Source: a virus
IMG/VR virus record: IMGVR_UViG_3300011114_000931
Coordinates: 1 to 41,491 of that record
Strand: one strand, 5' to 3'
Length of the DNA: 41,491 nucleotides
Shown one piece after another: positions 1 to 41,491 of the stretch. Made by a program: the position numbers and the translations under genes. The notes under the pieces were generated by a model. That model did not search any database. It had not been told where the DNA came from and worked only from the letters and a program-made list of their open reading frames with translations. Each line of letters starts with the position of its first letter. Positions within the stretch are counted from its first letter, which is position 1.

Positions 1-127
1 AAAATTATCGGTCAGGATATTTTGATCTAACTGAGGGGCAAACATGTTTAACGTTAGCGGTTTTGGTACAAGTGTAAATATTTTAGCCTCGGTTACTTAT
101 CCGATAGGTTTGCAAATCACACAATTT
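1..127. repeat. 127-bp terminal direct repeat, left copy (contig closure)
   Basis: Bases 1-127 are identical to 41365-41491. The repeat covers the last codons of the sheath gene, the intergenic ribosome binding site and the first 28 codons of the tube gene. An exact repeat of 127 bases at the two ends is what a k-mer assembler leaves when it closes a circular or terminally redundant genome, 127 being a common k value. It is inferred to be an assembly overlap and not a packaging terminus. Confidence 0.93.
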
Positions 128-496
128 GCGGATAATTCAGATCCCGTTGATGTACCATCATTACAAATTGGTGATGTGGCAATGGGGTTAAATGGTGATT
201 TAATTACTTGGTCAAAAGCCAATCCAATTAAGGTCACCATTTCCGTCGTGGCTTTTAGTGAAAATGACATAGCGTTATCTATTCTTGTTGCTGCAAACAG
301 AGTAGGACGAGGCAAAATTAGCGCTAGAGATGTAATAACCATGGTTGTGTCATACCCACCAGAATCCAATCGAACACCAACTACATTGATTAACGGAATT
401 ATTACCTCAGGTGTCCCGTTAGCTCCGGTTAGTTCTGATGGTCGATTAAAAACACGTAGTTATGAGTTTAGTTTTGAATCTTACGTCGGCGTATAA
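44..496 (+). CDS. Tail tube protein (DUF3277-like)
   Basis: This 150-residue protein is encoded directly after the sheath gene, the usual place of the inner tube subunit in contractile tails. The sequence is a beta-rich small protein (strands around residues 17-30, 58-72 and 100-120) ending in a short aromatic tail (YEFSFESYVGV). Its length and order fit the DUF3277 family that follows DUF3383 sheaths in myoviruses. The start is preceded by GAGGGG a few bases upstream. It would polymerise as stacked hexamers inside the sheath and form the DNA channel. The family call is from memory of sequence pattern and gene order; the tube role is strongly supported by context. Confidence 0.8.
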   Translation: MFNVSGFGTSVNILASVTYPIGLQITQFADNSDPVDVPSLQIGDVAMGLNGDLITWSKANPIKVTISVVAFSENDIALSILVAANRVGRGKISARDVITMVVSYPPESNRTPTTLINGIITSGVPLAPVSSDGRLKTRSYEFSFESYVGV

Positions 497-551
497 TTTG
501 TTTTGAGAACTACATAATAATGTTACAATAAATCATTTTTATGTGGTTCTT

Positions 552-1142
552 ATGAATAAATGCACAATTTGCTTTAAAGAATATTTTAGAAAAAATACAT
601 TAACACGATGCTCTCCTTGCAATAAAATTTATATGAAAGAGTATAGAAAAAATAATTTAGAAAAAGTAAAGGCGTCTCAAAAAAAACATTATGAAAACAA
701 TAAAGATATAGTTATTAGCAAAGTTAAAGCATATTCTTTGCTTAATAAAGAAAAAATAAAAAAAGCATCGTCTTCTTATTACGACAGAAATAAAGCAAGA
801 TTAATAAAGAAAACAAAGCAATGGAAAAATGAAAATTTAGATCGACATAAAGAATTGGTTAGAGTGGGTTGTTTGAATAGAGTGGCAAGATTAAGATGTG
901 CTGAAGGCTCGCATACGATTGATGATATTAAGTTATTATATTCTGATCAAAATGGACTTTGTAATTTTTGCAAAAGAAGTTTGTCAGAAGGTTATCATGT
1001 AGATCATATAAAACCTTTATCAAGAGGAGGAAGCAATTGGGCGAATAATTTACAATTATTATGTCCTCACTGTAATTGCTCCAAACATGCTCAAACGATG
1101 GAAGAGTTTATTAATAGAAAAAATAATTATATTGGAGTTTAA
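552..1142 (+). CDS. HNH homing-type endonuclease
   Basis: This 196-residue protein has an N-terminal Cys pair (CTICF, then CSPCN), a long Lys/Asn/Tyr-rich helical middle (about residues 25-110) and a C-terminal HNH domain. The HNH domain has CNFC, then YHVDHIKPLSRGG with the catalytic His, then NLQLLCPHCN. This is the layout of phage free-standing HNH endonucleases. It sits between the tube and chaperone genes, where no tail function is expected, and is clearly more A/T- and Lys-rich than its neighbours, which suggests a selfish insertion. I place the start at the ATG at 552; a GTG at 543 is possible. Neither has a convincing Shine-Dalgarno sequence. All HNH ligands are present, so it is probably active. 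Confidence 0.85.
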   Translation: MNKCTICFKEYFRKNTLTRCSPCNKIYMKEYRKNNLEKVKASQKKHYENNKDIVISKVKAYSLLNKEKIKKASSSYYDRNKARLIKKTKQWKNENLDRHKELVRVGCLNRVARLRCAEGSHTIDDIKLLYSDQNGLCNFCKRSLSEGYHVDHIKPLSRGGSNWANNLQLLCPHCNCSKHAQTMEEFINRKNNYIGV

Positions 1143-1145
1143 GTT

Positions 1146-1463
1146 TTGTTAAGAGAACCATTTGATAAAGAAATAAACGGCAAGACATTTACATTACACA
1201 AATTAACGACCCGTGTGGGTCGTTTAATTATGGCTAATTATTTCGCCTCAGCTTCAAACAAATTAGAAGATTATGAAAAAAGCGAAGATTTAGTTTTAAA
1301 GTTAATGAGTTTTGTAACAGTTAAAAATAACGCCGGAATTGCAATGGCGCTTACAAACTGGGACATTATAAACAATCATGTTGAAAACGCTGAAGTATTA
1401 GCTGATTTAGAAATAGCTATGTTGAAATATAATTTTAGTTTTTTTCAACCCGAGGGAGCCTAG
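1146..1463 (+). CDS. Tail assembly chaperone, short (G-like) product
   Basis: This 105-residue protein lies just before the tape measure gene, the position of tail assembly chaperones. It starts at TTG, with GGAG at 1134-1137 inside the end of the HNH gene as its ribosome binding site. The N-terminal part (LREPFDKEINGKTFTLHKL) is a beta hairpin typical of chaperones in this family; the rest is helical. The gene ends soon after a seven-T run at 1439-1445 that forms a -1 slippery site. As in lambda gpG/gpGT, the short product should coat the tape measure protein and a minority frameshifted product should recruit tube subunits. The role is inferred from position, length and the frameshift signal. 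Confidence 0.75.
   Translation: MLREPFDKEINGKTFTLHKLTTRVGRLIMANYFASASNKLEDYEKSEDLVLKLMSFVTVKNNAGIAMALTNWDIINNHVENAEVLADLEIAMLKYNFSFFQPEGA
1439..1445 (+). other. Programmed -1 frameshift site (T TTT TTT)
   Basis: Seven T residues are placed so that the zero frame reads TTT TTT after a leading T, which is the X XXY YYZ arrangement for -1 slippage. The -1 frame is closed just upstream (TAG at 1436-1438) and open from 1439 to 1681, so this is the natural place where both frames can be joined. The zero-frame stop is 15 bases downstream, at 1461-1463. A chaperone gene before a tape measure gene is the classic setting for this recoding event. Confidence 0.8.
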
Positions 1464-1684
1464 ATTTTATCAACAAGCTTCATTCTGAAGCCCCCTCGAT
1501 AGAATATAAAAATGTCGATCCTTTTATCGGCGTTATTGTGGCCAGTGGTAAAGCGACATTAAAAGAACTAGAAGAATGGTATACGCTAGAAGAAGCCTAT
1601 GATTTGTATGAAATCATAGCTACAAATCGTTACAATGAATATTTAGCCATGGAATACGCACAAAAAAAAGGGAGTAAAAGGTAA
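1445..1684 (+). CDS. Tail assembly chaperone, -1 frameshift extension (T-like domain)
   Basis: This open frame has no good start of its own. It encodes 79 residues in the -1 frame of the upstream chaperone, with stop TAA at 1682-1684 overlapping the tape measure ATG as TAATG. It contains VDPFIGVIVASGKATLKELE, then an EEWYTLEEAYDLYEI motif and a second helix rich in Tyr/Asn. The YDLYE...YNEYLA pattern is typical of the second chaperone domain in myoviruses of this type. Joined at the T-run, the fusion would be 179 residues. Standard gene callers would miss it. Confidence 0.75.
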   Translation, partial: STRGSLDFINKLHSEAPSIEYKNVDPFIGVIVASGKATLKELEEWYTLEEAYDLYEIIATNRYNEYLAMEYAQKKGSKR

Positions 1685-2943
1685 TGAATCTTGAGACACT
1701 TTACATCCTTTTTCGGGCGGATACCGATGATCTAAAAAAGGGTTTAAAAGAAGCTGAAAAAGAAATTGGCAAACTTGAATCATCTTTAAAGCGAACCGAC
1801 AAAAGCGCAGAAAAAGTAGGTGGCTCATTTCTTAAATTCACCCAATCAGCCGCCGGTTTCGCCGCAACGTCAGCCGCTGCCATTTATTCTATATCTCATT
1901 TTAAATCCGCCTTAGATTTTGGTGTGAATCTTAGCCAAACATCCAGATTACTAAACGTTAATACAACAGATTTACAAGCATGGGGAAACGCCGTAGAGCT
2001 TGCTGGCGGTGACGCGGCACAATTCCAAAACACTTTAAAAGGCTTAGCTAGCAAGTTCGGCACAAGCCCTGCCACGGCTCTTAAAGCGTTACCTTTATAT
2101 AGCGACCTGTTTCATAAATTAAGTCCTGCACGCGCTCAACAAGTGGGTCATCAACTTGGTTTTGATGAAGGCACTATTTTGTTACTGCAACAAGGTCGTC
2201 GCGAAGTTGAAGATATTATTAAGCGTCAAAAAGAACTGGGTTTAGTGACTGAGCATGATTCTGAATTGTTTAATAAATTTAGGGTGTCTTTGGTTGAGAC
2301 CAAGCAAGCAAGTCAGGTTTTGTTCAATCACTTAGCCGCTGATGCGTTGCCTATTTTAATTAAATTACAAAAGATAGCGTCTGAAAGCTTTTTGTACGCT
2401 GATAAACATCGAGGCGTAATAGAAGGAACAACGGCAGCTCTTGGCGTAGGGTCTCTGATTTTACTTTTAAAATCAAAATTAGGAAGATCAGCGCTATCTA
2501 AATTAGGCCCATTAGGTGCCGTCTTTGCTGCAAACGCTGCTTATGAAGATATTAGTTCATTTTTCAAAGGAAATTCTAAGACAGCTTTAGGTGCTGTAAC
2601 AGGAGTAGGATCCGGTGGCTTTCAAAGCTACGCGCAAAAAGTGAATAAAGCAAAAGAAGAAAACAGTTTAATAAATTTTAGCACAAAAATATTAGAGACA
2701 TTATTGTTTTTTAGACATAAATCCTCCTTAAATTTTAACCCAAATACTGCTTCTTTGTTAGGCATAAGCCCATTATTAACAAATGGAGCAAACGCAGCAC
2801 CACAAATTAATTATAATCTTGGTCCAACCACAATCAACACACAGGCTAATGATGGAGAGGGGTTGTTGACGAGTTTACAAAATTACACTAACGGGCATTT
2901 TGCACAAGCGACGAACTTTTATTCACAAGGAACTAAAGCATAA
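1684..2943 (+). CDS. Tape measure protein
   Basis: This 419-residue protein starts at ATG overlapping the stop of the frameshifted chaperone. The N-terminus (about residues 10-45) is a charged helix (LKKGLKEAEKEIGKLE), followed by an Ala-rich hydrophobic stretch (55-75). A typical tape-measure motif comes next (LSQTSRLLNVNTTDLQAWG), and then helical repeats. A second hydrophobic segment lies near residues 250-265. It sets tail length and is ejected with the DNA. It is short for the family; if length scales as usual this implies a short contractile tail of several tens of nanometres. Position after the chaperones and before baseplate genes supports the call strongly. Confidence 0.88.
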   Translation: MNLETLYILFRADTDDLKKGLKEAEKEIGKLESSLKRTDKSAEKVGGSFLKFTQSAAGFAATSAAAIYSISHFKSALDFGVNLSQTSRLLNVNTTDLQAWGNAVELAGGDAAQFQNTLKGLASKFGTSPATALKALPLYSDLFHKLSPARAQQVGHQLGFDEGTILLLQQGRREVEDIIKRQKELGLVTEHDSELFNKFRVSLVETKQASQVLFNHLAADALPILIKLQKIASESFLYADKHRGVIEGTTAALGVGSLILLLKSKLGRSALSKLGPLGAVFAANAAYEDISSFFKGNSKTALGAVTGVGSGGFQSYAQKVNKAKEENSLINFSTKILETLLFFRHKSSLNFNPNTASLLGISPLLTNGANAAPQINYNLGPTTINTQANDGEGLLTSLQNYTNGHFAQATNFYSQGTKA

Positions 2944-3530
2944 TGGCCGCCAATTTAATTGATTTAGCTTTAGGTGCGTTGTTGCCAAGTTATGCGACAG
3001 ATACAGTTGCGATCTTTACTCAAGATTATGCGCAAGTATTAAAACACGCAAGACCTTTAAAAGTTGTAGTAAAAGAATCAGCAAAAGTAATGGAGCATCC
3101 AATTGAAACTGGGGCCACCATTGTTGACCATAGAATTATTTTACCGGTAGAAATAGAACTATCTCTAATTATTCCGAGATACTTGTATCATAATGAATAT
3201 GACTTGCTAAAAGGTTATTATTTAAACAGCACGCTATTGACGATACAAACACGCACAGGCATTTATACAAATCAGCTGATTCAGTCAATGCCACACGAAG
3301 AAGACGCGTCCCAATATGATGCAATAGCAATTGCTATGAGCACGAAACAAGTACAGTTTGTGATGGCGCAATTTGTAACAACACCTAAAAACAAATCAAA
3401 TTCAAACACAGTCTCCACAGGTATGCAACAAGGAAAGCCCGCAACGCCTCAGCAATCCACGCTTCTTTTTGACGCTGGTAAATACGCTTCGGGCGGATTA
3501 AAGTCTTTGTTTAGCGGAGTATTCGGATGA
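2943..3530 (+). CDS. Dit-like tail/baseplate protein
   Basis: This 195-residue protein has its ATG overlapping the tape measure stop (TAATGG). The N-terminal half carries VKESAKVMEHPIETGATIVD followed by H, closely matching the Dit-like N-terminal domain of simple myoviruses, where an EHP...G..I.DH motif is characteristic. The C-terminal 50 residues are low-complexity (Ser/Asn/Gln/Gly) and probably flexible. In cyanophage Pam3-type tails the equivalent protein lies between tube and hub. It overlaps the next gene by four bases (ATGA), showing translational coupling. Family assignment is by motif memory. Confidence 0.72.
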   Translation: MAANLIDLALGALLPSYATDTVAIFTQDYAQVLKHARPLKVVVKESAKVMEHPIETGATIVDHRIILPVEIELSLIIPRYLYHNEYDLLKGYYLNSTLLTIQTRTGIYTNQLIQSMPHEEDASQYDAIAIAMSTKQVQFVMAQFVTTPKNKSNSNTVSTGMQQGKPATPQQSTLLFDAGKYASGGLKSLFSGVFG

Positions 3531-3868
3531 TACAGATACCTTTGCAAGCCATTCCTAACCAATCGTTATCCATTGCGTTGAACGGGATTAATTTTGATTT
3601 AAGTATTCATTCATGCAATAACACGCCATTAGTAGCGGGTACGGCATTTATGACGGTTTCAATTGTCGCAAGTGGGGTTTTGATTGTAGATAATGTTAGA
3701 GCAGTTCCTGCGACGGGTTTGATTGGATATCAATACTTAGAGCAGGGCGATTTTTACTTCATAACAGATAATGACGAATATCCAGATTATAATTTGTTTG
3801 ATAATAATCAGGCTTTGATTTATGCGTCACAAGCTGAATTGGAGGCGATTGTTAATGGCAGCTCTTGA
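3527..3868 (+). CDS. Baseplate plug protein (Pam3 gp18-like)
   Basis: This 113-residue protein starts with IPLQAIPNQSLSIALNGINF, the typical opening of the small all-beta plug family first seen in the Pam3 cyanophage baseplate. It ends with a YPDYNLFDNNQALIYAS segment that also fits. The predicted role is to close the tube at the baseplate between hub and Dit-like ring. It overlaps both neighbours, so it is part of one translationally coupled baseplate operon. Confidence is moderate because the assignment rests on pattern recognition without a search. Confidence 0.68.
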   Translation: MIQIPLQAIPNQSLSIALNGINFDLSIHSCNNTPLVAGTAFMTVSIVASGVLIVDNVRAVPATGLIGYQYLEQGDFYFITDNDEYPDYNLFDNNQALIYASQAELEAIVNGSS

Positions 3869-4697
3869 TCCACGCATTATCAGCGTATCTTTAGAAGTAA
3901 ATGGTAAAACAAAAGTTTACACTGCAGAAAACTCTGCTCCTTTAAATATCATTGCAACTGGCACAAAGTATGGAAATGCTTTGCAAAACGAGGCACAAGT
4001 AACGCTTACGAATTTAGACAAAACAACCCAAGATTACATTTTATCTGAAACGACGCCATTTAATTTAAACGCTTCAGCTAAAACAATATCCGTACGAGCG
4101 GGACGTCAATCTTATGGCACAGCATTAATTTATACCGGTAATATTGTAAGTTCTTCAGTAACGCAACCGCCGGACATTGGTGTCATTTTAAAATGTTTAA
4201 CTGGTAATTTTTTAAAAAATAATGTTATTTCGCGCTATCAAAACGGCATTGCTAGTTTTAAAACTATTTCGGCACAGGTTGCGCAAGATAATAATCTTAT
4301 TTTAAATTTTCAAGCTAGTGATAAAAACATTTCAAATTATAATTTTACGGGCAGTTCTGTTGATCAAGTACAATCATTGAATGCCATGGGCGGAATCAAC
4401 GCGTTCATAGATGGAGATACGCTGGTAGTAAAAGACGCGTTGATACCTTTATCAGGCACAACACGATTATTAAATGCAGAGTCAGGCATGATTGGTATCC
4501 CTGAATTTACTGAGCAAGGATTAAGGGTTACGTTTTTGTTAGATAATAAAACTGTGGTTGGGGGTGGGTTAGAGATACAATCAGCAATTTATCCTGCGAT
4601 CAATGGTCATTACGTTATTTATAAATTATCATTTAATGTGACGGCACGAGATATTCCTTTTTATTATGTGGCTGAATGCACTAGGGTTGGATCATGA
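3855..4697 (+). CDS. Baseplate hub protein (gp27/gpD-like)
   Basis: I start this 280-residue protein at the ATG at 3855 because GGAGG lies at 3841-3845; an upstream in-frame ATG at 3822 has no such site and would overlap the plug gene further. The sequence is almost wholly beta-rich. It shows a first domain with SVSLEVNGKTKVY, a middle part with a QSLNAMGGINAFIDGDTLVV strand-turn pattern seen in hub proteins, and a C-terminal domain ending FNVTARDIPFYYVAECTRVG. The hub connects tube and spike. The next gene begins four bases before its end. Confidence 0.72.
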   Translation: MAALDPRIISVSLEVNGKTKVYTAENSAPLNIIATGTKYGNALQNEAQVTLTNLDKTTQDYILSETTPFNLNASAKTISVRAGRQSYGTALIYTGNIVSSSVTQPPDIGVILKCLTGNFLKNNVISRYQNGIASFKTISAQVAQDNNLILNFQASDKNISNYNFTGSSVDQVQSLNAMGGINAFIDGDTLVVKDALIPLSGTTRLLNAESGMIGIPEFTEQGLRVTFLLDNKTVVGGGLEIQSAIYPAINGHYVIYKLSFNVTARDIPFYYVAECTRVGS

Positions 4698-5398
4698 AGA
4701 ACAATACACCTAATTTAGATCCCGCCAATAATTACACCTTAGTGGGTGTTCTCCAAACCGCTTTAAACAACTTTCAGCAAGCAATGCAAGGAATGCTACC
4801 TGCACAAGTCGTTAATTATGATCGCGCTTCTAATCGCGTCTCAGTGCAGTTAATGGTTAATGTTATCATGACTAACGGACAATCGATTGAGCGAGCGTTG
4901 CTATCAAGTATTCCTGTTATGATTATGGGTTGCGGTGCGTTTTCAATAAGCTTCCCAGTTAAATCTGGTGATTTTGGTTGGGTATTAGCAAACGATCGTG
5001 ATATTTCGACATTTCTACAAAACCTACAACAAAATTATACGGATTCATCAGCACCGCCCAAACAAACAACAAACCCTAATACAACTCGTATGAATAATTT
5101 TGGCGATAGTGTTTTTATTCCTGATACGATGAAAACCTTTAATGCTAGCAATATTCCTGATGGATATGTGTCTATCCAGAGTAATGACCCGTCGCATAAA
5201 TTATCTATACAATTTGGTTTAAATACAGTAACTACAGCCTATGAAATAAACGTTAAAGCAGATAGGATAAATCTATCGTTGAACAATCCAACCACGGGCT
5301 ACGTAATTGTTGACGGCAATTTGTGGGTAAAAGGCATGGCAGGAAACACGCTTGGTGTATTTACCCCAATACCCGTAGAACCTCCTTACGTTCCATAG
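4694..5398 (+). CDS. Membrane-puncturing spike protein (Gp138 N-terminal type)
   Basis: This 234-residue protein starts in an ATGA overlap with the hub gene. Residues about 35-115 show the OB-fold pattern of the Gp138 N-terminal family: PAQVVNYDRASNRVSVQL, then IPVMIMGCGAFSISFPVKSG and DFGWVLANDRDISTFLQ. The C-terminal part (VSIQSNDPSHKLSIQF, then RINLS and VIVDGNLWVKG) resembles a short beta-helix spike that trimerises. It would sit at the tip of the tail and pierce the outer membrane on contraction. Confidence 0.82.
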   Translation: MKNNTPNLDPANNYTLVGVLQTALNNFQQAMQGMLPAQVVNYDRASNRVSVQLMVNVIMTNGQSIERALLSSIPVMIMGCGAFSISFPVKSGDFGWVLANDRDISTFLQNLQQNYTDSSAPPKQTTNPNTTRMNNFGDSVFIPDTMKTFNASNIPDGYVSIQSNDPSHKLSIQFGLNTVTTAYEINVKADRINLSLNNPTTGYVIVDGNLWVKGMAGNTLGVFTPIPVEPPYVP

Positions 5399-5405
5399 GA
5401 TTATC

Positions 5406-5777
5406 ATGGTCATTACTATATCGGCAAATGTTAACAATAATATTCCTGGCGTTGCAGCTAATGATATTTATTTAAATCAATTTGGAAATATATCATTAAG
5501 CTACGATCAACAAGCGATTTTGCAGCAATGCGCACAAGCAGCACAAACAATTTTAGGAGAATGTATATTTAATACCACCATCGGCATACCGTTCGAACAA
5601 ACCGTGTGGGGTGGAATTAAAAACGAATTACAATATCAGGCTGCATTACGTCAGGCTTTTTTGGCCGTAAATGGCGTTACAGAAGTAGTTTCCTTAATGA
5701 CTAGTCAAACAGGTAATACTTTGACATATAATGCTGTAATAAAAACAATTTATGGCTCGGGAGCAATTAATGGCTGA
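5406..5777 (+). CDS. Baseplate wedge component (gp25/gpW-type position)
   Basis: This 123-residue protein is encoded between spike and baseplate J genes, the usual position of the gp25/gpW-like sheath initiator or wedge subunit. It contains YDQQAILQQCAQAAQTILGE and a helix around YQAALRQAFLAVNGV, then two C-terminal strands (EVVSLMTSQTGNTLTYNAVI) giving an alpha-beta fold like that family. The E..P...G catalytic-looking motif of classical gp25 is not obvious. Assignment is by context plus fold pattern. It overlaps the next gene by 8 bases. Confidence 0.6.
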   Translation: MVITISANVNNNIPGVAANDIYLNQFGNISLSYDQQAILQQCAQAAQTILGECIFNTTIGIPFEQTVWGGIKNELQYQAALRQAFLAVNGVTEVVSLMTSQTGNTLTYNAVIKTIYGSGAING

Positions 5778-7005
5778 TGTTTATAGTTATGTGCCAAGTA
5801 CAGGCGTTATTGTTCCTGATACTGCAACGATTCAAGCAGACGTGCAAAACGAATATCGAGCGCTTTTTGGCGATGATATGGTTAGAGATGCGCCAAATAC
5901 TCCACAAGGATTATTAATTAATGCGGAAACACAGGCACGAATTGCTGTAGTTGATAACAATGCAGCATTAGCAAACCAAATAAACCCTAATTTTGCAGGC
6001 GGTATTTTTCTAGATGCTATTTTGAGTCTCATGGGCAGTCAACGAAATACATCTACTGAGTCATTGGTTCAATGTACATTAAATGGTGTTATTGGGACGG
6101 TTATACCGGAAGGGTCGCAAGCAATGGACGCCAATGGCAATTTATGGCAATTATTGACTACCACTACATTGCCGTTATCAGGAACAATTGACGCACCTTT
6201 TGCGGCTGTTGAACCTGGCCCTATTACTGTTGCGGCTTCAAGTATTACAATTATTGTAAGCAATGTATTGGGGTGGGAAAGCGTAACTAATGCTGCTATA
6301 CAAACGTATTTAGGAACGTTAACACAAAGCGACGTACAGGCTAGACAATTTAGAAACAACACGCTGTTTTTGCAAGGTAATTCGTTAGCAGGAGCTATTA
6401 TTGCAGGATTATATGCAACAACAGGCGTACAAAGTTTGTCATTTTTAGAAAATATAACGTCTGGATCGTTAACCATCCCACCGAGTGGCCCAGGTGGCGT
6501 CACTTTAACAGCTAATTCTATCTATGTGTGTGTTAATGGTGGAACAGATAGTGCGATAGCGTCGACATTAACTGCAACAAAAAGCGGTGGGTGTGGTTAT
6601 TCCAATGGCGCTAGCGCAACAAATGTTAGTGTGTCCTATGTTGTGCCGATTAGCGGACAGACTATTATGGTGTTGTTTGACAGGCCCGATTCAATTGTTA
6701 TTAGTATAGAAATCACGGTTGTTATTAATACACCGATACAAAACCCAGAAACTACGATACAAAATGCTATATTAAAATACGCAGCAGGCGAGGTGAATGG
6801 GCTAGCCGGTTTTGTTGTTGGTCAAAATGTATCACCGTTTGAAATTGCCGCCTCTGTTGGGATTCAGTATCCAGGCGTTTATGTACAAGATTTGCAAATT
6901 AAAAACGTGACCAGCTCGGGTAGCTTTGTACGTACAGAATTGCCTATTTATAAATATCAAATTCCTACGATAGTTATAGGAAATATCGCGGTAACTGTAG
7001 CATGA
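5770..7005 (+). CDS. Baseplate J-like wedge protein
   Basis: This is 411 residues from the ATG at 5770, chosen because CGGGAG lies just upstream; the frame is open six codons further. The N-terminal segment has VPSTGVIVPDTATIQADVQN and YRALFGDDM, then DAPNTPQGLLINAETQARIA, the signature of baseplate J proteins. A cysteine-containing insertion (SGGCGYSNGA) and C-terminal strands (SIEITVVINTP, AGFVVGQNVSPFEIAASV) complete the pattern. It forms the wedges that link the hub to fibres and sheath. It overlaps the following gene by four bases. Confidence 0.88.
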   Translation: MADVYSYVPSTGVIVPDTATIQADVQNEYRALFGDDMVRDAPNTPQGLLINAETQARIAVVDNNAALANQINPNFAGGIFLDAILSLMGSQRNTSTESLVQCTLNGVIGTVIPEGSQAMDANGNLWQLLTTTTLPLSGTIDAPFAAVEPGPITVAASSITIIVSNVLGWESVTNAAIQTYLGTLTQSDVQARQFRNNTLFLQGNSLAGAIIAGLYATTGVQSLSFLENITSGSLTIPPSGPGGVTLTANSIYVCVNGGTDSAIASTLTATKSGGCGYSNGASATNVSVSYVVPISGQTIMVLFDRPDSIVISIEITVVINTPIQNPETTIQNAILKYAAGEVNGLAGFVVGQNVSPFEIAASVGIQYPGVYVQDLQIKNVTSSGSFVRTELPIYKYQIPTIVIGNIAVTVA

Positions 7006-7712
7006 ACATACAAAAATTTGATTATTCTACAGATGTACTTGCGGTTAATTTGTGGCAATACGATAACGCGACAAATTTATTAGGTTTGATGAAATTCAAG
7101 CAAGCATGGTTAGATCAAAATCAGACATTATTTTGGGAAAAATGGTACGACAATGTATTTAATTTAGCCAGCCCAACCATAACATTATTTGGATTGTCTG
7201 TATGGTCTATTATTTTAAACGTCCCATTGTTTGCGCCCATAGGCTCGGTTCCTTCAAATGAAATATGGGGGTTTAATGAGTTCGATCCCACCTTTCCAGA
7301 TTATGTCAACGACAATGTAAATTATGATAATGGCGTGTTTGGTGATGCTCAAGTAACGTATTTATCATTACCACAGCAGCAATTTCTGCTGATGTTAAGA
7401 TATTTTGATTGCATTACTCGTGGTTCGATGCAAGATTTTATACCCATTAATTTTAAAACAGATTTACCCACATCGTTTTTATATCAAGACAATTTCAGAA
7501 TAAGCATTAACACCTATTTGCAATATTTATGTTTTAATTTTGCCGAGCGAATCGGTTACGGCACAAACACGATTGTATGTTTAGACAATTTAGATATGAC
7601 GGTTACTTATCATTTTAGTGATATCAATGCGTTTCCTGTTGCATTATACAATGCAATTTTAGCTTTAGATTTGTGGCCGAGACCCGCGGGCGTATCGGTT
7701 TTATTAACTTAA
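7002..7712 (+). CDS. DUF2612-like baseplate/tail protein
   Basis: This 236-residue protein starts in an ATGA overlap with baseplate J. The opening (LLGLMKFKQAWLDQNQTLFW, then FWEKWYDNVFNLASPTITLF, then GLSVWSIILNVPL) and the C-terminal VTYHFSD followed by LWPRPAGVSV match the DUF2612 family that follows baseplate J in simple myoviruses. It is believed to be the protein (Mu gp48/P2 gpI-like in position) joining wedge to fibre. No catalytic motif is seen. Confidence 0.78.
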   Translation: MNIQKFDYSTDVLAVNLWQYDNATNLLGLMKFKQAWLDQNQTLFWEKWYDNVFNLASPTITLFGLSVWSIILNVPLFAPIGSVPSNEIWGFNEFDPTFPDYVNDNVNYDNGVFGDAQVTYLSLPQQQFLLMLRYFDCITRGSMQDFIPINFKTDLPTSFLYQDNFRISINTYLQYLCFNFAERIGYGTNTIVCLDNLDMTVTYHFSDINAFPVALYNAILALDLWPRPAGVSVLLT

Positions 7713-7727
7713 ACACGGGCTTTTAAA

Positions 7728-8828
7728 ATGACTGTACCTGTACCGAATAAATATTTTTTATATCCTTTTGGTGTGTTGGGAGACGCTACAGCTATCCCAG
7801 AAACGGGTACAGGTTCTTCATCTGTAAATTATCAATACGGGTGGACAACGCCTTATTCTTTGCCTAACGCTACAATCGGCTCTTTACCTGTCCCTCGTTT
7901 GCAAATGAATCAATTAATGTTTGATGTGACTTATGCGTTAAAACAATTACAGACGCAAGGCTTTCCATTGTGGGTATCCGTTGCTGACGGAGGCCCTGCC
8001 GATTATCCTATTTATTCCTACGTTTCTTATGACACAGGCAGTGGTGTACAAATATGGGAAAGTCAAGTCGCTACAAACACTTCAGTTCCTGGTGCCGATT
8101 TAAATTGGGTTGCAGTGAGTGGTGGTTCGCAATGGGTGCCTGTAGGTACTGTTATTGATTTTGCAGGCCCGATTGTACCTAGTTTTTATTTTGCGTGTGA
8201 CGGTACAACAAAAAGTCGTACGACTTATGCAAAATTATTTAATGCAATTACACAAGTGCAATCTGGCAGCACAACAATCAGCATGACCACCGTGACTGGA
8301 TTAACCAATGCCAGCACGCAGATGTTTGCTGGAATGGTTGTTGAGGGCGCTAATTTACAGCCTAATACAACGATTGCATCCATTACAAATGATACAACGA
8401 TTGAATTAAGTTTAGCAGCTACGGCTACAGGTGCGGCTAATATACGGTTTTTTACTTATGGTGCGGGTGATGGCTCTACGACGTATACTTTGCCGGATTT
8501 TAGAGCTTATGTAACCGCTGGGGCCGGTGGAGTCGGTATTCCTATTGCTGGAAATCCGACATTGTTGGTTACAGGTCAAAAAGGCGGATCCTCTGCTCAC
8601 GCTCTTACTGTTGCTGAAATGCCGAGTCACAATCATCCTAGCACTGTTTCTGGTGACGGAGGAAATGGAGTCTGGCTTGGTAGACCTCAAGGAACGGGTG
8701 GAGGCGCCGGATTAATTAAAGCATCGAACGGAGCAACTGAATACTCATTGCCGTCACAAGGGAGTAATCAAGCTTCAACTATTGTTCAACAAACCGCCAT
8801 GGTTCAAAAATGCATTAAATACATATAG
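7728..8828 (+). CDS. Tail fibre with split tail-collar domain
   Basis: This 366-residue protein opens with a fibre N-terminus (residues 1-140). A tail-collar domain follows: WVPVGTVIDFAGPIVPSFYF, ACDGTTKSRTTYAKLFNAIT, then YGAGDGSTTYTLPDFRAYV. The collar is interrupted at residues about 174-242 by a beta module (VTGLTNASTQMFAGMVVEGA, ..TTIASI..) that also occurs in the sheath protein. The C-terminal part has AHALTVAEMPSHNHPS, the usual collar end with a Gly-rich tip. It should attach to the DUF2612 protein and contact the host surface. It is the last gene of the tail module before the ParB-like gene. Confidence 0.85.
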   Translation: MTVPVPNKYFLYPFGVLGDATAIPETGTGSSSVNYQYGWTTPYSLPNATIGSLPVPRLQMNQLMFDVTYALKQLQTQGFPLWVSVADGGPADYPIYSYVSYDTGSGVQIWESQVATNTSVPGADLNWVAVSGGSQWVPVGTVIDFAGPIVPSFYFACDGTTKSRTTYAKLFNAITQVQSGSTTISMTTVTGLTNASTQMFAGMVVEGANLQPNTTIASITNDTTIELSLAATATGAANIRFFTYGAGDGSTTYTLPDFRAYVTAGAGGVGIPIAGNPTLLVTGQKGGSSAHALTVAEMPSHNHPSTVSGDGGNGVWLGRPQGTGGGAGLIKASNGATEYSLPSQGSNQASTIVQQTAMVQKCIKYI

Positions 8829-8835
8829 GATTTAA

Positions 8836-9393
8836 ATGGAAATAATCTACAAAAAAATTGATGAATTGCATGGGTATGATAAAAACGCTCGCATCCATGG
8901 TGATGATCAAATACAACAAATCGCATTAAGCATAAAAAACTTTGGGTTTAACGATCCCATTGAAATAGACGATACAAACACGATACTCAGTGGTCATGGT
9001 CGTTTAGCTGCCGCGATCAAATTAGGATTATCTGAAGTGCCTACCATTACTCATGGGCATATGGATGACGATCAACGCAAAGCTTATATTTTAGCTGCTA
9101 ATCGTATTGCTATGAATTCCACATGGGATAATTTGTTGCTCAAAGAAGAATTTTTGACATTGCAAGACCATGCTTTTGATTTGAGTTTAACGGGTTTTGG
9201 TGATGATGAGATTTTTGAAATATTAGATGAACATGAAATCGTTGATTCAAAATCACCTGACAATCAAAAATATAATTCAGTGTATGAAATTATTATTGAG
9301 TGCAACGATGAAAACGAACAAGAATTAATGTTCAATCGTTTTCAAGAAGAAGGATTAAAATGCAGAATTTTAAGTAAGAGTGTTATTGTATGA
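8836..9393 (+). CDS. ParB-like N-terminal domain protein
   Basis: This 185-residue protein reads as a ParB/sulfiredoxin-fold domain: NARIHGDDQIQQIALSIKNF with GF, then PIEIDDTNTILSGHGRLAAA with the conserved GHGR box at residues 53-56, then EVPTITHGHMDDDQRKAYIL. In phages this domain is often fused to a DNA methylase; here it stands alone, with a short acidic C-terminal tail instead. It overlaps the next, small-terminase-like gene by four bases, a pairing often found before the large terminase. Likely a CTP- or DNA-binding factor in packaging or segregation, or a nuclease; the exact role is unknown. Confidence 0.82.
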   Translation: MEIIYKKIDELHGYDKNARIHGDDQIQQIALSIKNFGFNDPIEIDDTNTILSGHGRLAAAIKLGLSEVPTITHGHMDDDQRKAYILAANRIAMNSTWDNLLLKEEFLTLQDHAFDLSLTGFGDDEIFEILDEHEIVDSKSPDNQKYNSVYEIIIECNDENEQELMFNRFQEEGLKCRILSKSVIV

Positions 9394-9815
9394 CAAGAAC
9401 TAGAACATTCAGACACCCGAACAGTCCTAAAAAAAAAATAGAAATCACGCCTGCATTTTTAACAGAAGTAAAAGCATTGGTTAACGCAGGAATGACCAAC
9501 AAACAATTAGCCGAATATTATGGGGTATGCGAAGATACATGGTACAGATATAAATCAGACAATGAAGAATTAGAATTAATAGTTAGAACAGGAAAAATGC
9601 GCACAACAGCAGTTGTGGCCGGGCATTTATTAAAATTATGTCAACAAGACAATGTCCCCTCAATTATTTTTTATCTTCGCACTCAAGGCCGATGGACAGA
9701 GGCCAAGGAGCCTGAAGACGACACAGAAAATAAACCCATCGAAAAAACCGTCATTAAAGTGACAGATCCAATCGAAGCGGCTAAGATATACGAAGAATTC
9801 ATGTTAAAAACTTAG
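9390..9815 (+). CDS. Small terminase subunit-like DNA-binding protein
   Basis: This 141-residue protein has an N-terminal basic arm (RTRTFRHPNSPKKK), a helix-turn-helix (residues about 20-55: ALVNAGMTNKQLAEYYGVCE then DTWYRYKSDNEEL), a helical oligomerisation part (RTTAVVAGHLLKLCQQDNVP, IIFYLRTQGRWTEA) and an acidic C-terminus. IIFYLRTQGRW is a frequent signature of phage small terminase or related packaging DNA-binding proteins. It is translationally coupled to the ParB-like gene. It lies about 17.6 kb from the large terminase, which is unusual; an alternative is a generic phage HTH protein. Confidence 0.7.
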   Translation: MTRTRTFRHPNSPKKKIEITPAFLTEVKALVNAGMTNKQLAEYYGVCEDTWYRYKSDNEELELIVRTGKMRTTAVVAGHLLKLCQQDNVPSIIFYLRTQGRWTEAKEPEDDTENKPIEKTVIKVTDPIEAAKIYEEFMLKT

Positions 9816-9839
9816 TCTAGTAAATCATGAGGATTCACT

Positions 9840-10022
9840 ATGTCCACAGTAACCGCAAGCAATGGCGTCGAGCTACAGATTAATGCTTTAGAGCAAACCT
9901 TTACATGGGATGGAAGCATTATTTCAACTATAACCGTCGTGTATAATTCAATCACATACATACAAACGTTTTCAAACGACGGAACTAATATAACCGATAT
10001 TTCACAGTGGGTGGCCCAATGA
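9840..10022 (+). CDS. Small hypothetical protein preceding the long fibre
   Basis: This 60-residue protein, starting at ATG with GAGG upstream, is not recognised. It is beta-rich (LQINALEQTFTWDGSIISTI, VVYNSITYIQTFS) and ends ISQWVAQ. Its stop overlaps the ATG of the long fibre gene (ATGA at 10019-10022), so the two are translationally coupled. A role as a fibre-associated or fibre-attachment peptide is inferred from this coupling only. Confidence 0.65.
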   Translation: MSTVTASNGVELQINALEQTFTWDGSIISTITVVYNSITYIQTFSNDGTNITDISQWVAQ

Positions 10023-13000
10023 TTGACGGCGCTGGTGATTTTATTAAGTGGGCCTCAGCCTTAGGGTACATACCAGGAGGAGGCGGAAGCGGTGGTGTAA
10101 CACCCCTGCAAGTACAGCAAAACGCATTTAACTTTGCTGCCGGACTCGGTGCCGACGATCACTTTGTCGTAAATTTATCACCAGCGGTATTAACACTTAC
10201 AAACGGCCTTCCTATTTACATGGTATCTGGGTTTACTAATTTAACTACTACGCCCACATTAAAAATTAACGCATTGCCTGAAAAATTAATTGTATCAACC
10301 TCGGGAGAAGCCTTAATAGTTGATGACATCCAGGCCGGGGCCGCCTATTTATTTATCTATTCATCAGCTGACGATAATTTTCAATTAATAAACCCATCGA
10401 TTTCCAACGCAAACGCTTATTTAGTACAAAAAAATTATTTCAATTACGCCATAGACTTTGGCGCAGCTGATGCTTACGAAGCAAATTTTCCATTTGCGCC
10501 GCTAGTGACTTTAGCAGGTGGATTAAGCGCTATTGTACAAATTGATAATACCAACACAGGGCCATCAACTTTAACGCTAAACGGCCAAACAGCGCCAATT
10601 GTTGGCATCAGTGGTGGCGCATTAATTGCTGGAGAAATAATCGGTGGTGGTATATCTGAATTTATTTACTCAGATAATTACGCCGCGTTCATATTATTAA
10701 ATTCAGCAATAACACCTGGTGGTGGGACGGTCGGTAATGGGGCCATCAATAACCTCGCTTATTATGCGGCAAGCGGTAACACCATTAGTTCGCTCGCAAC
10801 ATTAAACAATGGCGTTTTAATTACCAGCAATACTGGTGTGCCGTCGCTTTTGGCTAATGGTACGGCTGGATATGTTCTAACTGCAAATAGTGGCGCGTCT
10901 CCTTCATGGCAAGCACAGGGTTATTTGAGTAATGCTGTATTATTAAATCCATCAGCACCGCAGACTATCGGAGGATTTGGGTTAACCATTTCAGCCGGCG
11001 GTATTACAGTTAGAGACTCTATAAGAAGCACCACAAATAGTATTTATGCGGGGTCTTCTGGTTTTTCAGGAGGTTATTATTCGTATCCTTCAACTGCGTC
11101 TAGCGGATATTTGCAATTATCGGCCACAAATAACGCTGGTGATTTCGCGGGCATATTAACGAATGCTTCTCTTTCTGCTGCAAGAGGATGGGAATTGCCC
11201 GACGTATCAGGAACAATTGCTTTAACAACCACTGCCGTATTGTTAAATCCTGCTGCTGACCAAACAATTGTAGCTCACAATCTAACTATCTCTAACGGTG
11301 GGTTGACGACAGCGAGCGATATTTTAGTAAATAGTATAACTGTGGGCGTTGGTGCTTATCGTGATGTTGGTAATACCAATTTAGCTGTAGGAGTCGGTGC
11401 ATTATCAGGAAACGCCACAGGAACATCAAACACCGGAATCGGTTTTGCGGCTTTAATTGGTACAGTAAGCGGAAATGGTAATACTGCGGTAGGAACAGGG
11501 GCAGCTCAAATAAATGACGGCACCGGAAATACGTTTACAGGTTCAAATTCTGCTGCTCTTTTAGGTATTACATCCAATGGAGATTATAATACTTTTTTTG
11601 GTTGCTCAACGGGATTGGCGGGAGCGGGAGTTGGAGCGCAGGATTTTCAAGGTGGAAATAGTAATACTTTTGTAGGGTTTAATGTTACTGGTAATAGTTA
11701 CGACCAAAACGGAACGATAGGAATTGGTGCGTTGGCTGTAGCTGATGCTGCAACGGGCGTCCTATCAACCCAGTTTGGTTCTGGAATATCCATAGGCTCT
11801 TCCTCTTTCCCCGTGGGATTCAGGGGAGACGGTACACCTATACCGGCTGGGGGCGCTCATTATTGGCGAATGAAAATTAATGACGCGTATTACGACATTC
11901 CTATTTTACCAGATGCAACAACAATCTCCTGGCCGTCAACAGGAACACTCGCCACAACTAGCGGAAGCCCATTTGTATTTGTCGTAGGGCCAGACAGCAT
12001 ATACACCACCATTTCTTCAGCAATGACCGCAGCCGCTCTGGTAGGTACTTCTTCACAACAGTGCTTAGTATTGATTCAACCGGGTATTTACGTAGAAAAT
12101 ATAACGCTTGCATCATATGTTAGCGTAGTGGGCGAAAGTGGAAAAGACGAAAGTTCAGTTATTATTCAAGGTAATACTTTATATAATGCATCGGAAGCAG
12201 GAAACATTTCTTTTTCATTAAGTAATTTATCCTTTATTACTCCACTAAGCGGCGGATCAGCTTTAACTATTTCAGGCAGCAGCACATTAAATGTATACAT
12301 CAATAATTGTATAATTAATGGTTTGTATGGGAACGCTTTTGTATTCAACAACCCGAACAACGGTTATTTAACTAACTGCACAGTCACAGCGGGAGGTGGT
12401 TATAGTTGCTTCATAATAAGCGGTGGGATCGTAAAAGTTAATGATTCTAGTATTTCCACATCAAACACAACATCAAAAATATCTGCAAACGCAACATTAG
12501 AATTTAATTACTGTGTTGTTAGTGATTCGTATGATTTAACAGACACATCCGTAATAATGGCTAATTACAGCACATTTACTGGCATAAATCTTACTTATAT
12601 CTTTAATGTAGACGCATCAGCTTCCGCTGAAGTATCTTTTCTTGTTGTAAACAGCAATGACGCCTCAGGAAATTGGGTGGTGGGAACAGGCGCACTGCTT
12701 TATAACGCAATTTATCCGATTGGTGGAAGCTCTGCTCATATTGACCCTGGATTAATAATAATAAGCAGCGACTTTCTTGTTGGCAACCTTGTTCTTGGAG
12801 CAATGTTAAATCCACAATACGGTGGAACCGGAATAAACAATGGTTCAAAAACCATAAATTTAGGCTCACCAACCTCTGGTTATTTGCTTACAAGCGACTC
12901 GTTAGGTAACGCCACTTGGCAAGCCGGGCCTGCTCCCGCAGTTAACCCATGGATATCAATAACCACAAACAGTTATTCCGCGGCAGTTAATACGAATTAT

Positions 13001-13267
13001 GTAGTAAATACAGCATCAGGACTAACTACCATCACTTTGCCAGCTGTAGCGGCATTTGGAGCAACAATATCATTAGAAGGTATTGCGGCAGGTGGTTGGT
13101 CGCTTGTAGCCAATTCCGGTCAGACAATAATTTGCGGAATTGACACGTCATCCGTAGCCGGAAGTATATCAAGCATTGATGCTAGAGATGGTCTTCAATT
13201 GGTTTGTATTGTCGCCAATACCACCTGGAAAATAAGAAACATAAGCACAGGGTTTAATATAATATAG
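10019..13267 (+). CDS. Long modular tail fibre (YadA-like head and beta-helix)
   Basis: I start this 1082-residue protein at the ATG at 10019 rather than an in-frame GTG at 10007, because of the ATGA overlap. The N-terminus is Gly-rich (IPGGGGSGGVTPLQVQ). Modules in order are: two related beta domains (residues ~30-240); a block with SGYLQLSATNNAGDFAGILT also found in the third fibre; NTGIGFAAL/NTAVGTGAAQ/NTFTGS repeats like trimeric autotransporter heads (~450-570); and a right-handed parallel beta-helix (~655-870: YTTISSAMTAA, IQPGIYVENITL, NNCIINGLYGNAF). A C-terminal domain (~980-1082) matches the end of the next gene product. Probably a trimeric receptor-binding fibre with a polysaccharide-binding helix. 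Confidence 0.82.
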   Translation: MIDGAGDFIKWASALGYIPGGGGSGGVTPLQVQQNAFNFAAGLGADDHFVVNLSPAVLTLTNGLPIYMVSGFTNLTTTPTLKINALPEKLIVSTSGEALIVDDIQAGAAYLFIYSSADDNFQLINPSISNANAYLVQKNYFNYAIDFGAADAYEANFPFAPLVTLAGGLSAIVQIDNTNTGPSTLTLNGQTAPIVGISGGALIAGEIIGGGISEFIYSDNYAAFILLNSAITPGGGTVGNGAINNLAYYAASGNTISSLATLNNGVLITSNTGVPSLLANGTAGYVLTANSGASPSWQAQGYLSNAVLLNPSAPQTIGGFGLTISAGGITVRDSIRSTTNSIYAGSSGFSGGYYSYPSTASSGYLQLSATNNAGDFAGILTNASLSAARGWELPDVSGTIALTTTAVLLNPAADQTIVAHNLTISNGGLTTASDILVNSITVGVGAYRDVGNTNLAVGVGALSGNATGTSNTGIGFAALIGTVSGNGNTAVGTGAAQINDGTGNTFTGSNSAALLGITSNGDYNTFFGCSTGLAGAGVGAQDFQGGNSNTFVGFNVTGNSYDQNGTIGIGALAVADAATGVLSTQFGSGISIGSSSFPVGFRGDGTPIPAGGAHYWRMKINDAYYDIPILPDATTISWPSTGTLATTSGSPFVFVVGPDSIYTTISSAMTAAALVGTSSQQCLVLIQPGIYVENITLASYVSVVGESGKDESSVIIQGNTLYNASEAGNISFSLSNLSFITPLSGGSALTISGSSTLNVYINNCIINGLYGNAFVFNNPNNGYLTNCTVTAGGGYSCFIISGGIVKVNDSSISTSNTTSKISANATLEFNYCVVSDSYDLTDTSVIMANYSTFTGINLTYIFNVDASASAEVSFLVVNSNDASGNWVVGTGALLYNAIYPIGGSSAHIDPGLIIISSDFLVGNLVLGAMLNPQYGGTGINNGSKTINLGSPTSGYLLTSDSLGNATWQAGPAPAVNPWISITTNSYSAAVNTNYVVNTASGLTTITLPAVAAFGATISLEGIAAGGWSLVANSGQTIICGIDTSSVAGSISSIDARDGLQLVCIVANTTWKIRNISTGFNII

Positions 13268-13353
13268 TTTTTAAAGTAAAAAGTGGGCTTATAAATCATT
13301 GTTTTATTGTGAAATATCAGTCTTATGGTTCATTAAATATAAGGAATGTATAA

Positions 13354-14169
13354 ATGGCGATTAATAATAGTATTAATAATACATTGCAACTTAATTTTAA
13401 AATTGGCGCTGTATCAGTAACATCGACCGGCACACAGCTTAATTATTTGAATGCTGCTACTGGCGTCACAGGTACTGGTTCAGTAGTTATGGCCAACAGC
13501 CCGACGTTAGTTACACCAGCGTTGGGAACTCCTTCTGCATTAATATTGACCAACGCGACAGGTTTGCCTGTAGCTACTGGTATTAGCGGTTTGGGAACAG
13601 GTGTCGCGACTGCTTTAGCAGCTGGCGTAACTGGTAGTGGTAATATTGTATTGGCTACAAGTCCAACTTTAGTTACTCCTGCTTTAGGCACACCATCTGC
13701 GTTAGTTTTGACCAACGCTACTGGCTTGCCATTAAGCACCGGGGTCACAGGAAACTTACCTGTTACCAATTTAAACAGCGGTACTGGCGCTACATCAGGT
13801 ACTTTCTGGCGTGGAGATGGTACATGGGCTGTTCCTGGAATGATATTTTTCAGTCCGGTTGCAGGCACTTCACAAACGTTGGTTGCGTCTACAAACTACT
13901 TTACACAGAATGTAGGATTAACAACATTTACATTACCTGCTACTGCGGCTGTTGGATCTACAATTGAAATTGTTGGTTATGGTACAGGCGGATGGACAAT
14001 TACTCAAAACTCTGCGCAGAGCATTCAATATGGCGTTGTGAGCACTTCTGTGGGTGTAACGGGCGCATTGTCATCTACAGCAGCCACAGACCAAGTCATT
14101 TTGTTGTGTGTTGTTGCGGACACCACTTGGGTTGCTAGCAGTCCAATGGGTTCTTTAGACGCAATATAG
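13354..14169 (+). CDS. Short tail fibre with [11 protein letters not shown] repeats
   Basis: This 271-residue protein has three parts. The N-terminal module ([16 protein letters not shown]) is shared with the third fibre. Next come two copies of a fibre repeat, [20 protein letters not shown] followed by TGLP (residues 40-72 and 94-126), then [12 protein letters not shown]. The C-terminal domain (residues ~165-271, [29 protein letters not shown]) is homologous to the end of the long fibre. This repeat type is widespread in tail fibres of environmental phages. It is preceded by ATAAGGA. It may assemble on or next to the long fibre or serve as an alternative receptor-binding protein. Confidence 0.75.
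13471..13731 (+). repeat. Two in-frame fibre repeats (33 residues each)
   Basis: Segments 13471-13569 and 13633-13731 encode near-identical 33-residue repeats ([20 protein letters not shown] versus [20 protein letters not shown]). The DNA of the two copies differs at many third positions, so they are old duplications kept by protein selection rather than a recent tandem duplication. Confidence 0.85.
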
Positions 14170-14178
14170 TAGTACTTG

Positions 14179-14219
14179 ATGTCTATAGATATCACTTGCA
14201 AACTGGTATCTATAGACAT
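14179..14219 (+). terminator. Hairpin between fibre genes (possible terminator)
   Basis: ATGTCTATAGATA (14179-14191) pairs perfectly with TATCTATAGACAT (14207-14219), and TCA/TGG can extend the stem inward to leave a 9-base loop. The sequence after it is A/T-rich (TACTTTATTTATT) but has no clean T-run, so it may be a weak terminator, an RNA-stability element, or a protein-binding palindrome. It lies between the second and third fibre genes. Confidence 0.6.
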
Positions 14220-14252
14220 TACTTTATTTATTAAAATTTATTTGGGGTTTTC

Positions 14253-16406
14253 ATGACTATGATTAATAACAGCATTAACAATACTTTGCAGACCCCATTT
14301 AAAATTGCGGCTGTAAGTGTAACGACTACAGGCACGCAACTTAATTATTTAAACGCAGCTAGCGGAACGACGGGCACAGGCTCTGTTGTGTTTGCTACAG
14401 CGCCAACACTGTCTTCTTTAACGTTATCAAGTCCTCTAGCCGTTACAAGCGGTGGTACGGGTCTTGCGTCTACAGTTGCCAACCAGATTCTTTATAGTTC
14501 TGCTACAAGTACGGTTGCGGGATTAGCTACAGCTAATAGTTCCGTGCTGGTGACGAGCTCAGGTGGCGTTCCTAGCTTAAGTACAGCGTTACCATCTGGT
14601 TTAACGACAACGTTGTTTTATCCTCAGAATGTTATTGAAGGATTTCAAAGCGTTGCGTCTGCTGGTGGTGTTACAACATTAATAAATACATCGCCACAAA
14701 CGTTAATCATAACCGGTATTACCATTCAAACCGTTGTTTTACCTAACGCAACCACTTTAACTTTAGGCCAAACATTTACAATTAATAATAATTCCACCGG
14801 TGTTGTAACAATTCAATCAAATGGTGGTGCAACTATAACCACCATGAAAGCAAATAGCTTTATAACACTGACCATTTTAAATATTGGGACATCCACAGGG
14901 CAATGGGATTGGCACTGGTCATTGCCACCTTTATCTGTAAATTCAAACGGATTTTTAACCGTTGCTTACGGTGGTACTGGCGTAGGTTCTTTTACTGCTT
15001 ATGGCTTGATAGCAGCTGGTACTACAGCGACAGGCGTACAGCAGTCTTTACAAACTGGTACTGCCGGACAGCTATTGCAATCTGGTGGCGCAGCAGCATT
15101 GCCAACATGGACTACAGCTACCTTCCCAAGTGGATCAGGTACGCTCAATCACATGTTGCGCTCAGATGGCACGAACTGGGTTGAGACTACAGCGACTACA
15201 TTAGATGCTTTGGATGTGTTTAGCGGGATTAGTGAGCTTAATGTTAGTAATTTGCGTCTTAATGGCAATACGATTTCTAGCACGGATACCAATGGGAATA
15301 TTGCATTAATACCCAACGGAACGGGCTCCGTATTAATAGGCTCTCCAACTGCAATACAATCATCTACCTCTACAATCTTTAGACAAACAATAGCCAAAAA
15401 TGGTACGCAAGCTATTTTTAATCTTGGCGCATTCATCAACAACTCGCAAGGACCGAGATTTGCTTTTGTAAAATCCAGGTCAACAACTATAGGCGCTTTT
15501 ACCGCTGTACAAAGTGGCGATGTTCTTGGTGGTTTACAATGGGCCGCCGATGACGGTACAGGTTATGTTAACGGTGGTGGCTTGTTGTTTTTGGTTTCGG
15601 GCGCAATTAGCACCGGCGTCATCCCTTCTGCGCTTGTTATATCAACTACAAACACTTCTGGTGTAGACACTACCGCTATAACAATTAGCAATAATCAGAC
15701 AGTAACATTTAGAAACAACGCAATCTTAGGTCAATCAGGAAGAAGCGGAGCACTAACCAGCTATCCGTCCAATGCATCCGCAGGACTATTACAATTAGCA
15801 GCGGCTAACAATGCAGGAGATTTTTCTAACCTTTTGACTAACGTCAGCACCACAGGATCAAGAACTTGGTCACTACCTGATGCAACCGGAACAATTCAAC
15901 TTGTCGGAGGTTCATTAGGCGCAGCAACGGCAACAAGCCTAACATTTTCACCTACAACTGGCGGTATCATCGGCACAACAACTAATGACAACGTATCGGC
16001 CGGAACGGTTGGTGAGTTAGATAGCACTGTTGTATTACTTGGATCTGCTGTAAGCTTATTAACTCTAACACCTATTGATGTTGTAACTTTAGTGCTACAA
16101 CCTGGCGACTATGACGTTTGGGGTGAAGTGTGGTTCGATGTGAATGGTGCAACTATTATATCTTCTATTCAAGTTGGTATTAATACAACTACCGCAACAA
16201 TAGCAACAACTCCTTCTGAAAACACATCAAACACTTCATTTCCGGTTACATTGGCGGCAGGTGTCGCTCCTACAATGACTCTTGGTCAATGTAGAATATC
16301 TGTAGCAACAGCTACAACGACCACAGTGTATTTAGTAGTAAACGCCACATTTACCGTAAGCACCTTGTCAGGATACGGTAAAATCTTAGCAAGAAGACGT
16401 CGCTAA
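14253..16406 (+). CDS. Third modular tail fibre
   Basis: This 717-residue protein starts at ATG 14253 (a second ATG is at 14259) after TTTGGGG. The N-terminal module ([20 protein letters not shown] then [13 protein letters not shown]) is paralogous to the previous gene. It then holds AVTSGGTGLAS and AYGGTGVGSFTAYGLIAAGT blocks typical of phage fibres, LQTGTAGQLLQSGGAA, and SGALTSYPSNASAGLLQLAA, which is shared with the long fibre. The C-terminal beta domain (residues ~590-717: VVTLVLQPGDYDVWGEVWFD) ends with ILARRRR. A structural or receptor-binding role is clear; the attachment order of the three fibres is not. Confidence 0.8.
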   Translation: MTMINNSINNTLQTPFKIAAVSVTTTGTQLNYLNAASGTTGTGSVVFATAPTLSSLTLSSPLAVTSGGTGLASTVANQILYSSATSTVAGLATANSSVLVTSSGGVPSLSTALPSGLTTTLFYPQNVIEGFQSVASAGGVTTLINTSPQTLIITGITIQTVVLPNATTLTLGQTFTINNNSTGVVTIQSNGGATITTMKANSFITLTILNIGTSTGQWDWHWSLPPLSVNSNGFLTVAYGGTGVGSFTAYGLIAAGTTATGVQQSLQTGTAGQLLQSGGAAALPTWTTATFPSGSGTLNHMLRSDGTNWVETTATTLDALDVFSGISELNVSNLRLNGNTISSTDTNGNIALIPNGTGSVLIGSPTAIQSSTSTIFRQTIAKNGTQAIFNLGAFINNSQGPRFAFVKSRSTTIGAFTAVQSGDVLGGLQWAADDGTGYVNGGGLLFLVSGAISTGVIPSALVISTTNTSGVDTTAITISNNQTVTFRNNAILGQSGRSGALTSYPSNASAGLLQLAAANNAGDFSNLLTNVSTTGSRTWSLPDATGTIQLVGGSLGAATATSLTFSPTTGGIIGTTTNDNVSAGTVGELDSTVVLLGSAVSLLTLTPIDVVTLVLQPGDYDVWGEVWFDVNGATIISSIQVGINTTTATIATTPSENTSNTSFPVTLAAGVAPTMTLGQCRISVATATTTTVYLVVNATFTVSTLSGYGKILARRRR

Positions 16407-16416
16407 TATACAAACG

Positions 16417-16445
16417 ATGTCAGTATAGTATTTTTAGTTTATAAT
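16417..16445 (+). promoter_or_regulatory. Putative sigma70 promoter for the 16495 gene
   Basis: ATGTCA (16417-16422) is separated by 17 bases from a perfect TATAAT (16440-16445), about 50 bases before the small gene at 16495. The -35 box matches consensus only in part. Together with the strong terminator at 16769 it would define a one-gene transcription unit. Confidence 0.45.
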
Positions 16446-16494
16446 ATTAATAATATATTTTTGAAAAACAATTTAAATTAATAAGGGATATGAG

Positions 16495-16722
16495 ATGTCA
16501 TTAACAATTGAATCATTAAAATCTAGAATTGCAGAATATGAACAAGAAATTGTAAAAACTGTAAATACACATGCGACTCTAGTTGGCGGGTTAAATGAAT
16601 TAAATCAATTACTATCGTTAGCGGGCGATGTAGCTGAGGTTTTAGATCCGGAAGCTGCAGTTGTGATTGAAGAAGCAAATGAAGTTGTTAATGAAGTTGT
16701 TAATGCCGTAGATCAAAATTAG
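16495..16722 (+). CDS. Small acidic helical protein
   Basis: This 75-residue protein has a clear ribosome binding site (AAGGGATATGAG). It is fully helical and acidic: IESLKSRIAEYEQEIVKTV (likely coiled coil), then VAEVLDPEAAVVIEEANEVV with a repeated NEVVNEVVNA heptad-like end. Not recognised. It lies between the fibre genes and the lysis module and is flanked by its own putative promoter and a strong terminator. A fibre-assembly chaperone or a small virion protein is possible by position; no direct evidence. Confidence 0.7.
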   Translation: MSLTIESLKSRIAEYEQEIVKTVNTHATLVGGLNELNQLLSLAGDVAEVLDPEAAVVIEEANEVVNEVVNAVDQN

Positions 16723-16768
16723 TAGTATTATATACCCAAGCTAGGTTTTCTTCCTTCCTCGCTTACAC

Positions 16769-16799
16769 AAAATGCCGTGGTATCCGTCCACGGCATTTT
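16769..16799 (+). terminator. Strong intrinsic terminator
   Basis: AAAATGCCGTGG (16769-16780) and CCACGGCATTTT (16788-16799) form a perfect 12-bp stem with a 7-base loop. The symmetrical A and T runs let it act in both directions. It separates the fibre region from the lysis genes. Confidence 0.88.
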
Positions 16800-16814
16800 C
16801 ACATGAGGCATGAT

Positions 16815-17003
16815 ATGAAATATCATCATAAGCTCAGTCTCTTTTTGATTTGCTTGCTAATCGCAACATTCATTGTTTTTAAAATTGGAAAATCCCATGA
16901 AGTTCCTAAGCGTCAGATCGTATATTATTCTGAAAAATTTGATATCCGGGAAGATATTGAAGAAGAACCAGAAACATTTAACGAGGGAAGCGGTGATGAA
17001 TAA
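16815..17003 (+). CDS. Small membrane protein of the lysis module (holin candidate)
   Basis: I start this 62-residue protein at ATG 16815, which has GAGG at 16805-16808; an ATG at 16803 is in frame. It has a basic N-terminus (MKYHHK), one hydrophobic segment (LSLFLICLLIATFIVFKIG, residues ~7-25) and a charged, acidic tail (REDIEEEPE, GSGDE). It ends 8 bases inside the lysozyme gene, so the two are coupled. Position and topology fit a single-span holin or pinholin-like protein, or a short inner-membrane spanin; the sequence alone does not decide. Confidence 0.65.
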   Translation: MKYHHKLSLFLICLLIATFIVFKIGKSHEVPKRQIVYYSEKFDIREDIEEEPETFNEGSGDE

Positions 17004-17427
17004 CGACGAAGAATTAATTAAACGCATCAAACGCGCAGAAGGCCTAAAATTAACGCTATACAAAGATTCTTTAGGGTACGCCACCATAGGCTGGGGAAGA
17101 CTATTAGACCCAAGGAAAGGCGGGCATATTTCAACTGACGAAGCCGAATTAATGTTAAAGAACGACATAGACGCTTGTAAAACAGAATTATGTGGATTGT
17201 CTTGGTACTCGAATCAAGATGATGTTCGCAAAGGCGTGTTAGTAGAGTTAACATTTAACATGGGTTTAGAAAATCTAATGAAATTTAAAAACATGATTGC
17301 AGCCTTAAAAACAAAAGATTACAAAACAGCGTCAGCAGAACTTATTGATTCTTTATGGGCTAAGCAAGTGCAACAAAGCAGAATACAAGATATACAATAC
17401 AGATTAGAACATGGAGCGTATGTTTGA
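16996..17427 (+). CDS. Endolysin, T4-type lysozyme (GH24)
   Basis: This 143-residue protein is read from ATG 16996, with GAGGGAAG just upstream; a much earlier in-frame start would overlap the membrane protein. RAEGLKLTLYKDSLGYATIG, followed by WG, contains Glu15, Asp24 and Thr30 with the exact 9- and 6-residue spacing of the T4 lysozyme catalytic triad. The C-terminal part (VLVELTFNMGLENLMKFKNM) is the usual helical domain. No signal peptide or SAR segment is visible, so release depends on a holin, and the gene before it is the obvious candidate. It cleaves peptidoglycan at the end of infection. Confidence 0.93.
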   Translation: MNNDEELIKRIKRAEGLKLTLYKDSLGYATIGWGRLLDPRKGGHISTDEAELMLKNDIDACKTELCGLSWYSNQDDVRKGVLVELTFNMGLENLMKFKNMIAALKTKDYKTASAELIDSLWAKQVQQSRIQDIQYRLEHGAYV

Positions 17428-17768
17428 AGCAATTAGAAAGACAACACCAAATAACGGTAATTGATTGGCTAAAATTAGCCACTGATTTGCCATACATTCA
17501 TACAGCGAATGAACGTAGATGCTCGCCTCAACAAGGGGCTATGCTAAAGCGCATGGGCGTGAGGGCGGGTGTAAGCGATATCTTTATACCAAGAGCCACA
17601 GAATTGTTCCACGGGGCTTGGATAGAGCTTAAAGTGGGTCGCAACAAACCTACGCCTGCGCAATTACAATTCATGGGTGATATGATAGCGGAAGGCTATT
17701 ATGCAGCGTGTGCTTATGATGCTGATGAATGTATTTTAATGATAAAAACACTCTATAACATCAAATAA
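17424..17768 (+). CDS. VRR-NUC domain nuclease
   Basis: This 114-residue protein starts at TTG (TTGA overlap with the lysozyme stop), with GGAG at 17412-17415. The pattern is that of small phage VRR-NUC proteins: YIHTANERRCSPQQGAMLKR, then MGVRAGVSDIFIP with the metal-binding Asp, then WIELKVGRNKPTPAQLQF with the catalytic E-x-K. This is a PD-(D/E)XK nuclease, probably a structure-specific nuclease for recombination intermediates. It closes the rightward lysis transcript and faces the leftward recombination operon. Confidence 0.88.
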   Translation: MKQLERQHQITVIDWLKLATDLPYIHTANERRCSPQQGAMLKRMGVRAGVSDIFIPRATELFHGAWIELKVGRNKPTPAQLQFMGDMIAEGYYAACAYDADECILMIKTLYNIK

Positions 17769-17868
17769 TCAGATATCATTAAACGTCACGCCTTTGCTGA
17801 AGTTCGCTCGATGCAAGCGAGGGCGATGACACCGGCAAGAATCAAATAAACCAATGCAAACCACTAGA

Positions 17869-18069
17869 TTATTCAATGAAAACATCAGTATTAATATTTA
17901 TTTTCTTTTTTTTAGGACGATTTTTTAAATATTCAACAACTGGATTCATTGCTTTATTAACAATGTCCTGCCATGTGATCACTACATTTTTTTTGGCACT
18001 AGCCACTCGACCAGCAGTTTTATAAACACGTATTCCGATTGGTTTTCGTTCTTCTTTAATGACTGTCAT
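17869..18069 (-). CDS. Small basic hypothetical protein, last gene of leftward operon
   Basis: I start this 66-residue protein at ATG 18069, overlapping the end of the upstream gene by 14 bases. It is rich in Lys/Arg (KEERKPIGIRVYKTAGRVAS then AKK, and ENRPKKKK-like ending NRPKKKK) with a likely helix ITWQDIVNKAMNPVVEYLK. Not recognised. The basic character suggests nucleic-acid binding. The 100 bases beyond it to the converging VRR-NUC gene hold no clear terminator. Confidence 0.6.
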   Translation of the reverse strand: MTVIKEERKPIGIRVYKTAGRVASAKKNVVITWQDIVNKAMNPVVEYLKNRPKKKKININTDVFIE

Positions 18070-18562
18070 CAATACTCTCGTTATCATACCTAATCAACAA
18101 ATCATCCATTTCTATAAAATTCAAATCTAATTCTGATTTATCTTTGTCTTTATCTGTTTTGTTTGGACAAAAAAGATAATCATCTTTTATGGGTCTTGTG
18201 TATCTTCGTTCTGAACTAAATTTTTTTCTTTTTATTATTTCGTAATCAGCGCCGTGTTTTTTTTTAATACATTTTTGGGCGGCTTCATTAGTGCATTTTT
18301 TGCATCTAGGATATTTGGCAGCAAAAGAAACTTGATCTGCCGTCAAAAACCCATGGTGTATGCATTTTTTCACAAAACCTTCTGGTAGCGGGTCTTTTTT
18401 TGGACGATCTAGTGTTTTGTTTTTATTCCATCTAGATAAGTGCAAAGGACAAAAACGAGAAGATTGCACCGAACTAACTGCTGTCTTTGATTTGTATTTT
18501 CTTGGTTGTTCACAATCGGGAACAGCACATTTTTCTTTTGATCGATCGATAACTTTAGTCAT
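18056..18562 (-). CDS. Zinc-finger protein, phage endonuclease-like
   Basis: This is 168 residues from ATG 18562, overlapping the previous gene by 8 bases. Two likely zinc sites are seen: CAVPDCEQPRKYK with a later FCPLHLSRW (C-x4-C...C-x2-H), and CIHHGFLTADQVSFAAKYPR followed by CKKC. The second pattern (C..HG.L ... C..C) occurs at the N-terminus of phage HNH or endonuclease VII-like proteins, but no clear HNH catalytic core follows; the C-terminus is charged and acidic. It may be a DNA-binding or recombination protein. The assignment is tentative. Confidence 0.6.
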   Translation of the reverse strand: MTKVIDRSKEKCAVPDCEQPRKYKSKTAVSSVQSSRFCPLHLSRWNKNKTLDRPKKDPLPEGFVKKCIHHGFLTADQVSFAAKYPRCKKCTNEAAQKCIKKKHGADYEIIKRKKFSSERRYTRPIKDDYLFCPNKTDKDKDKSELDLNFIEMDDLLIRYDNESIDDSH

Positions 18563-18803
18563 TGCGATAGTCTTTTTCTTGTTGATAAAATTCCCCAAAC
18601 AGGGCTTTGACCTGTACACGCATTGTATCGACCTCTTCCTGCATTCTTATAAAATTAAGATTAATTTTTAAATTATCAACAGCAGACTTATATTGTCGAT
18701 AAGCGCTCTTCAAATGAAAATAAAATATCCACAAAACAGCTATGGCGCCAACCGTACCGCCCAAAATAGAAAGCAAAAACAAATCAACCATATTAGCAGT
18801 CAT
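18555..18803 (-). CDS. Small membrane protein with coiled coil
   Basis: I place the start of this 82-residue protein at ATG 18803, because GGAGGGGG lies just upstream; the open frame extends further but has no such site. It has an N-terminal membrane span (VDLFLLSILGGTVGAIAVLW then IFYF, residues ~6-30) followed by a helical, probably coiled-coil tail (KSAYRQYKSAVDNLKINLNF, EEVDTMRVQVKALF). The topology resembles an inner-membrane spanin or a membrane anchor, yet it is embedded in the recombination operon. Role unknown. Confidence 0.65.
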   Translation of the reverse strand: MTANMVDLFLLSILGGTVGAIAVLWIFYFHLKSAYRQYKSAVDNLKINLNFIRMQEEVDTMRVQVKALFGEFYQQEKDYRND

Positions 18804-19473
18804 CTTTTCCCCCTCCATGACAAACTTCTTTAAACCGACAGGAAGCACAAACATAATATAAAGGACTTTTGTTAATGCGCTCAGGCGGCTCCGTAGCATC
18901 AGATATATCACAAGCCTTAGCTACAAGTTCATGGTAATAAATATCGTCGTAATCAACCCATTCATGATGATACTCAGACGTATCTTTGTTTAGCGCAAGC
19001 AGGCACGCCGAATGTATCCCTGTCATGCCCATGTAAGATTGCAATTGTGCAAAATAAGTTTGTGACCAAGCGCGCAAACCATCTTTTTTGAATGAATTAA
19101 AACTTGAGTTTTTACATGTTTTAGCCTCAAAAACAACCGGGCAATCACGATTAAGATACAATATAGCATCCATATGACCCTGAAATATTTGTAAATTTTC
19201 CTCACGACAAAACAAATAATTATTTATTTCCTCCGGTCGCTCCAATTCAAAACCAAGTTTACCAACATCGTCTAAAATCATATTCTCAAGAATTTTTCCG
19301 ATTTTAAACGTTGTTCGTAATTGAGGAGAAATAGCATTCCCTTGAATATTATGCAAACCATACCATATGGCCCTGCTACATTCTTTACCAATACTACTTG
19401 CCCCGATATAACGTCGGGGATCTTCATGTTCTTGCTTCGAAATGGATTCCGATATAAGCTTGGTAATGTCCAT
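18793..19473 (-). CDS. Cas4-like iron-sulphur exonuclease (PD-(D/E)XK)
   Basis: This 226-residue protein has the RecB/Cas4 nuclease pattern: GASSIGKEC with Cys32, Glu63 in a G-x3-E motif, GHMDAIL with Asp102, VVFEAKTCK with Glu116 and Lys118, and a Q..Y motif (QLQSYMGM). Near the C-terminus it has YVCASCRFKEVC, giving Cys209, Cys212 and Cys218. One N-terminal plus three C-terminal cysteines is the Cas4/AddB-type 4Fe-4S arrangement. Start with AAGGAAG upstream. Together with the Sak4-like ATPase and SSB it forms a phage recombination system that resects DNA ends. No CRISPR genes are nearby, so a Cas4 role in adaptation is not implied. Confidence 0.88.
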   Translation of the reverse strand: MDITKLISESISKQEHEDPRRYIGASSIGKECSRAIWYGLHNIQGNAISPQLRTTFKIGKILENMILDDVGKLGFELERPEEINNYLFCREENLQIFQGHMDAILYLNRDCPVVFEAKTCKNSSFNSFKKDGLRAWSQTYFAQLQSYMGMTGIHSACLLALNKDTSEYHHEWVDYDDIYYHELVAKACDISDATEPPERINKSPLYYVCASCRFKEVCHGGGKDDC

Positions 19474-19495
19474 TTTATATCTTCCTTGTATAAAA

Positions 19496-20092
19496 TTAAA
19501 ACGGGATGTCGTCGTTCAGCTCTGCTTCATTAACGCGTTGATTTCTCGATAACGCGCTATCTTTTTTCTCTACTGCAGCGCGTGGTTGTGGTGGTAATAG
19601 CGTGCCTGTTTCTGTTGGTACATCACCGCAAGCGTGCACTTCTGTCACGTGATTTCCGTCAATCATAGAACCATCAGATTTTGCCATGTGCCATTCGCGA
19701 ATTTTAATCGTTAATGTTTTTCCGTTCATTTCCGCTAGCTCTGCATCTACTGGCGCGTTGTTATGTGACGGCTTGTAGTCGCATAACTTCATAACAAGCA
19801 TTAACATGTTAAGCGCTCTGTCAATAGCTTCTGGTTTTCCTGCAAAAGCTTTTATTTTTTGCAATACTTCACGGTTTCTAAAATCACCGGAAACAAGTTT
19901 CCAGGTAATTTCGAAATATTTGTTTGTTGTTTGCGTGTAGTCGTTATTTTTTTCTACGATAACAAACTTTTTAATCATGGCGTCTGCGACCGTGCCGTCG
20001 GGTATTAAAGTAAAATCACCTAAAAAAGCCTCTTCAGCTGCTCCGGTTATTTTGCGACCACTTCCACTAACCCAGAAAGATGTTTGTGTCAT
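19496..20092 (-). CDS. DUF669-type single-strand DNA-binding protein
   Basis: This is 198 residues. The N-terminal part carries GDFTLIPDGTVADAMIKKFV and NKYFEITWKLVSGDFRNREV, with AFAGKPEAIDRALNMLM, the typical DUF669 layout of an OB-like domain followed by a helical Cys/Ala region. The C-terminus is acidic and ends NDDIPF, the classic SSB protein-docking tip. It starts as TAATG with the upstream Sak4-like gene. This gene is nearly always next to Sak4-like ATPases in phages and is thought to protect and present ssDNA for annealing. Confidence 0.83.
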   Translation of the reverse strand: MTQTSFWVSGSGRKITGAAEEAFLGDFTLIPDGTVADAMIKKFVIVEKNNDYTQTTNKYFEITWKLVSGDFRNREVLQKIKAFAGKPEAIDRALNMLMLVMKLCDYKPSHNNAPVDAELAEMNGKTLTIKIREWHMAKSDGSMIDGNHVTEVHACGDVPTETGTLLPPQPRAAVEKKDSALSRNQRVNEAELNDDIPF

Positions 20093-20859
20093 TATTTTTT
20101 ATCCTTGTTATAGAATGGGATGTGTTTTGCGATTGCAGCATAAGACATTTCGATCTCATCTGGAATGGCAAATCTATTCTTAGATACATGTAGATCACTA
20201 ACGCCCGAATAAATGACGCGTTTATTTGTGCTTTTAACTATCGTTCTACCTGATTCAGTCGACACATGATTCGATTTTAGTTTGCAAAACGCAACCATAT
20301 CAACGTTGTTAATGTACACGCTGCGCGATAAGTCCGAATTCATTGCGATAGAAAACGTATCAAAATCTTCAGCCTCTGGTGATTTAAACTTTTTAATTTC
20401 AACGTGCGCTATGTATACAACTGTGATCCCACGCTCTTTGAACAAATCAAATTTTGCTTTTAATGCGCGATGCAGCGAGGCAGCTTTCAAAAATCCAGCG
20501 CCATAACCACCAAAAGCCTGGGCTATTGTGCTCACTTCCTCGCCACGTTTACCTGGTGGGCTTTCGCTAATAGTTCGCGCGACAACCAAAGCATCTAGCG
20601 CGGTAATGCTGTCGACAACAATTGTTTTAAATGGCAAATCTTTGATTTCAAGAAGTGCTTTAACATTATTCCACACATCAACATAACTGTGCGCAATGGG
20701 TAGCGCCTTAATATTTGTTAATGCATTGTCTTCAGTCAAAACAAATAACGCATCAGGAAATTGCGCGGCTAATGTTGATTTTCCTATCCCTGGAGCTCCG
20801 TACAAGATAATTGACGGAGCTTCGGGTTGCGTCGTAATGATGCTATCTAAAATGCTCAT
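20092..20859 (-). CDS. Sak4-like RecA-fold recombination ATPase
   Basis: This 255-residue protein has Walker A GAPGIGKST at residues 21-29, Walker B FKTIVVDSI with Asp83, a VVYIAHVEIKKF strand and a Gly-rich loop (AFGGYGAGFL). Length and motifs fit the Sak4 group of phage RecA-like single-strand annealing ATPases. GGAGAG lies before the ATG. It is the centre of the leftward recombination operon, with SSB, exonuclease and a DUF7173-like protein. It catalyses strand annealing in phage recombination-dependent repair or replication. Confidence 0.88.
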   Translation of the reverse strand: MSILDSIITTQPEAPSIILYGAPGIGKSTLAAQFPDALFVLTEDNALTNIKALPIAHSYVDVWNNVKALLEIKDLPFKTIVVDSITALDALVVARTISESPPGKRGEEVSTIAQAFGGYGAGFLKAASLHRALKAKFDLFKERGITVVYIAHVEIKKFKSPEAEDFDTFSIAMNSDLSRSVYINNVDMVAFCKLKSNHVSTESGRTIVKSTNKRVIYSGVSDLHVSKNRFAIPDEIEMSYAAIAKHIPFYNKDKK

Positions 20860-21152
20860 AATAACTCTCCATTCATACCGACAAGACCGACATCAGCAGG
20901 TTTTTTACCTTCTTTGTATTGTTCGCTTAATTTTTGCTTGCGTATGTGCGGTGTGTTATTTACAACATAAACATCTGAACGCTTGTTAGTCGTTACAATT
21001 TTTCGTTCATCATTACGCGAAGAATCATAATACTCACCGGGCTGAACTCGCTCCATGATTACATCATCTGGAATATAAACATAATCCTGACAGCATCCAG
21101 CTAAAAACAGACCGGATAAGATTAACATTCGTTTTGGAGTTAATTTATTCAT
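20856..21152 (-). CDS. Small lipoprotein in the recombination operon
   Basis: This is 98 residues from the ATG at 21152; an ATT/ATG a few codons earlier is possible. The N-terminus MNKLTPKRMLILSGLFLAGC is a bacterial lipoprotein signal peptide with a lipobox (LAGC), so the mature protein starts at Cys20. The rest is soluble and charged (PDDVIMERVQPGEYYDSSRN, RSDVYVVNNTPHIRKQKL). It overlaps the start of the Sak4-like gene by four bases and its own upstream gene by 8. An outer-membrane lipoprotein made early in infection could act in superinfection exclusion, or it may be an outer-membrane spanin in an odd place. Confidence 0.75.
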   Translation of the reverse strand: MNKLTPKRMLILSGLFLAGCCQDYVYIPDDVIMERVQPGEYYDSSRNDERKIVTTNKRSDVYVVNNTPHIRKQKLSEQYKEGKKPADVGLVGMNGELL

Positions 21153-21582
21153 GTTCAACACCATCAATGGGTTGCTTAGCAGATATTTTTATATGTAGTT
21201 TTTTTGGGCTTTTAATGCAAAACTCAGAAAGCAATCTTAAATCATCGTTAGAGCCGTATGTTTCACAATCTTTAATTCTTTTTTTGTTTAATTCGTATTT
21301 TGTAATCACACGAACAGGATCAAACTTAGGATTAATTAACATCGCATAATCAACATATTTCGCAGCATCAAGCTTGTAATTCCATCCCGTCGTGACAGTT
21401 ATATTGTAATTACGGAAATGATGAGTATGTGAACCATCTTTGTTGTGACCTAAAAACTCAGATAATCTTTCATTCATCAATTGTTTGGTTTTTTTCCATT
21501 CTTCAATCTCTGAATCAGCAAACGCTATATTATTAATTAACTCCTGTATTAGATCATCATTATTAACTTCAATACCATCCAT
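21145..21582 (-). CDS. DUF7173-like recombination-cassette protein
   Basis: This 145-residue protein has AAGAGG before the ATG. A helical N-terminal half (NNDDLIQELINNIAFADSEI, EEWKKTKQLMNERLSEFLG) is followed by GSHTHHFRNYNITVTTGWNY and KLDAAKYVDY. The helix, GS-T, strand order matches small proteins commonly encoded next to Sak4 and SSB genes. It is the first gene of the leftward operon, 46 bases from promoter A. The function is unknown; a Gam-like or accessory recombination role is possible. Confidence 0.7.
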   Translation of the reverse strand: MDGIEVNNDDLIQELINNIAFADSEIEEWKKTKQLMNERLSEFLGHNKDGSHTHHFRNYNITVTTGWNYKLDAAKYVDYAMLINPKFDPVRVITKYELNKKRIKDCETYGSNDDLRLLSEFCIKSPKKLHIKISAKQPIDGVEHE

Positions 21583-21627
21583 TTTATACCTCTTTAATGT
21601 GTCGTTGTGTCGGTAAATGACCAGTCC

Positions 21628-21656
21628 ATTATATTATTATTGATTAATAATAGCAA
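21628..21656 (-). promoter_or_regulatory. Leftward promoter A with spacer-filling dyad operator
   Basis: On the minus strand this reads TTGCTA (-35), a 17-base spacer and TATAAT (-10). The spacer, read on the + strand, is TTATTATTGATTAATAA, an imperfect dyad (TTATTAT-N3-TTAATAA). The same arrangement recurs at 27312, 32825 and 37229. It drives the recombination operon starting at 21582. Confidence 0.82.
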
Positions 21657-21668
21657 CTAAATTATAAT
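21640..21668 (+). promoter_or_regulatory. Rightward early promoter overlapping operator A
   Basis: TTGATT (21640-21645), a 17-base spacer and TATAAT (21663-21668) form a good sigma70 promoter 34 bases before the Cro-like gene. Its -35 box lies inside the dyad of leftward promoter A, so one bound protein could block both directions. Confidence 0.72.
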
Positions 21669-21701
21669 TGATTTTTAACGCAAAACGACGGGGGTAGCGA
21701 T

Positions 21702-21905
21702 ATGACGCTTGATGATTTGATGGCGCACTACGGTACGATTTATAAAGTATCGAAAGGGTTAGGGTTATCGCCTAGTAGTGCTTATCACTGGTGGCGATTG
21801 GGGTACGTTCCGATTGAGACACAAATACGGATACAAGAAAAAACAAATGGTGCTTTGATTGCGGATATTAATCATTGCACTAAAGAATCGAATAACGTGG
21901 GATAG
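21702..21905 (+). CDS. Cro-like helix-turn-helix regulator
   Basis: This 67-residue protein starts at ATG after GGGGGTAG. It reads as one compact HTH domain: DLMAHYGTIYKVSKGLGLSP then SSAYHWWRLGYVPIETQIRI, and ends QEKTNGALIAD, the usual Cro/YdaS-type layout where the helix after the turn contacts DNA. It is the first gene of the rightward early operon, facing the recombination operon across a shared operator. It is the best candidate for the protein that binds the dyads of promoters A-D; no CI-type partner is seen in the genome. Confidence 0.83.
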   Translation: MTLDDLMAHYGTIYKVSKGLGLSPSSAYHWWRLGYVPIETQIRIQEKTNGALIADINHCTKESNNVG

Positions 21906-21907
21906 AT

Positions 21908-22111
21908 ATGACTGAACAGGAAGAGTTGGAAGCTTTTAGGGCATGGAAGCGAGCGAGAGACAAAAATCAATTAGAAGAGATATTTTTTCAGATTGAATCG
22001 TCTTTAAACGAGCCGTCTTCTCGCGGATTTTCTCCTAGAATGCCTGGCGAGGCTTATAGATTATTAGCAACTGGTTTGATGTTGCTGAAGAAAGAGTTGA
22101 TATTAAAATGA
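21908..22111 (+). CDS. Small hypothetical protein, early operon
   Basis: This 67-residue protein lies two bases after the Cro-like gene. It is helical and charged (EQEELEAFRAWKRARDKNQL, EEIFFQIESSLN), with a middle SSRGFSPRMPGEAYRLLATG and a C-terminal amphipathic helix. Not recognised. It overlaps the next small gene by four bases (ATGA), which supports it being real. Confidence 0.65.
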   Translation: MTEQEELEAFRAWKRARDKNQLEEIFFQIESSLNEPSSRGFSPRMPGEAYRLLATGLMLLKKELILK

Positions 22112-22287
22112 CAAGATTTGATAACGGCAATGTGAACTTGCCTGCTTATTACAAGCATAATAATGGTGATTTAGAGCCAGTTCATATTTTGGATTATGAT
22201 GGAAAGGGTAGGGCTTGGGTGAGATGGAAAGATGATTTTGTGAATATTGTTGACTGCGATAGATTGGAGATAATTTGCGATGAATGA
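22108..22287 (+). CDS. Small hypothetical protein (59 residues)
   Basis: This short open frame reads MTRFDNGNVNLPAYYKHNNG, then DLEPVHILDYDGKGRAWVRW and KDDFVNIVDCDRLEII. It begins in an ATGA overlap with the gene before and ends 8 bases inside the gene after. The beta-rich pattern (strands HILDYD, AWVRW, VNIVDCDRLEII) suggests a small SH3-like or KOW-like fold. It is found only by reading short frames. No function assigned. Confidence 0.65.
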   Translation: MTRFDNGNVNLPAYYKHNNGDLEPVHILDYDGKGRAWVRWKDDFVNIVDCDRLEIICDE

Positions 22288-22480
22288 ATTTAAAAAAGGG
22301 GATGCGGTTTATTATTGGTGTAATGGTGGGCATTTAGTTGATGAGTCAATTAGCGAGATGGATCGTACTAAAATAAAAACCCTAACAGGGGTATTTTTAA
22401 CGGCGTGCGAATATTTTTCAAACAAAACTGATGCAATAGAATATATGAAAGAGTATTTATGGGAATTAGAAAATGAGTGA
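22280..22480 (+). CDS. Small hypothetical protein, early operon
   Basis: This 66-residue protein opens MNEFKKGDAVYYWCNGGHLV, similar in style to the preceding small protein (a beta-barrel-like start), and ends in an acidic helix (AIEYMKEYLWELENE). It overlaps genes on both sides by 8 bases. Not recognised. Confidence 0.62.
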   Translation: MNEFKKGDAVYYWCNGGHLVDESISEMDRTKIKTLTGVFLTACEYFSNKTDAIEYMKEYLWELENE

Positions 22481-22646
22481 AACGTTTCATGAATTTTTGG
22501 TGAGAACCTGCAAGCCTGCGGTTAATTCTTCCATAATCAGTAAAGACGATCAAATAATGCGATTAAACAACAAAATATATTTACTTGAAAAAAGGATGGA
22601 ATTCTTGCAAAGCAAGATTAAAAAAGGGGAAAAAAATGTGGATTGA
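22473..22646 (+). CDS. Small coiled-coil protein (57 residues)
   Basis: Read from ATG 22473 in an overlap with the previous gene. The N-terminal half is FHEFLVRTCKPAVNSSIISK; the second half, QIMRLNNKIYLLEKRMEFLQ followed by SKIKKGEK, is a clear leucine-heptad coiled coil. It overlaps the next gene by 11 bases. Not recognised. Confidence 0.6.
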   Translation: MSETFHEFLVRTCKPAVNSSIISKDDQIMRLNNKIYLLEKRMEFLQSKIKKGEKNVD

Positions 22647-22962
22647 GTTTCAATTATGTTGCTTAAATAGCGAGACCAGGGAGTGTTTAGTTAATTCGGA
22701 TCATATTGTAGGACTCACTTATTTTATGACCGAAAACGAAGAACCTTTGTTTAAGATTAGTTTTTTAGACGAAGCCGATGAGTTTATGTTTTCTTGTTTA
22801 GAAACAGCTATAGCTGTTTACATGGCATTCAAAGACGCATTAAACGGCTATAGCGCAACGATTGACGGTATAGGGTATGTGAAACCATTATCATCCAGTC
22901 GTTACGAAAAAGGCACGCTATGCGCGCCTGCAGAGGTTATCGATTGGCATAAAATGCCATGA
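22636..22962 (+). CDS. Hypothetical protein, early operon
   Basis: This is 108 residues from ATG 22636, with AAAGGGGA upstream; the longer frame start at 22585 lies within the previous gene and has no such site. It is an alpha-beta protein (WIEFQLCCLNSETRECLVNS, FKISFLDEADEFMFSCLETA) with five Cys residues and a C-terminal APAEVIDWHKMP. Not recognised. It overlaps the next gene by four bases. Confidence 0.65.
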   Translation: MWIEFQLCCLNSETRECLVNSDHIVGLTYFMTENEEPLFKISFLDEADEFMFSCLETAIAVYMAFKDALNGYSATIDGIGYVKPLSSSRYEKGTLCAPAEVIDWHKMP

Positions 22963-23090
22963 AAAAACTCACAAAAGCCTTGGCTATGTTTTTAGGAATA
23001 TCTGCAATTGCGTTGACACTGATTATTGTCGCAGAATGTTTTTTTGATTTAGGACAAAATGACTCAGCAATAATTTATCAGGAGCGGTAA
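22959..23090 (+). CDS. Small single-span membrane protein (43 residues)
   Basis: The frame reads MKKLTKALAMFLGISAIALT then LIIVAECFFDLGQNDS. It has one membrane segment after a positive start, with an ATGA overlap to the gene before and a TAATG overlap to the gene after. The coupling on both sides makes it credible despite its size. Function unknown; early phage membrane peptides often act on host functions or superinfection. Confidence 0.62.
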   Translation: MKKLTKALAMFLGISAIALTLIIVAECFFDLGQNDSAIIYQER

Positions 23091-23329
23091 TGGAAGACGC
23101 AAAAACTATTTTGATTGAGCAATCAATGGAAAACATTAAGAAACTTGAATCGATTTTATGCAAATTTAAAACCGATTTAAGTTCGGACGATTTTGATTTG
23201 TTATCTCACGTCTGCATGTCTAGCGAGGTTCTGTGCGCTTATATTTCTACGAGTTTATATGCTGATGTGATAATGATGTATAAACATTATGAAAGACAGT
23301 TTAATGTTGATAATTCTGTTGCTCATTGA
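23090..23329 (+). CDS. Small helical hypothetical protein
   Basis: This 79-residue protein starts in a TAATG overlap, with AGGAGCGG upstream. It is all-helical (AKTILIEQSMENIKKLESIL, DDFDLLSHVCMSSEVLCAYI). Not recognised. Confidence 0.6.
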   Translation: MEDAKTILIEQSMENIKKLESILCKFKTDLSSDDFDLLSHVCMSSEVLCAYISTSLYADVIMMYKHYERQFNVDNSVAH

Positions 23330-23355
23330 TTAACACAAAAAAAAAGGAAAATATT

Positions 23356-23655
23356 TTGTACAAAAAAAACACCTATTGGTTTGTTATAAAAAACAAATCA
23401 AAAAAAGAAGAATTATTTAAATTTGACGCAGGAACGGAAGTAAGAAAAAAAATAATGGAGTTTATGTATGAATCGCAAGATCAAAACAATGAACTCCGTA
23501 TGTCATATGTAGATATAGCAAAAGAAATAGGATGCCATAGAGAAAGCGTCATGAAAGCCGTTAAATGGGCTCAAATAAAAAATATTTTAATAAAAACAAT
23601 GGCAAAACAAAACAAAGTAGAGGAAAGAATAAACAAATATACTTTTATTTTGTAG
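23356..23655 (+). CDS. Winged-helix-like small DNA-binding protein
   Basis: I choose the TTG at 23356 (99 residues) because AAGGAAA precedes it at a good distance; another TTG at 23326 overlaps the previous stop but has no ribosome site. The core, RMSYVDIAKEIGCHRESVMK followed by AVKWAQIKNILI, is a clear helix-turn-helix with wing, and the rest is Lys-rich. It may regulate early genes or help replication initiation, as the O-like gene follows. Confidence 0.65.
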   Translation: MYKKNTYWFVIKNKSKKEELFKFDAGTEVRKKIMEFMYESQDQNNELRMSYVDIAKEIGCHRESVMKAVKWAQIKNILIKTMAKQNKVEERINKYTFIL

Positions 23656-23974
23656 ACAAGTCATTGAAAACAAAGTAAGTTGAACGACTTAAGCTAGAGC
23701 AGTAACTCCAGCTCAGGTCGTGAGCGAAGCTCATTGACATAACCGCGATTAATAAGGAATCGGATTATGGGCTATTATTATATTATATTATTACGGAATG
23801 ACAATAGTTTTGATGAAATATTTTATGCTGATTAGATTGGTAGATTTTTTGTTAAGTAAAAAAAGGATATTAGAAGCGAGAAGTAAATAGGGCATCCCGC
23901 CCCGACACGTATGTTGACGCATACGGTGTACAACCTGTAATGCTGAAGGAACAACAGCGAAGGAATGTTATCAC
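23656..23974. other. 319-base region without a confident gene
   Basis: This stretch separates the small early genes from the O-like replication gene. It contains a GAGC/GCTC-rich segment near 23695-23735, a 22-codon open frame at 23767-23835 with AAGGA upstream (MGYYYIILLRNDNSFDEIFY then AD), a leftward promoter-like sequence related to promoters A-D at 23782-23810, and a hairpin at 23908-23925. It may hold a leader peptide, a small RNA or part of an origin; none is proved. Confidence 0.5.
23908..23925. other. Hairpin CGTATG-loop-CATACG before the O-like gene
   Basis: CGTATG (23908-23913) and CATACG (23920-23925) form a 6-bp stem with loop TTGACG; ACA and TGT outside can pair if one base bulges. 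It is 50 bases upstream of the replication gene. It could be an operator or an RNA element in the leader. Confidence 0.4.
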
Positions 23975-24916
23975 ATGAGCAATAAAAATACAACACCCGC
24001 ATCAATAGAAATTACGCCTGCGTATGATAATTACATATCAATCGATTTATCCTCCAAACGCAATATGTCGCTTTATGAAATGGCTGTTTATCAAACACTG
24101 CGTTTTGAGTGTCAATTTAGTCAAAAGGTCAGCAAAATCGAACGAACAATCGCATGGATTGCCAAGGAATCCAAATGCAGTGAGAGAAAAGTTTACGATG
24201 CATTAAACGCTTTGGAATTTAAGCATTTTGTATTGCAACGTCAAAACGTAAAGAATTTTAAATACGGGAAAGTTAATTCATATCTTATAGCTAAAGATTA
24301 TGAATATTTTAAACAAAAAGACCAATCATTTTACACCCCTGCATCAAACGACATAGGTGTAAAACAAGAGAACAAGTTACCTGAGCAAATTTCTTACACC
24401 CCTGCACCATATGCAGGAACCCCTGCACGAAACGACATACTAAGATCTACATTAGATATACATAAGAAAAACAAAACAATAAACAACACACTTTCACCGC
24501 CTGACGGCGATGTATTGCCTGTAAAAGCGGTTGATACTGATTATTCTTACCCAGATACCTTGTATCAAGAGTCCATGCCAGCAACTGAGATTAAAAACAA
24601 AGAGTTAAATGCAATTGTTAGTACTAATCCTCACAATATCCCATGCGACATGATTGAAGATTGGGCCCAAGTCAGAAAAGTGGCTCGTAAAAAAATAACA
24701 AGAACAGCATGGAACACGATTAATAAGCAATTAGAACTATGCAAACAAAAAGGGATTAGCCCTTTAACTGCTTTTGAGACAATGGTAACCAGGGGATGGG
24801 CCAGTATAGAAGTTGACTGGTTAACAAAAGGAAGTAAAACGCATTTAGCACCTGATGTTACTTATTTTAATCATGATCCATTAAAGCCTCTTAATATTGC
24901 AGAGGATTTATTTTGA
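23975..24916 (+). CDS. Lambda O-like replication initiator
   Basis: This is 313 residues. A winged helix-turn-helix fills about residues 30-115 (MSLYEMAVYQTLRFECQFSQ, RTIAWIAKESKCSERKVYDA then LNALEFKHFV), the pattern of phage O-like initiators. The central linker (~120-165) is encoded by DNA with iteron-like repeats (24332-24439). The C-terminal domain (~225-300: MIEDWAQVRKVARKKITRTA, WNTINKQLELCKQKGISPLT) is the usual helical part that contacts the helicase loader. The P-like gene overlaps its end by four bases. AAGGAATG precedes the start. Confidence 0.82.
   Translation: MSNKNTTPASIEITPAYDNYISIDLSSKRNMSLYEMAVYQTLRFECQFSQKVSKIERTIAWIAKESKCSERKVYDALNALEFKHFVLQRQNVKNFKYGKVNSYLIAKDYEYFKQKDQSFYTPASNDIGVKQENKLPEQISYTPAPYAGTPARNDILRSTLDIHKKNKTINNTLSPPDGDVLPVKAVDTDYSYPDTLYQESMPATEIKNKELNAIVSTNPHNIPCDMIEDWAQVRKVARKKITRTAWNTINKQLELCKQKGISPLTAFETMVTRGWASIEVDWLTKGSKTHLAPDVTYFNHDPLKPLNIAEDLF
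24329..24439. repeat. Intragenic iterons: putative replication origin
   Basis: ACCCCTGCA occurs at 24335, 24398 and 24419. The first and third copies extend to 21 bases with 19 identities (ACCCCTGCATCAAACGACATA at 24335-24355; ACCCCTGCACGAAACGACATA at 24419-24439). TTTTACACC (24329) and GGTGTAAAA (24356) are inverted around copy one, and CCTGCA/TGCAGG are inverted at copy two. AT-rich DNA follows (24440-24490). This is the lambda ori layout: iterons in the O gene followed by an easily melted region. Confidence 0.68.
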
Positions 24917-25536
24917 TGAACAACGACATAAAAACATCAATCATCATAAATATGTTATTTAGAACATTAACTTCAATTTTCCCGGCGTTTAAACAAGCAT
25001 GGCCCTCTGAGCCTGATTTTGAAGACGCCAAAAAAGAATGGTTAAAAGCTTTTATTCAGGCCGGAATAACAGATATTAATCAAATTAAAAATGGAGTAAA
25101 CGCTTTCAGATTAATGGCGAATCCTTTTGTTCCGTCACCTGGTCAATTTATAGCGTTATGCAAACCATCGCGCGAATCATTAGGGATTCCTTCGAACGAT
25201 CAAGCCTATCGTATCGCTTGCATAGCTAGCGGTAAATTTTCAGATAAAAACTGGGTGCATGTTACAATTGAACATGCGGCAACAAAAATCGGGAAGCTTG
25301 ATTTGAACTCCAAACCTGAAGCCTATACGTATAAAATATTTGAACGTCATTTCGAAAACAGCATACAAGATTTTATTAACGGCAAATTACAAGATACATC
25401 CACAGCTATAATTGATGACTCAAAAGAAACAGTTGAACTATCCAAACAACATGAAATTGCGAATCGGTTTAAACATATTAACAATCATTCAAAATGGAGA
25501 GACGATATGATCAAAGTAGGATTCTTAAAACCATGA
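24913..25536 (+). CDS. Lambda P-like replication protein (helicase loader)
   Basis: This 207-residue protein starts in an ATGA overlap with the O-like gene. The N-terminal part (INMLFRTLTSIFPAFKQAWP, EDAKKEWLKAFIQAGITDIN) and LMANPFVPSPGQFIALCKPS fit the lambda P family, where W...L..... and PSP..F..LC motifs are common. The role is to bring the host DnaB helicase to the origin bound by the O-like protein. No AAA motifs are present, so it is a P-type rather than DnaC-type loader. The next small gene overlaps its stop. Confidence 0.8.
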   Translation: MMNNDIKTSIIINMLFRTLTSIFPAFKQAWPSEPDFEDAKKEWLKAFIQAGITDINQIKNGVNAFRLMANPFVPSPGQFIALCKPSRESLGIPSNDQAYRIACIASGKFSDKNWVHVTIEHAATKIGKLDLNSKPEAYTYKIFERHFENSIQDFINGKLQDTSTAIIDDSKETVELSKQHEIANRFKHINNHSKWRDDMIKVGFLKP

Positions 25537-25784
25537 ACTGGCTTTACACTGAATTTTTCCCATATTGTTTAGAGCATGGCGTTGATATCAAACCGGAAGA
25601 TCAACGACACATTGCGATCACAATATACAAAATCCCACTAAACGAACGTAAAGCCGTTATGGCGCGTTATTTCACCGCCTGGCAACAAGGAATGCACTTA
25701 GCGTCCTGCGCGTCACTACGACAAGATGTGGGGCGTAAATACGCAAATAAATTACTAATCGCTGAATGCAAACTATGGGAATAA
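25533..25784 (+). CDS. Small hypothetical protein, paralogue of 25934 gene
   Basis: This is 83 residues from ATG 25533 (ATGA overlap with the P-like gene). Pattern: FFPYCLEHGVDIKPEDQRHI, RKAVMARYFTAWQQGMHLAS, then a GRKYANKLL end. The same order of residues (F..YC...GV....ED...I, RK......Y...W, N/D.GR..AN..L) is found in the gene at 25934, so the two are diverged duplicates. All-helical; function unknown, but coupling to the replication genes suggests a role there. Confidence 0.65.
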   Translation: MNWLYTEFFPYCLEHGVDIKPEDQRHIAITIYKIPLNERKAVMARYFTAWQQGMHLASCASLRQDVGRKYANKLLIAECKLWE

Positions 25785-25854
25785 TAAGATAATAATATGA
25801 TCGCATAATATACAATGCATACATTATGAACATATCGCATCATAGGTTTACGAT

Positions 25855-25883
25855 ATTATATGTATTATGTACAATAGTGACAA
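25855..25883 (-). promoter_or_regulatory. Leftward sigma70-like promoter antisense to replication genes
   Basis: On the minus strand: TTGTCA, 17 bases (CTATTGTACATAATACA) and a perfect TATAAT. It lies in the 149-base AT-rich gap 25785-25933. No leftward gene follows, so a transcript would be antisense to the 25533 and P-like genes. This could be a replication-control RNA. Promoter-like AT-rich matches arise by chance, so confidence is limited. Confidence 0.45.
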
Positions 25884-25933
25884 AAACACGGGGTTAGCCT
25901 ACATTTTGTATAAAATATAACAGGATGTAATTT

Positions 25934-26188
25934 GTGAAAAAAAAGTACGGATACAATATTGATCTACGGTCGTTTGAAGAATATTGCGAGCGCATGGGTG
26001 TGATGTTGTTGGCCGAAGATATTATGTTTATACGTGACAGGCTTAGTTGTCATCATGTTGATGATCATCGCAAGATATTGCATGAGTATGTTAAATGTTG
26101 GTTAAAAATGATGGGCGAATGCGAATGTCGTACAGCTGCGCAGAATTTCGGTAGACGTATGGCTAATAGTTGGTTATTAGGGGTGTAG
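25934..26188 (+). CDS. Small hypothetical protein, paralogue of 25533 gene
   Basis: This is 84 residues from GTG with AGGATG upstream. Residues FEEYCERMGVMLLAEDIMFI, then RKILHEYVKCWLKMMGECEC, then NFGRRMANSWLLGV follow the same spacing as the 25533 gene product. Five Cys residues are present. Function unknown. It ends just before a G/C-rich hairpin (26188-26205) and converges on the leftward small-gene cluster. Confidence 0.65.
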   Translation: MKKKYGYNIDLRSFEEYCERMGVMLLAEDIMFIRDRLSCHHVDDHRKILHEYVKCWLKMMGECECRTAAQNFGRRMANSWLLGV

Positions 26189-26207
26189 GAGCGCGTTAGC
26201 GCCCCGA

Positions 26208-26426
26208 TTAACTGGGGTTGGGGGTTTTGCTTAGATATGTGTTTACGACGCTTAGCAGCCAAATCAGATTGGTTTGAAGCATTTTAATTTGATCTATGCT
26301 TAAACTTGTATAGCAATCGTGGTTTTCTGCTTTGTTGATAAATGACAGTTCGTGCTGGTTTAGCATTTCGAGTGGCGATAATTCTGGTGTGTAGTGTTCT
26401 CGCATTAAGTCGAATAGGTCTAGCAT
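26208..26426 (-). CDS. Small hypothetical protein, last gene of leftward mini-cluster
   Basis: This is 72 residues; its ATG overlaps the stop of the gene before it, and GGAG lies upstream. Helical, acidic N-terminus (MLDLFDLMREHYTPELSPLE) and a second part SLSIDQIKMLQTNLIWLLSV. The LSIDQI..LQT..I phrase resembles LSLDQIEDLETKMTDI in the 27006 gene product, suggesting related proteins. Function unknown. Confidence 0.62.
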   Translation of the reverse strand: MLDLFDLMREHYTPELSPLEMLNQHELSFINKAENHDCYTSLSIDQIKMLQTNLIWLLSVVNTYLSKTPNPS

Positions 26427-26596
26427 TTATAAAATTCTCCGCATTTAATACAGGTGTGAGTTTGTCCATCAGGGTGAGTCATTACAAAAGTTGCTTCATG
26501 TACACATATTTCTTTAACGTTTAACCCGCACTTTTCCGCTAATTTTTTATCATTCAAATAAACAGCTAAGCGTTTCAACCATTTCGGAATAATCAT
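26420..26596 (-). CDS. Small zinc-ribbon-like protein A
   Basis: This is 58 residues from ATG 26596 (ATGA overlap with the gene before; CGGAGA upstream). The body is basic (IIPKWLKRLAVYLNDKKLAE) and the C-terminus is HTCIKCGEFYKC, a CxxC pair plus a third Cys that could bind zinc with an upstream His or Cys. The preceding gene ends in a similar CFKCKKCGDLYR. Unrecognised; perhaps an anti-host or regulatory peptide. Confidence 0.62.
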   Translation of the reverse strand: MIIPKWLKRLAVYLNDKKLAEKCGLNVKEICVHEATFVMTHPDGQTHTCIKCGEFYKC

Positions 26597-26835
26597 CTGT
26601 AAAGATCTCCGCATTTTTTGCATTTAAAACATTCAGTTCTTGCGCTCATATCAGCATCTTGTTGTATATATACTTGACCATCGCTTTCATGAATTTTGCA
26701 AAAGTAATTATCAATCATGGAGTGGATTTTATCTAATAATGGATCGTTGGTTATTTGTGATACATAATCTTTCTCATGCCAGTCAACCATCATCGACATT
26801 AGGTCTAATAACTCTGCTTTTGTGAAGTCATTCAT
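26593..26835 (-). CDS. Small zinc-ribbon-like protein B
   Basis: This is 80 residues from ATG 26835 (AAAGGCGG upstream; earlier in-frame starts lack a site). Helical acidic body (DFTKAELLDLMSMMVDWHEK, PLLDKIHSMIDNYFCKIHES) and C-terminal ECFKCKKCGDLYR, related to the end of the next gene product (CIKCGEFYKC). Function unknown. Confidence 0.62.
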   Translation of the reverse strand: MNDFTKAELLDLMSMMVDWHEKDYVSQITNDPLLDKIHSMIDNYFCKIHESDGQVYIQQDADMSARTECFKCKKCGDLYR

Positions 26836-27016
26836 TTTTGACCGCCTTTGTTTTTGATTCGCCACAAAAATACCCATAACAAATACCCAGCATCCCACTC
26901 CAGTTTTCCGGCAAATTTGCTATTTCGTATTCTCGCATAAGCTCCGGTGTAAGTTTTCTGCCGCATTCGTTCGTACAATTGGGCGATGCGCAAAACGCAC
27001 GGTCTTTAAAGTTCAA
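26828..27016 (-). CDS. Small cysteine-rich protein
   Basis: This is 62 residues from TTG overlapping the stop of the gene before. It has six cysteines: CASPNCTNECGRKL and, near the middle, GICYGYFCGE. The first group (C-x4-C-x3-C) plus CxxxxxC looks like a zinc-binding or disulphide-bonded unit. Function unknown. Start confidence is low, coding confidence moderate because it fills the operon with overlaps on both sides. Confidence 0.58.
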   Translation of the reverse strand: MNFKDRAFCASPNCTNECGRKLTPELMREYEIANLPENWSGMLGICYGYFCGESKTKAVKNE

Positions 27017-27188
27017 TATTTTGTTTCATCCTATAATCTTGCAATTGTTTGATTATATCAGTCATTTTTGTTTCTAAATCTTCGATTTGGTCTAACGACA
27101 AAACCATACAGTGAATCGCCTCATTAACATCTACTACGACAATATGTTTACCTGTGCTTGTTTGTGGAGTTATTCGAAATAAATTCAT
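27006..27188 (-). CDS. Small hypothetical protein with C-terminal helix
   Basis: This is 60 residues from ATG 27188 (ATGA overlap; GGAGAAGAAG upstream). A beta start (MNLFRITPQTSTGKHIVVVD) is followed by a helix LSLDQIEDLETKMTDIIKQL. Function unknown. Confidence 0.62.
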   Translation of the reverse strand: MNLFRITPQTSTGKHIVVVDVNEAIHCMVLSLDQIEDLETKMTDIIKQLQDYRMKQNIEL

Positions 27189-27283
27189 TCTTCTTCTCCG
27201 TCTAAATCCCATTGTGCTTCACGAAAATCTTGCTCTTCTTGATATTGTTCTGGTTCGTCGCCGTGGCAATCTTCTGTTTTCAT
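27185..27283 (-). CDS. Very small acidic protein (32 residues)
   Basis: The frame reads MKTEDCHGDEPEQYQEEQDF then REAQWDLDGEEE. It is strongly acidic, overlaps the next gene as ATGA, and starts 29 bases after the -10 box of promoter B. The position as first gene after a good promoter and the overlap support it. It could mimic DNA or be a leader; both are guesses. Confidence 0.5.
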   Translation of the reverse strand: MKTEDCHGDEPEQYQEEQDFREAQWDLDGEEE

Positions 27284-27311
27284 AACGTTCTTTCGTTAAC
27301 AATATACAGCC

Positions 27312-27340
27312 ATTATATTATTATTTAATAACAATAGCAA
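27312..27340 (-). promoter_or_regulatory. Leftward promoter B with spacer-filling dyad operator
   Basis: Minus strand: TTGCTA, 17-base spacer, TATAAT. The + strand spacer TTATTATTTAATAACAA is a dyad (TTATTAT-N3-ATAACAA). It is nearly the same as promoter A in all three parts. It drives the six-gene mini-cluster beginning at 27283. Confidence 0.85.
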
Positions 27341-27455
27341 GCTATAAATGCATACAAAATGGAAGGATTTAGACCGCGGCTTGAAAGTCATATAGAATAA
27401 GGGTTTTGTTGTGTTTACTCACAGACTTTTCAACAGATATTGGGGGTTAAATTAC

Positions 27456-29078
27456 ATGCCGTTACCATTTGATTTTGATTATAAAAAACCGGATTATAAC
27501 GAAGTATGGGATTGGCGTATGGAGCGTTATCTACGTTTGAAACAAACCCCTGAGATGTGGGATACATTGCGATTGTTTTATCGCAGCAACCCTGCGCAGT
27601 TTATTATTGATTGGGGTGTTACAAGTGATCCTCGAAATGTCGAGCGTGGACTGCCGGTGCTTATGCCTTTTTTGTTGTTACCTAAGCAGGAAGAGTGGGT
27701 GCATTGGTTATTAGACCGTTGGAAAAACAGGGAGCCCGGCTTGGTTGAAAAATCACGCGAGTGCGGTCTGTCTTGGCTTACTGTTAGCGTTGCATCAACT
27801 CTTTGTTTGTTTTATGAGGGAATGAATATCGGCTTCGGTTCCCGCAAAGAAGAGTACGTTGATAAAAAAGGTGATCCAAAATCGCTCCTGTGGAAAGCCA
27901 GACAATTTATTTCACGACTCCCGAGGGAATTTCGAGGAGATTGGGAAGAAAAAAAACATAGTCCGTACATGCGTATTGAATTTCCTAACAGTGGCTCTGT
28001 TATCACTGGCGAGTCTGGGGACGGTATAGGACGAGGGGCAAGAACCTCAATAACATTCATTGATGAAAGCGCCTTTATTCCACGCGCCGAGCTTTTGGAT
28101 GCTTCGTTATCACAAACAACTAACTGCAGAATTGATGTATCAACACCAAGAGGAATGAATAATAGTTTTGCAAGAAAACGATTCGGTGGAAAAATAAACG
28201 TATTTACGTTCCATTGGACAGATGATTTAAGAAAAGACCAGGCGTGGTATGAAAAAATGTGTCATGACATTGACGATCCCGTCGTCATAGCTCAAGAGAT
28301 TGATTTAGATTACTCAGCATCTGTCGAAGGCATTTTAATTCCTTCAGTATGGGTGCAATCAGCTGTAGATGCCCATTTAAAACTTAATATAAAACCCACA
28401 GGCACACGCAAAGCAGGAATAGACATTGCAGACGAGGGGATAGATAAAAACTCGCTATGCGCGCGCCATGGTATACTCGTGGAGCATCTTGAATCATGGA
28501 GCGGAAAAGGGAGTGATATATACGATACGGTTGAAAGGGCCTTTAGGCTTTGTGATGAGTTGCATTTACCTAGCGCTGATTATGACGCTGATGGTCTTGG
28601 GGCTGGCGTTCGGGGTGATGCTCGTGTCATTAATCGCGATCGTGTGGCTGCTGGGTTATCTAAAATCAATTTTAATCCTTTTAGAGGCTCAGGTGCGGTT
28701 GTCGATCCCGAAGGTAACCCATTTCAGTCGTCGTCAGAGATTAAAGATCGCGAACCAGGCAGAACAAACGAAGACTTTTTTGCTAACGCTAAAGCGCAAG
28801 CTTGGTGGTCGCTAAGACGCAGGTTTCAATTAACATACCGAGCAATAGTAGAAAAACTACCCGTAGACCACGGCGACATTATTTCAATATCAAGCGCAAT
28901 TCCAGACTACAAAAAACTGTTAGTTGAATTATCACAACCAACATACTCACAAAATAACAACGGTAAAATTTTGATAGACAAACAACCACCTGGTTGCAAA
29001 TCCCCGAATTTGGCCGACTGCGTTATGATTGCATTTGCTCCTGTACCTGGCGCACGACGAAGCATATTTAATCTTTAG
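27456..29078 (+). CDS. terL: Large terminase subunit
   Basis: This is 540 residues from ATG 27456, chosen because [20 protein letters not shown] is the usual family start; a GTG at 27411 with AAGGG upstream is possible. ATPase: a Walker A-like [10 protein letters not shown] (~97-107) and Walker [11 protein letters not shown] with the catalytic Asp-Glu (~199-206). RNase H-like nuclease: [14 protein letters not shown] (~322), [11 protein letters not shown] (~375) and [12 protein letters not shown] (~518), holding the acidic residues. It packages DNA into proheads using the portal. Terminases of this kind go with DUF1073 portals; the small subunit is not next door but near 9.4 kb. Confidence 0.93.
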
Positions 29079-29093
29079 GGTTAAAAATGTAAT

Positions 29094-29115
29094 TTATGAC
29101 CTCTAGTGGTCATAA
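29094..29115. terminator. Hairpin between terminase and leftward initiator-like gene
   Basis: TTATGACC (29094-29101) pairs perfectly with GGTCATAA (29108-29115), loop TCTAGT. A second small inverted repeat GGTCA-ATA-TGACC follows near 29137-29149. No T-run follows, so it may be a terminator for converging transcripts or a protein-binding palindrome. Confidence 0.5.
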
Positions 29116-29183
29116 ACTTATGGCTCTGTACTCGGTCAATATGACCCGGTTGTTAAATTTTAATTCAAGAGTAAATGACTGAT

Positions 29184-29714
29184 TTATCCATAACCATTTT
29201 CTTTTCTCCATTCACCCACCCATTCATACCCTTTCACTCCGTGAGCAAACTCTTGTAATTCGGTGATTGTGGGTTTTTTTGTTTTTGAAGTTGAAGTTGC
29301 GTAAGCATCGCTATTGTCTTTCTTATTGCTTTTAAGATCTGAATTTTCCATATACCGTTTTTGGGTAAGCTTAGGTGACCCATTTTTGGGTAAGCTTCCG
29401 GAAATAACGGGTACGCTTGGTTTTTGAGCATACCCAATAACGGGTACGCTTAATGTAACTCTGTACACAGGCGTGCTTTTGGTTTTCCCTTTCATTTCAC
29501 CCGTTTTCACTATTAATTTTTTTTCAGATAATGAAACAAGAGCTTTATAAACGGTTTTTTTATCCAATGAAGTACTTTCACAAAGTGATTTAGCTGAAGG
29601 CCAGCACTCATATGTTTTTTCATCGGCACGAAAGGCAAGCACATTTAAAGTAGAATGTTCAGATGATAATAAATATTTAATTTTATAAGAAAGATTTACT
29701 AGTTCTATGCTCAT
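29184..29714 (-). CDS. Second winged-helix initiator-like protein
   Basis: This is 176 residues. The N-terminal winged HTH (residues ~10-90: YLLSSEHSTLNVLAFRADEK, WPSAKSLCESTSLDKKTVYK, LVSLSEKKLIVKTGEMKGK) is of the same type as the O-like protein. The linker (~90-125) has repeated peptides (SVPVIGYAQKP, SVPVISGSLPK, SPKLTQK) encoded by DNA iterons. The C-terminal TITELQEFAHGVKGYEWVGE is short. It lies alone on the minus strand between large terminase and portal. It could be a second replication initiator or a regulator that binds its own gene. There is a weak ribosome site. Confidence 0.72.
   Translation of the reverse strand: MSIELVNLSYKIKYLLSSEHSTLNVLAFRADEKTYECWPSAKSLCESTSLDKKTVYKALVSLSEKKLIVKTGEMKGKTKSTPVYRVTLSVPVIGYAQKPSVPVISGSLPKNGSPKLTQKRYMENSDLKSNKKDNSDAYATSTSKTKKPTITELQEFAHGVKGYEWVGEWRKENGYG
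29363..29451. repeat. Intragenic repeats GGGTAMGCTT (x4)
   Basis: GGGTAAGCTT occurs at 29363 and 29388, each after a T-run (TTTTTGGGTAAGCTT), and GGGTACGCTT at 29409 and 29442, each after ATAAC (ATAACGGGTACGCTT). Spacings are 25, 21 and 33 bases. The array lies inside the second initiator-like gene, as the iterons at 24.3 kb lie inside the O-like gene. It may be a second origin or a self-binding site. Confidence 0.72.
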
Positions 29715-29784
29715 TTGTTATACTATTCCCATGATGTTGTTTCGTTTGTCTGTCACTTCATCTTGTATTTGATACATACACTAG

Positions 29785-29813
29785 CCGCGTATATCGTCGA
29801 AAAATCTACGCGG
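29785..29813. other. Hairpin CCGCGTA/TACGCGG in the portal leader
   Basis: A perfect 7-bp G/C-rich stem (29785-29791 with 29807-29813) with a 15-base loop is followed by CAATCCCTTG. It is in the 235-base gap before the portal gene. A TATAAT at 29888-29893 downstream may be the -10 box of the head operon promoter, though its -35 box is poor. The hairpin may end a leftward or upstream transcript. Confidence 0.4.
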
Positions 29814-29949
29814 CAATCCCTTGTCTAGCCTGCATTATACACAAGTCATTGATTAAATTATATAAATCAAAAACTCTCGATATGGCATATAATCTAACTT
29901 TGTAGCATCATAACGTTTACTATCGTCCGCTAGCTTGCAGGAGTTTTTA

Positions 29950-31488
29950 ATGTTGTCGAAATGGATTAACAAATTAATAAACAAAAAAACAGAAACACCC
30001 GCTCTTGTCGCGCCTAAACCGGAACGACCAAGACAAATTTATTACGACAACACACAAAACAGTCTTCAGTCACAAATTGAAGAAAAAATGGAAGATTTGT
30101 TCAAAAACGCAATCAATCCAGCCGTAGCGATGGATACCGCAAAAAACAAAGGCGCTTCTACGTTTGCGATGGACAATCAGCTGTCTCCTAAACAAGCATT
30201 TAACACGCAAAACCTGCCAGAAGCGCAAGTTATGTGGTATCTGAATCAGTCGTTTATTGGCTACCAGCTTTGTAGTTTGCTCGACCAACAATGGTTAATC
30301 TCTAAGTGCTGTCTGATGCCCGCCAAAGACGCGACAAGAAACGGCTACGAAATTACAGTTAATACAGGGGGGGATGATGGCGTTAACCCTGAAGTTTTGG
30401 ATTACATACGTGAAGCAGATGTACGGTATCAACTCAACCGAAACCTCATTCAATTCGTCCAAATGGGGCGGGTTTTTGGTATACGTCATGCTATGTTTAT
30501 CGTGGAATCTGACGATCCTGATTATTACCTTAAGCCATTTAATCCAGATGGGGTAATGCCCGGAAGTTACAAAGGCATATCACAAGTAGATCCGTATTGG
30601 ATGGCCCCACAATTAGATGCCGAAGCCGCAGGCAACCCCGCAAACATTTACTTCTACGAACCCACATGGTGGATAATCAACGGCAAGCCGATACACCGCA
30701 CACATTTAGTTATTTTCAGAACCGAAGAAGTAGCCGACATTCTAAAACCCGCTTACATTTACGGGGGTGTACCGATACCCCAGAAGATAGCGCAACGAGT
30801 CTTTGCGGCAGAAACAACAGCTAATGAGGCTCCAATGCTTGCAGCCACCAAGCGTACAGACGTAATGAAACTAGACTTGGCTCAAGCCGCAGCAAATCCT
30901 ATTAATGTAGCTAACACACTTAATCAATACGTCACTAATCGTAATAATTTTGGCGTTAAACTCATTGGCTTGGATGATGAATATCAACAGCATGATATTT
31001 CACTTGCTGATTTAGATTCTGTGATTATGACGCAGTTTCAACTTGTGGCAGCAGCAGCAAACGTACCGGTTACAAAGCTTCTGGGAACCACTCCAAAAGG
31101 TTTTAACGCAACCGGCGAGTATGATGAATCATCATATCACGAAGAACTTGAGAGCATCCAGAAACACGATTTAACACCAATGATTGAACGCCATCATCTG
31201 TTATTGATACGTTCTGAAATAGCACCTAATTTTGGCATTGAACCATTTCACACGACTATCGCATGGAATCCTCTTGATGCAATGACTGCCGAGGAGCTAG
31301 CTGTATACAACAAAACGAAAGCGGAGACGGGTAGCATCTTGATGCAATCAGGGGCTATTGATGGATACGATGAACGTGAACGCATTGCCAGCGACCCGGA
31401 TAGCGGTTATAACGGACTCGATACAAATATGACACCAGATGAACATCATGGTGAAATGATTGAGAGCGATCCAAACGAGGGTAGTTAA
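29950..31488 (+). CDS. Portal protein (DUF1073 family)
   Basis: This is 512 residues from ATG 29950, with AGGAG upstream. Typical DUF1073 patterns are seen: [20 protein letters not shown] then [80 protein letters not shown] and [13 protein letters not shown]. These phages use it as the dodecameric portal at the capsid vertex. It precedes the gp7/F-like gene (TAATG overlap). Databases may name this family after the anti-CBASS protein Acb1; here all features are those of the portal. Confidence 0.9.
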
Positions 31489-32378
31489 TGCCTAAACAAT
31501 TTCCGCTAACAAAAAAACGGCAAGCTTGGGTAGAAAACAGAAAAACAAAATTGCTGGGAACCAAACTTGCGCATAACGCAAGTCTTGAACAACGCTACGC
31601 TACGGAATTGCGAAGACTTGTCATACAAATGACAAGCGAAACGTTGCGTGAAATTAACAAGTTATTTAGAACAGAAACTAGCAAAGAATTTATTGCGCAA
31701 CAAAAACAACAAATGGCCATGGACGCTAACATCGGTAGTATGGCGAGAATACTTATGAACGCGTTAACGGATAAATTTACAAAGTTATTTGCGAAAAAAT
31801 CAAAATCAATTGTCGATCAAATGCTATCAGGTGCAGAAAAAACCAGCACTTCTATTGTACACGCCAGCCTTAACAAGTTGTCTGGAGGGCTGTCTTTAAA
31901 AACAGGAATTGTATCTCCGGGCTATGAAAATATAGCAACAGCTATCACTGCAGAAAACGTAAACTTAATTAAATCTATTTCTCAAAAGTATTTAGACGAC
32001 GTAACCGGCGCGGTTATGCGCTCAATAACGCAAGGCGAAGGATTAAAAGATTTAGTACCTGAGATACAGAAATACGACGGACAAACGTATCGACGAGCTA
32101 AAAACATCGCATTAGATCAAACACGCAAAGCTTACAACACGATTAACGCGCAAAAACTTACCACGCTTGGTATAACTCATTTCATCTGGCGTCATTCAAG
32201 CGGAGGCATAACGCCGCGAGAATCACATCTGCACATCTTAAATGGAAAGACGTTTAGCTTTGAAAATTTAATTGAAGAACAAACCGCTTTAGGTGTAGCT
32301 GAGCGTGATCGAGGCTTACCAGGCATCCCGGTGAATTGTAAATGCACTATATTGCCAATAATAGACTTATCAGAATAA
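31488..32378 (+). CDS. Head morphogenesis protein (SPP1 gp7/Mu F-like)
   Basis: This is 296 residues, basic and helical at the start (LTKKRQAWVENRKTKLLGTK). The C-terminal domain has YDGQTYRRAKNIALDQTRKA, then THFIWRHSSGGITPRESHLH, then GLPGIPVNCKCTILPII, the hallmark of the phage Mu F/SPP1 gp7 family (W..s.g..tR..H...nG ... P...~C.C). It is a minor capsid protein that binds the portal and may travel with the DNA. The ATG overlaps the portal stop. Confidence 0.9.
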   Translation: MPKQFPLTKKRQAWVENRKTKLLGTKLAHNASLEQRYATELRRLVIQMTSETLREINKLFRTETSKEFIAQQKQQMAMDANIGSMARILMNALTDKFTKLFAKKSKSIVDQMLSGAEKTSTSIVHASLNKLSGGLSLKTGIVSPGYENIATAITAENVNLIKSISQKYLDDVTGAVMRSITQGEGLKDLVPEIQKYDGQTYRRAKNIALDQTRKAYNTINAQKLTTLGITHFIWRHSSGGITPRESHLHILNGKTFSFENLIEEQTALGVAERDRGLPGIPVNCKCTILPIIDLSE

Positions 32379-32399
32379 TTATAACACAAGGATATTGTT

Positions 32400-32648
32400 A
32401 TGAAAATTAATTTGATGACTGTTTTACGTAATTATCAAGCCAAATGGTTAGCGGCTGACATTGCTTTGATTACGGATATTTTTGCTAATGGCGTGTGGGG
32501 TAGCGAATATTACAAAATGTTCGAGGTGTTTGGTGTTGAAGCCAGCACTGTAAATGCTGGCATATCTGGGTTGCAAATACTTCGCGTATTTATATTGCTA
32601 TATCAAGGAGCAGTTGAAAGACAGACGAGGGAAATGGACAAAGCTTAA
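32400..32648 (+). CDS. Hypothetical protein after head morphogenesis gene
   Basis: This 82-residue protein has CAAGGATATTG before the ATG. Mostly helical (MTVLRNYQAKWLAADIALIT, AGISGLQILRVFILLYQGAV). No motif recognised. It ends four bases inside a converging small gene. Confidence 0.6.
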   Translation: MKINLMTVLRNYQAKWLAADIALITDIFANGVWGSEYYKMFEVFGVEASTVNAGISGLQILRVFILLYQGAVERQTREMDKA

Positions 32649-32791
32649 AGAACACCTATCCAATGAAACCCAATATAAGCAACAACAAGCTGCAGAACTG
32701 CGCACATAAACCCGCAGCTTTTTGAAATTGATTCTAGTTTTTTTATCATAATCTCATTATCAGATAATTTTGTTTTTGGTTTGCCCCACAT
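32645..32791 (-). CDS. Small membrane protein (48 residues) under promoter C
   Basis: The frame reads MWGKPKTKLSDNEIMIKKLE, then a hydrophobic C-terminus (CGFMCAVLQLVVAYIGFHWI then GVL). GGAAGAG precedes the ATG. It is the only gene downstream of leftward promoter C, 34 bases away, which makes a real product likely although it is short. A tail-anchored, single-span peptide; function unknown. Confidence 0.62.
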   Translation of the reverse strand: MWGKPKTKLSDNEIMIKKLESISKSCGFMCAVLQLVVAYIGFHWIGVL

Positions 32792-32824
32792 AGTTACTCT
32801 TCCTTTTTTATTAAACACACGCTA

Positions 32825-32853
32825 ATTATATTATTAATTGATAACAATAACAA
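32825..32853 (-). promoter_or_regulatory. Leftward promoter C with spacer-filling dyad operator
   Basis: Minus strand: TTGTTA, 17-base spacer, TATAAT. The + strand spacer TTATTAATTGATAACAA is the same dyad type (TTATTAA-N3-ATAACAA). It drives the 48-residue membrane protein gene. Confidence 0.82.
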
Positions 32854-32877
32854 GTAAACAATCAATTATTATTGTTA

Positions 32878-32905
32878 TTGCGTTATACTATTAATAGGGT
32901 ATACT
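32878..32905 (+). promoter_or_regulatory. Putative rightward promoter divergent from C
   Basis: TTGCGT (32878-32883), 16 bases, TATACT (32900-32905). The spacer contains the perfect palindrome CTATTAATAG. It would read into the structured leader and the 33067 gene. Confidence 0.5.
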
Positions 32906-32961
32906 AGAGACATATAGGGTGACTCCTCCATTTGAAGCCCTTTATTTGCAATCGGGTTGAT

Positions 32962-33011
32962 CCAGACAAGACTATCCGTGCCATAAGCCGACATCATTCG
33001 GTCTTGTTTGG
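32962..33011 (+). other. Leader hairpin CCAGACAAGAC/GTCTTGTTTGG
   Basis: Arms 32962-32972 and 33001-33011 form an 11-bp stem with one G-U pair and a 28-base loop. It lies in the leader between the promoter at 32878 and the gene at 33067. A further TATAAT with an extended -10 (33020-33028) overlaps its downstream side. It may be a regulatory RNA structure; no known riboswitch is recognised. Confidence 0.4.
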
Positions 33012-33019
33012 TCTGATTG

Positions 33020-33028
33020 TGTTATAAT
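33020..33028 (+). promoter_or_regulatory. Extended -10 element before the 33067 gene
   Basis: TGTTATAAT gives a perfect -10 box with the TGn extension, 38 bases before the ATG. The -35 region has no consensus box. Confidence 0.45.
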
Positions 33029-33066
33029 CCATAACGTGGCTGTACTTACTAAAGTAGGGGCGCGTC

Positions 33067-33273
33067 ATGGAAAAGCAAATATTGTCTAGAAAAATCACTG
33101 AAACGCGTATTCATGCGTCATTAAAGATTCCTGCGGTACTTGATTTAAAAATGGATTTAACCAAGAAATCACAAAAAGATTATTGTCGGTTTTTTGACGC
33201 TGAAAAAAGCGTTGAAATGAAGACAATAATGGACGACAACCATGATACTCCAACGCTTGAGACTAAATTTTAA
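33067..33273 (+). CDS. Small hypothetical protein
   Basis: This 68-residue protein has GTAGGGGCGCG before the ATG. Charged, with RKITETRIHASLKIPAVLDL and a Lys-rich middle (KMDLTKKSQKDYCRFF). Not recognised. It has its own promoter-like sequence upstream, and its stop codon lies at the start of a perfect terminator hairpin, so it is a separate transcription unit inserted within the head module. Confidence 0.62.
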   Translation: MEKQILSRKITETRIHASLKIPAVLDLKMDLTKKSQKDYCRFFDAEKSVEMKTIMDDNHDTPTLETKF

Positions 33274-33320
33274 TCAACAATTACAAAACAAATTAATTTA
33301 TTTGTTTTGTAATTGTTGAT
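33273..33320. terminator. Perfect 21-bp bidirectional terminator hairpin
   Basis: Arms 33273-33293 and 33300-33320 pair without mismatch around a 6-base loop (TAATTT); the stem is AT-rich. ATTTTTATTG follows on the + strand. It ends the 33067 transcript. Confidence 0.82.
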
Positions 33321-33402
33321 GGATTTTTATTGTATTTAGCTCGATAACGCTAGCGGTGTGATTAGCTGCTGCATTAACATAATTAAGGATTGCTTCTGAC
33401 AT
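33274..33402 (-). CDS. Possible small protein (42 residues) reading into the hairpin
   Basis: The frame MSEAILNYVNAAANHTASVI then ELNTIKIHQQLQNKLIYL is open, ends in CNC and is helical. Its last 15 codons are the terminator hairpin itself. No good ribosome binding site is seen before the ATG and no promoter of the A-D kind. The start MSE and helical style resemble other small leftward genes of this phage, but it may be a chance frame. Confidence 0.3.
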
Positions 33403-33562
33403 AATGTGAACATCGTTGTAATCTAACTACGAATGTTCTAATGGTGGAATCTAGATACTCAAGTATGATGACTTATGACAAAACACATGAATATTGTGGT
33501 TTACCTTTATTTTGTTGATTAAATTGAGATTAACTACAAACAAAATTTTACAAGGATTATTG

Positions 33563-33841
33563 ATGCGACGGATATTATTGCTTACTACAATTTTGCTGAT
33601 AAGTTGCGAGTCACCTCCTCAGCAATTACAAGCTCAACCAACGAGCAACCAAGAGCATCCCGCGCAGGCTTCGCAGCAATCATCTGGATTGGTTGATCAT
33701 ATGATATCGAGCGCGGCAGGAGGTTTTGCAGCGGGCGCTGGGGCTGCAGTTGCGCATCAAGCAACAACGGGATTAATCGACAAGTGGCGAACTCATGCGC
33801 GGGCGCGTAGAATAAATAATATACGCAATCGAAGGAGATGA
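33563..33841 (+). CDS. Small lipoprotein with glycine-zipper segment
   Basis: This is 92 residues from ATG 33563, with AAGGATTATTG upstream; the earlier in-frame start has no site. MRRILLLTTILLISC is a lipoprotein signal with lipobox LISC. A Gln/Pro/Ser-rich linker follows, then an Ala/Gly segment (MISSAAGGFAAGAGAAVAHQ, ~residues 50-70) that could span a membrane, and a basic C-terminus (RARRINNIRNRRR). It lies within the head module just before the protease/scaffold gene. It may be a spanin-like or virion-associated membrane protein. Confidence 0.7.
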   Translation: MRRILLLTTILLISCESPPQQLQAQPTSNQEHPAQASQQSSGLVDHMISSAAGGFAAGAGAAVAHQATTGLIDKWRTHARARRINNIRNRRR

Positions 33842-33843
33842 TC

Positions 33844-35199
33844 GTGCCTCTAGCCCAGGGTAAAAGTCAAAAAACAATCAGCAAAAACATACAAACGGAA
33901 TTGAAAGCCCATCCCAGCATGCGACCCAAACAAGCCGCCGCTATTGCTTACTCAGAAGCTCGGCAATCAAAAGACACTGAATCCGCGCGCTCTCATGATT
34001 TAAATGGCTATATGGACGTATCCGGTTCAAATATTAGTCGTGTTGGCGTGTTTCCTTATTCCGGCGCACAAATAGCGGCGGAACTTGAAGGCGATCGAAT
34101 TTATATGGTTTATCGCCCTGAAGAATCTTTATCAGACCTAGAAACAATCGAATCGTTTAAATTACTACCGTTTACTGATGAACATGCTATGCTAGGAGCT
34201 GAAGACGGAACTATCCCTGCCGAACAAAAAGGGGTTCATGGGATAACGTCATCTAATGTATATTATGAGGCGCCTTATTTGAAAGCTGATATTAGAGTTT
34301 TTTCGGAACATCTTAAAGACTTGATTTCAAAAGGCAAAACAGAGTTATCCATTGGTTACCGATGTCTGTACGAACAGAAAGCGGGCGAGTATGATGGGCA
34401 GAAGTACGATTTTATTCAGCGTGAACTCCGAGGAAATCACCTGGCTTTAGTCGACGAGGGGCGTTCTGGCCCGGACGTTGCTGTTCTAGACAGCTTTACG
34501 TTTGTTTGCGATACGATGGGAATGATTCATCCCGATTTACCGAAACCAGACTCCATGGAGAAACGCGAAATGGAAAAGATAGATGGCAGTGAGATGTATC
34601 AAGAAGACGAAATGTCGCTTGAAGAGTGCGGAAAGATGGTTAAAGAATTGATGGCAAAAGTTGAGAAAATGATGTCAGCAGAAAAAGCAGAAGCTGAAAT
34701 GATGGACGAAGAACCTGAAATCAAAAAAGAGCTTAGCAAAGAAGCTGCTGCTGAAGGCGATGCTAAAGATGCAGAAGCCGATCCTGATGATTTTGTTAGT
34801 CGTGCAAACATTGAAGATAGCGACGAAGATCCACAATACGAAGCTAGCAAAATGAAAGAAGCAGAAGCTCGCGACGAAGACGAAGAAAAAAAAGACGGCG
34901 ATAAATCCAAAGGGATGGACAGCCAACTTAAATCAATCATGCGCGAAATTTCACGACGAGATACACTCGCTAGTCAATTATCAAATCATATCGGCACATT
35001 TGATCACAGTCAAAAAACTGTGCAAGAAGTGGCGCAATACGGTGTTAAAAAGCTAGGATTGTCTTGCCGAAAAGGGCACGAAGAATCCGTATTATCTGGC
35101 TACCTCGCTGCATCAAAAGGTAATCGTCCAGTTATCGCAGCACAAGACAGCGGCCTAAAAGCTAGCGGTATTGATGCTTATTTGAGAGGGGTTAAATAA
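33844..35199 (+). CDS. DUF2213 capsid maturation protease and scaffold
   Basis: This is 451 residues from GTG 33844. The ATG at 33838 directly abuts the GGAG site (33834-33837) and cannot use it, while the GTG is well spaced and gives the usual start MPLAQGKSQKTIS. Residues ~5-45 have the ...KQAAAIAYSEAR segment. The DUF2213 domain (~60-215) shows VGVFPYSGAQI, LLPFTDEHAML, KTELSIGYRCLYEQKAGEYD and RELRGNHLALVDEGRSGPDV. The rest is a very acidic, Lys/Glu-rich coiled-coil region (~230-360) typical of scaffolds. It is thought to be the prohead protease fused to the scaffold. Confidence 0.87.
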   Translation: MPLAQGKSQKTISKNIQTELKAHPSMRPKQAAAIAYSEARQSKDTESARSHDLNGYMDVSGSNISRVGVFPYSGAQIAAELEGDRIYMVYRPEESLSDLETIESFKLLPFTDEHAMLGAEDGTIPAEQKGVHGITSSNVYYEAPYLKADIRVFSEHLKDLISKGKTELSIGYRCLYEQKAGEYDGQKYDFIQRELRGNHLALVDEGRSGPDVAVLDSFTFVCDTMGMIHPDLPKPDSMEKREMEKIDGSEMYQEDEMSLEECGKMVKELMAKVEKMMSAEKAEAEMMDEEPEIKKELSKEAAAEGDAKDAEADPDDFVSRANIEDSDEDPQYEASKMKEAEARDEDEEKKDGDKSKGMDSQLKSIMREISRRDTLASQLSNHIGTFDHSQKTVQEVAQYGVKKLGLSCRKGHEESVLSGYLAASKGNRPVIAAQDSGLKASGIDAYLRGVK

Positions 35200-35726
35200 T
35201 GTCTTTCCAATCTACTGTATATAATATTCAAGGTTTCGGCGTTCCTGGCGAATTGTTCACTGATTCACCTTATCAAGCTCAACCTTTTACAATTCAATCT
35301 GCTTCAGCTGCTTATAATATTATTGGCGCAACTGCTTGCACAATTACAAGCCAAGGATTTTGTCAAGCTGGTTCGGCTGGCACATTGGGATTTGCAGGGT
35401 TTTTAGTGCAACCAAAAGCAAGCGCATTGTTTGGTACAGGTGGCGTTCCATTGGCTCCCACATTGACATTGAACAATTTCCAAATTGCTGAATGCTTAAC
35501 AATGGGCGTTATCATTGTAACGCTACCAGCCGCTGCTGGCATTGGTGATAATGTGATATACGACAACACCACAGGCGCATTATCAACTATCGCGCAAGGT
35601 GTTAACGTACCGGTTGGTAAAACTTTTGCTAACGCAATTGTTAGTTATTTTACACAAGGCATCGCAGGGACAGCATTGGCAGTCATTACTGTTAATCCTA
35701 CTTTCTTAATCCCAACTCACGCCTAA
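35199..35726 (+). CDS. Capsid cement/decoration protein (Gp24-like)
   Basis: This 175-residue protein overlaps the previous stop as TAATG. It is beta-rich and Gly/Ala-rich: YNIQGFGVPGELFTDSPYQA, AYNIIGATACTITSQGFCQA, FAGFLVQPKASALFGTGG, then YDNTTGALSTIAQGVNVPVG. The pattern of G..F.GFLv.PK.....G closely fits the structural cement family placed before DUF2184 capsid proteins. It stabilises the capsid lattice after expansion. Confidence 0.82.
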   Translation: MSFQSTVYNIQGFGVPGELFTDSPYQAQPFTIQSASAAYNIIGATACTITSQGFCQAGSAGTLGFAGFLVQPKASALFGTGGVPLAPTLTLNNFQIAECLTMGVIIVTLPAAAGIGDNVIYDNTTGALSTIAQGVNVPVGKTFANAIVSYFTQGIAGTALAVITVNPTFLIPTHA

Positions 35727-35745
35727 TTTTTAAGGATAAATAATT

Positions 35746-36864
35746 ATGTATAGCGTTAGCAAAGAAAGGTCTTATATCTCTGGCCGTAATATCAAGGCCT
35801 TGGATAACTTTAACGTTCGCGAATACGAATCACTTAACAAGATTGGTATTAACTTAAATCGCGAAACTGTTAATCGTTTAATGCGCGGCAAAGCGGCTTG
35901 CGATTCCATGTTCGCAACAGACAGCTTGCAACCAACAGTGACCACTGGAAGCATCGGTACACCTGTGCAATTTCTGCAGGAATGGCTCCCGGGATTCGTG
36001 CAAGTAATCACCGGCGCACGAAAAATAGACGAGTTCATCGGTATTCTAAATACCGGATCCTGGGAAGATGAACAAGTTGTTCAAGGTATCTTGGAACGTA
36101 CTGGTACTACAATGCCATATGGCGATTACACTAACGTACCACTAAGTTCTTGGAACGTTAACTTCAACTATCGTACTGTTGTGCGATTTGAAGAAGGTAT
36201 GAAAGTCGGCAACCTGGAAGCTGCACGCTCTGCTAGAATGCGCGTAGACGATCAAGGCATGAAACGCGAAGCTGCTGCGGTTTCTTTGGAAATCACACGT
36301 AACTTGGTTGGCTTCAATGGGTTTAATGCTGGCGACAATAATACTTATGGATTTTTGAACGATCCAGGCCTTGGCGCATTTCAATTAGTAGCTGCAGGCG
36401 TTGCAGGTCGCACATGGGCTGTTAAAACATTCCTGGAAATCCAAAAAGACTTGTTAACCGCACTACAGACATTGCGAACACAATCACAAGATACTATCGA
36501 CCCAGAAACTGTTGATATTACTCTTGCGGTTGCGACAAGCGCCGTGGATTACTTGGCTAAAACTTCTGATTTCGGTATCAGCGTTCGCACTTGGTTACGT
36601 GAGGCTTATCCTCGCGTGCGCGTTGTATCCGCTCCTCAGCTTAATGCTGCTAGTGGTGGACTCAATGTGTTTTACATGTACGCCGATGTCATTGCAGATA
36701 TGAGCACTGACGGTGGCCGCGTTTGGATTCAGCCTGTGCCTACAAAGTTTCAAGTATTGGGCGTGCAACAGCTTGCAAAAGGCTACGAAGAAGATTTTTC
36801 GAATGCAACTGCTGGTGCGATGCTAAAACGGCCTTATGCTGTTACAAATTGGTATAATATTTAA
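35746..36864 (+). CDS. Major capsid protein (DUF2184 type)
   Basis: This 372-residue protein has AAGGATAAATA upstream. Typical parts are TPVQFLQEWLPGFVQVITGA, EDEQVVQGILERTGTTMPYG, DYTNVPLSSWNVNFNYRTVV, RFEEGMKVGNLEAARSARMR, FGISVRTWLREAYPRVRVVS and a YEEDFSNATAGAMLKRPYAV end, all fitting the HK97-fold DUF2184 capsid family. A strong terminator follows directly, as expected for the most abundant virion protein. Confidence 0.92.
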   Translation: MYSVSKERSYISGRNIKALDNFNVREYESLNKIGINLNRETVNRLMRGKAACDSMFATDSLQPTVTTGSIGTPVQFLQEWLPGFVQVITGARKIDEFIGILNTGSWEDEQVVQGILERTGTTMPYGDYTNVPLSSWNVNFNYRTVVRFEEGMKVGNLEAARSARMRVDDQGMKREAAAVSLEITRNLVGFNGFNAGDNNTYGFLNDPGLGAFQLVAAGVAGRTWAVKTFLEIQKDLLTALQTLRTQSQDTIDPETVDITLAVATSAVDYLAKTSDFGISVRTWLREAYPRVRVVSAPQLNAASGGLNVFYMYADVIADMSTDGGRVWIQPVPTKFQVLGVQQLAKGYEEDFSNATAGAMLKRPYAVTNWYNI

Positions 36865-36882
36865 CAATAAATCGTAATATTA

Positions 36883-36914
36883 ATTTGCTCCTGTCAATTC
36901 AGGGGCAAATTTTT
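36883..36914. terminator. Strong terminator after the capsid gene
   Basis: ATTTGCTCCTG (36883-36893) pairs with CAGGGGCAAAT (36900-36910) with one G-T pair; loop TCAATT; followed by TTTTT. The A/T-rich foot on the left side also lets it stop the leftward gene that ends at 36913. Confidence 0.88.
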
Positions 36915-37209
36915 AATCCTCATTAAAAACACGATTTGCGGTTTCAAATATTTTTTTGATTTCTATATCGTCTTTATCTTTTATTTCAAAATTATTAATA
37001 TAATCTTGCCTGTCACTTTTGCTTAGCATCGAAAACAACTCCAATACAATGTAATTTAGTTTTGACGACAGTGTTTTATAAAAACCATGCTCAACCATTA
37101 AAACATCCAATGTTTCGTGAACGTTTTTAGTAATTTCTTTTACACGCGGCGATTGTTTTTCAAAATCCAACAAAAAATTTTCTATAAATTCAACAAAGAT
37201 TTCACTCAT
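36913..37209 (-). CDS. Small leftward gene under promoter D
   Basis: This is 98 residues from ATG 37209, with TAGGAATA upstream; the open frame continues upstream through the promoter and is not used. Helical and acidic (MSEIFVEFIENFLLDFEKQS, RVKEITKNVHETLDVLMVEH, VLELFSMLSKSDRQDYINNF). Not recognised. It is inserted on the minus strand between capsid and connector genes, is driven by one of the four shared promoters and ends at the bidirectional terminator, so it is a self-contained early unit (a moron-like gene). Confidence 0.75.
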   Translation of the reverse strand: MSEIFVEFIENFLLDFEKQSPRVKEITKNVHETLDVLMVEHGFYKTLSSKLNYIVLELFSMLSKSDRQDYINNFEIKDKDDIEIKKIFETANRVFNED

Positions 37210-37228
37210 GATATTTTTATTCCTAGTA

Positions 37229-37257
37229 GTTATATTATTATTATATAACAATAACCA
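37229..37257 (-). promoter_or_regulatory. Leftward promoter D with spacer-filling dyad operator
   Basis: Minus strand: TGGTTA, 17-base spacer, TATAAC. The + strand spacer TTATTATTATATAACAA is the clearest dyad of the four (TTATTAT-N3-ATAACAA). The -35 and -10 boxes are each one or two bases weaker than in A-C. It drives the 37209 gene, 20 bases away. Confidence 0.78.
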
Positions 37258-37310
37258 TAAGCTATCAACATAATATATACTGATTTGATTAAAACTACGG
37301 ATGATAAAAA

Positions 37311-37724
37311 ATGCCTTTTTATGTGTACTCAACAATAACCAACGGTGTTGCCTTTTGCGAATACGAAGACAATGCCTCTAATGAGCTGGCAATTACAAAA
37401 CGATGGCCTGATGGCACCCCAATGAAAGTTATCATTGAGGGCGGTCACGGCGTATCCAATAAACATTTTTTTACGCCTCAAGGTGTTTGTACTAAAGTAT
37501 CAGACCGGGACATGGAAATCCTTTTAAAAAATGACGCATTCCAAGGATTCATGGAACGAGGTTTTATCACTTACGACAAAAAGAAAGTAGCACCAGAAAA
37601 GAAAGCACGCGACATGGCACCAAAAGACAAAAGCGCGCCTTTAACTCCTGCCGATTTTAAGCTCGGGAAAAACAGCGATGACCATATGAACACTTATACA
37701 ACAAACACTCAAAAGGCTATGTAA
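37311..37724 (+). CDS. Hypothetical head-neck region protein
   Basis: This 137-residue protein has a beta-rich N-terminal half (MPFYVYSTITNGVAFCEYED, PMKVIIEGGHGVSNKHFFTP) and a Lys-rich, Pro-containing tail (APEKKARDMAPKDKSAPLTP, ADFKLG). In related phages a protein of this size and style lies between major capsid and DUF4054 genes; its function is not known. It may be a minor structural protein. No shared motif allows more. Confidence 0.6.
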   Translation: MPFYVYSTITNGVAFCEYEDNASNELAITKRWPDGTPMKVIIEGGHGVSNKHFFTPQGVCTKVSDRDMEILLKNDAFQGFMERGFITYDKKKVAPEKKARDMAPKDKSAPLTPADFKLGKNSDDHMNTYTTNTQKAM

Positions 37725-38189
37725 ATGACAACACCCGTTATCCTCACATTTGACTACGCTGCTTTTATAGCTCAATGCCCGGCGTATTCAAATGTTGTCG
37801 CGTATCCAGAAGCCACGCTATCGGCGTACTGGACTAGCGCAACAAACTATATGAGTGATGTCGGGAATTTCGGCGTAGTAAACGGCACGGCTCGACAATA
37901 CGGACTCAATAACATGACCGCGCACTTGGTGTTTATTGCAGGCCTGATTGCAGCTGGTCAAGTGCCTGGATTAATGCAAAACGCAACAATAGATAAAGTT
38001 ACAATTGCTCTCACGCCACCACCGCTTAAAAGCCAGTGGCAATGGTGGCTTAGCTTGTCTCCATACGGACAAATGCTCTTAGCTCAATTACAAGGAGCGT
38101 CCGTAGGCGGTCTTTTTGTATCCGGTCCATATGGCGGGGTACAAGGATACCTGCCCAATTATAATTTTTCCTGGGATGGTTGGTTATGA
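37725..38189 (+). CDS. Head-tail connector (DUF4054 type)
   Basis: This 154-residue protein starts one base after the previous stop. FDYAAFIAQCPAYSNVVAYP, EATLSAYWTSATNYMSD, NNMTAHLVFIAGLIAAGQVP and LSPYGQMLLAQLQGASVGGL follow the DUF4054 order (F...P.f.....yp...l...~..A...~ ... AHl ... T.yG..~..L). It binds below the portal as an adaptor. It overlaps the next gene by four bases. Confidence 0.84.
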   Translation: MTTPVILTFDYAAFIAQCPAYSNVVAYPEATLSAYWTSATNYMSDVGNFGVVNGTARQYGLNNMTAHLVFIAGLIAAGQVPGLMQNATIDKVTIALTPPPLKSQWQWWLSLSPYGQMLLAQLQGASVGGLFVSGPYGGVQGYLPNYNFSWDGWL

Positions 38190-38701
38190 TCGTAACTAAA
38201 ATATTTAGCGCAGACGGCGTTAAACTTTTGAACGCGATTCAACGATTAGAAAAAAAATCTGTAGCTGTGGGCTGGTTTGAAAAATCCCATTACGATGACG
38301 GTACGCAAGTTGCAACAGTTGCAGCACAAAATGAATTCGGAAATCCCAATAAAAACATACCGGCTCGCCCGTTTATGCGTCCTACTGTTATTCATGACAA
38401 AAAAAAGTGGGAAAAACTTACAACTGACGGCGCAAAAAAAATATTAAAAGGTGAACTAACAATTGATAATGTTTTGGTTTTGCTCGGGCAACAAGTAACC
38501 AGAGACATCAAAGACACTATCAGCAAAATATATTATCCAGCATTAGCAGAACGAACTGTATTAGCTCGGATTGAGCGCAGTTCAAAATTATCACGCATCA
38601 AAGGCCCTATTAAGAACGCAACACTAGGCTCAGTGACAAAACCATTGATTGACACTGGTATCATGTTTAATACGATAACGCACGAATTGCGGGACGAATA
38701 A
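38186..38701 (+). CDS. Tail completion/neck protein (HK97 gp10-like)
   Basis: This is 171 residues from ATG 38186 (ATGA overlap; an upstream TTG is less likely). KSVAVGWFEKSHYDDGTQVA, then AQNEFGNPNKNIPARPFMRP and a C-terminal KPLIDTGIMFNTITHEL are characteristic of the gp10-like/virion morphogenesis group (V.vG......G......A..nEfG....iP.RPF.r ... L.dTG.l...i). It joins the connector to the tail. Confidence 0.83.
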   Translation: MIVTKIFSADGVKLLNAIQRLEKKSVAVGWFEKSHYDDGTQVATVAAQNEFGNPNKNIPARPFMRPTVIHDKKKWEKLTTDGAKKILKGELTIDNVLVLLGQQVTRDIKDTISKIYYPALAERTVLARIERSSKLSRIKGPIKNATLGSVTKPLIDTGIMFNTITHELRDE

Positions 38702-38702
38702 A

Positions 38703-39077
38703 ATGATTCCAGGCGCAAACATCCTTAATATGGCATTGCAAATCATCGCAAAACAAACCGTACAGTATTATGCTTTTGTAAGTCGCGCGCTCAATGCTGT
38801 TGGCCAAGATATTGCTACTTATGCGGCGGTGCAAAATATCGTCGGCAGCTGGCAGCCGGTACCCAGACAAGTTTATGTTTTGTATGGATTAGATTTACAA
38901 AAAGATTACTTTACTTTTTATACGTCAAATAATGTGCTAGATGTTACCCGCGACGTTTCTGGCGATCAAATCGCTTATCGTGGCCGCCGCTATCAAGTAG
39001 AGTCAAATAACGACTGGTATCAACTAGATGGCTGGAAAGGTATTTTGTGCGTAGGACTGGGGGCAAGCAATGCCTAA
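38703..39077 (+). CDS. Phage collar protein
   Basis: This is 124 residues. The order NMALQIIAKQTVQYYAFVSR, AVGQDIATYAAVQNIVGSWQ, PVPRQVYVLYGLDLQKDYFT, YRGRRYQVESNNDWYQLDGW fits the collar protein family of simple myoviruses, with QPVPR and the final YQVES..DWY..DGW as most typical parts. It is a ring component of the neck. It overlaps the next gene by 8 bases. Confidence 0.8.
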   Translation: MIPGANILNMALQIIAKQTVQYYAFVSRALNAVGQDIATYAAVQNIVGSWQPVPRQVYVLYGLDLQKDYFTFYTSNNVLDVTRDVSGDQIAYRGRRYQVESNNDWYQLDGWKGILCVGLGASNA

Positions 39078-39618
39078 TTTAACGGATAATTCGCTCATAC
39101 AATTATTTTTGCCCATCATTAATGCGCAATTAATTGTAGATGGTTTTACGACCACGGTTGTTAAGCAGTCTAATCAACCCACGATGCAAGGCATAAATAC
39201 TGTGCCTACAGTATATTTTTTTAAAGTTGCTGATAAGCGATATGGTTTTTTAGGACGAAATGACGTTTGGAATGATATTGATTCAGAAATGGTTCATACA
39301 GAATCGCAATACATTGAAAGCACCTGGCAATTTTCTGCTCTTGTTTTGCAGAATCCTAGCAACACATCATTGCCTACAGCGAGTGATTTAATAAATGATG
39401 TTGCAAGCATAATGCAAAGTGATAAAACTAGGAATATACTAAATGCATCTGGCGTTGGGGTACTTAGAATAACAGATATCCGCAACCCATATTTTCAAGA
39501 TGATAGGGACAATTTTGAAGCCTCACCTAGTTTTGATATAACGTTTGTTTATCAAAACATCAGGACGTCTACAAGCCCTGTTATTACCGACTTTGTACCT
39601 GCAATCTACGGAGTGTAA
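39070..39618 (+). CDS. Neck terminator protein (gp12-like)
   Basis: This is 182 residues. QPTMQGINTVPTVYFFKVAD, the ESQYIESTWQFSALVLQN segment and TDIRNPYFQDDRDNFEASPS with FDITFVY at the end are the pattern of the LIC_12616/gp12-like neck terminator family. It caps the tail tube and sheath and docks to the collar. It is followed at once by the sheath gene. Confidence 0.82.
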   Translation: MPNLTDNSLIQLFLPIINAQLIVDGFTTTVVKQSNQPTMQGINTVPTVYFFKVADKRYGFLGRNDVWNDIDSEMVHTESQYIESTWQFSALVLQNPSNTSLPTASDLINDVASIMQSDKTRNILNASGVGVLRITDIRNPYFQDDRDNFEASPSFDITFVYQNIRTSTSPVITDFVPAIYGV

Positions 39619-39621
39619 CAG

Positions 39622-41394
39622 ATGGGAATTAATATTAATCGATACGTTGATATAACATCAACGGTTGGCGCTGGTGGCGTGCCGCCTGTTCGTTCGCTAA
39701 TCGGTAGATTGTTTACAGGTAATAGTAAATTACCACCACAAACTTTTATTGAATTTACTAATGCTACGGATGTCGGTACTTATTTTGGTACGGCATCAGA
39801 AGAATATGCTCGAGCTTTGTTTTATTTTACTTGGGTAAGTAAATCAAATACCACTGCGGATGCGATTCAGTTTGCTCGATGGGCGACTGTTGCGGTAGCG
39901 CCTATGATTTATTCAATACCTAATAACGCTGCTGATTTAGCTGCTTTGCAAGCAATTAGTGCCGGATCGTTTGGGTTAACAATCGGCGCAACTTCTCACG
40001 TTTTAACGGGCATTGATTTTACTGGCGCAACTTCTCTCTCTGACGTGGCTTCTGAATTACAAACAGCAATTAGATTGCAATCTGGGGCTGCGTTTGCAAC
40101 TGCCACGGTTGTCGAAAGCAATGGTGGTTTTATTTTTACGGCTGGTGCTACGGGTGCGGCTGAGATATCAGTACAAGTAGCCGGAGGCGGCACGGATATA
40201 ACAGCTGAAGGTTTGCTGGGATGGTTTCCTGGAAATACTTACTCAAGCAATTTATCTGCTATCCCGCCTTTATTTACTAATGCGATTTATGCGGCCAACG
40301 CAATATGGGCTAGAGGTTCGGCAGCAGAAACTATATCTGCCGTTCTAACAGCCTCTTCTGCAGTATCTAATAATTTCGGCTCTTTTCTGTTTTTAAATAA
40401 TTTAAACGTAACTTTAAGCCAAGCAATTGCGGCAGCAACTTGGAATCAAACGCAGAACGTCGAATATCTTTATACTGTTCCTGTAAGCGCCGCAAACGCT
40501 GCTGCGTGGTCAAATGATACAACAGGGTTAGGATTAATTGGCGGATGTTGTTTGACGCTTCAAACGCCTTCTTTTACAGCCGTTGGAACCGTAGCATCAG
40601 CATCAAATCAAGTGACAGGATTGTTAAATAATAACCGTATGACTGCGGGGATGTTGGTTTCAGGCACAAACATTCCTACAGGAACAACAATCCTATCTAT
40701 TAACAGCACGACGTTCGCATTAACTTTGTCAGCCAATGCCACAGGAAGCGCCACAGAAACCATTACATTTTATCCTAATGAGTTTCCCGAGCAGTGTCCT
40801 ATGATGATAGAAGCAAACACAGATTACACGGCTGATAATTCGGTTCAAAATTACATGTTCCAAAATTTTGATCCATTTTTAACGCCTAGCGTTGTTTCTG
40901 ATGATTTAGCTGATGTTTATGATGCGCAATATGTGAATTATTACGGTCAAACTCAAACATCAGGGCAAGTATTTAATTTGTATCAACGAGGATTAATGCT
41001 GGGCCCGATTACTTCGCCGCCTGACATGACGACTTATGTTAATGAATTGTGGCTAAAAGATGATATGACCGCTGTGTTGTTTACGTTGCTTATGCGATTA
41101 AAACAATTGCCAGCCAACACACAAGGTCAATCGTTAGCTTTATTGTCTATACAAGGCGTCATTAATCAAGCATTACTGAATGGTGTTATTTCTGCAGGAA
41201 AAACTTTAACAACGATTCAACAAGGATTTATTACTGATACAAGCGGTGATGCAAATGCATGGTATCAAGTACAAAATTCCGGGTATTGGGTTGATGTGGT
41301 CATTGATGCTATTACTAATCAAGCAGAGTATATTTTGATTTATTCAAAAGATGATGTGGTTCGTAAAATTATCGGTCAGGATATTTTGATCTAA
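39622..41394 (+). CDS. Tail sheath protein (DUF3383 type) with inserted beta module
   Basis: This is 590 residues. N-terminal part: INRYVDITSTVGAGGVPPVR then SLIGRLFTGNSKLPPQTFIE and FTNATDVGTYFGTASEEYAR, typical for DUF3383 sheath proteins. The C-terminal part has LYQRGLMLGPITSPPDMTTY and VNELWLKDDMTAVLFTLLMR plus YILIYSKDDVVRKIIGQDIL, the usual sheath end. Between them, residues ~318-388 (VTGLLNNNRMTAGMLVSGTN, TTILSINSTTFALTLSANAT) form an extra beta domain also found in the collar fibre. The sheath contracts to drive the tube into the cell. Its last codons lie in the 127-base terminal repeat. Confidence 0.88.
   Translation: MGININRYVDITSTVGAGGVPPVRSLIGRLFTGNSKLPPQTFIEFTNATDVGTYFGTASEEYARALFYFTWVSKSNTTADAIQFARWATVAVAPMIYSIPNNAADLAALQAISAGSFGLTIGATSHVLTGIDFTGATSLSDVASELQTAIRLQSGAAFATATVVESNGGFIFTAGATGAAEISVQVAGGGTDITAEGLLGWFPGNTYSSNLSAIPPLFTNAIYAANAIWARGSAAETISAVLTASSAVSNNFGSFLFLNNLNVTLSQAIAAATWNQTQNVEYLYTVPVSAANAAAWSNDTTGLGLIGGCCLTLQTPSFTAVGTVASASNQVTGLLNNNRMTAGMLVSGTNIPTGTTILSINSTTFALTLSANATGSATETITFYPNEFPEQCPMMIEANTDYTADNSVQNYMFQNFDPFLTPSVVSDDLADVYDAQYVNYYGQTQTSGQVFNLYQRGLMLGPITSPPDMTTYVNELWLKDDMTAVLFTLLMRLKQLPANTQGQSLALLSIQGVINQALLNGVISAGKTLTTIQQGFITDTSGDANAWYQVQNSGYWVDVVIDAITNQAEYILIYSKDDVVRKIIGQDILI
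40573..40785 (+). other. Beta module in sheath shared with collar fibre
   Basis: Encoded residues ~318-388 align with residues ~174-242 of the collar fibre (8246-8455): VTGL, M.AGM.V.G.N, TTI.SI, LSA.ATG and a closing FY are common to both, with equal spacing. It probably projects from the outer surface of the contracted-type sheath, as insertions at this site do in other phages. Confidence 0.7.
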
Positions 41395-41491
41395 CTGAGG
41401 GGCAAACATGTTTAACGTTAGCGGTTTTGGTACAAGTGTAAATATTTTAGCCTCGGTTACTTATCCGATAGGTTTGCAAATCACACAATTT
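41365..41491. repeat. 127-bp terminal direct repeat, right copy
   Basis: Identical to bases 1-127; see the left copy. It contains the end of the sheath gene and the first codons of the tube gene. Confidence 0.93.
41408..41491 (+). CDS. Tail tube gene, 5' fragment (duplicate of 44-127)
   Basis: The first 28 codons of the tube gene are repeated here only because the contig ends overlap. It is not a second gene. Confidence 0.93.
   Translation, partial: MFNVSGFGTSVNILASVTYPIGLQITQF

Follow-up and report, generated by a model that had tools for sequence, protein, structure and literature searches.

Four dispersed 29-base operator-like sites in a virus genome, with a Cro-like protein as their candidate regulator

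In the lambdoid phages lambda, P22 and N15, the OL/OR operators are paired with Cro, and the lambda operators are 17 bases long. Phages P1 and phiC31 have dispersed operators, and Aca proteins regulate their own operon. In the archaeal viruses (SIRV2, Aca8), one conserved promoter element precedes many small early genes, later repression of these genes by a viral regulator has been proposed, and anti-defence candidates have already been picked from sequence (PMC11065993). The operators and stoperators of cluster A mycobacteriophages are described as many genome-wide sites of one repressor with co-varying sequence (PMC6550527). The PeSL cassettes of T4-like phages are repeated early promoter elements linked to accessory gene exchange (as cited in PMC4503421). 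Other systems already offer examples both of dispersed operators and of early promoters shared by several genes.

Here we describe four 29-base sites in a stretch of virus DNA, called the window, that comprises positions 1 to 41,491 of record IMGVR_UViG_3300011114_000931 (41,491 nucleotides, one strand). As in the lambdoid system, the window has a divergent PL/PR pair, a P22/N15-type cro gene and a dyad overlapping both promoters; unlike that system, it has one dyad at the divergent pair, no CI that we could find, and extra promoters with PL-like operators in the late region. Relative to the archaeal viruses, the differences are bacterial sigma70 promoters, a Cro-family regulator, an operator that varies with the regulator, and a putative anti-defence role of the cargo (PMC11065993). 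Cluster A sites are asymmetric and mostly away from promoters (PMC6550527), whereas here a promoter is present at each site and searches found no immunity repressor. PeSL combines a promoter with a stem–loop, whereas here a promoter is combined with a repressor dyad, with no terminator element established (PMC4503421). The Aca-repressed anti-CRISPR operons are similar in that accessory genes are under a small phage helix-turn-helix repressor (PMC8434428); unlike with Aca, the predicted reach of the one regulator here extends to four separate units.

Table 1 Features of the window (positions in the window; counterparts are positions in G001, the closest relative found)
Feature	Position	Strand	Remarks
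Recombination operon behind site 1	17869..21582	-	leftward
Site 1, PL-like promoter TTGCTA-17-TATAAT	21628..21656	-	spacer dyad 21634-21650; counterpart 2286
PR-like promoter of the Cro-like gene, TTGATT-17-TATAAT	21640..21668	+	-35 inside the site 1 dyad
Cro-like repressor, 67 aa	21702..21905	+	P22_Cro PF14549; fold closest to N15 Cro on operator DNA, 6on0
Six-gene mini-cluster behind site 2	26208..27283	-	first gene is a 32-aa ORF, start 27283
Site 2, TTGCTA-17-TATAAT	27312..27340	-	dyad 27318-27334; divergent from terL; counterpart 39807
Site 3 cargo, 48-aa peptide	32645..32791	-	hydrophobic C-terminal stretch
Site 3, TTGTTA-17-TATAAT	32825..32853	-	dyad 32831-32847; counterpart 32836
Site 4 cargo, 98-aa protein	36913..37209	-	no Pfam or PHROG match
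Site 4, operator-like 29-mer TGGTTA-17-TATAAC	37229..37257	-	dyad 37235-37251; counterpart 27666
Better site 4 promoter, TTGATA-17-TATAAT	37240..37268	-	11/12 box matches in promoter scan

Four 29-base sites stand far above chance

A sequence-only reading of the window had proposed the four sites, and the sequences it gave for them are exact. A 29-base matrix built from the sites, the scan it had suggested, scores them at 36.7–40.6 bits and every other place in the window at 17.5 bits or less; simulated sequences scanned with the same matrix (n = 120) reached at most 24.4 bits (60 first-order) and 23.7 bits (60 third-order). When each site is left out of the matrix in turn, the omitted site always ranks in the top four (26.2–36.8 bits), with other places at 19.3 bits or below. 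The pattern TTRTTAWNNNWTAAYAATARC occurs four times in the forward orientation and never in reverse, and its reversed control is absent. We take these results to confirm the four sites, which greatly exceed chance expectation. With site 1 alone as the query, the distinct matches are site 2 (3 mismatches of 29) and site 3 (6), and site 4, at 7 mismatches, ties with one unrelated place and some of 100 simulations. A 17-base pattern with two mismatches allowed gives 21 matches (shuffle mean 10.9; 21 reached in one of 100 shuffles), and this loose pattern is less telling than the 29-base matrix.

The proposed dyad, TTRTTAW-N3-WTAAYAA, is present, but the symmetric element is longer, at about 21 bases (TATTRTTAW-N3-WTAAYAATA), because the columns flanking the 17-base dyad are also constant. 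Between the stated −10 hexamer and the start codon lie 45, 28, 33 and 19 bases at sites 1–4, where the sequence-only reading gave 20–46. Site 4 departs from the original description: its 29-mer exists as described, but the boxes TGGTTA and TATAAC are weak, and the TTGATA-17-TATAAT promoter (37268–37240) is better, so that the operator does not sit in the −35/−10 spacer there; instead, the −10 of the better promoter falls within the dyad. G001 has both boxes of that promoter unchanged and differs from the window at one spacer position.

Four matching sites lie at the same four places in G001 (33.4–40.4 bits), where the next-best score, 15.6, falls on the opposite strand of its own site 1; a DNA-pattern scan of viral_contigs for the window-type site returned G001 only. 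A more distant relative, G002, has three TTGATA-17-TATAAT promoters, each with a spacer dyad of the TATCAA-N5-TTGATA type (1–2 mismatches), one of them between cro and the recombination operon and another just upstream of terL, like site 2. When PL alone is the query against the whole record, the nearest 29-mers are the other sites, at 5, 6 and 7 mismatches in G001 and 4 and 5 in G002, the lowest minima in simulations being 7 and 6. The same operator therefore recurs above chance at several separate transcription units in each record: four in the window, four in G001 and three in G002. The operators are record-specific, and neither matrix recognizes the other genome: the window matrix scores G002 at 11.6 or less and the G002 matrix scores the window at 9.7 or less, against 36.6–38.4 on G002's own sites.

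The four sites, located in or across leftward sigma70 promoters, are probably operators of one phage-encoded regulator, for which the 67-aa Cro-like protein is the likeliest choice. An unlikely alternative is that they are repeats of a strong early promoter read by host RNA polymerase, duplicated next to accessory genes and bearing no operator, in which case the dyad would be a by-product of an AT-rich spacer. Symmetry at single sites is modest under letter shuffling (p about 0.015, 0.02, 0.19 and 0.10 for sites 1–4) and weakly supported at sites 3 and 4, as such copying would allow, and G021, an apparently unrelated AT-rich phage record, holds a family of similar promoters (8 matches of the TTGATATATATAATATAATTTGATATAAT type within 3 mismatches) with no P22_Cro match. 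However, across the eight sites of the window and G001 the dyad centre varies (4/5 columns) and the arms are conserved (2/12 variable; −35, 2/6), a pattern consistent with an operator whose centre is free to vary. The site 4 29-mer is kept despite its poor boxes and a better promoter in another register, the element changes between phages along with Cro, and the site 1 copy covers the cro promoter.

The Cro-like protein as candidate regulator

The best candidate for the predicted regulator of all four sites is the 67-aa Cro-like protein. It matches the P22_Cro profile at 35 bits (curated cut-off 30.2), and this family profile matches both P22 Cro and N15 Cro. Its model (pLDDT 85, helices only) has 6on0 and 2hin as top structure matches, with a TM of 0.77/0.82 to N15 Cro on its operator. 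The window and G001 share an operator, and their Cro proteins, 94% identical, have their third helix in common; the Cro of G002 is 45% identical and its third helix differs.

Cro is a putative choice among the candidates, and other DNA-binding proteins exist: the winged-helix-like protein at 23326–23655 and the HTH_36 protein at 29184–29714 match DNA-binding families or replication initiators. That one of these, or a host repressor, is the true regulator nevertheless seems improbable. A site for a host factor would hardly be expected to change between phages together with the adjacent gene; no relative of the HTH_36 protein is detectable at the matching position in G001, yet the operators are shared; and cro is the sole candidate with its own promoter under the dyad.

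The sites could also be immunity-type operators of a temperate relative, bound by a CI-like repressor that was lost or is missing from the record. In SEN34 and Magia, both named terL relatives, an integrase and repressor-like genes are annotated. Yet family searches of the window record, G001 and G002 gave no hit for tyrosine integrase, resolvase or S24 peptidase, and none above the cut-off for an HTH_3 repressor (one weak G001 match, 11.5 bits), and the HTH_3 and S24 searches of the same three records found no CI-like repressor gene opposite cro. One missing record end is unlikely to explain all three, because the records start at different places on the shared map, and we consider this origin very improbable. 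Control by Cro may thus follow a logic of early expression and later shut-off rather than a lysogeny-type switch.

A proposed early regulon and its cargo

Site 1 would serve as the PL-type promoter of the recombination operon, which encodes a 145-aa protein (unmatched in the phage collection at E 0.01), a 103-aa protein, Sak4-like, SSB-like and Cas4-type exonuclease proteins and further small genes. The position of the cro promoter −35 within the dyad is identical in G001, and because one dyad also covers this −35, Cro would lower both PL and its own expression. Sites 2–4 would be PL-like promoters ahead of small accessory genes within the rightward late region. At the start of infection, host RNA polymerase would fire all four leftward promoters, yielding recombination functions together with small host- or defence-directed proteins; as Cro accumulates, it would bind the dyads and close the four promoters, which would also relieve the late region of opposing transcription. 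The idea of a regulon of dispersed leftward promoters is supported in that G001 has it at the same four places and G002 has a parallel arrangement with another operator, but the regulon omits some late-region leftward genes, because 29184–29714 has no such site.

Between the window and G001, divergence starts just past the promoter in three of four slots, the control element being kept and the cargo changed. The mini-cluster behind site 2 is partly exchanged; G001 has three different genes, one of them Rha-like, at the site 3 slot, and two small ORFs (58 and 55 aa) in place of the 98-aa protein at site 4. Most cargo proteins scanned have no family match, and the relatives carry Rha-like and CsrA-like genes. 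Compared with the window, the site 2 dyad of G001 has one new symmetric pair and lacks another (7/8 pairs in both), and the paired change was not counted as support because the gain is offset by the loss.

Tentatively, the operator-promoter might act as a socket: short and regulator-specific, it would keep its place while accessory genes swap behind it, perhaps through Sak4-type recombination at the repeated 25–29 bases; any gene landing there would join the Cro-controlled early regulon at once, and the Cro operator of each phage could locate its anti-host genes wherever they lie in the genome. If the Cro reading is right, Cro, the textbook regulator of one divergent pair, governs a genome-wide early regulon with no visible lysogeny switch; its operator would flag accessory genes, a sequence-only route to candidate anti-host or anti-defence genes of bacterial viruses; and the phages would offer natural orthogonal Cro–operator pairs for the study of their co-evolution. 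Literature titles and abstract openings, with most subscription papers outside reach, described no Cro regulon of dispersed promoters.

Extent of the design among relatives

The dispersed operator-promoter design is clear in three phages only, because the terL and capsid surveys and the relatives L080 and L067 add no clear case. Upstream of terL, 3 of the 43 relatives with enough DNA (of 47) carry a strong leftward promoter at a distance of up to 900 bases: G001, G002 and, with an unlike promoter, L007. After the capsid gene, strong leftward promoters were found in 6 of the 50 relatives with enough DNA (of 58), the site 4 element in G001 only. L080 has similar promoters at both available slots, their 9 mismatches of 29 lying inside the simulated range.

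Several other candidates were set aside. The runner-up of the window scan (23782–23810, minus, 17.5 bits) lies within the simulation range, is absent at the matching place in G001 and is probably a chance match rather than a fifth site. The minus-strand promoter at 25883 (TTGTCA-17-TATAAT) is kept in G001, but scores 8.9 with the matrix and has no clear leftward gene. G021 and G022, retrieved by the G002-type pattern, were rejected as further Cro cases, having no P22_Cro match.

The divergent geometry itself extends further. In six of the seven cro regions examined, 14–17 bases are common to the best PL and a best-scoring PR. In L067, whose Cro is 40% identical, the best PL does not overlap the best PR, and no dispersed copy is clearly recognizable. 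In G002, two PR candidates score equally and one overlaps PL, and the overlap is also present in L063 and L065, whose records are contigs of 5–6 kb.

Leftward promoters sharing a spacer dyad

The window, a 41,491-base IMG/VR record of 39% GC, belongs to a tailed phage; its genes include a terminase, a Cro-like gene, a lysozyme, and sets for recombination and O/P-like replication. A sequence-only reading had proposed one regulon of four leftward promoters sharing an operator between their -35 and -10 hexamers, and the four 29-mers (sites 1–4; see table) were confirmed letter for letter. When the genome was scanned with a 29-base matrix built from them, the sites scored 36.7–40.6 and the best other place in the window 17.5; simulated window sequences reached at most 24.4 (60 first-order) and 23.7 (60 third-order). 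In leave-one-out matrices the omitted site always ranked in the top four (26.2–36.8, versus at most 19.3 elsewhere in the window). A looser 17-base pattern with two mismatches allowed discriminated less well, giving 21 matches compared with a shuffle mean of 10.9 (1 of 100 shuffles was equally high).

A search with each record's own PL alone (the promoter of the recombination operon, site 1 in the window) gave the other sites as the nearest 29-mers in each whole record: at 3, 6 and 7 mismatches in the window, where an unrelated stretch at 41306 also has 7; at 5, 6 and 7 in the closest relative found, G001; and at 4 and 5 in a remoter one, G002. Third-order simulations, 100 per record, came no closer than 7, 7 and 6 mismatches, respectively.

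Promoters with a predicted operator
Feature	Position	Strand	Element	Context
Site 1	21628–21656	−	29-mer	
Site 2	27312–27340	−	29-mer	
Site 3	32825–32853	−	29-mer	
Site 4	37229–37257	−	29-mer	
G002 promoter	1154		dyad, 2 mismatches	ahead of a further gene cluster
G002 promoter	9171		dyad, 1 mismatch	cro/recombination region
G002 promoter	40712		dyad, 1 mismatch	just upstream of terL, like site 2

At site 4 the 29-mer stands, but the hexamers proposed for it are weak and another register makes the better promoter: TTGATA-17-TATAAT at 37268–37240 (−), with 11 of 12 matches and its -10 within the dyad. Both boxes are unchanged in G001, with one spacer difference. Across the eight sites of the window and G001, variation touches two of six -35 columns, two of 12 columns in the dyad arms and four of five at the dyad centre, and constant columns continue beyond the dyad's 17 bases, for a total of about 21. 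Symmetry of single sites is modest by letter shuffling (p about 0.015, 0.02, 0.19 and 0.10 for sites 1–4). Site 2 of G001 has gained one symmetric pair and lost another, and so offers no case of a compensated dyad.

A Cro-like regulator and its predicted operators

To one side of site 1 lies the recombination operon, transcribed leftward (Cas4-type exonuclease, Sak4, SSB), and to the other a rightward 67-aa gene, whose product exceeds the P22_Cro profile cut-off. Among PDB entries, the protein's family profile picked out the Cro proteins of P22 and N15 and a third Cro. The nearest structure to its AlphaFold model (pLDDT 85) is operator-bound N15 Cro (6on0; TM 0.77/0.82, rmsd 1.0); N15-type Cro and its operators are treated in PMC4488713. 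The rightward cro promoter (PR), TTGATT-17-TATAAT at 21640–21668 (+), has its -35 within the site 1 dyad, so a single protein bound there would obstruct PL and PR alike. Such PL/PR overlap, of 14–17 bases, recurs in six of the seven cro regions inspected (window, G001, G002, L080, L063 and L065; for G002 with one of two equal-scoring PR candidates); in the seventh, L067, the best PR shows no PL overlap. We read sites 1–4 as predicted operators for the Cro-like protein, one located at PL and three at PL-like promoters.

In the window, G001 and G002, family searches found neither a tyrosine integrase nor a resolvase or S24 peptidase, and no HTH_3 repressor passed its cut-off. The absence of these lysogeny families argues for early expression followed by Cro shut-off, rather than lysogeny, as the likely use, with binding, timing and cargo function inferred; a repressor from another family may nevertheless be present. 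Dispersed repressor sites and shared early promoters are already known in other viruses: sites that co-vary with the repressor in cluster A mycobacteriophages (PMC6550527), conserved early promoters ahead of anti-defence genes in archaeal viruses, for which later Aca8 repression is proposed (PMC11065993), and PeSL elements in T4-like phages (as cited in PMC4503421).

Within the PL leader, a stretch of 32 bases, 21593–21624 (−), is identical in G001, with a look-alike containing ATTACCGAC in L080 and L065; it may serve as a leader signal, for antitermination or another purpose.

Conserved sites and exchanged cargo in relatives

G001 (IMGVR_UViG_3300014932_000381; 43,466 bases; TerL 94%) has four matching sites at the same four places, scoring 33.4–40.4 bits with the window matrix; the next hit, at 15.6, is site 1 on the opposite strand. 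Identities to the window for sites 1–4 are 30, 35, 34 and 39 in the 40 bases upstream, 28, 27, 27 and 28 inside the 29-mer, and 37, 18, 19 and 13 in the 40 bases downstream. The operon behind site 1 is thus conserved, and sites 2–4 diverge shortly past the -10. The site 2 cluster is partly exchanged, some genes having G001 relatives (clearest for the last, 72% over 67 aa). Behind site 3 lies a 48-aa peptide in the window versus three genes in G001, one Rha/antirepressor-like, and behind site 4 a 98-aa gene versus two small ORFs. Within the G001 site 4 cargo, L054 5963–6029 matches the Rfam int-alpA RNA (39.1 bits; cut-off 35.8).

G002 (IMGVR_UViG_3300045923_000052; 40,839 bases; TerL 74%, Cro 45% by alignment, Sak4 57%) carries different operators in a parallel design: a TATCAA-N5-TTGATA-like dyad in the spacer of three TTGATA-17-TATAAT promoters, all on the strand equivalent to leftward, with further dyads beside them (1143, 9160 and 40701). 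The record holds just one other TTGnnn-17-TATAAT. Leave-one-out ranks are stable (27.5–32.3, versus at most 21.9 elsewhere), letter shuffling gives better symmetry than in the window (p 0.0013 to 0.044 for six dyads), and the bare dyad with at most two mismatches returns 36 rows, compared with 10–24 in 20 first-order simulations. The matrices are not interchangeable (window matrix on G002, at most 11.6; G002 matrix on the window, at most 9.7). After the G002 capsid gene the operator is absent. Behind the 1154 promoter, noncoding L059 1183–1450 has tRNA-like ends, GACGATCT..AGATCGTC, with nothing found by ARAGORN or Rfam (gathering).

Cargo shifts between slots. The 96-aa protein behind G001 site 3 resembles a 94-aa protein of the G002 terL-side cluster (49% identity, 1.8e-33), and the small G001 site 4 proteins are related to another protein from this cluster, of 48 aa (51% and 35%).

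Occurrence of the design and neighbouring features

Leftward promoters of at least 10/12 within 900 bases upstream of terL occur in three of 43 scannable relatives (of 47): G001 and G002, with operators, and L007, whose promoter is unlike. Within 2,500 bases past the capsid gene, six of 50 scannable relatives (of 58) have such a promoter; among the six, the site 4 element occurs in G001 alone. The 9,678-base contig L080 bears alike promoters at both available slots, with 9 of 29 mismatches, which is within the simulated range; no dispersed copy was found in L067. G021 (L087), an apparently unrelated AT-rich phage record, has an alike TTGATATATATAATATAATTTGATATAAT-type promoter family among small genes at 44479–49557 and lacks P22_Cro, so repetition by itself is no proof of an operator.

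L080 (CAIWHI010000286.1) is filed under a Bacteroidetes MAG and appears to be phage sequence closely related to the window (Sak4 81%); its bases 367–466 match Rfam HPnc0580 (43.1 bits). Its leftward terL-side cluster includes a CsrA-like gene (3293–3490; Pfam match), as does a like cluster of L067 (5908–6099).

The leftward HTH_36 gene at 29184–29714 (−), between terL and portal and also within the late region, lacks such a site, and no similarity was detected to the gene at its place in G001 (L005 5409–5999). The DNA upstream of it, 29715–29900, is common to both phages and holds a hairpin with a similar loop; this reads GCCGCGTA/TACGCGGC for the window and GCCGTATA/TATACGGC for G001, the changes being paired. 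A further promoter, TTGTCA-17-TATAAT at 25855–25883 (−), is identical in G001, has no clear leftward gene and may produce an antisense RNA across the replication region.

Follow-up and report, generated by a model that had tools for sequence, protein, structure and literature searches.

In phage lambda, PMC7466680 places the iterons and an AT-rich region in the middle of the initiator gene O, and work quoted there states that three iterons suffice. For the same origin, PMC3349717 gives four iterons of 18 bp each and an AT-rich sequence of 38 bp. Origins of the lambda style that differ in their iterons are already in print, and the origin layout described here is textbook.

The DNA analyzed here, referred to as the window, is the whole of a 41,491-base IMG/VR virus record with genes for head, tape-measure, and tail-sheath proteins. 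An earlier note had proposed a lambda-like layout inside its O-like gene. This proposal was supported. An O-like gene with in-gene repeats and an A-rich tract is followed by a P-like loader gene, which is the order found in lambda. We put the probability that positions 24335–24439 hold the iterons of a replication origin of the lambda type at about 0.88.

Positions of the O-like gene, its repeats and flanks, and the neighbouring and orphan genes in the window
Feature	Position	Strand	Basis or remark
O-like replication initiator gene, 313 aa	23975–24916	+	phrog_678 'replication initiation O-like', E = 9.9e-18
Predicted winged-helix DNA-binding domain, about residues 20–118	24032–24328	+	AlphaFold model and Foldseek
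AT-rich flank upstream of the iterons	24254–24328	.	AT 0.82; 24254 is the start of the gene's least stable 60-mer
Iteron 1, ACCCCTGCATCAAACGACATA	24335–24355	+	Inside the dyad 24329–24364; conserved in L183 and L247
Possible decayed iteron, TTACCTGAGCAAATTTCTTAC	24377–24397	+	Suggested by alignment: L183 and L247 have an intact site here; precedes iteron 2 by 21 bp
Iteron 2, palindromic core CCTGCA-CCATA-TGCAGG (24401–24417)	24398–24418	+	
Iteron 3, ACCCCTGCACGAAACGACATA	24419–24439	+	Follows iteron 2 by 21 bp; L183 and L247 keep AAACGACATA unchanged
A-rich tract, candidate unwinding region on the P side	24440–24499	+	A 0.52; A+T 72%
C-terminal helical domain, residues 203–284	24581–24826	+	pLDDT 91–96 over residues 211–280
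Lambda P-like helicase loader gene	24913–25536	+	Pfam Phage_lambda_P, E = 1.8e-28; overlaps the end of O
Orphan initiator-like gene, 176 aa	29184–29714	-	phrog_1032, E = 2.6e-17; Pfam HTH_36, 1.7e-8
Four AAGC[GT]TACCC iterons of the orphan gene, then an A-rich tract (A 0.43)	29348–29451	-	

The O-like protein and its genomic setting

The gene adjoining the O-like gene encodes a P-type helicase loader, whose product matched PDB chains 8v9t_V ('Helicase loader') and 6bbm_V ('Replication protein P'). The O-like protein itself gave no gathering-level Pfam match to a phage O model, only a sub-threshold TrmB helix-turn-helix, and a sequence search against solved structures returned no meaningful match. 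Close relatives of the whole protein were found in neither IMG/VR nor GTDB contigs; relatives were obtained only via the P protein, via the iteron patterns or, in the case of L247, by luck via the orphan protein. There was no nucleotide match of positions 20000–41491 to phage records, and a plasmid search gave a single match, to the C-terminal part, in a gonococcal record.

The window had no Rfam matches or tRNAs. Sigma-70 scans returned promoter-like sites no more frequently than in shuffles, and no promoter is claimed. The GC skew of the window is confounded by gene strand and has no bearing on the position of the origin. Just upstream of O, a 109-aa ORF (23326–23655, +) showed weak initiator/regulator helix-turn-helix matches (best E about 0.003), and a recombination cluster at 18793–20859 (-) encodes a Cas4-domain exonuclease, a single-strand binding protein, and a Sak4-like annealing ATPase.

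Much of the full-length AlphaFold model of the O-like protein was of low confidence, and Foldseek with this model found nothing at E ≤ 0.001; a model of the N-terminus was used for the fold search in its place. This model has helices at residues 33–49, 59–66, and 70–82 and strands at residues 54–57, 86–89, and 101–105, with a pLDDT of 81–96 over residues 31–90 and lower values in the wing, the winged helix spanning residues 31–105. Residues 70–82 (SERKVYDALN...) form the putative recognition helix. The best PDB fold matches were TrmBL2 and the initiator domains 4pql, 5kbj, and 4pt7. The Pfam scan gave no RepA_N plasmid initiator family, the similarity found with Foldseek being one of fold only. 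A winged helix in the N-terminus was indicated by the structure model, by the profile match described below, and by Foldseek. The linker is predicted to be disordered (pLDDT 33–48 over residues 111–180), and the C-terminal helical domain, which is common to the P-found loci L002, L003, L005, and L006, is presumed to contact the loader or helicase.

The repeat array and its A/T-rich flanks

Three copies of ACCCCTGCA had been claimed in the linker of the O-like protein, at 24335, 24398, and 24419, with two of them extending to 21 bases with 19 identities. The results confirmed all three, and the extended pair was identified as copies 1 and 3, identical at 19 of 21 positions (90%). The spacings are 63 and 21 bp, which sets all three copies on a 21-bp phase. 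A single further copy exists in the window, at 10102; dinucleotide shuffles gave an expectation of 0.21. The inverted pair CCTGCA (24401–24406)/TGCAGG (24412–24417) was present as described, and the peptides YTPASNDI and TPARNDI were found in the translated linker. The other inverted pair of the earlier note, TTTTACACC (24329–24337)/GGTGTAAAA (24356–24364), was also present, but the outer part of this dyad is unconserved in relatives.

The repeats lie in the coding sequence of the initiator, between its two protein domains, and a 27-nt pair at 24320/24383 is the longest direct repeat within 150 bp found in the whole window. Counting against the lambda-type reading, no more than three repeats are intact, and of these the middle one alone is a palindrome.

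The A-rich stretch said to follow the repeats was found, its best 60-mer ranking within the highest 0.2% of the window in A content; it is not, however, the least stable DNA in the gene, as 24254–24313 upstream is less stable. By nearest-neighbour stability the downstream tract falls in the least stable 6.5% of 60-mers and the flank upstream extends into the bottom 1%, so both flanks of the array are low in stability and the upstream one is lower. The downstream tract is strand-biased in A, as elsewhere in the iteron class described in the next section.

Iterons and DNA-binding domains in related initiators

A pattern scan found both extended repeat patterns of the window in a single other IMG/VR contig, L183. 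Its gene matches the O-like protein over residues 20–178 only (52% identity), and its C-terminus belongs to another initiator family (PHROG 270/9474). L247, which came from the search with the orphan protein, shares residues 20–164 at 37% and has a different C-terminus. Both relatives keep ACCCCTGCA..AAACGACAT[AG]GGTGT at one end of the array and CTGCA..AAACGACATA at the other. As read from the alignment, the arrays of the window, L183, and L247 all start with CCCCTGCANNAAACGACATRGGTGT and finish with CTGCANNAAACGACATA, with palindromic TGCANNNNNTGCAG sites between them; L183 and L247 have two such inner sites, and the window has an intact one plus what appears to be a decayed one aligned at 24377–24397.

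At identical degenerate residues the window and L183 use the same codon in 19 of 22 cases in the linker; in the DNA-binding domain they do so in 20 of 55 (Fisher p = 9.6e-5). Linker residues 132–148 are poorly registered in the alignment, which works against the codon-identity result. The frozen codons of the linker show a constraint on the DNA itself. The earlier note had named homologues that keep the linker peptides while losing the DNA repeats as a finding that would speak against an origin; the opposite was found, as L183 and L247 keep the repeats with frozen synonymous sites.

Seven loci (L002–L008) were obtained through the P protein. They carry DNA-binding domains other than that of the window, and the window's array was found in none of the seven. 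Three direct linker copies of repeats of about 21–39 bp occur in five of them (L002, L003, L005, L007, and L008), and only palindromes in the other two (L004 and L006).

The loose pattern ACCCCTGCA-N8-38-ACCCCTGCA occurs in at least 119 IMG/VR stretches. Among the matches listed, an initiator winged helix was encoded over the match in 54 of 119, compared with 0 of 61 for a composition-matched scrambled pattern; the 54 loci are redundant, many being close copies of L010, and the winged-helix profile was built from 13 genes, 10 of which (L171–L180) were retrieved by homology to the scan locus L014. A survey of the collected loci for ACCCCYGCA gave 175 clusters, 118 of which were inside a forward ORF and had sufficient sequence before them; 87 of these matched the winged-helix profile, leaving 42 arrays in 41 genes (L042 counted twice) after removal of redundancy. 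Most of the remaining clusters belonged to TPA or similar repeats of low complexity in genes of other kinds. Frequent spacings in the class are 17, 18, 22, and 23 bp, in a tally that includes low-complexity arrays. In each of the 40 genes measured, the 60 bp after the array exceeded the gene in A content (mean 0.375 vs 0.257), with T unchanged; a duplicate and a truncated array were left out of the 42. The copies are read in frames 0, 1, and 2 at 78, 18, and 61 places, respectively, and a DNA word read in all three frames shows that selection is not on the peptide. In L089 and L075, nearly all copies are in one frame as near-perfect repeats, and expansion at the peptide level is possible there.

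The window, like the class, has a winged helix and, in the linker that follows it, two or more copies of ACCCC[CT]GCA. Its DNA-binding domain alone matched the class profile weakly (17 bits, over the stretch of the recognition helix only) and missed the cut of E ≤ 1e-3. Five proteins with other iterons or another orientation (L180, L179, L008, L182, and L002) scored higher than the window against this profile, so overall domain similarity alone does not predict the iteron. When the domains of the window and L183 were combined in one profile, it matched the domain of the ACCCCYGCA-array initiators (hhalign 93.7%, E = 2e-7; class profile of 12 class genes chosen from the survey). The domain of L003 and L005, which have other iterons, matched neither this class (2.7%) nor the window type (0.3%) in hhalign.

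Taken together, these comparisons clearly show that the iteron sequence travels with the DNA-binding domain, irrespective of the C-terminal domain and the loader, as one swappable unit. The double dissociation of the repeats from the C-terminus and from P supports the lambda-type reading and is the decisive evidence for it. It gives a practical rule for finding origins in uncultured phages, which is to search the linker that follows the winged helix, and the domains with their iterons are natural pairs from which the recognition code of such winged helices could be learned. Within the open-licence literature, no description of an ACCCCYGCA iteron class was found, either among papers that print the word (such as CCCCTGCA) or by topic, which is weak evidence of absence.

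The orphan initiator-like gene, rival explanations, and known systems

The window has a second, orphan initiator-like gene between the terminase (27411–29078) and portal (29935–31488) genes, without the O C-terminal domain and with no P gene beside it. Its four AAGC[GT]TACCC sites are the only ones in the window, and none of 20,000 synonymous permutations gave four. The orphan domain resembles that of L002 (38% over 132 residues), which has similar iterons (AAGCAGTCCCAAAAACGGTACTGCT). Orphan-like winged helices in the initiators of PPompW (L248 1201–2241), AB1 (L249 1201–1932), phiV10 (L250 1126–1953), and GF-2 (L251 1129–1971) have CCCAAA-type, CCCAAAAACGGG-like repeats in the linker. Judged by these similarities, the orphan-type domain with its repeats is a second class in which iteron and domain go together. 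The orphan protein ends in a GYEWVGEW tail common to L246 and L247. The tailed initiators of L246 (2473–3370) and L247 (2212–3091) are followed by a conserved gene of approximately 98 aa (3350–3647 and 3104–3398, respectively). The possibility that the orphan keeps this partner gene was rejected, as the window had no significant match to it.

The orphan cassette is a competing candidate origin site in the same genome, and it may be a second origin, a device for interference, or only a remnant. If it interferes, the orphan, having no loader-recruiting domain, would occupy or titrate the origins of competitors, as a natural version of the laboratory-built exclusion by lambda origin decoys described in PMC3349717 and PMC4488673. 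We consider unlikely the reading in which the phage carries two initiator/iteron modules of different specificity, a complete O-ori-P with ACCCCTGCA and, on the opposite strand, the orphan with AAGCKTACCC, and in which the orphan serves as a natural replication-interference cassette that titrates or occupies the CCCAAAAACGG-type origins of competing phages, with the ACCCCYGCA domain-plus-iteron unit portable under unrelated C-termini in many phages.

The words are short and the copies few, as chance repeats in a low-complexity region would be, but when the gene was shuffled by dinucleotides, just 1 of 2000 shuffles had a 9-mer three times within 110 bp. Synonymous codon permutations, which leave the protein unchanged, gave ACCCCTGCA at least three times in 37 of 20,000 trials and some 9-mer three times in 94 of 20,000. 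This fixed-protein excess is real but moderate, and the comparative evidence weighs more; since L183 and L247 show the same layout, chance was rejected and we give it next to no credence. The repeats could also have arisen as a side effect of selection on the protein, for a flexible Pro/Ala linker peptide that is itself repeated, and all three window copies do read TPA in the same frame. Against this stand the frozen linker codons, the reading of the word in all three frames in the class, the predicted disorder of the linker, and the TPA peptides at residues 7 and 14, which lie outside the linker and are written with other codons; this explanation, too, was rejected as very improbable.

Another explanation accepts that the O-like protein binds the sites, mainly for autoregulation or an incompatibility-like control of replication, and puts the working origin elsewhere, such as at 29184–29714 or upstream of O. 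The orphan gene, a second winged-helix gene with four distinct and cleaner iterons and an A-rich tract, is in favour of this, as is the stretch at 23773–23872 upstream of O, which is among the least stable of the window. However, the orphan has neither the O C-terminal domain nor a P neighbour, whereas 23975–25536 has the full O/P set, and according to PMC7466680 and PMC8022706 the origin of lambda and of P22/L is, or is taken to be, at the in-gene iterons. We regard an origin elsewhere as distinctly improbable.

In lambda, O binds the iterons, the resulting nucleoprotein destabilises the A/T-rich DNA beside them, and P delivers DnaB. Under the preferred lambda-type reading, the O-like protein would bind the 21-bp-phased ACCCCTGCA sites through its winged-helix N-terminus, probably in dimeric form, and the helical phase would keep the bound protomers on one face. 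This nucleoprotein assembly would strain and melt flanking A/T-rich DNA, either the downstream tract or the less stable upstream flank. The C-terminal domain of O would then recruit the P-like loader encoded next door, and the loader would deliver the host DnaB helicase. Binding, melting, and origin firing are what we infer by analogy with lambda.

Ten named phages were chosen from the 242 records similar to L014; seven had ACCCCCGCA repeats, one (a Microcystis phage) the variant ACCCCCGAA, and two other repeats. The seven (Pseudomonas MD8, Itty13, PotUPM1, Stenotrophomonas CUB19, Vibrio pA2SJ1, Aeromonas 56, and Sphingopyxis VSN-002) are like the window in having a winged helix and then linker repeats, spaced mostly by 17, 21, 22, or 23 bp. 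They differ from it in having C rather than T at position 6 and mostly more copies; their C-termini vary, and their domains, of the HTH_36 type, are closer to one another than to that of the window. PAJU2 and U7, chosen for C-terminal similarity to the window, have linker repeats as well, those of PAJU2 being of different sequence. In Pseudomonas phage U7 (L182 1329–1419), reverse-oriented TGCAGGG-type repeats lie in the O-like linker.

The structures 4pql, 4pt7, and 5kbj, which we take to be staphylococcal plasmid RepA-type initiators, share a winged-helix initiator domain with the O-like N-terminus at a Foldseek probability of 1.00, but with E-values of just 2e-3 to 3e-3 and a TM of about 0.5, and the window protein has no RepA match in Pfam. 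Staphylococcal RepA-type plasmids have iterons inside the rep gene.

In P22 and phage L, as in the window, each initiator gene (gene 18) holds its own distinct repeats, which PMC8022706 argues to be the origin. Their operons have a DnaB-type helicase gene (gene 12) where the window has a P-type loader, and the repeats differ (PMC8022706). The four iterons of lambda are palindromic, whereas the window has three clear 21-bp-phased sites of different sequence and perhaps a decayed one; its DNA is of low stability on both flanks, and its DNA-binding domain lacks a direct match to the lambda O family in Pfam. As far as the lambda origin is described in PMC7466680 and PMC3349717, the window resembles it in the in-gene iterons of the initiator, the adjacent A/T-rich tract, and the overlapping P-type loader gene downstream.

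Follow-up and report, generated by a model that had tools for sequence, protein, structure and literature searches.

Phage P1 carries two replicons, RepA/oriR and RepL/oriL, and one of its origins lies inside its own initiator gene. The phage described here is predicted to have a similar arrangement, with two initiators, one of them containing an intragenic origin; the protein families differ, and no partition or integrase genes were found in this phage. In the O-P module of lambdoid and Stx phages, the winged-helix initiator O has semi-palindromic iterons inside its own gene, ori-lambda, and the lambda iteron, ATCCCTCAAAACGAGGGA, is the same kind of dyad as the CCCAAAAACGGG dyad discussed below (PMC7466680). 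In the RepA_N replicons of pSK41 and the chimera pPR9, the N-terminal winged helix of the initiator binds four Rep boxes in the middle of the rep gene, the origin encodes the linker of the protein, and the leader is controlled by an antisense RNA; the N-terminal domain of pPR9 is HTH_36 (pfam13730) (PMC5703833). In the PLE satellite of Vibrio cholerae, the iterons of the RepA origin are described as semi-palindromic and as converging on a poly-A tract (PMC7145576).

The window (the whole stretch of DNA analysed, 41,491 bases) contains a minus-strand gene, P0001, that resembles each of these systems in part (Table 1). Like lambda O, P0001 has a winged-helix domain and semi-palindromic iterons inside its own gene, and most of its relatives, again like lambda O, have a partner P gene. 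Unlike lambda O, P0001 is the second copy of its kind in the genome, lies in the late region on the opposite strand, has its own promoter and leader, has no adjacent P and ends in a short C-terminus; its dyad spacer is 6 bp, compared with 9 bp in lambda. With pSK41 and pPR9 it shares the N-terminal winged helix (HTH_36 in P0001 and pPR9), four boxes inside the initiator gene in DNA that encodes the linker, and a leader that is predicted to be antisense-controlled. It differs from RepA_N replicons in belonging to a Gram-negative-type phage, in having no known C-terminal domain and in that its antisense RNA is a prediction. The RepA_N profile (PF06970) gave no match in the window at E<=10, a weak test, as no control genome passed the cut-off either. 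Like PLE RepA, P0001 is a phage-associated initiator without a helicase or primase, but its iterons lie inside a gene of a resident phage, whereas those of PLE lie in non-coding satellite DNA.

That P0001 is a real orphan initiator-plus-iterons unit, a replicon of the lambda O/RepA_N kind, is well supported by the comparisons given below. Our favoured reading goes further: P0001 is probably an orphan phage replication initiator that carries its own origin and forms a self-contained, exchangeable second replicon working by the lambda O/RepA_N logic.

Table 1. Features of the P0001 locus and of the main replication module (window coordinates).
Feature	Position	Strand	Remarks
Main O-like initiator, P0002	23975..24916	+	Own, different repeat ACCCCTGCANNAAACGACATA at 24335 and 24419
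Lambda-P type helicase loader, partner of P0002	24913..25536	+	PF06992, 99.8 bits
Terminase large subunit (TerL)	27411..29078	+	Left border of slot
Terminator-like hairpin directly downstream of P0001	29091..29118	-	1 found, 0.6 expected
P0001, orphan O-like initiator gene, 176 aa	29184..29714	-	ORF and profile matches
C-terminal tail PTITELQEFAHGVKGYEWVGEW	29208..29273	-	Common to C-termini of unrelated O-like proteins in L006 and L007
Moderately AT-rich flank	29313..29352	.	75% AT, 91st percentile of window
Half-site 1, GGGTAAGCTT	29363..29372	+	Core ACCCAAAAACGGTA at 29353-29366(-)
Half-site 2, GGGTAAGCTT	29388..29397	+	Core ACCCAAAAATGGGT at 29378-29391(-)
Half-site 3, GGGTACGCTT	29409..29418	+	Exact motif match
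Half-site 4, GGGTACGCTT	29442..29451	+	Dyad partner at 29426-29435
N-terminal winged-helix DNA-binding domain, residues 1-88	29451..29714	-	HTH_36, AlphaFold2
Antisense promoter-like site TTTACT-18-TGtTATACT	29695..29724	+	Points into leader; putative antisense RNA promoter
Leader hairpin GCCGCGTA...TACGCGGC	29784..29814	-	Same place, different stem in L017, L090, L005
TATAAT -10-like box of P0001	29834..29839	-	
Portal protein	29935..31488	+	Right border of slot

The two initiator genes of the phage

The first and last 127 bases of the window are identical (1-127 and 41365-41491, exact). Hence the assembly is complete and circular, with a length of ~41,364 bp; the record is classed as linear. 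The initial annotation had proposed two initiator/iteron units in one phage, and this was supported. P0001 and P0002 each have their own repeat. The repeats of P0002 as a whole did not rise above synonymous shuffles (89 of 200 reached the same level), and no relatives of P0002 were found in IMG/VR. The window also encodes a tail sheath, a Sak4-like annealing protein and a Cro-like protein. A 109-aa ORF at 23326-23655, which matches initiator PHROGs 270/391 and HTH domains weakly, is possibly a third winged-helix protein, and a protein with a ParB-like nuclease/methyltransferase-type domain is encoded at 8836-9393. GC skew was uninformative for the window, and no further findings came from the alignment-based scans A1 and A3.

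The ORF of P0001 is intact, with an ATG start and no internal stop. It matched HTH_36 at 34.6 bits (curated cut-off 25) and phrog_1032, 'replication initiation protein', at 64.7 bits, and PHROGs 678, 270, 428, 391, 186 and 8102 were matched by both P0001 and P0002. AlphaFold2 predicted a confident winged helix for residues 1-90 (H-H-H-H-E-E, pLDDT 79-94) and disorder past residue 90. Judged by its profile matches, the winged helix is a member of the HTH_36/phrog_1032 replication-initiator family, which bears out the O-like domain that had been assigned to this minus-strand gene. Its fold matches were generic winged helices, transcription factors included, and did not separate regulators from initiators.

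The DnaT-like domain of full-length relatives is absent from P0001; it may be noted that this domain is typical of HTH_36/phrog_1032 initiators, not universal. No P loader or helicase gene lies next to P0001, P adjoining the main O instead. Consequently, P0001 may bind an origin but not fire it. The tail of P0001 (..KGYEWVGEW..) recurs in two O-like proteins with different DNA-binding halves. As the partial records of these two (L006 and L007) contain no lambda-P or DnaB gene, the tail may recruit a helicase in another way.

Repeats inside P0001 and its relatives

Four copies of GGGTAMGCTT in two subtypes had been reported in the linker DNA of P0001, and all four were recovered as exact matches (Table 1), two of the AAG and two of the ACG subtype. 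The motif occurs nowhere else in the 41,491 bases of this complete circular genome, so that the sites would act only in cis. The clearest dyad, GAGCATACCC-AATAAC-GGGTACGCTT, lies at 29426-29451 with 9 of 10 positions paired, and a second, partial dyad at 29372-29397. When the whole window was scanned for 10-mers with at least four near-exact copies per 100 bp, only the P0001 array and an A-rich AATAAAGAAA run at 744 were detected; the same scan of five Markov-shuffled genomes detected none. Near-identical 10-mer pairs in P0001 numbered 35, compared with 16.2 +/- 5.8 in synonymous-codon shuffles. Since none of the 200 shuffles reached 35, the repetition goes beyond what the protein sequence demands. 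The DNA past the array had been described as AT-rich; this holds for the first 40 bp (Table 1), but over 60 bp the value is only 67% AT (73rd percentile of the window), which leaves the description weakly supported. In ori-lambda, an AT-rich region that unwinds lies beside the iterons.

A tblastn search with P0001 returned 32 phage and 25 plasmid records, with one place per record. The regions that were opened contained mostly initiator genes, followed by genes for replication protein P, a DnaB-type helicase or a primase/helicase. The linker DNA of these relatives carries CCCAAAAACGGG repeats, 49 copies being read in frame 0 (PKNG) and 18 in frame 1 (TQKR), and both frames are often found in one gene, P0001 included. 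The same DNA kept in different reading frames points to selection on the DNA, as would be the case for binding sites. In P0001, frames 0 and 1 contain one copy each and the reverse strand a third, every copy having one mismatch; 15 of 300 shuffles attain this motif count, which makes it borderline by itself. By sequence comparison, the sites of P0001 are variants of the CCCAAAAACGGG dyad. In nearly all genes of relatives tested, the repeats were above the synonymous-shuffle level; those of L090 were not (21 of 200 shuffles reach theirs). No paper with the CCCAAAAACGGG motif was found in the literature searched. In the genome collection (cellular genomes), P0001 had no close relatives, and TerL matched one MAG contig.

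In the circular E. coli plasmid pZ1323HEC0067-2 (L196, NZ_CP148379.1; 8,461 bp), the genes annotated for replication are P and an initiator of the P0001 family, which suggests that the family can sustain autonomous replication. The backbone of this natural 8.46-kb plasmid is a lambdoid CI-Cro-YdaT-O-P region, in which it resembles lambda-dv. When IMG/VR was scanned for paired GGGTAMGCTT, 15 matches were obtained, one of them in a winged-helix gene of another phage (L190) and the others unrelated. In that gene (L190:3938-4654), AAGCGTACCC half-sites occur in a 12-bp tandem array of six copies encoding SVPP repeats.

Apparent exchange of the gene between TerL and portal

P0001 stands alone in the TerL-portal interval, on the strand opposite to both neighbours, and in most of ~60 related loci there is little or no gap between TerL and portal. 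In a sister record (L017/G001), whose TerL is 94% identical and which matches much of the genome at ~85% nucleotide identity, P0005 occupies this slot on the same strand. This gene of 196 aa has no similarity to P0001 that could be detected; its matches to initiator families are weak (phrog_270, 27 bits), and it contains four 23-nt repeats with spacings of 22, 22 and 36, found in the sister in this gene only. A search of phage and plasmid records with P0005 gave no relatives, and the quality of its structure model was too poor for use. The main module of the sister also differs from that of the window, being another winged-helix ORF beside a DnaB helicase, split at its repeats by the contig ends. 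The break lies inside palindromic CCCCCGGTCCCTGAGGGACC repeats of the main initiator gene, and the contig starts with an apparent Nextera adapter remnant, GTATAAGAGACAG.

In L021/L022, the slot holds a P63C gene. Two further orphans were found in other late-gene contexts. That of L090, 62% identical to P0005, is flanked by a tail-fibre-like gene and by lysis genes; that of L005, 60% identical to P0001 over the winged helix, follows a gene that is presumably P22 gp10-like. In L091, whose TerL is an 85% relative, positions 6630-7245 comprise palindrome-rich DNA after TerL that resembles IS605-type ends, and the start of a plus-strand ORF; this MAG is labelled Bacteroidetes and may be mis-binned. 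The presence of non-homologous genes of the same design in one slot of sister phages suggests that a spare initiator with its own sites is selected, and not one particular protein. Phages thus seem to swap spare replication-start cassettes.

The contents of the slot are hypervariable, a trait also seen with exclusion genes, and P0001 might be a replication-interference moron, its truncated initiator and iteron array making a decoy origin that titrates, blocks or competes with rival phages or satellites using related iterons. Ectopic copies of ori-lambda do block lambda replication (PMC4488673), and the lack of a DnaT-like domain would fit such a role. We consider it unlikely, as the sites of P0001 would act only in cis, the IMG/VR scan brought up such sites in a single winged-helix gene and nothing that was clearly a rival origin, and the leader and tail are kept as for a working initiator.

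Control region and proposed function of the cassette

In the four orphans (window, L017, L090 and L005) the gene is preceded by the same order of elements: TATAAT box, hairpin, TAGTGT-like stretch (TGGGATGT in L090), RBS and ATG. The stems themselves differ (GCCGCGTA/TACGCGGC, GCCGTATA/TATACGGC, GCCATACT/AGTATGGC and GCCGGAA/TTCCGGC); they were compared by eye, the automatic alignment having misaligned L090, and the comparison covers only four sequences, two pairs of which are related. Stems of such length appeared in 6 to 31 of 2000 shuffles. With the settings used, the combination of box, hairpin and ORF was found once in the window and once in the sister loci searched, at the slot gene both times. 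Upstream of their start, the main O genes (window 23890-23975, sister main O and L091:1300-1400) share another leader hairpin, CGTATG..CATACG, with GTGTA or a similar sequence after it. Rfam gave no match on 28900-30200.

An extended -10 element (TGTTATACT or TGCTATAAT) lies antisense at the start codon in all four orphans. Such an element was found at 2 of 60 ORFs in the window and 2 of 63 in the sister, the slot gene being among them each time. As this probable antisense promoter points into the leader, an antisense RNA probably sets the level of P0001 expression, in the way that plasmids control their copy number; antisense-controlled plasmid initiators such as that of pSK41 have this geometry. 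The antisense hairpin lacks a clear U-run, no clear antisense terminator is present, and the plus-strand promoter of the window could simply restore transcription of portal. Of the readings in the initial annotation, that of a captured plasmid- or satellite-type replicon is the one that the anatomy of this control region favours most; no ParA or integrase was found in the window or the sister, and no tyrosine integrase was detectable in the window, so that plasmid-like maintenance gains no further support.

P0001 could also be an autoregulated DNA-binding protein without origin function, which binds the repeats of its own gene and limits its own transcription. The confinement of the sites to that gene and the transcription factors among the fold matches would agree with this; however, with cis-only sites such a regulator has nothing else to regulate, and the tail of P0001 is common to O-like proteins. 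In the initial annotation, relatives that are transcription regulators without conserved internal repeats were to count against the initiator reading. This objection fails: every named relative that was examined is a replication initiator, belonging to an O-P, O-DnaB or O-primase module, and most have the same kind of intragenic repeats. A purely autoregulatory role is therefore very improbable.

The pN/pS ratio was 0.43 for P0001 against L005 and 0.36 for P0005 against L090, compared with 0.07 for TerL; by this measure, the codon evolution of the slot genes is constrained, more weakly than that of TerL. There is accordingly little chance that P0001, although shorter than its relatives and without their DnaT-like domain, is a relic, now decaying, of an earlier main initiator that stayed behind when the replication module was replaced, since both ratios are below 1, the ORF is intact, the repeats are complete, promoter, leader and terminator-like hairpin are present, the sister has an intact non-homologous equivalent, and the gene lies between head genes, away from the replication module.

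Under the favoured reading of a second replicon, the winged helix of P0001 would, in the manner of lambda O at ori-lambda, bind semi-palindromic iterons within the P0001 gene itself, AAGCNTACCC-N6-GGGTANGCTT together with partial copies, and the short C-terminal tail would recruit the replication machinery, so that the second origin could fire; perhaps the two origins serve different stages, as the initial annotation suggested. The -10 box, structured leader, initiator with iterons and terminator-like hairpin would together make up the cassette in the exchangeable slot. More tentatively, and with some doubt on our part, tailed phages may possess a class of orphan, exchangeable mini-replicons, each with an antisense-controlled leader, a short winged-helix initiator and intragenic iterons, which are swapped through late-gene slots independently of the main O-P/DnaB module and serve either as a second origin or as a weapon of the incompatibility type directed at relatives.

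Origins inside HTH_36 initiator genes can be located by a simple signature, the CCCAAAAACGGG dyad read in two frames. The pair of slot genes offers a way to test whether plasmid-style second origins or replicon incompatibility serve phages in competition.
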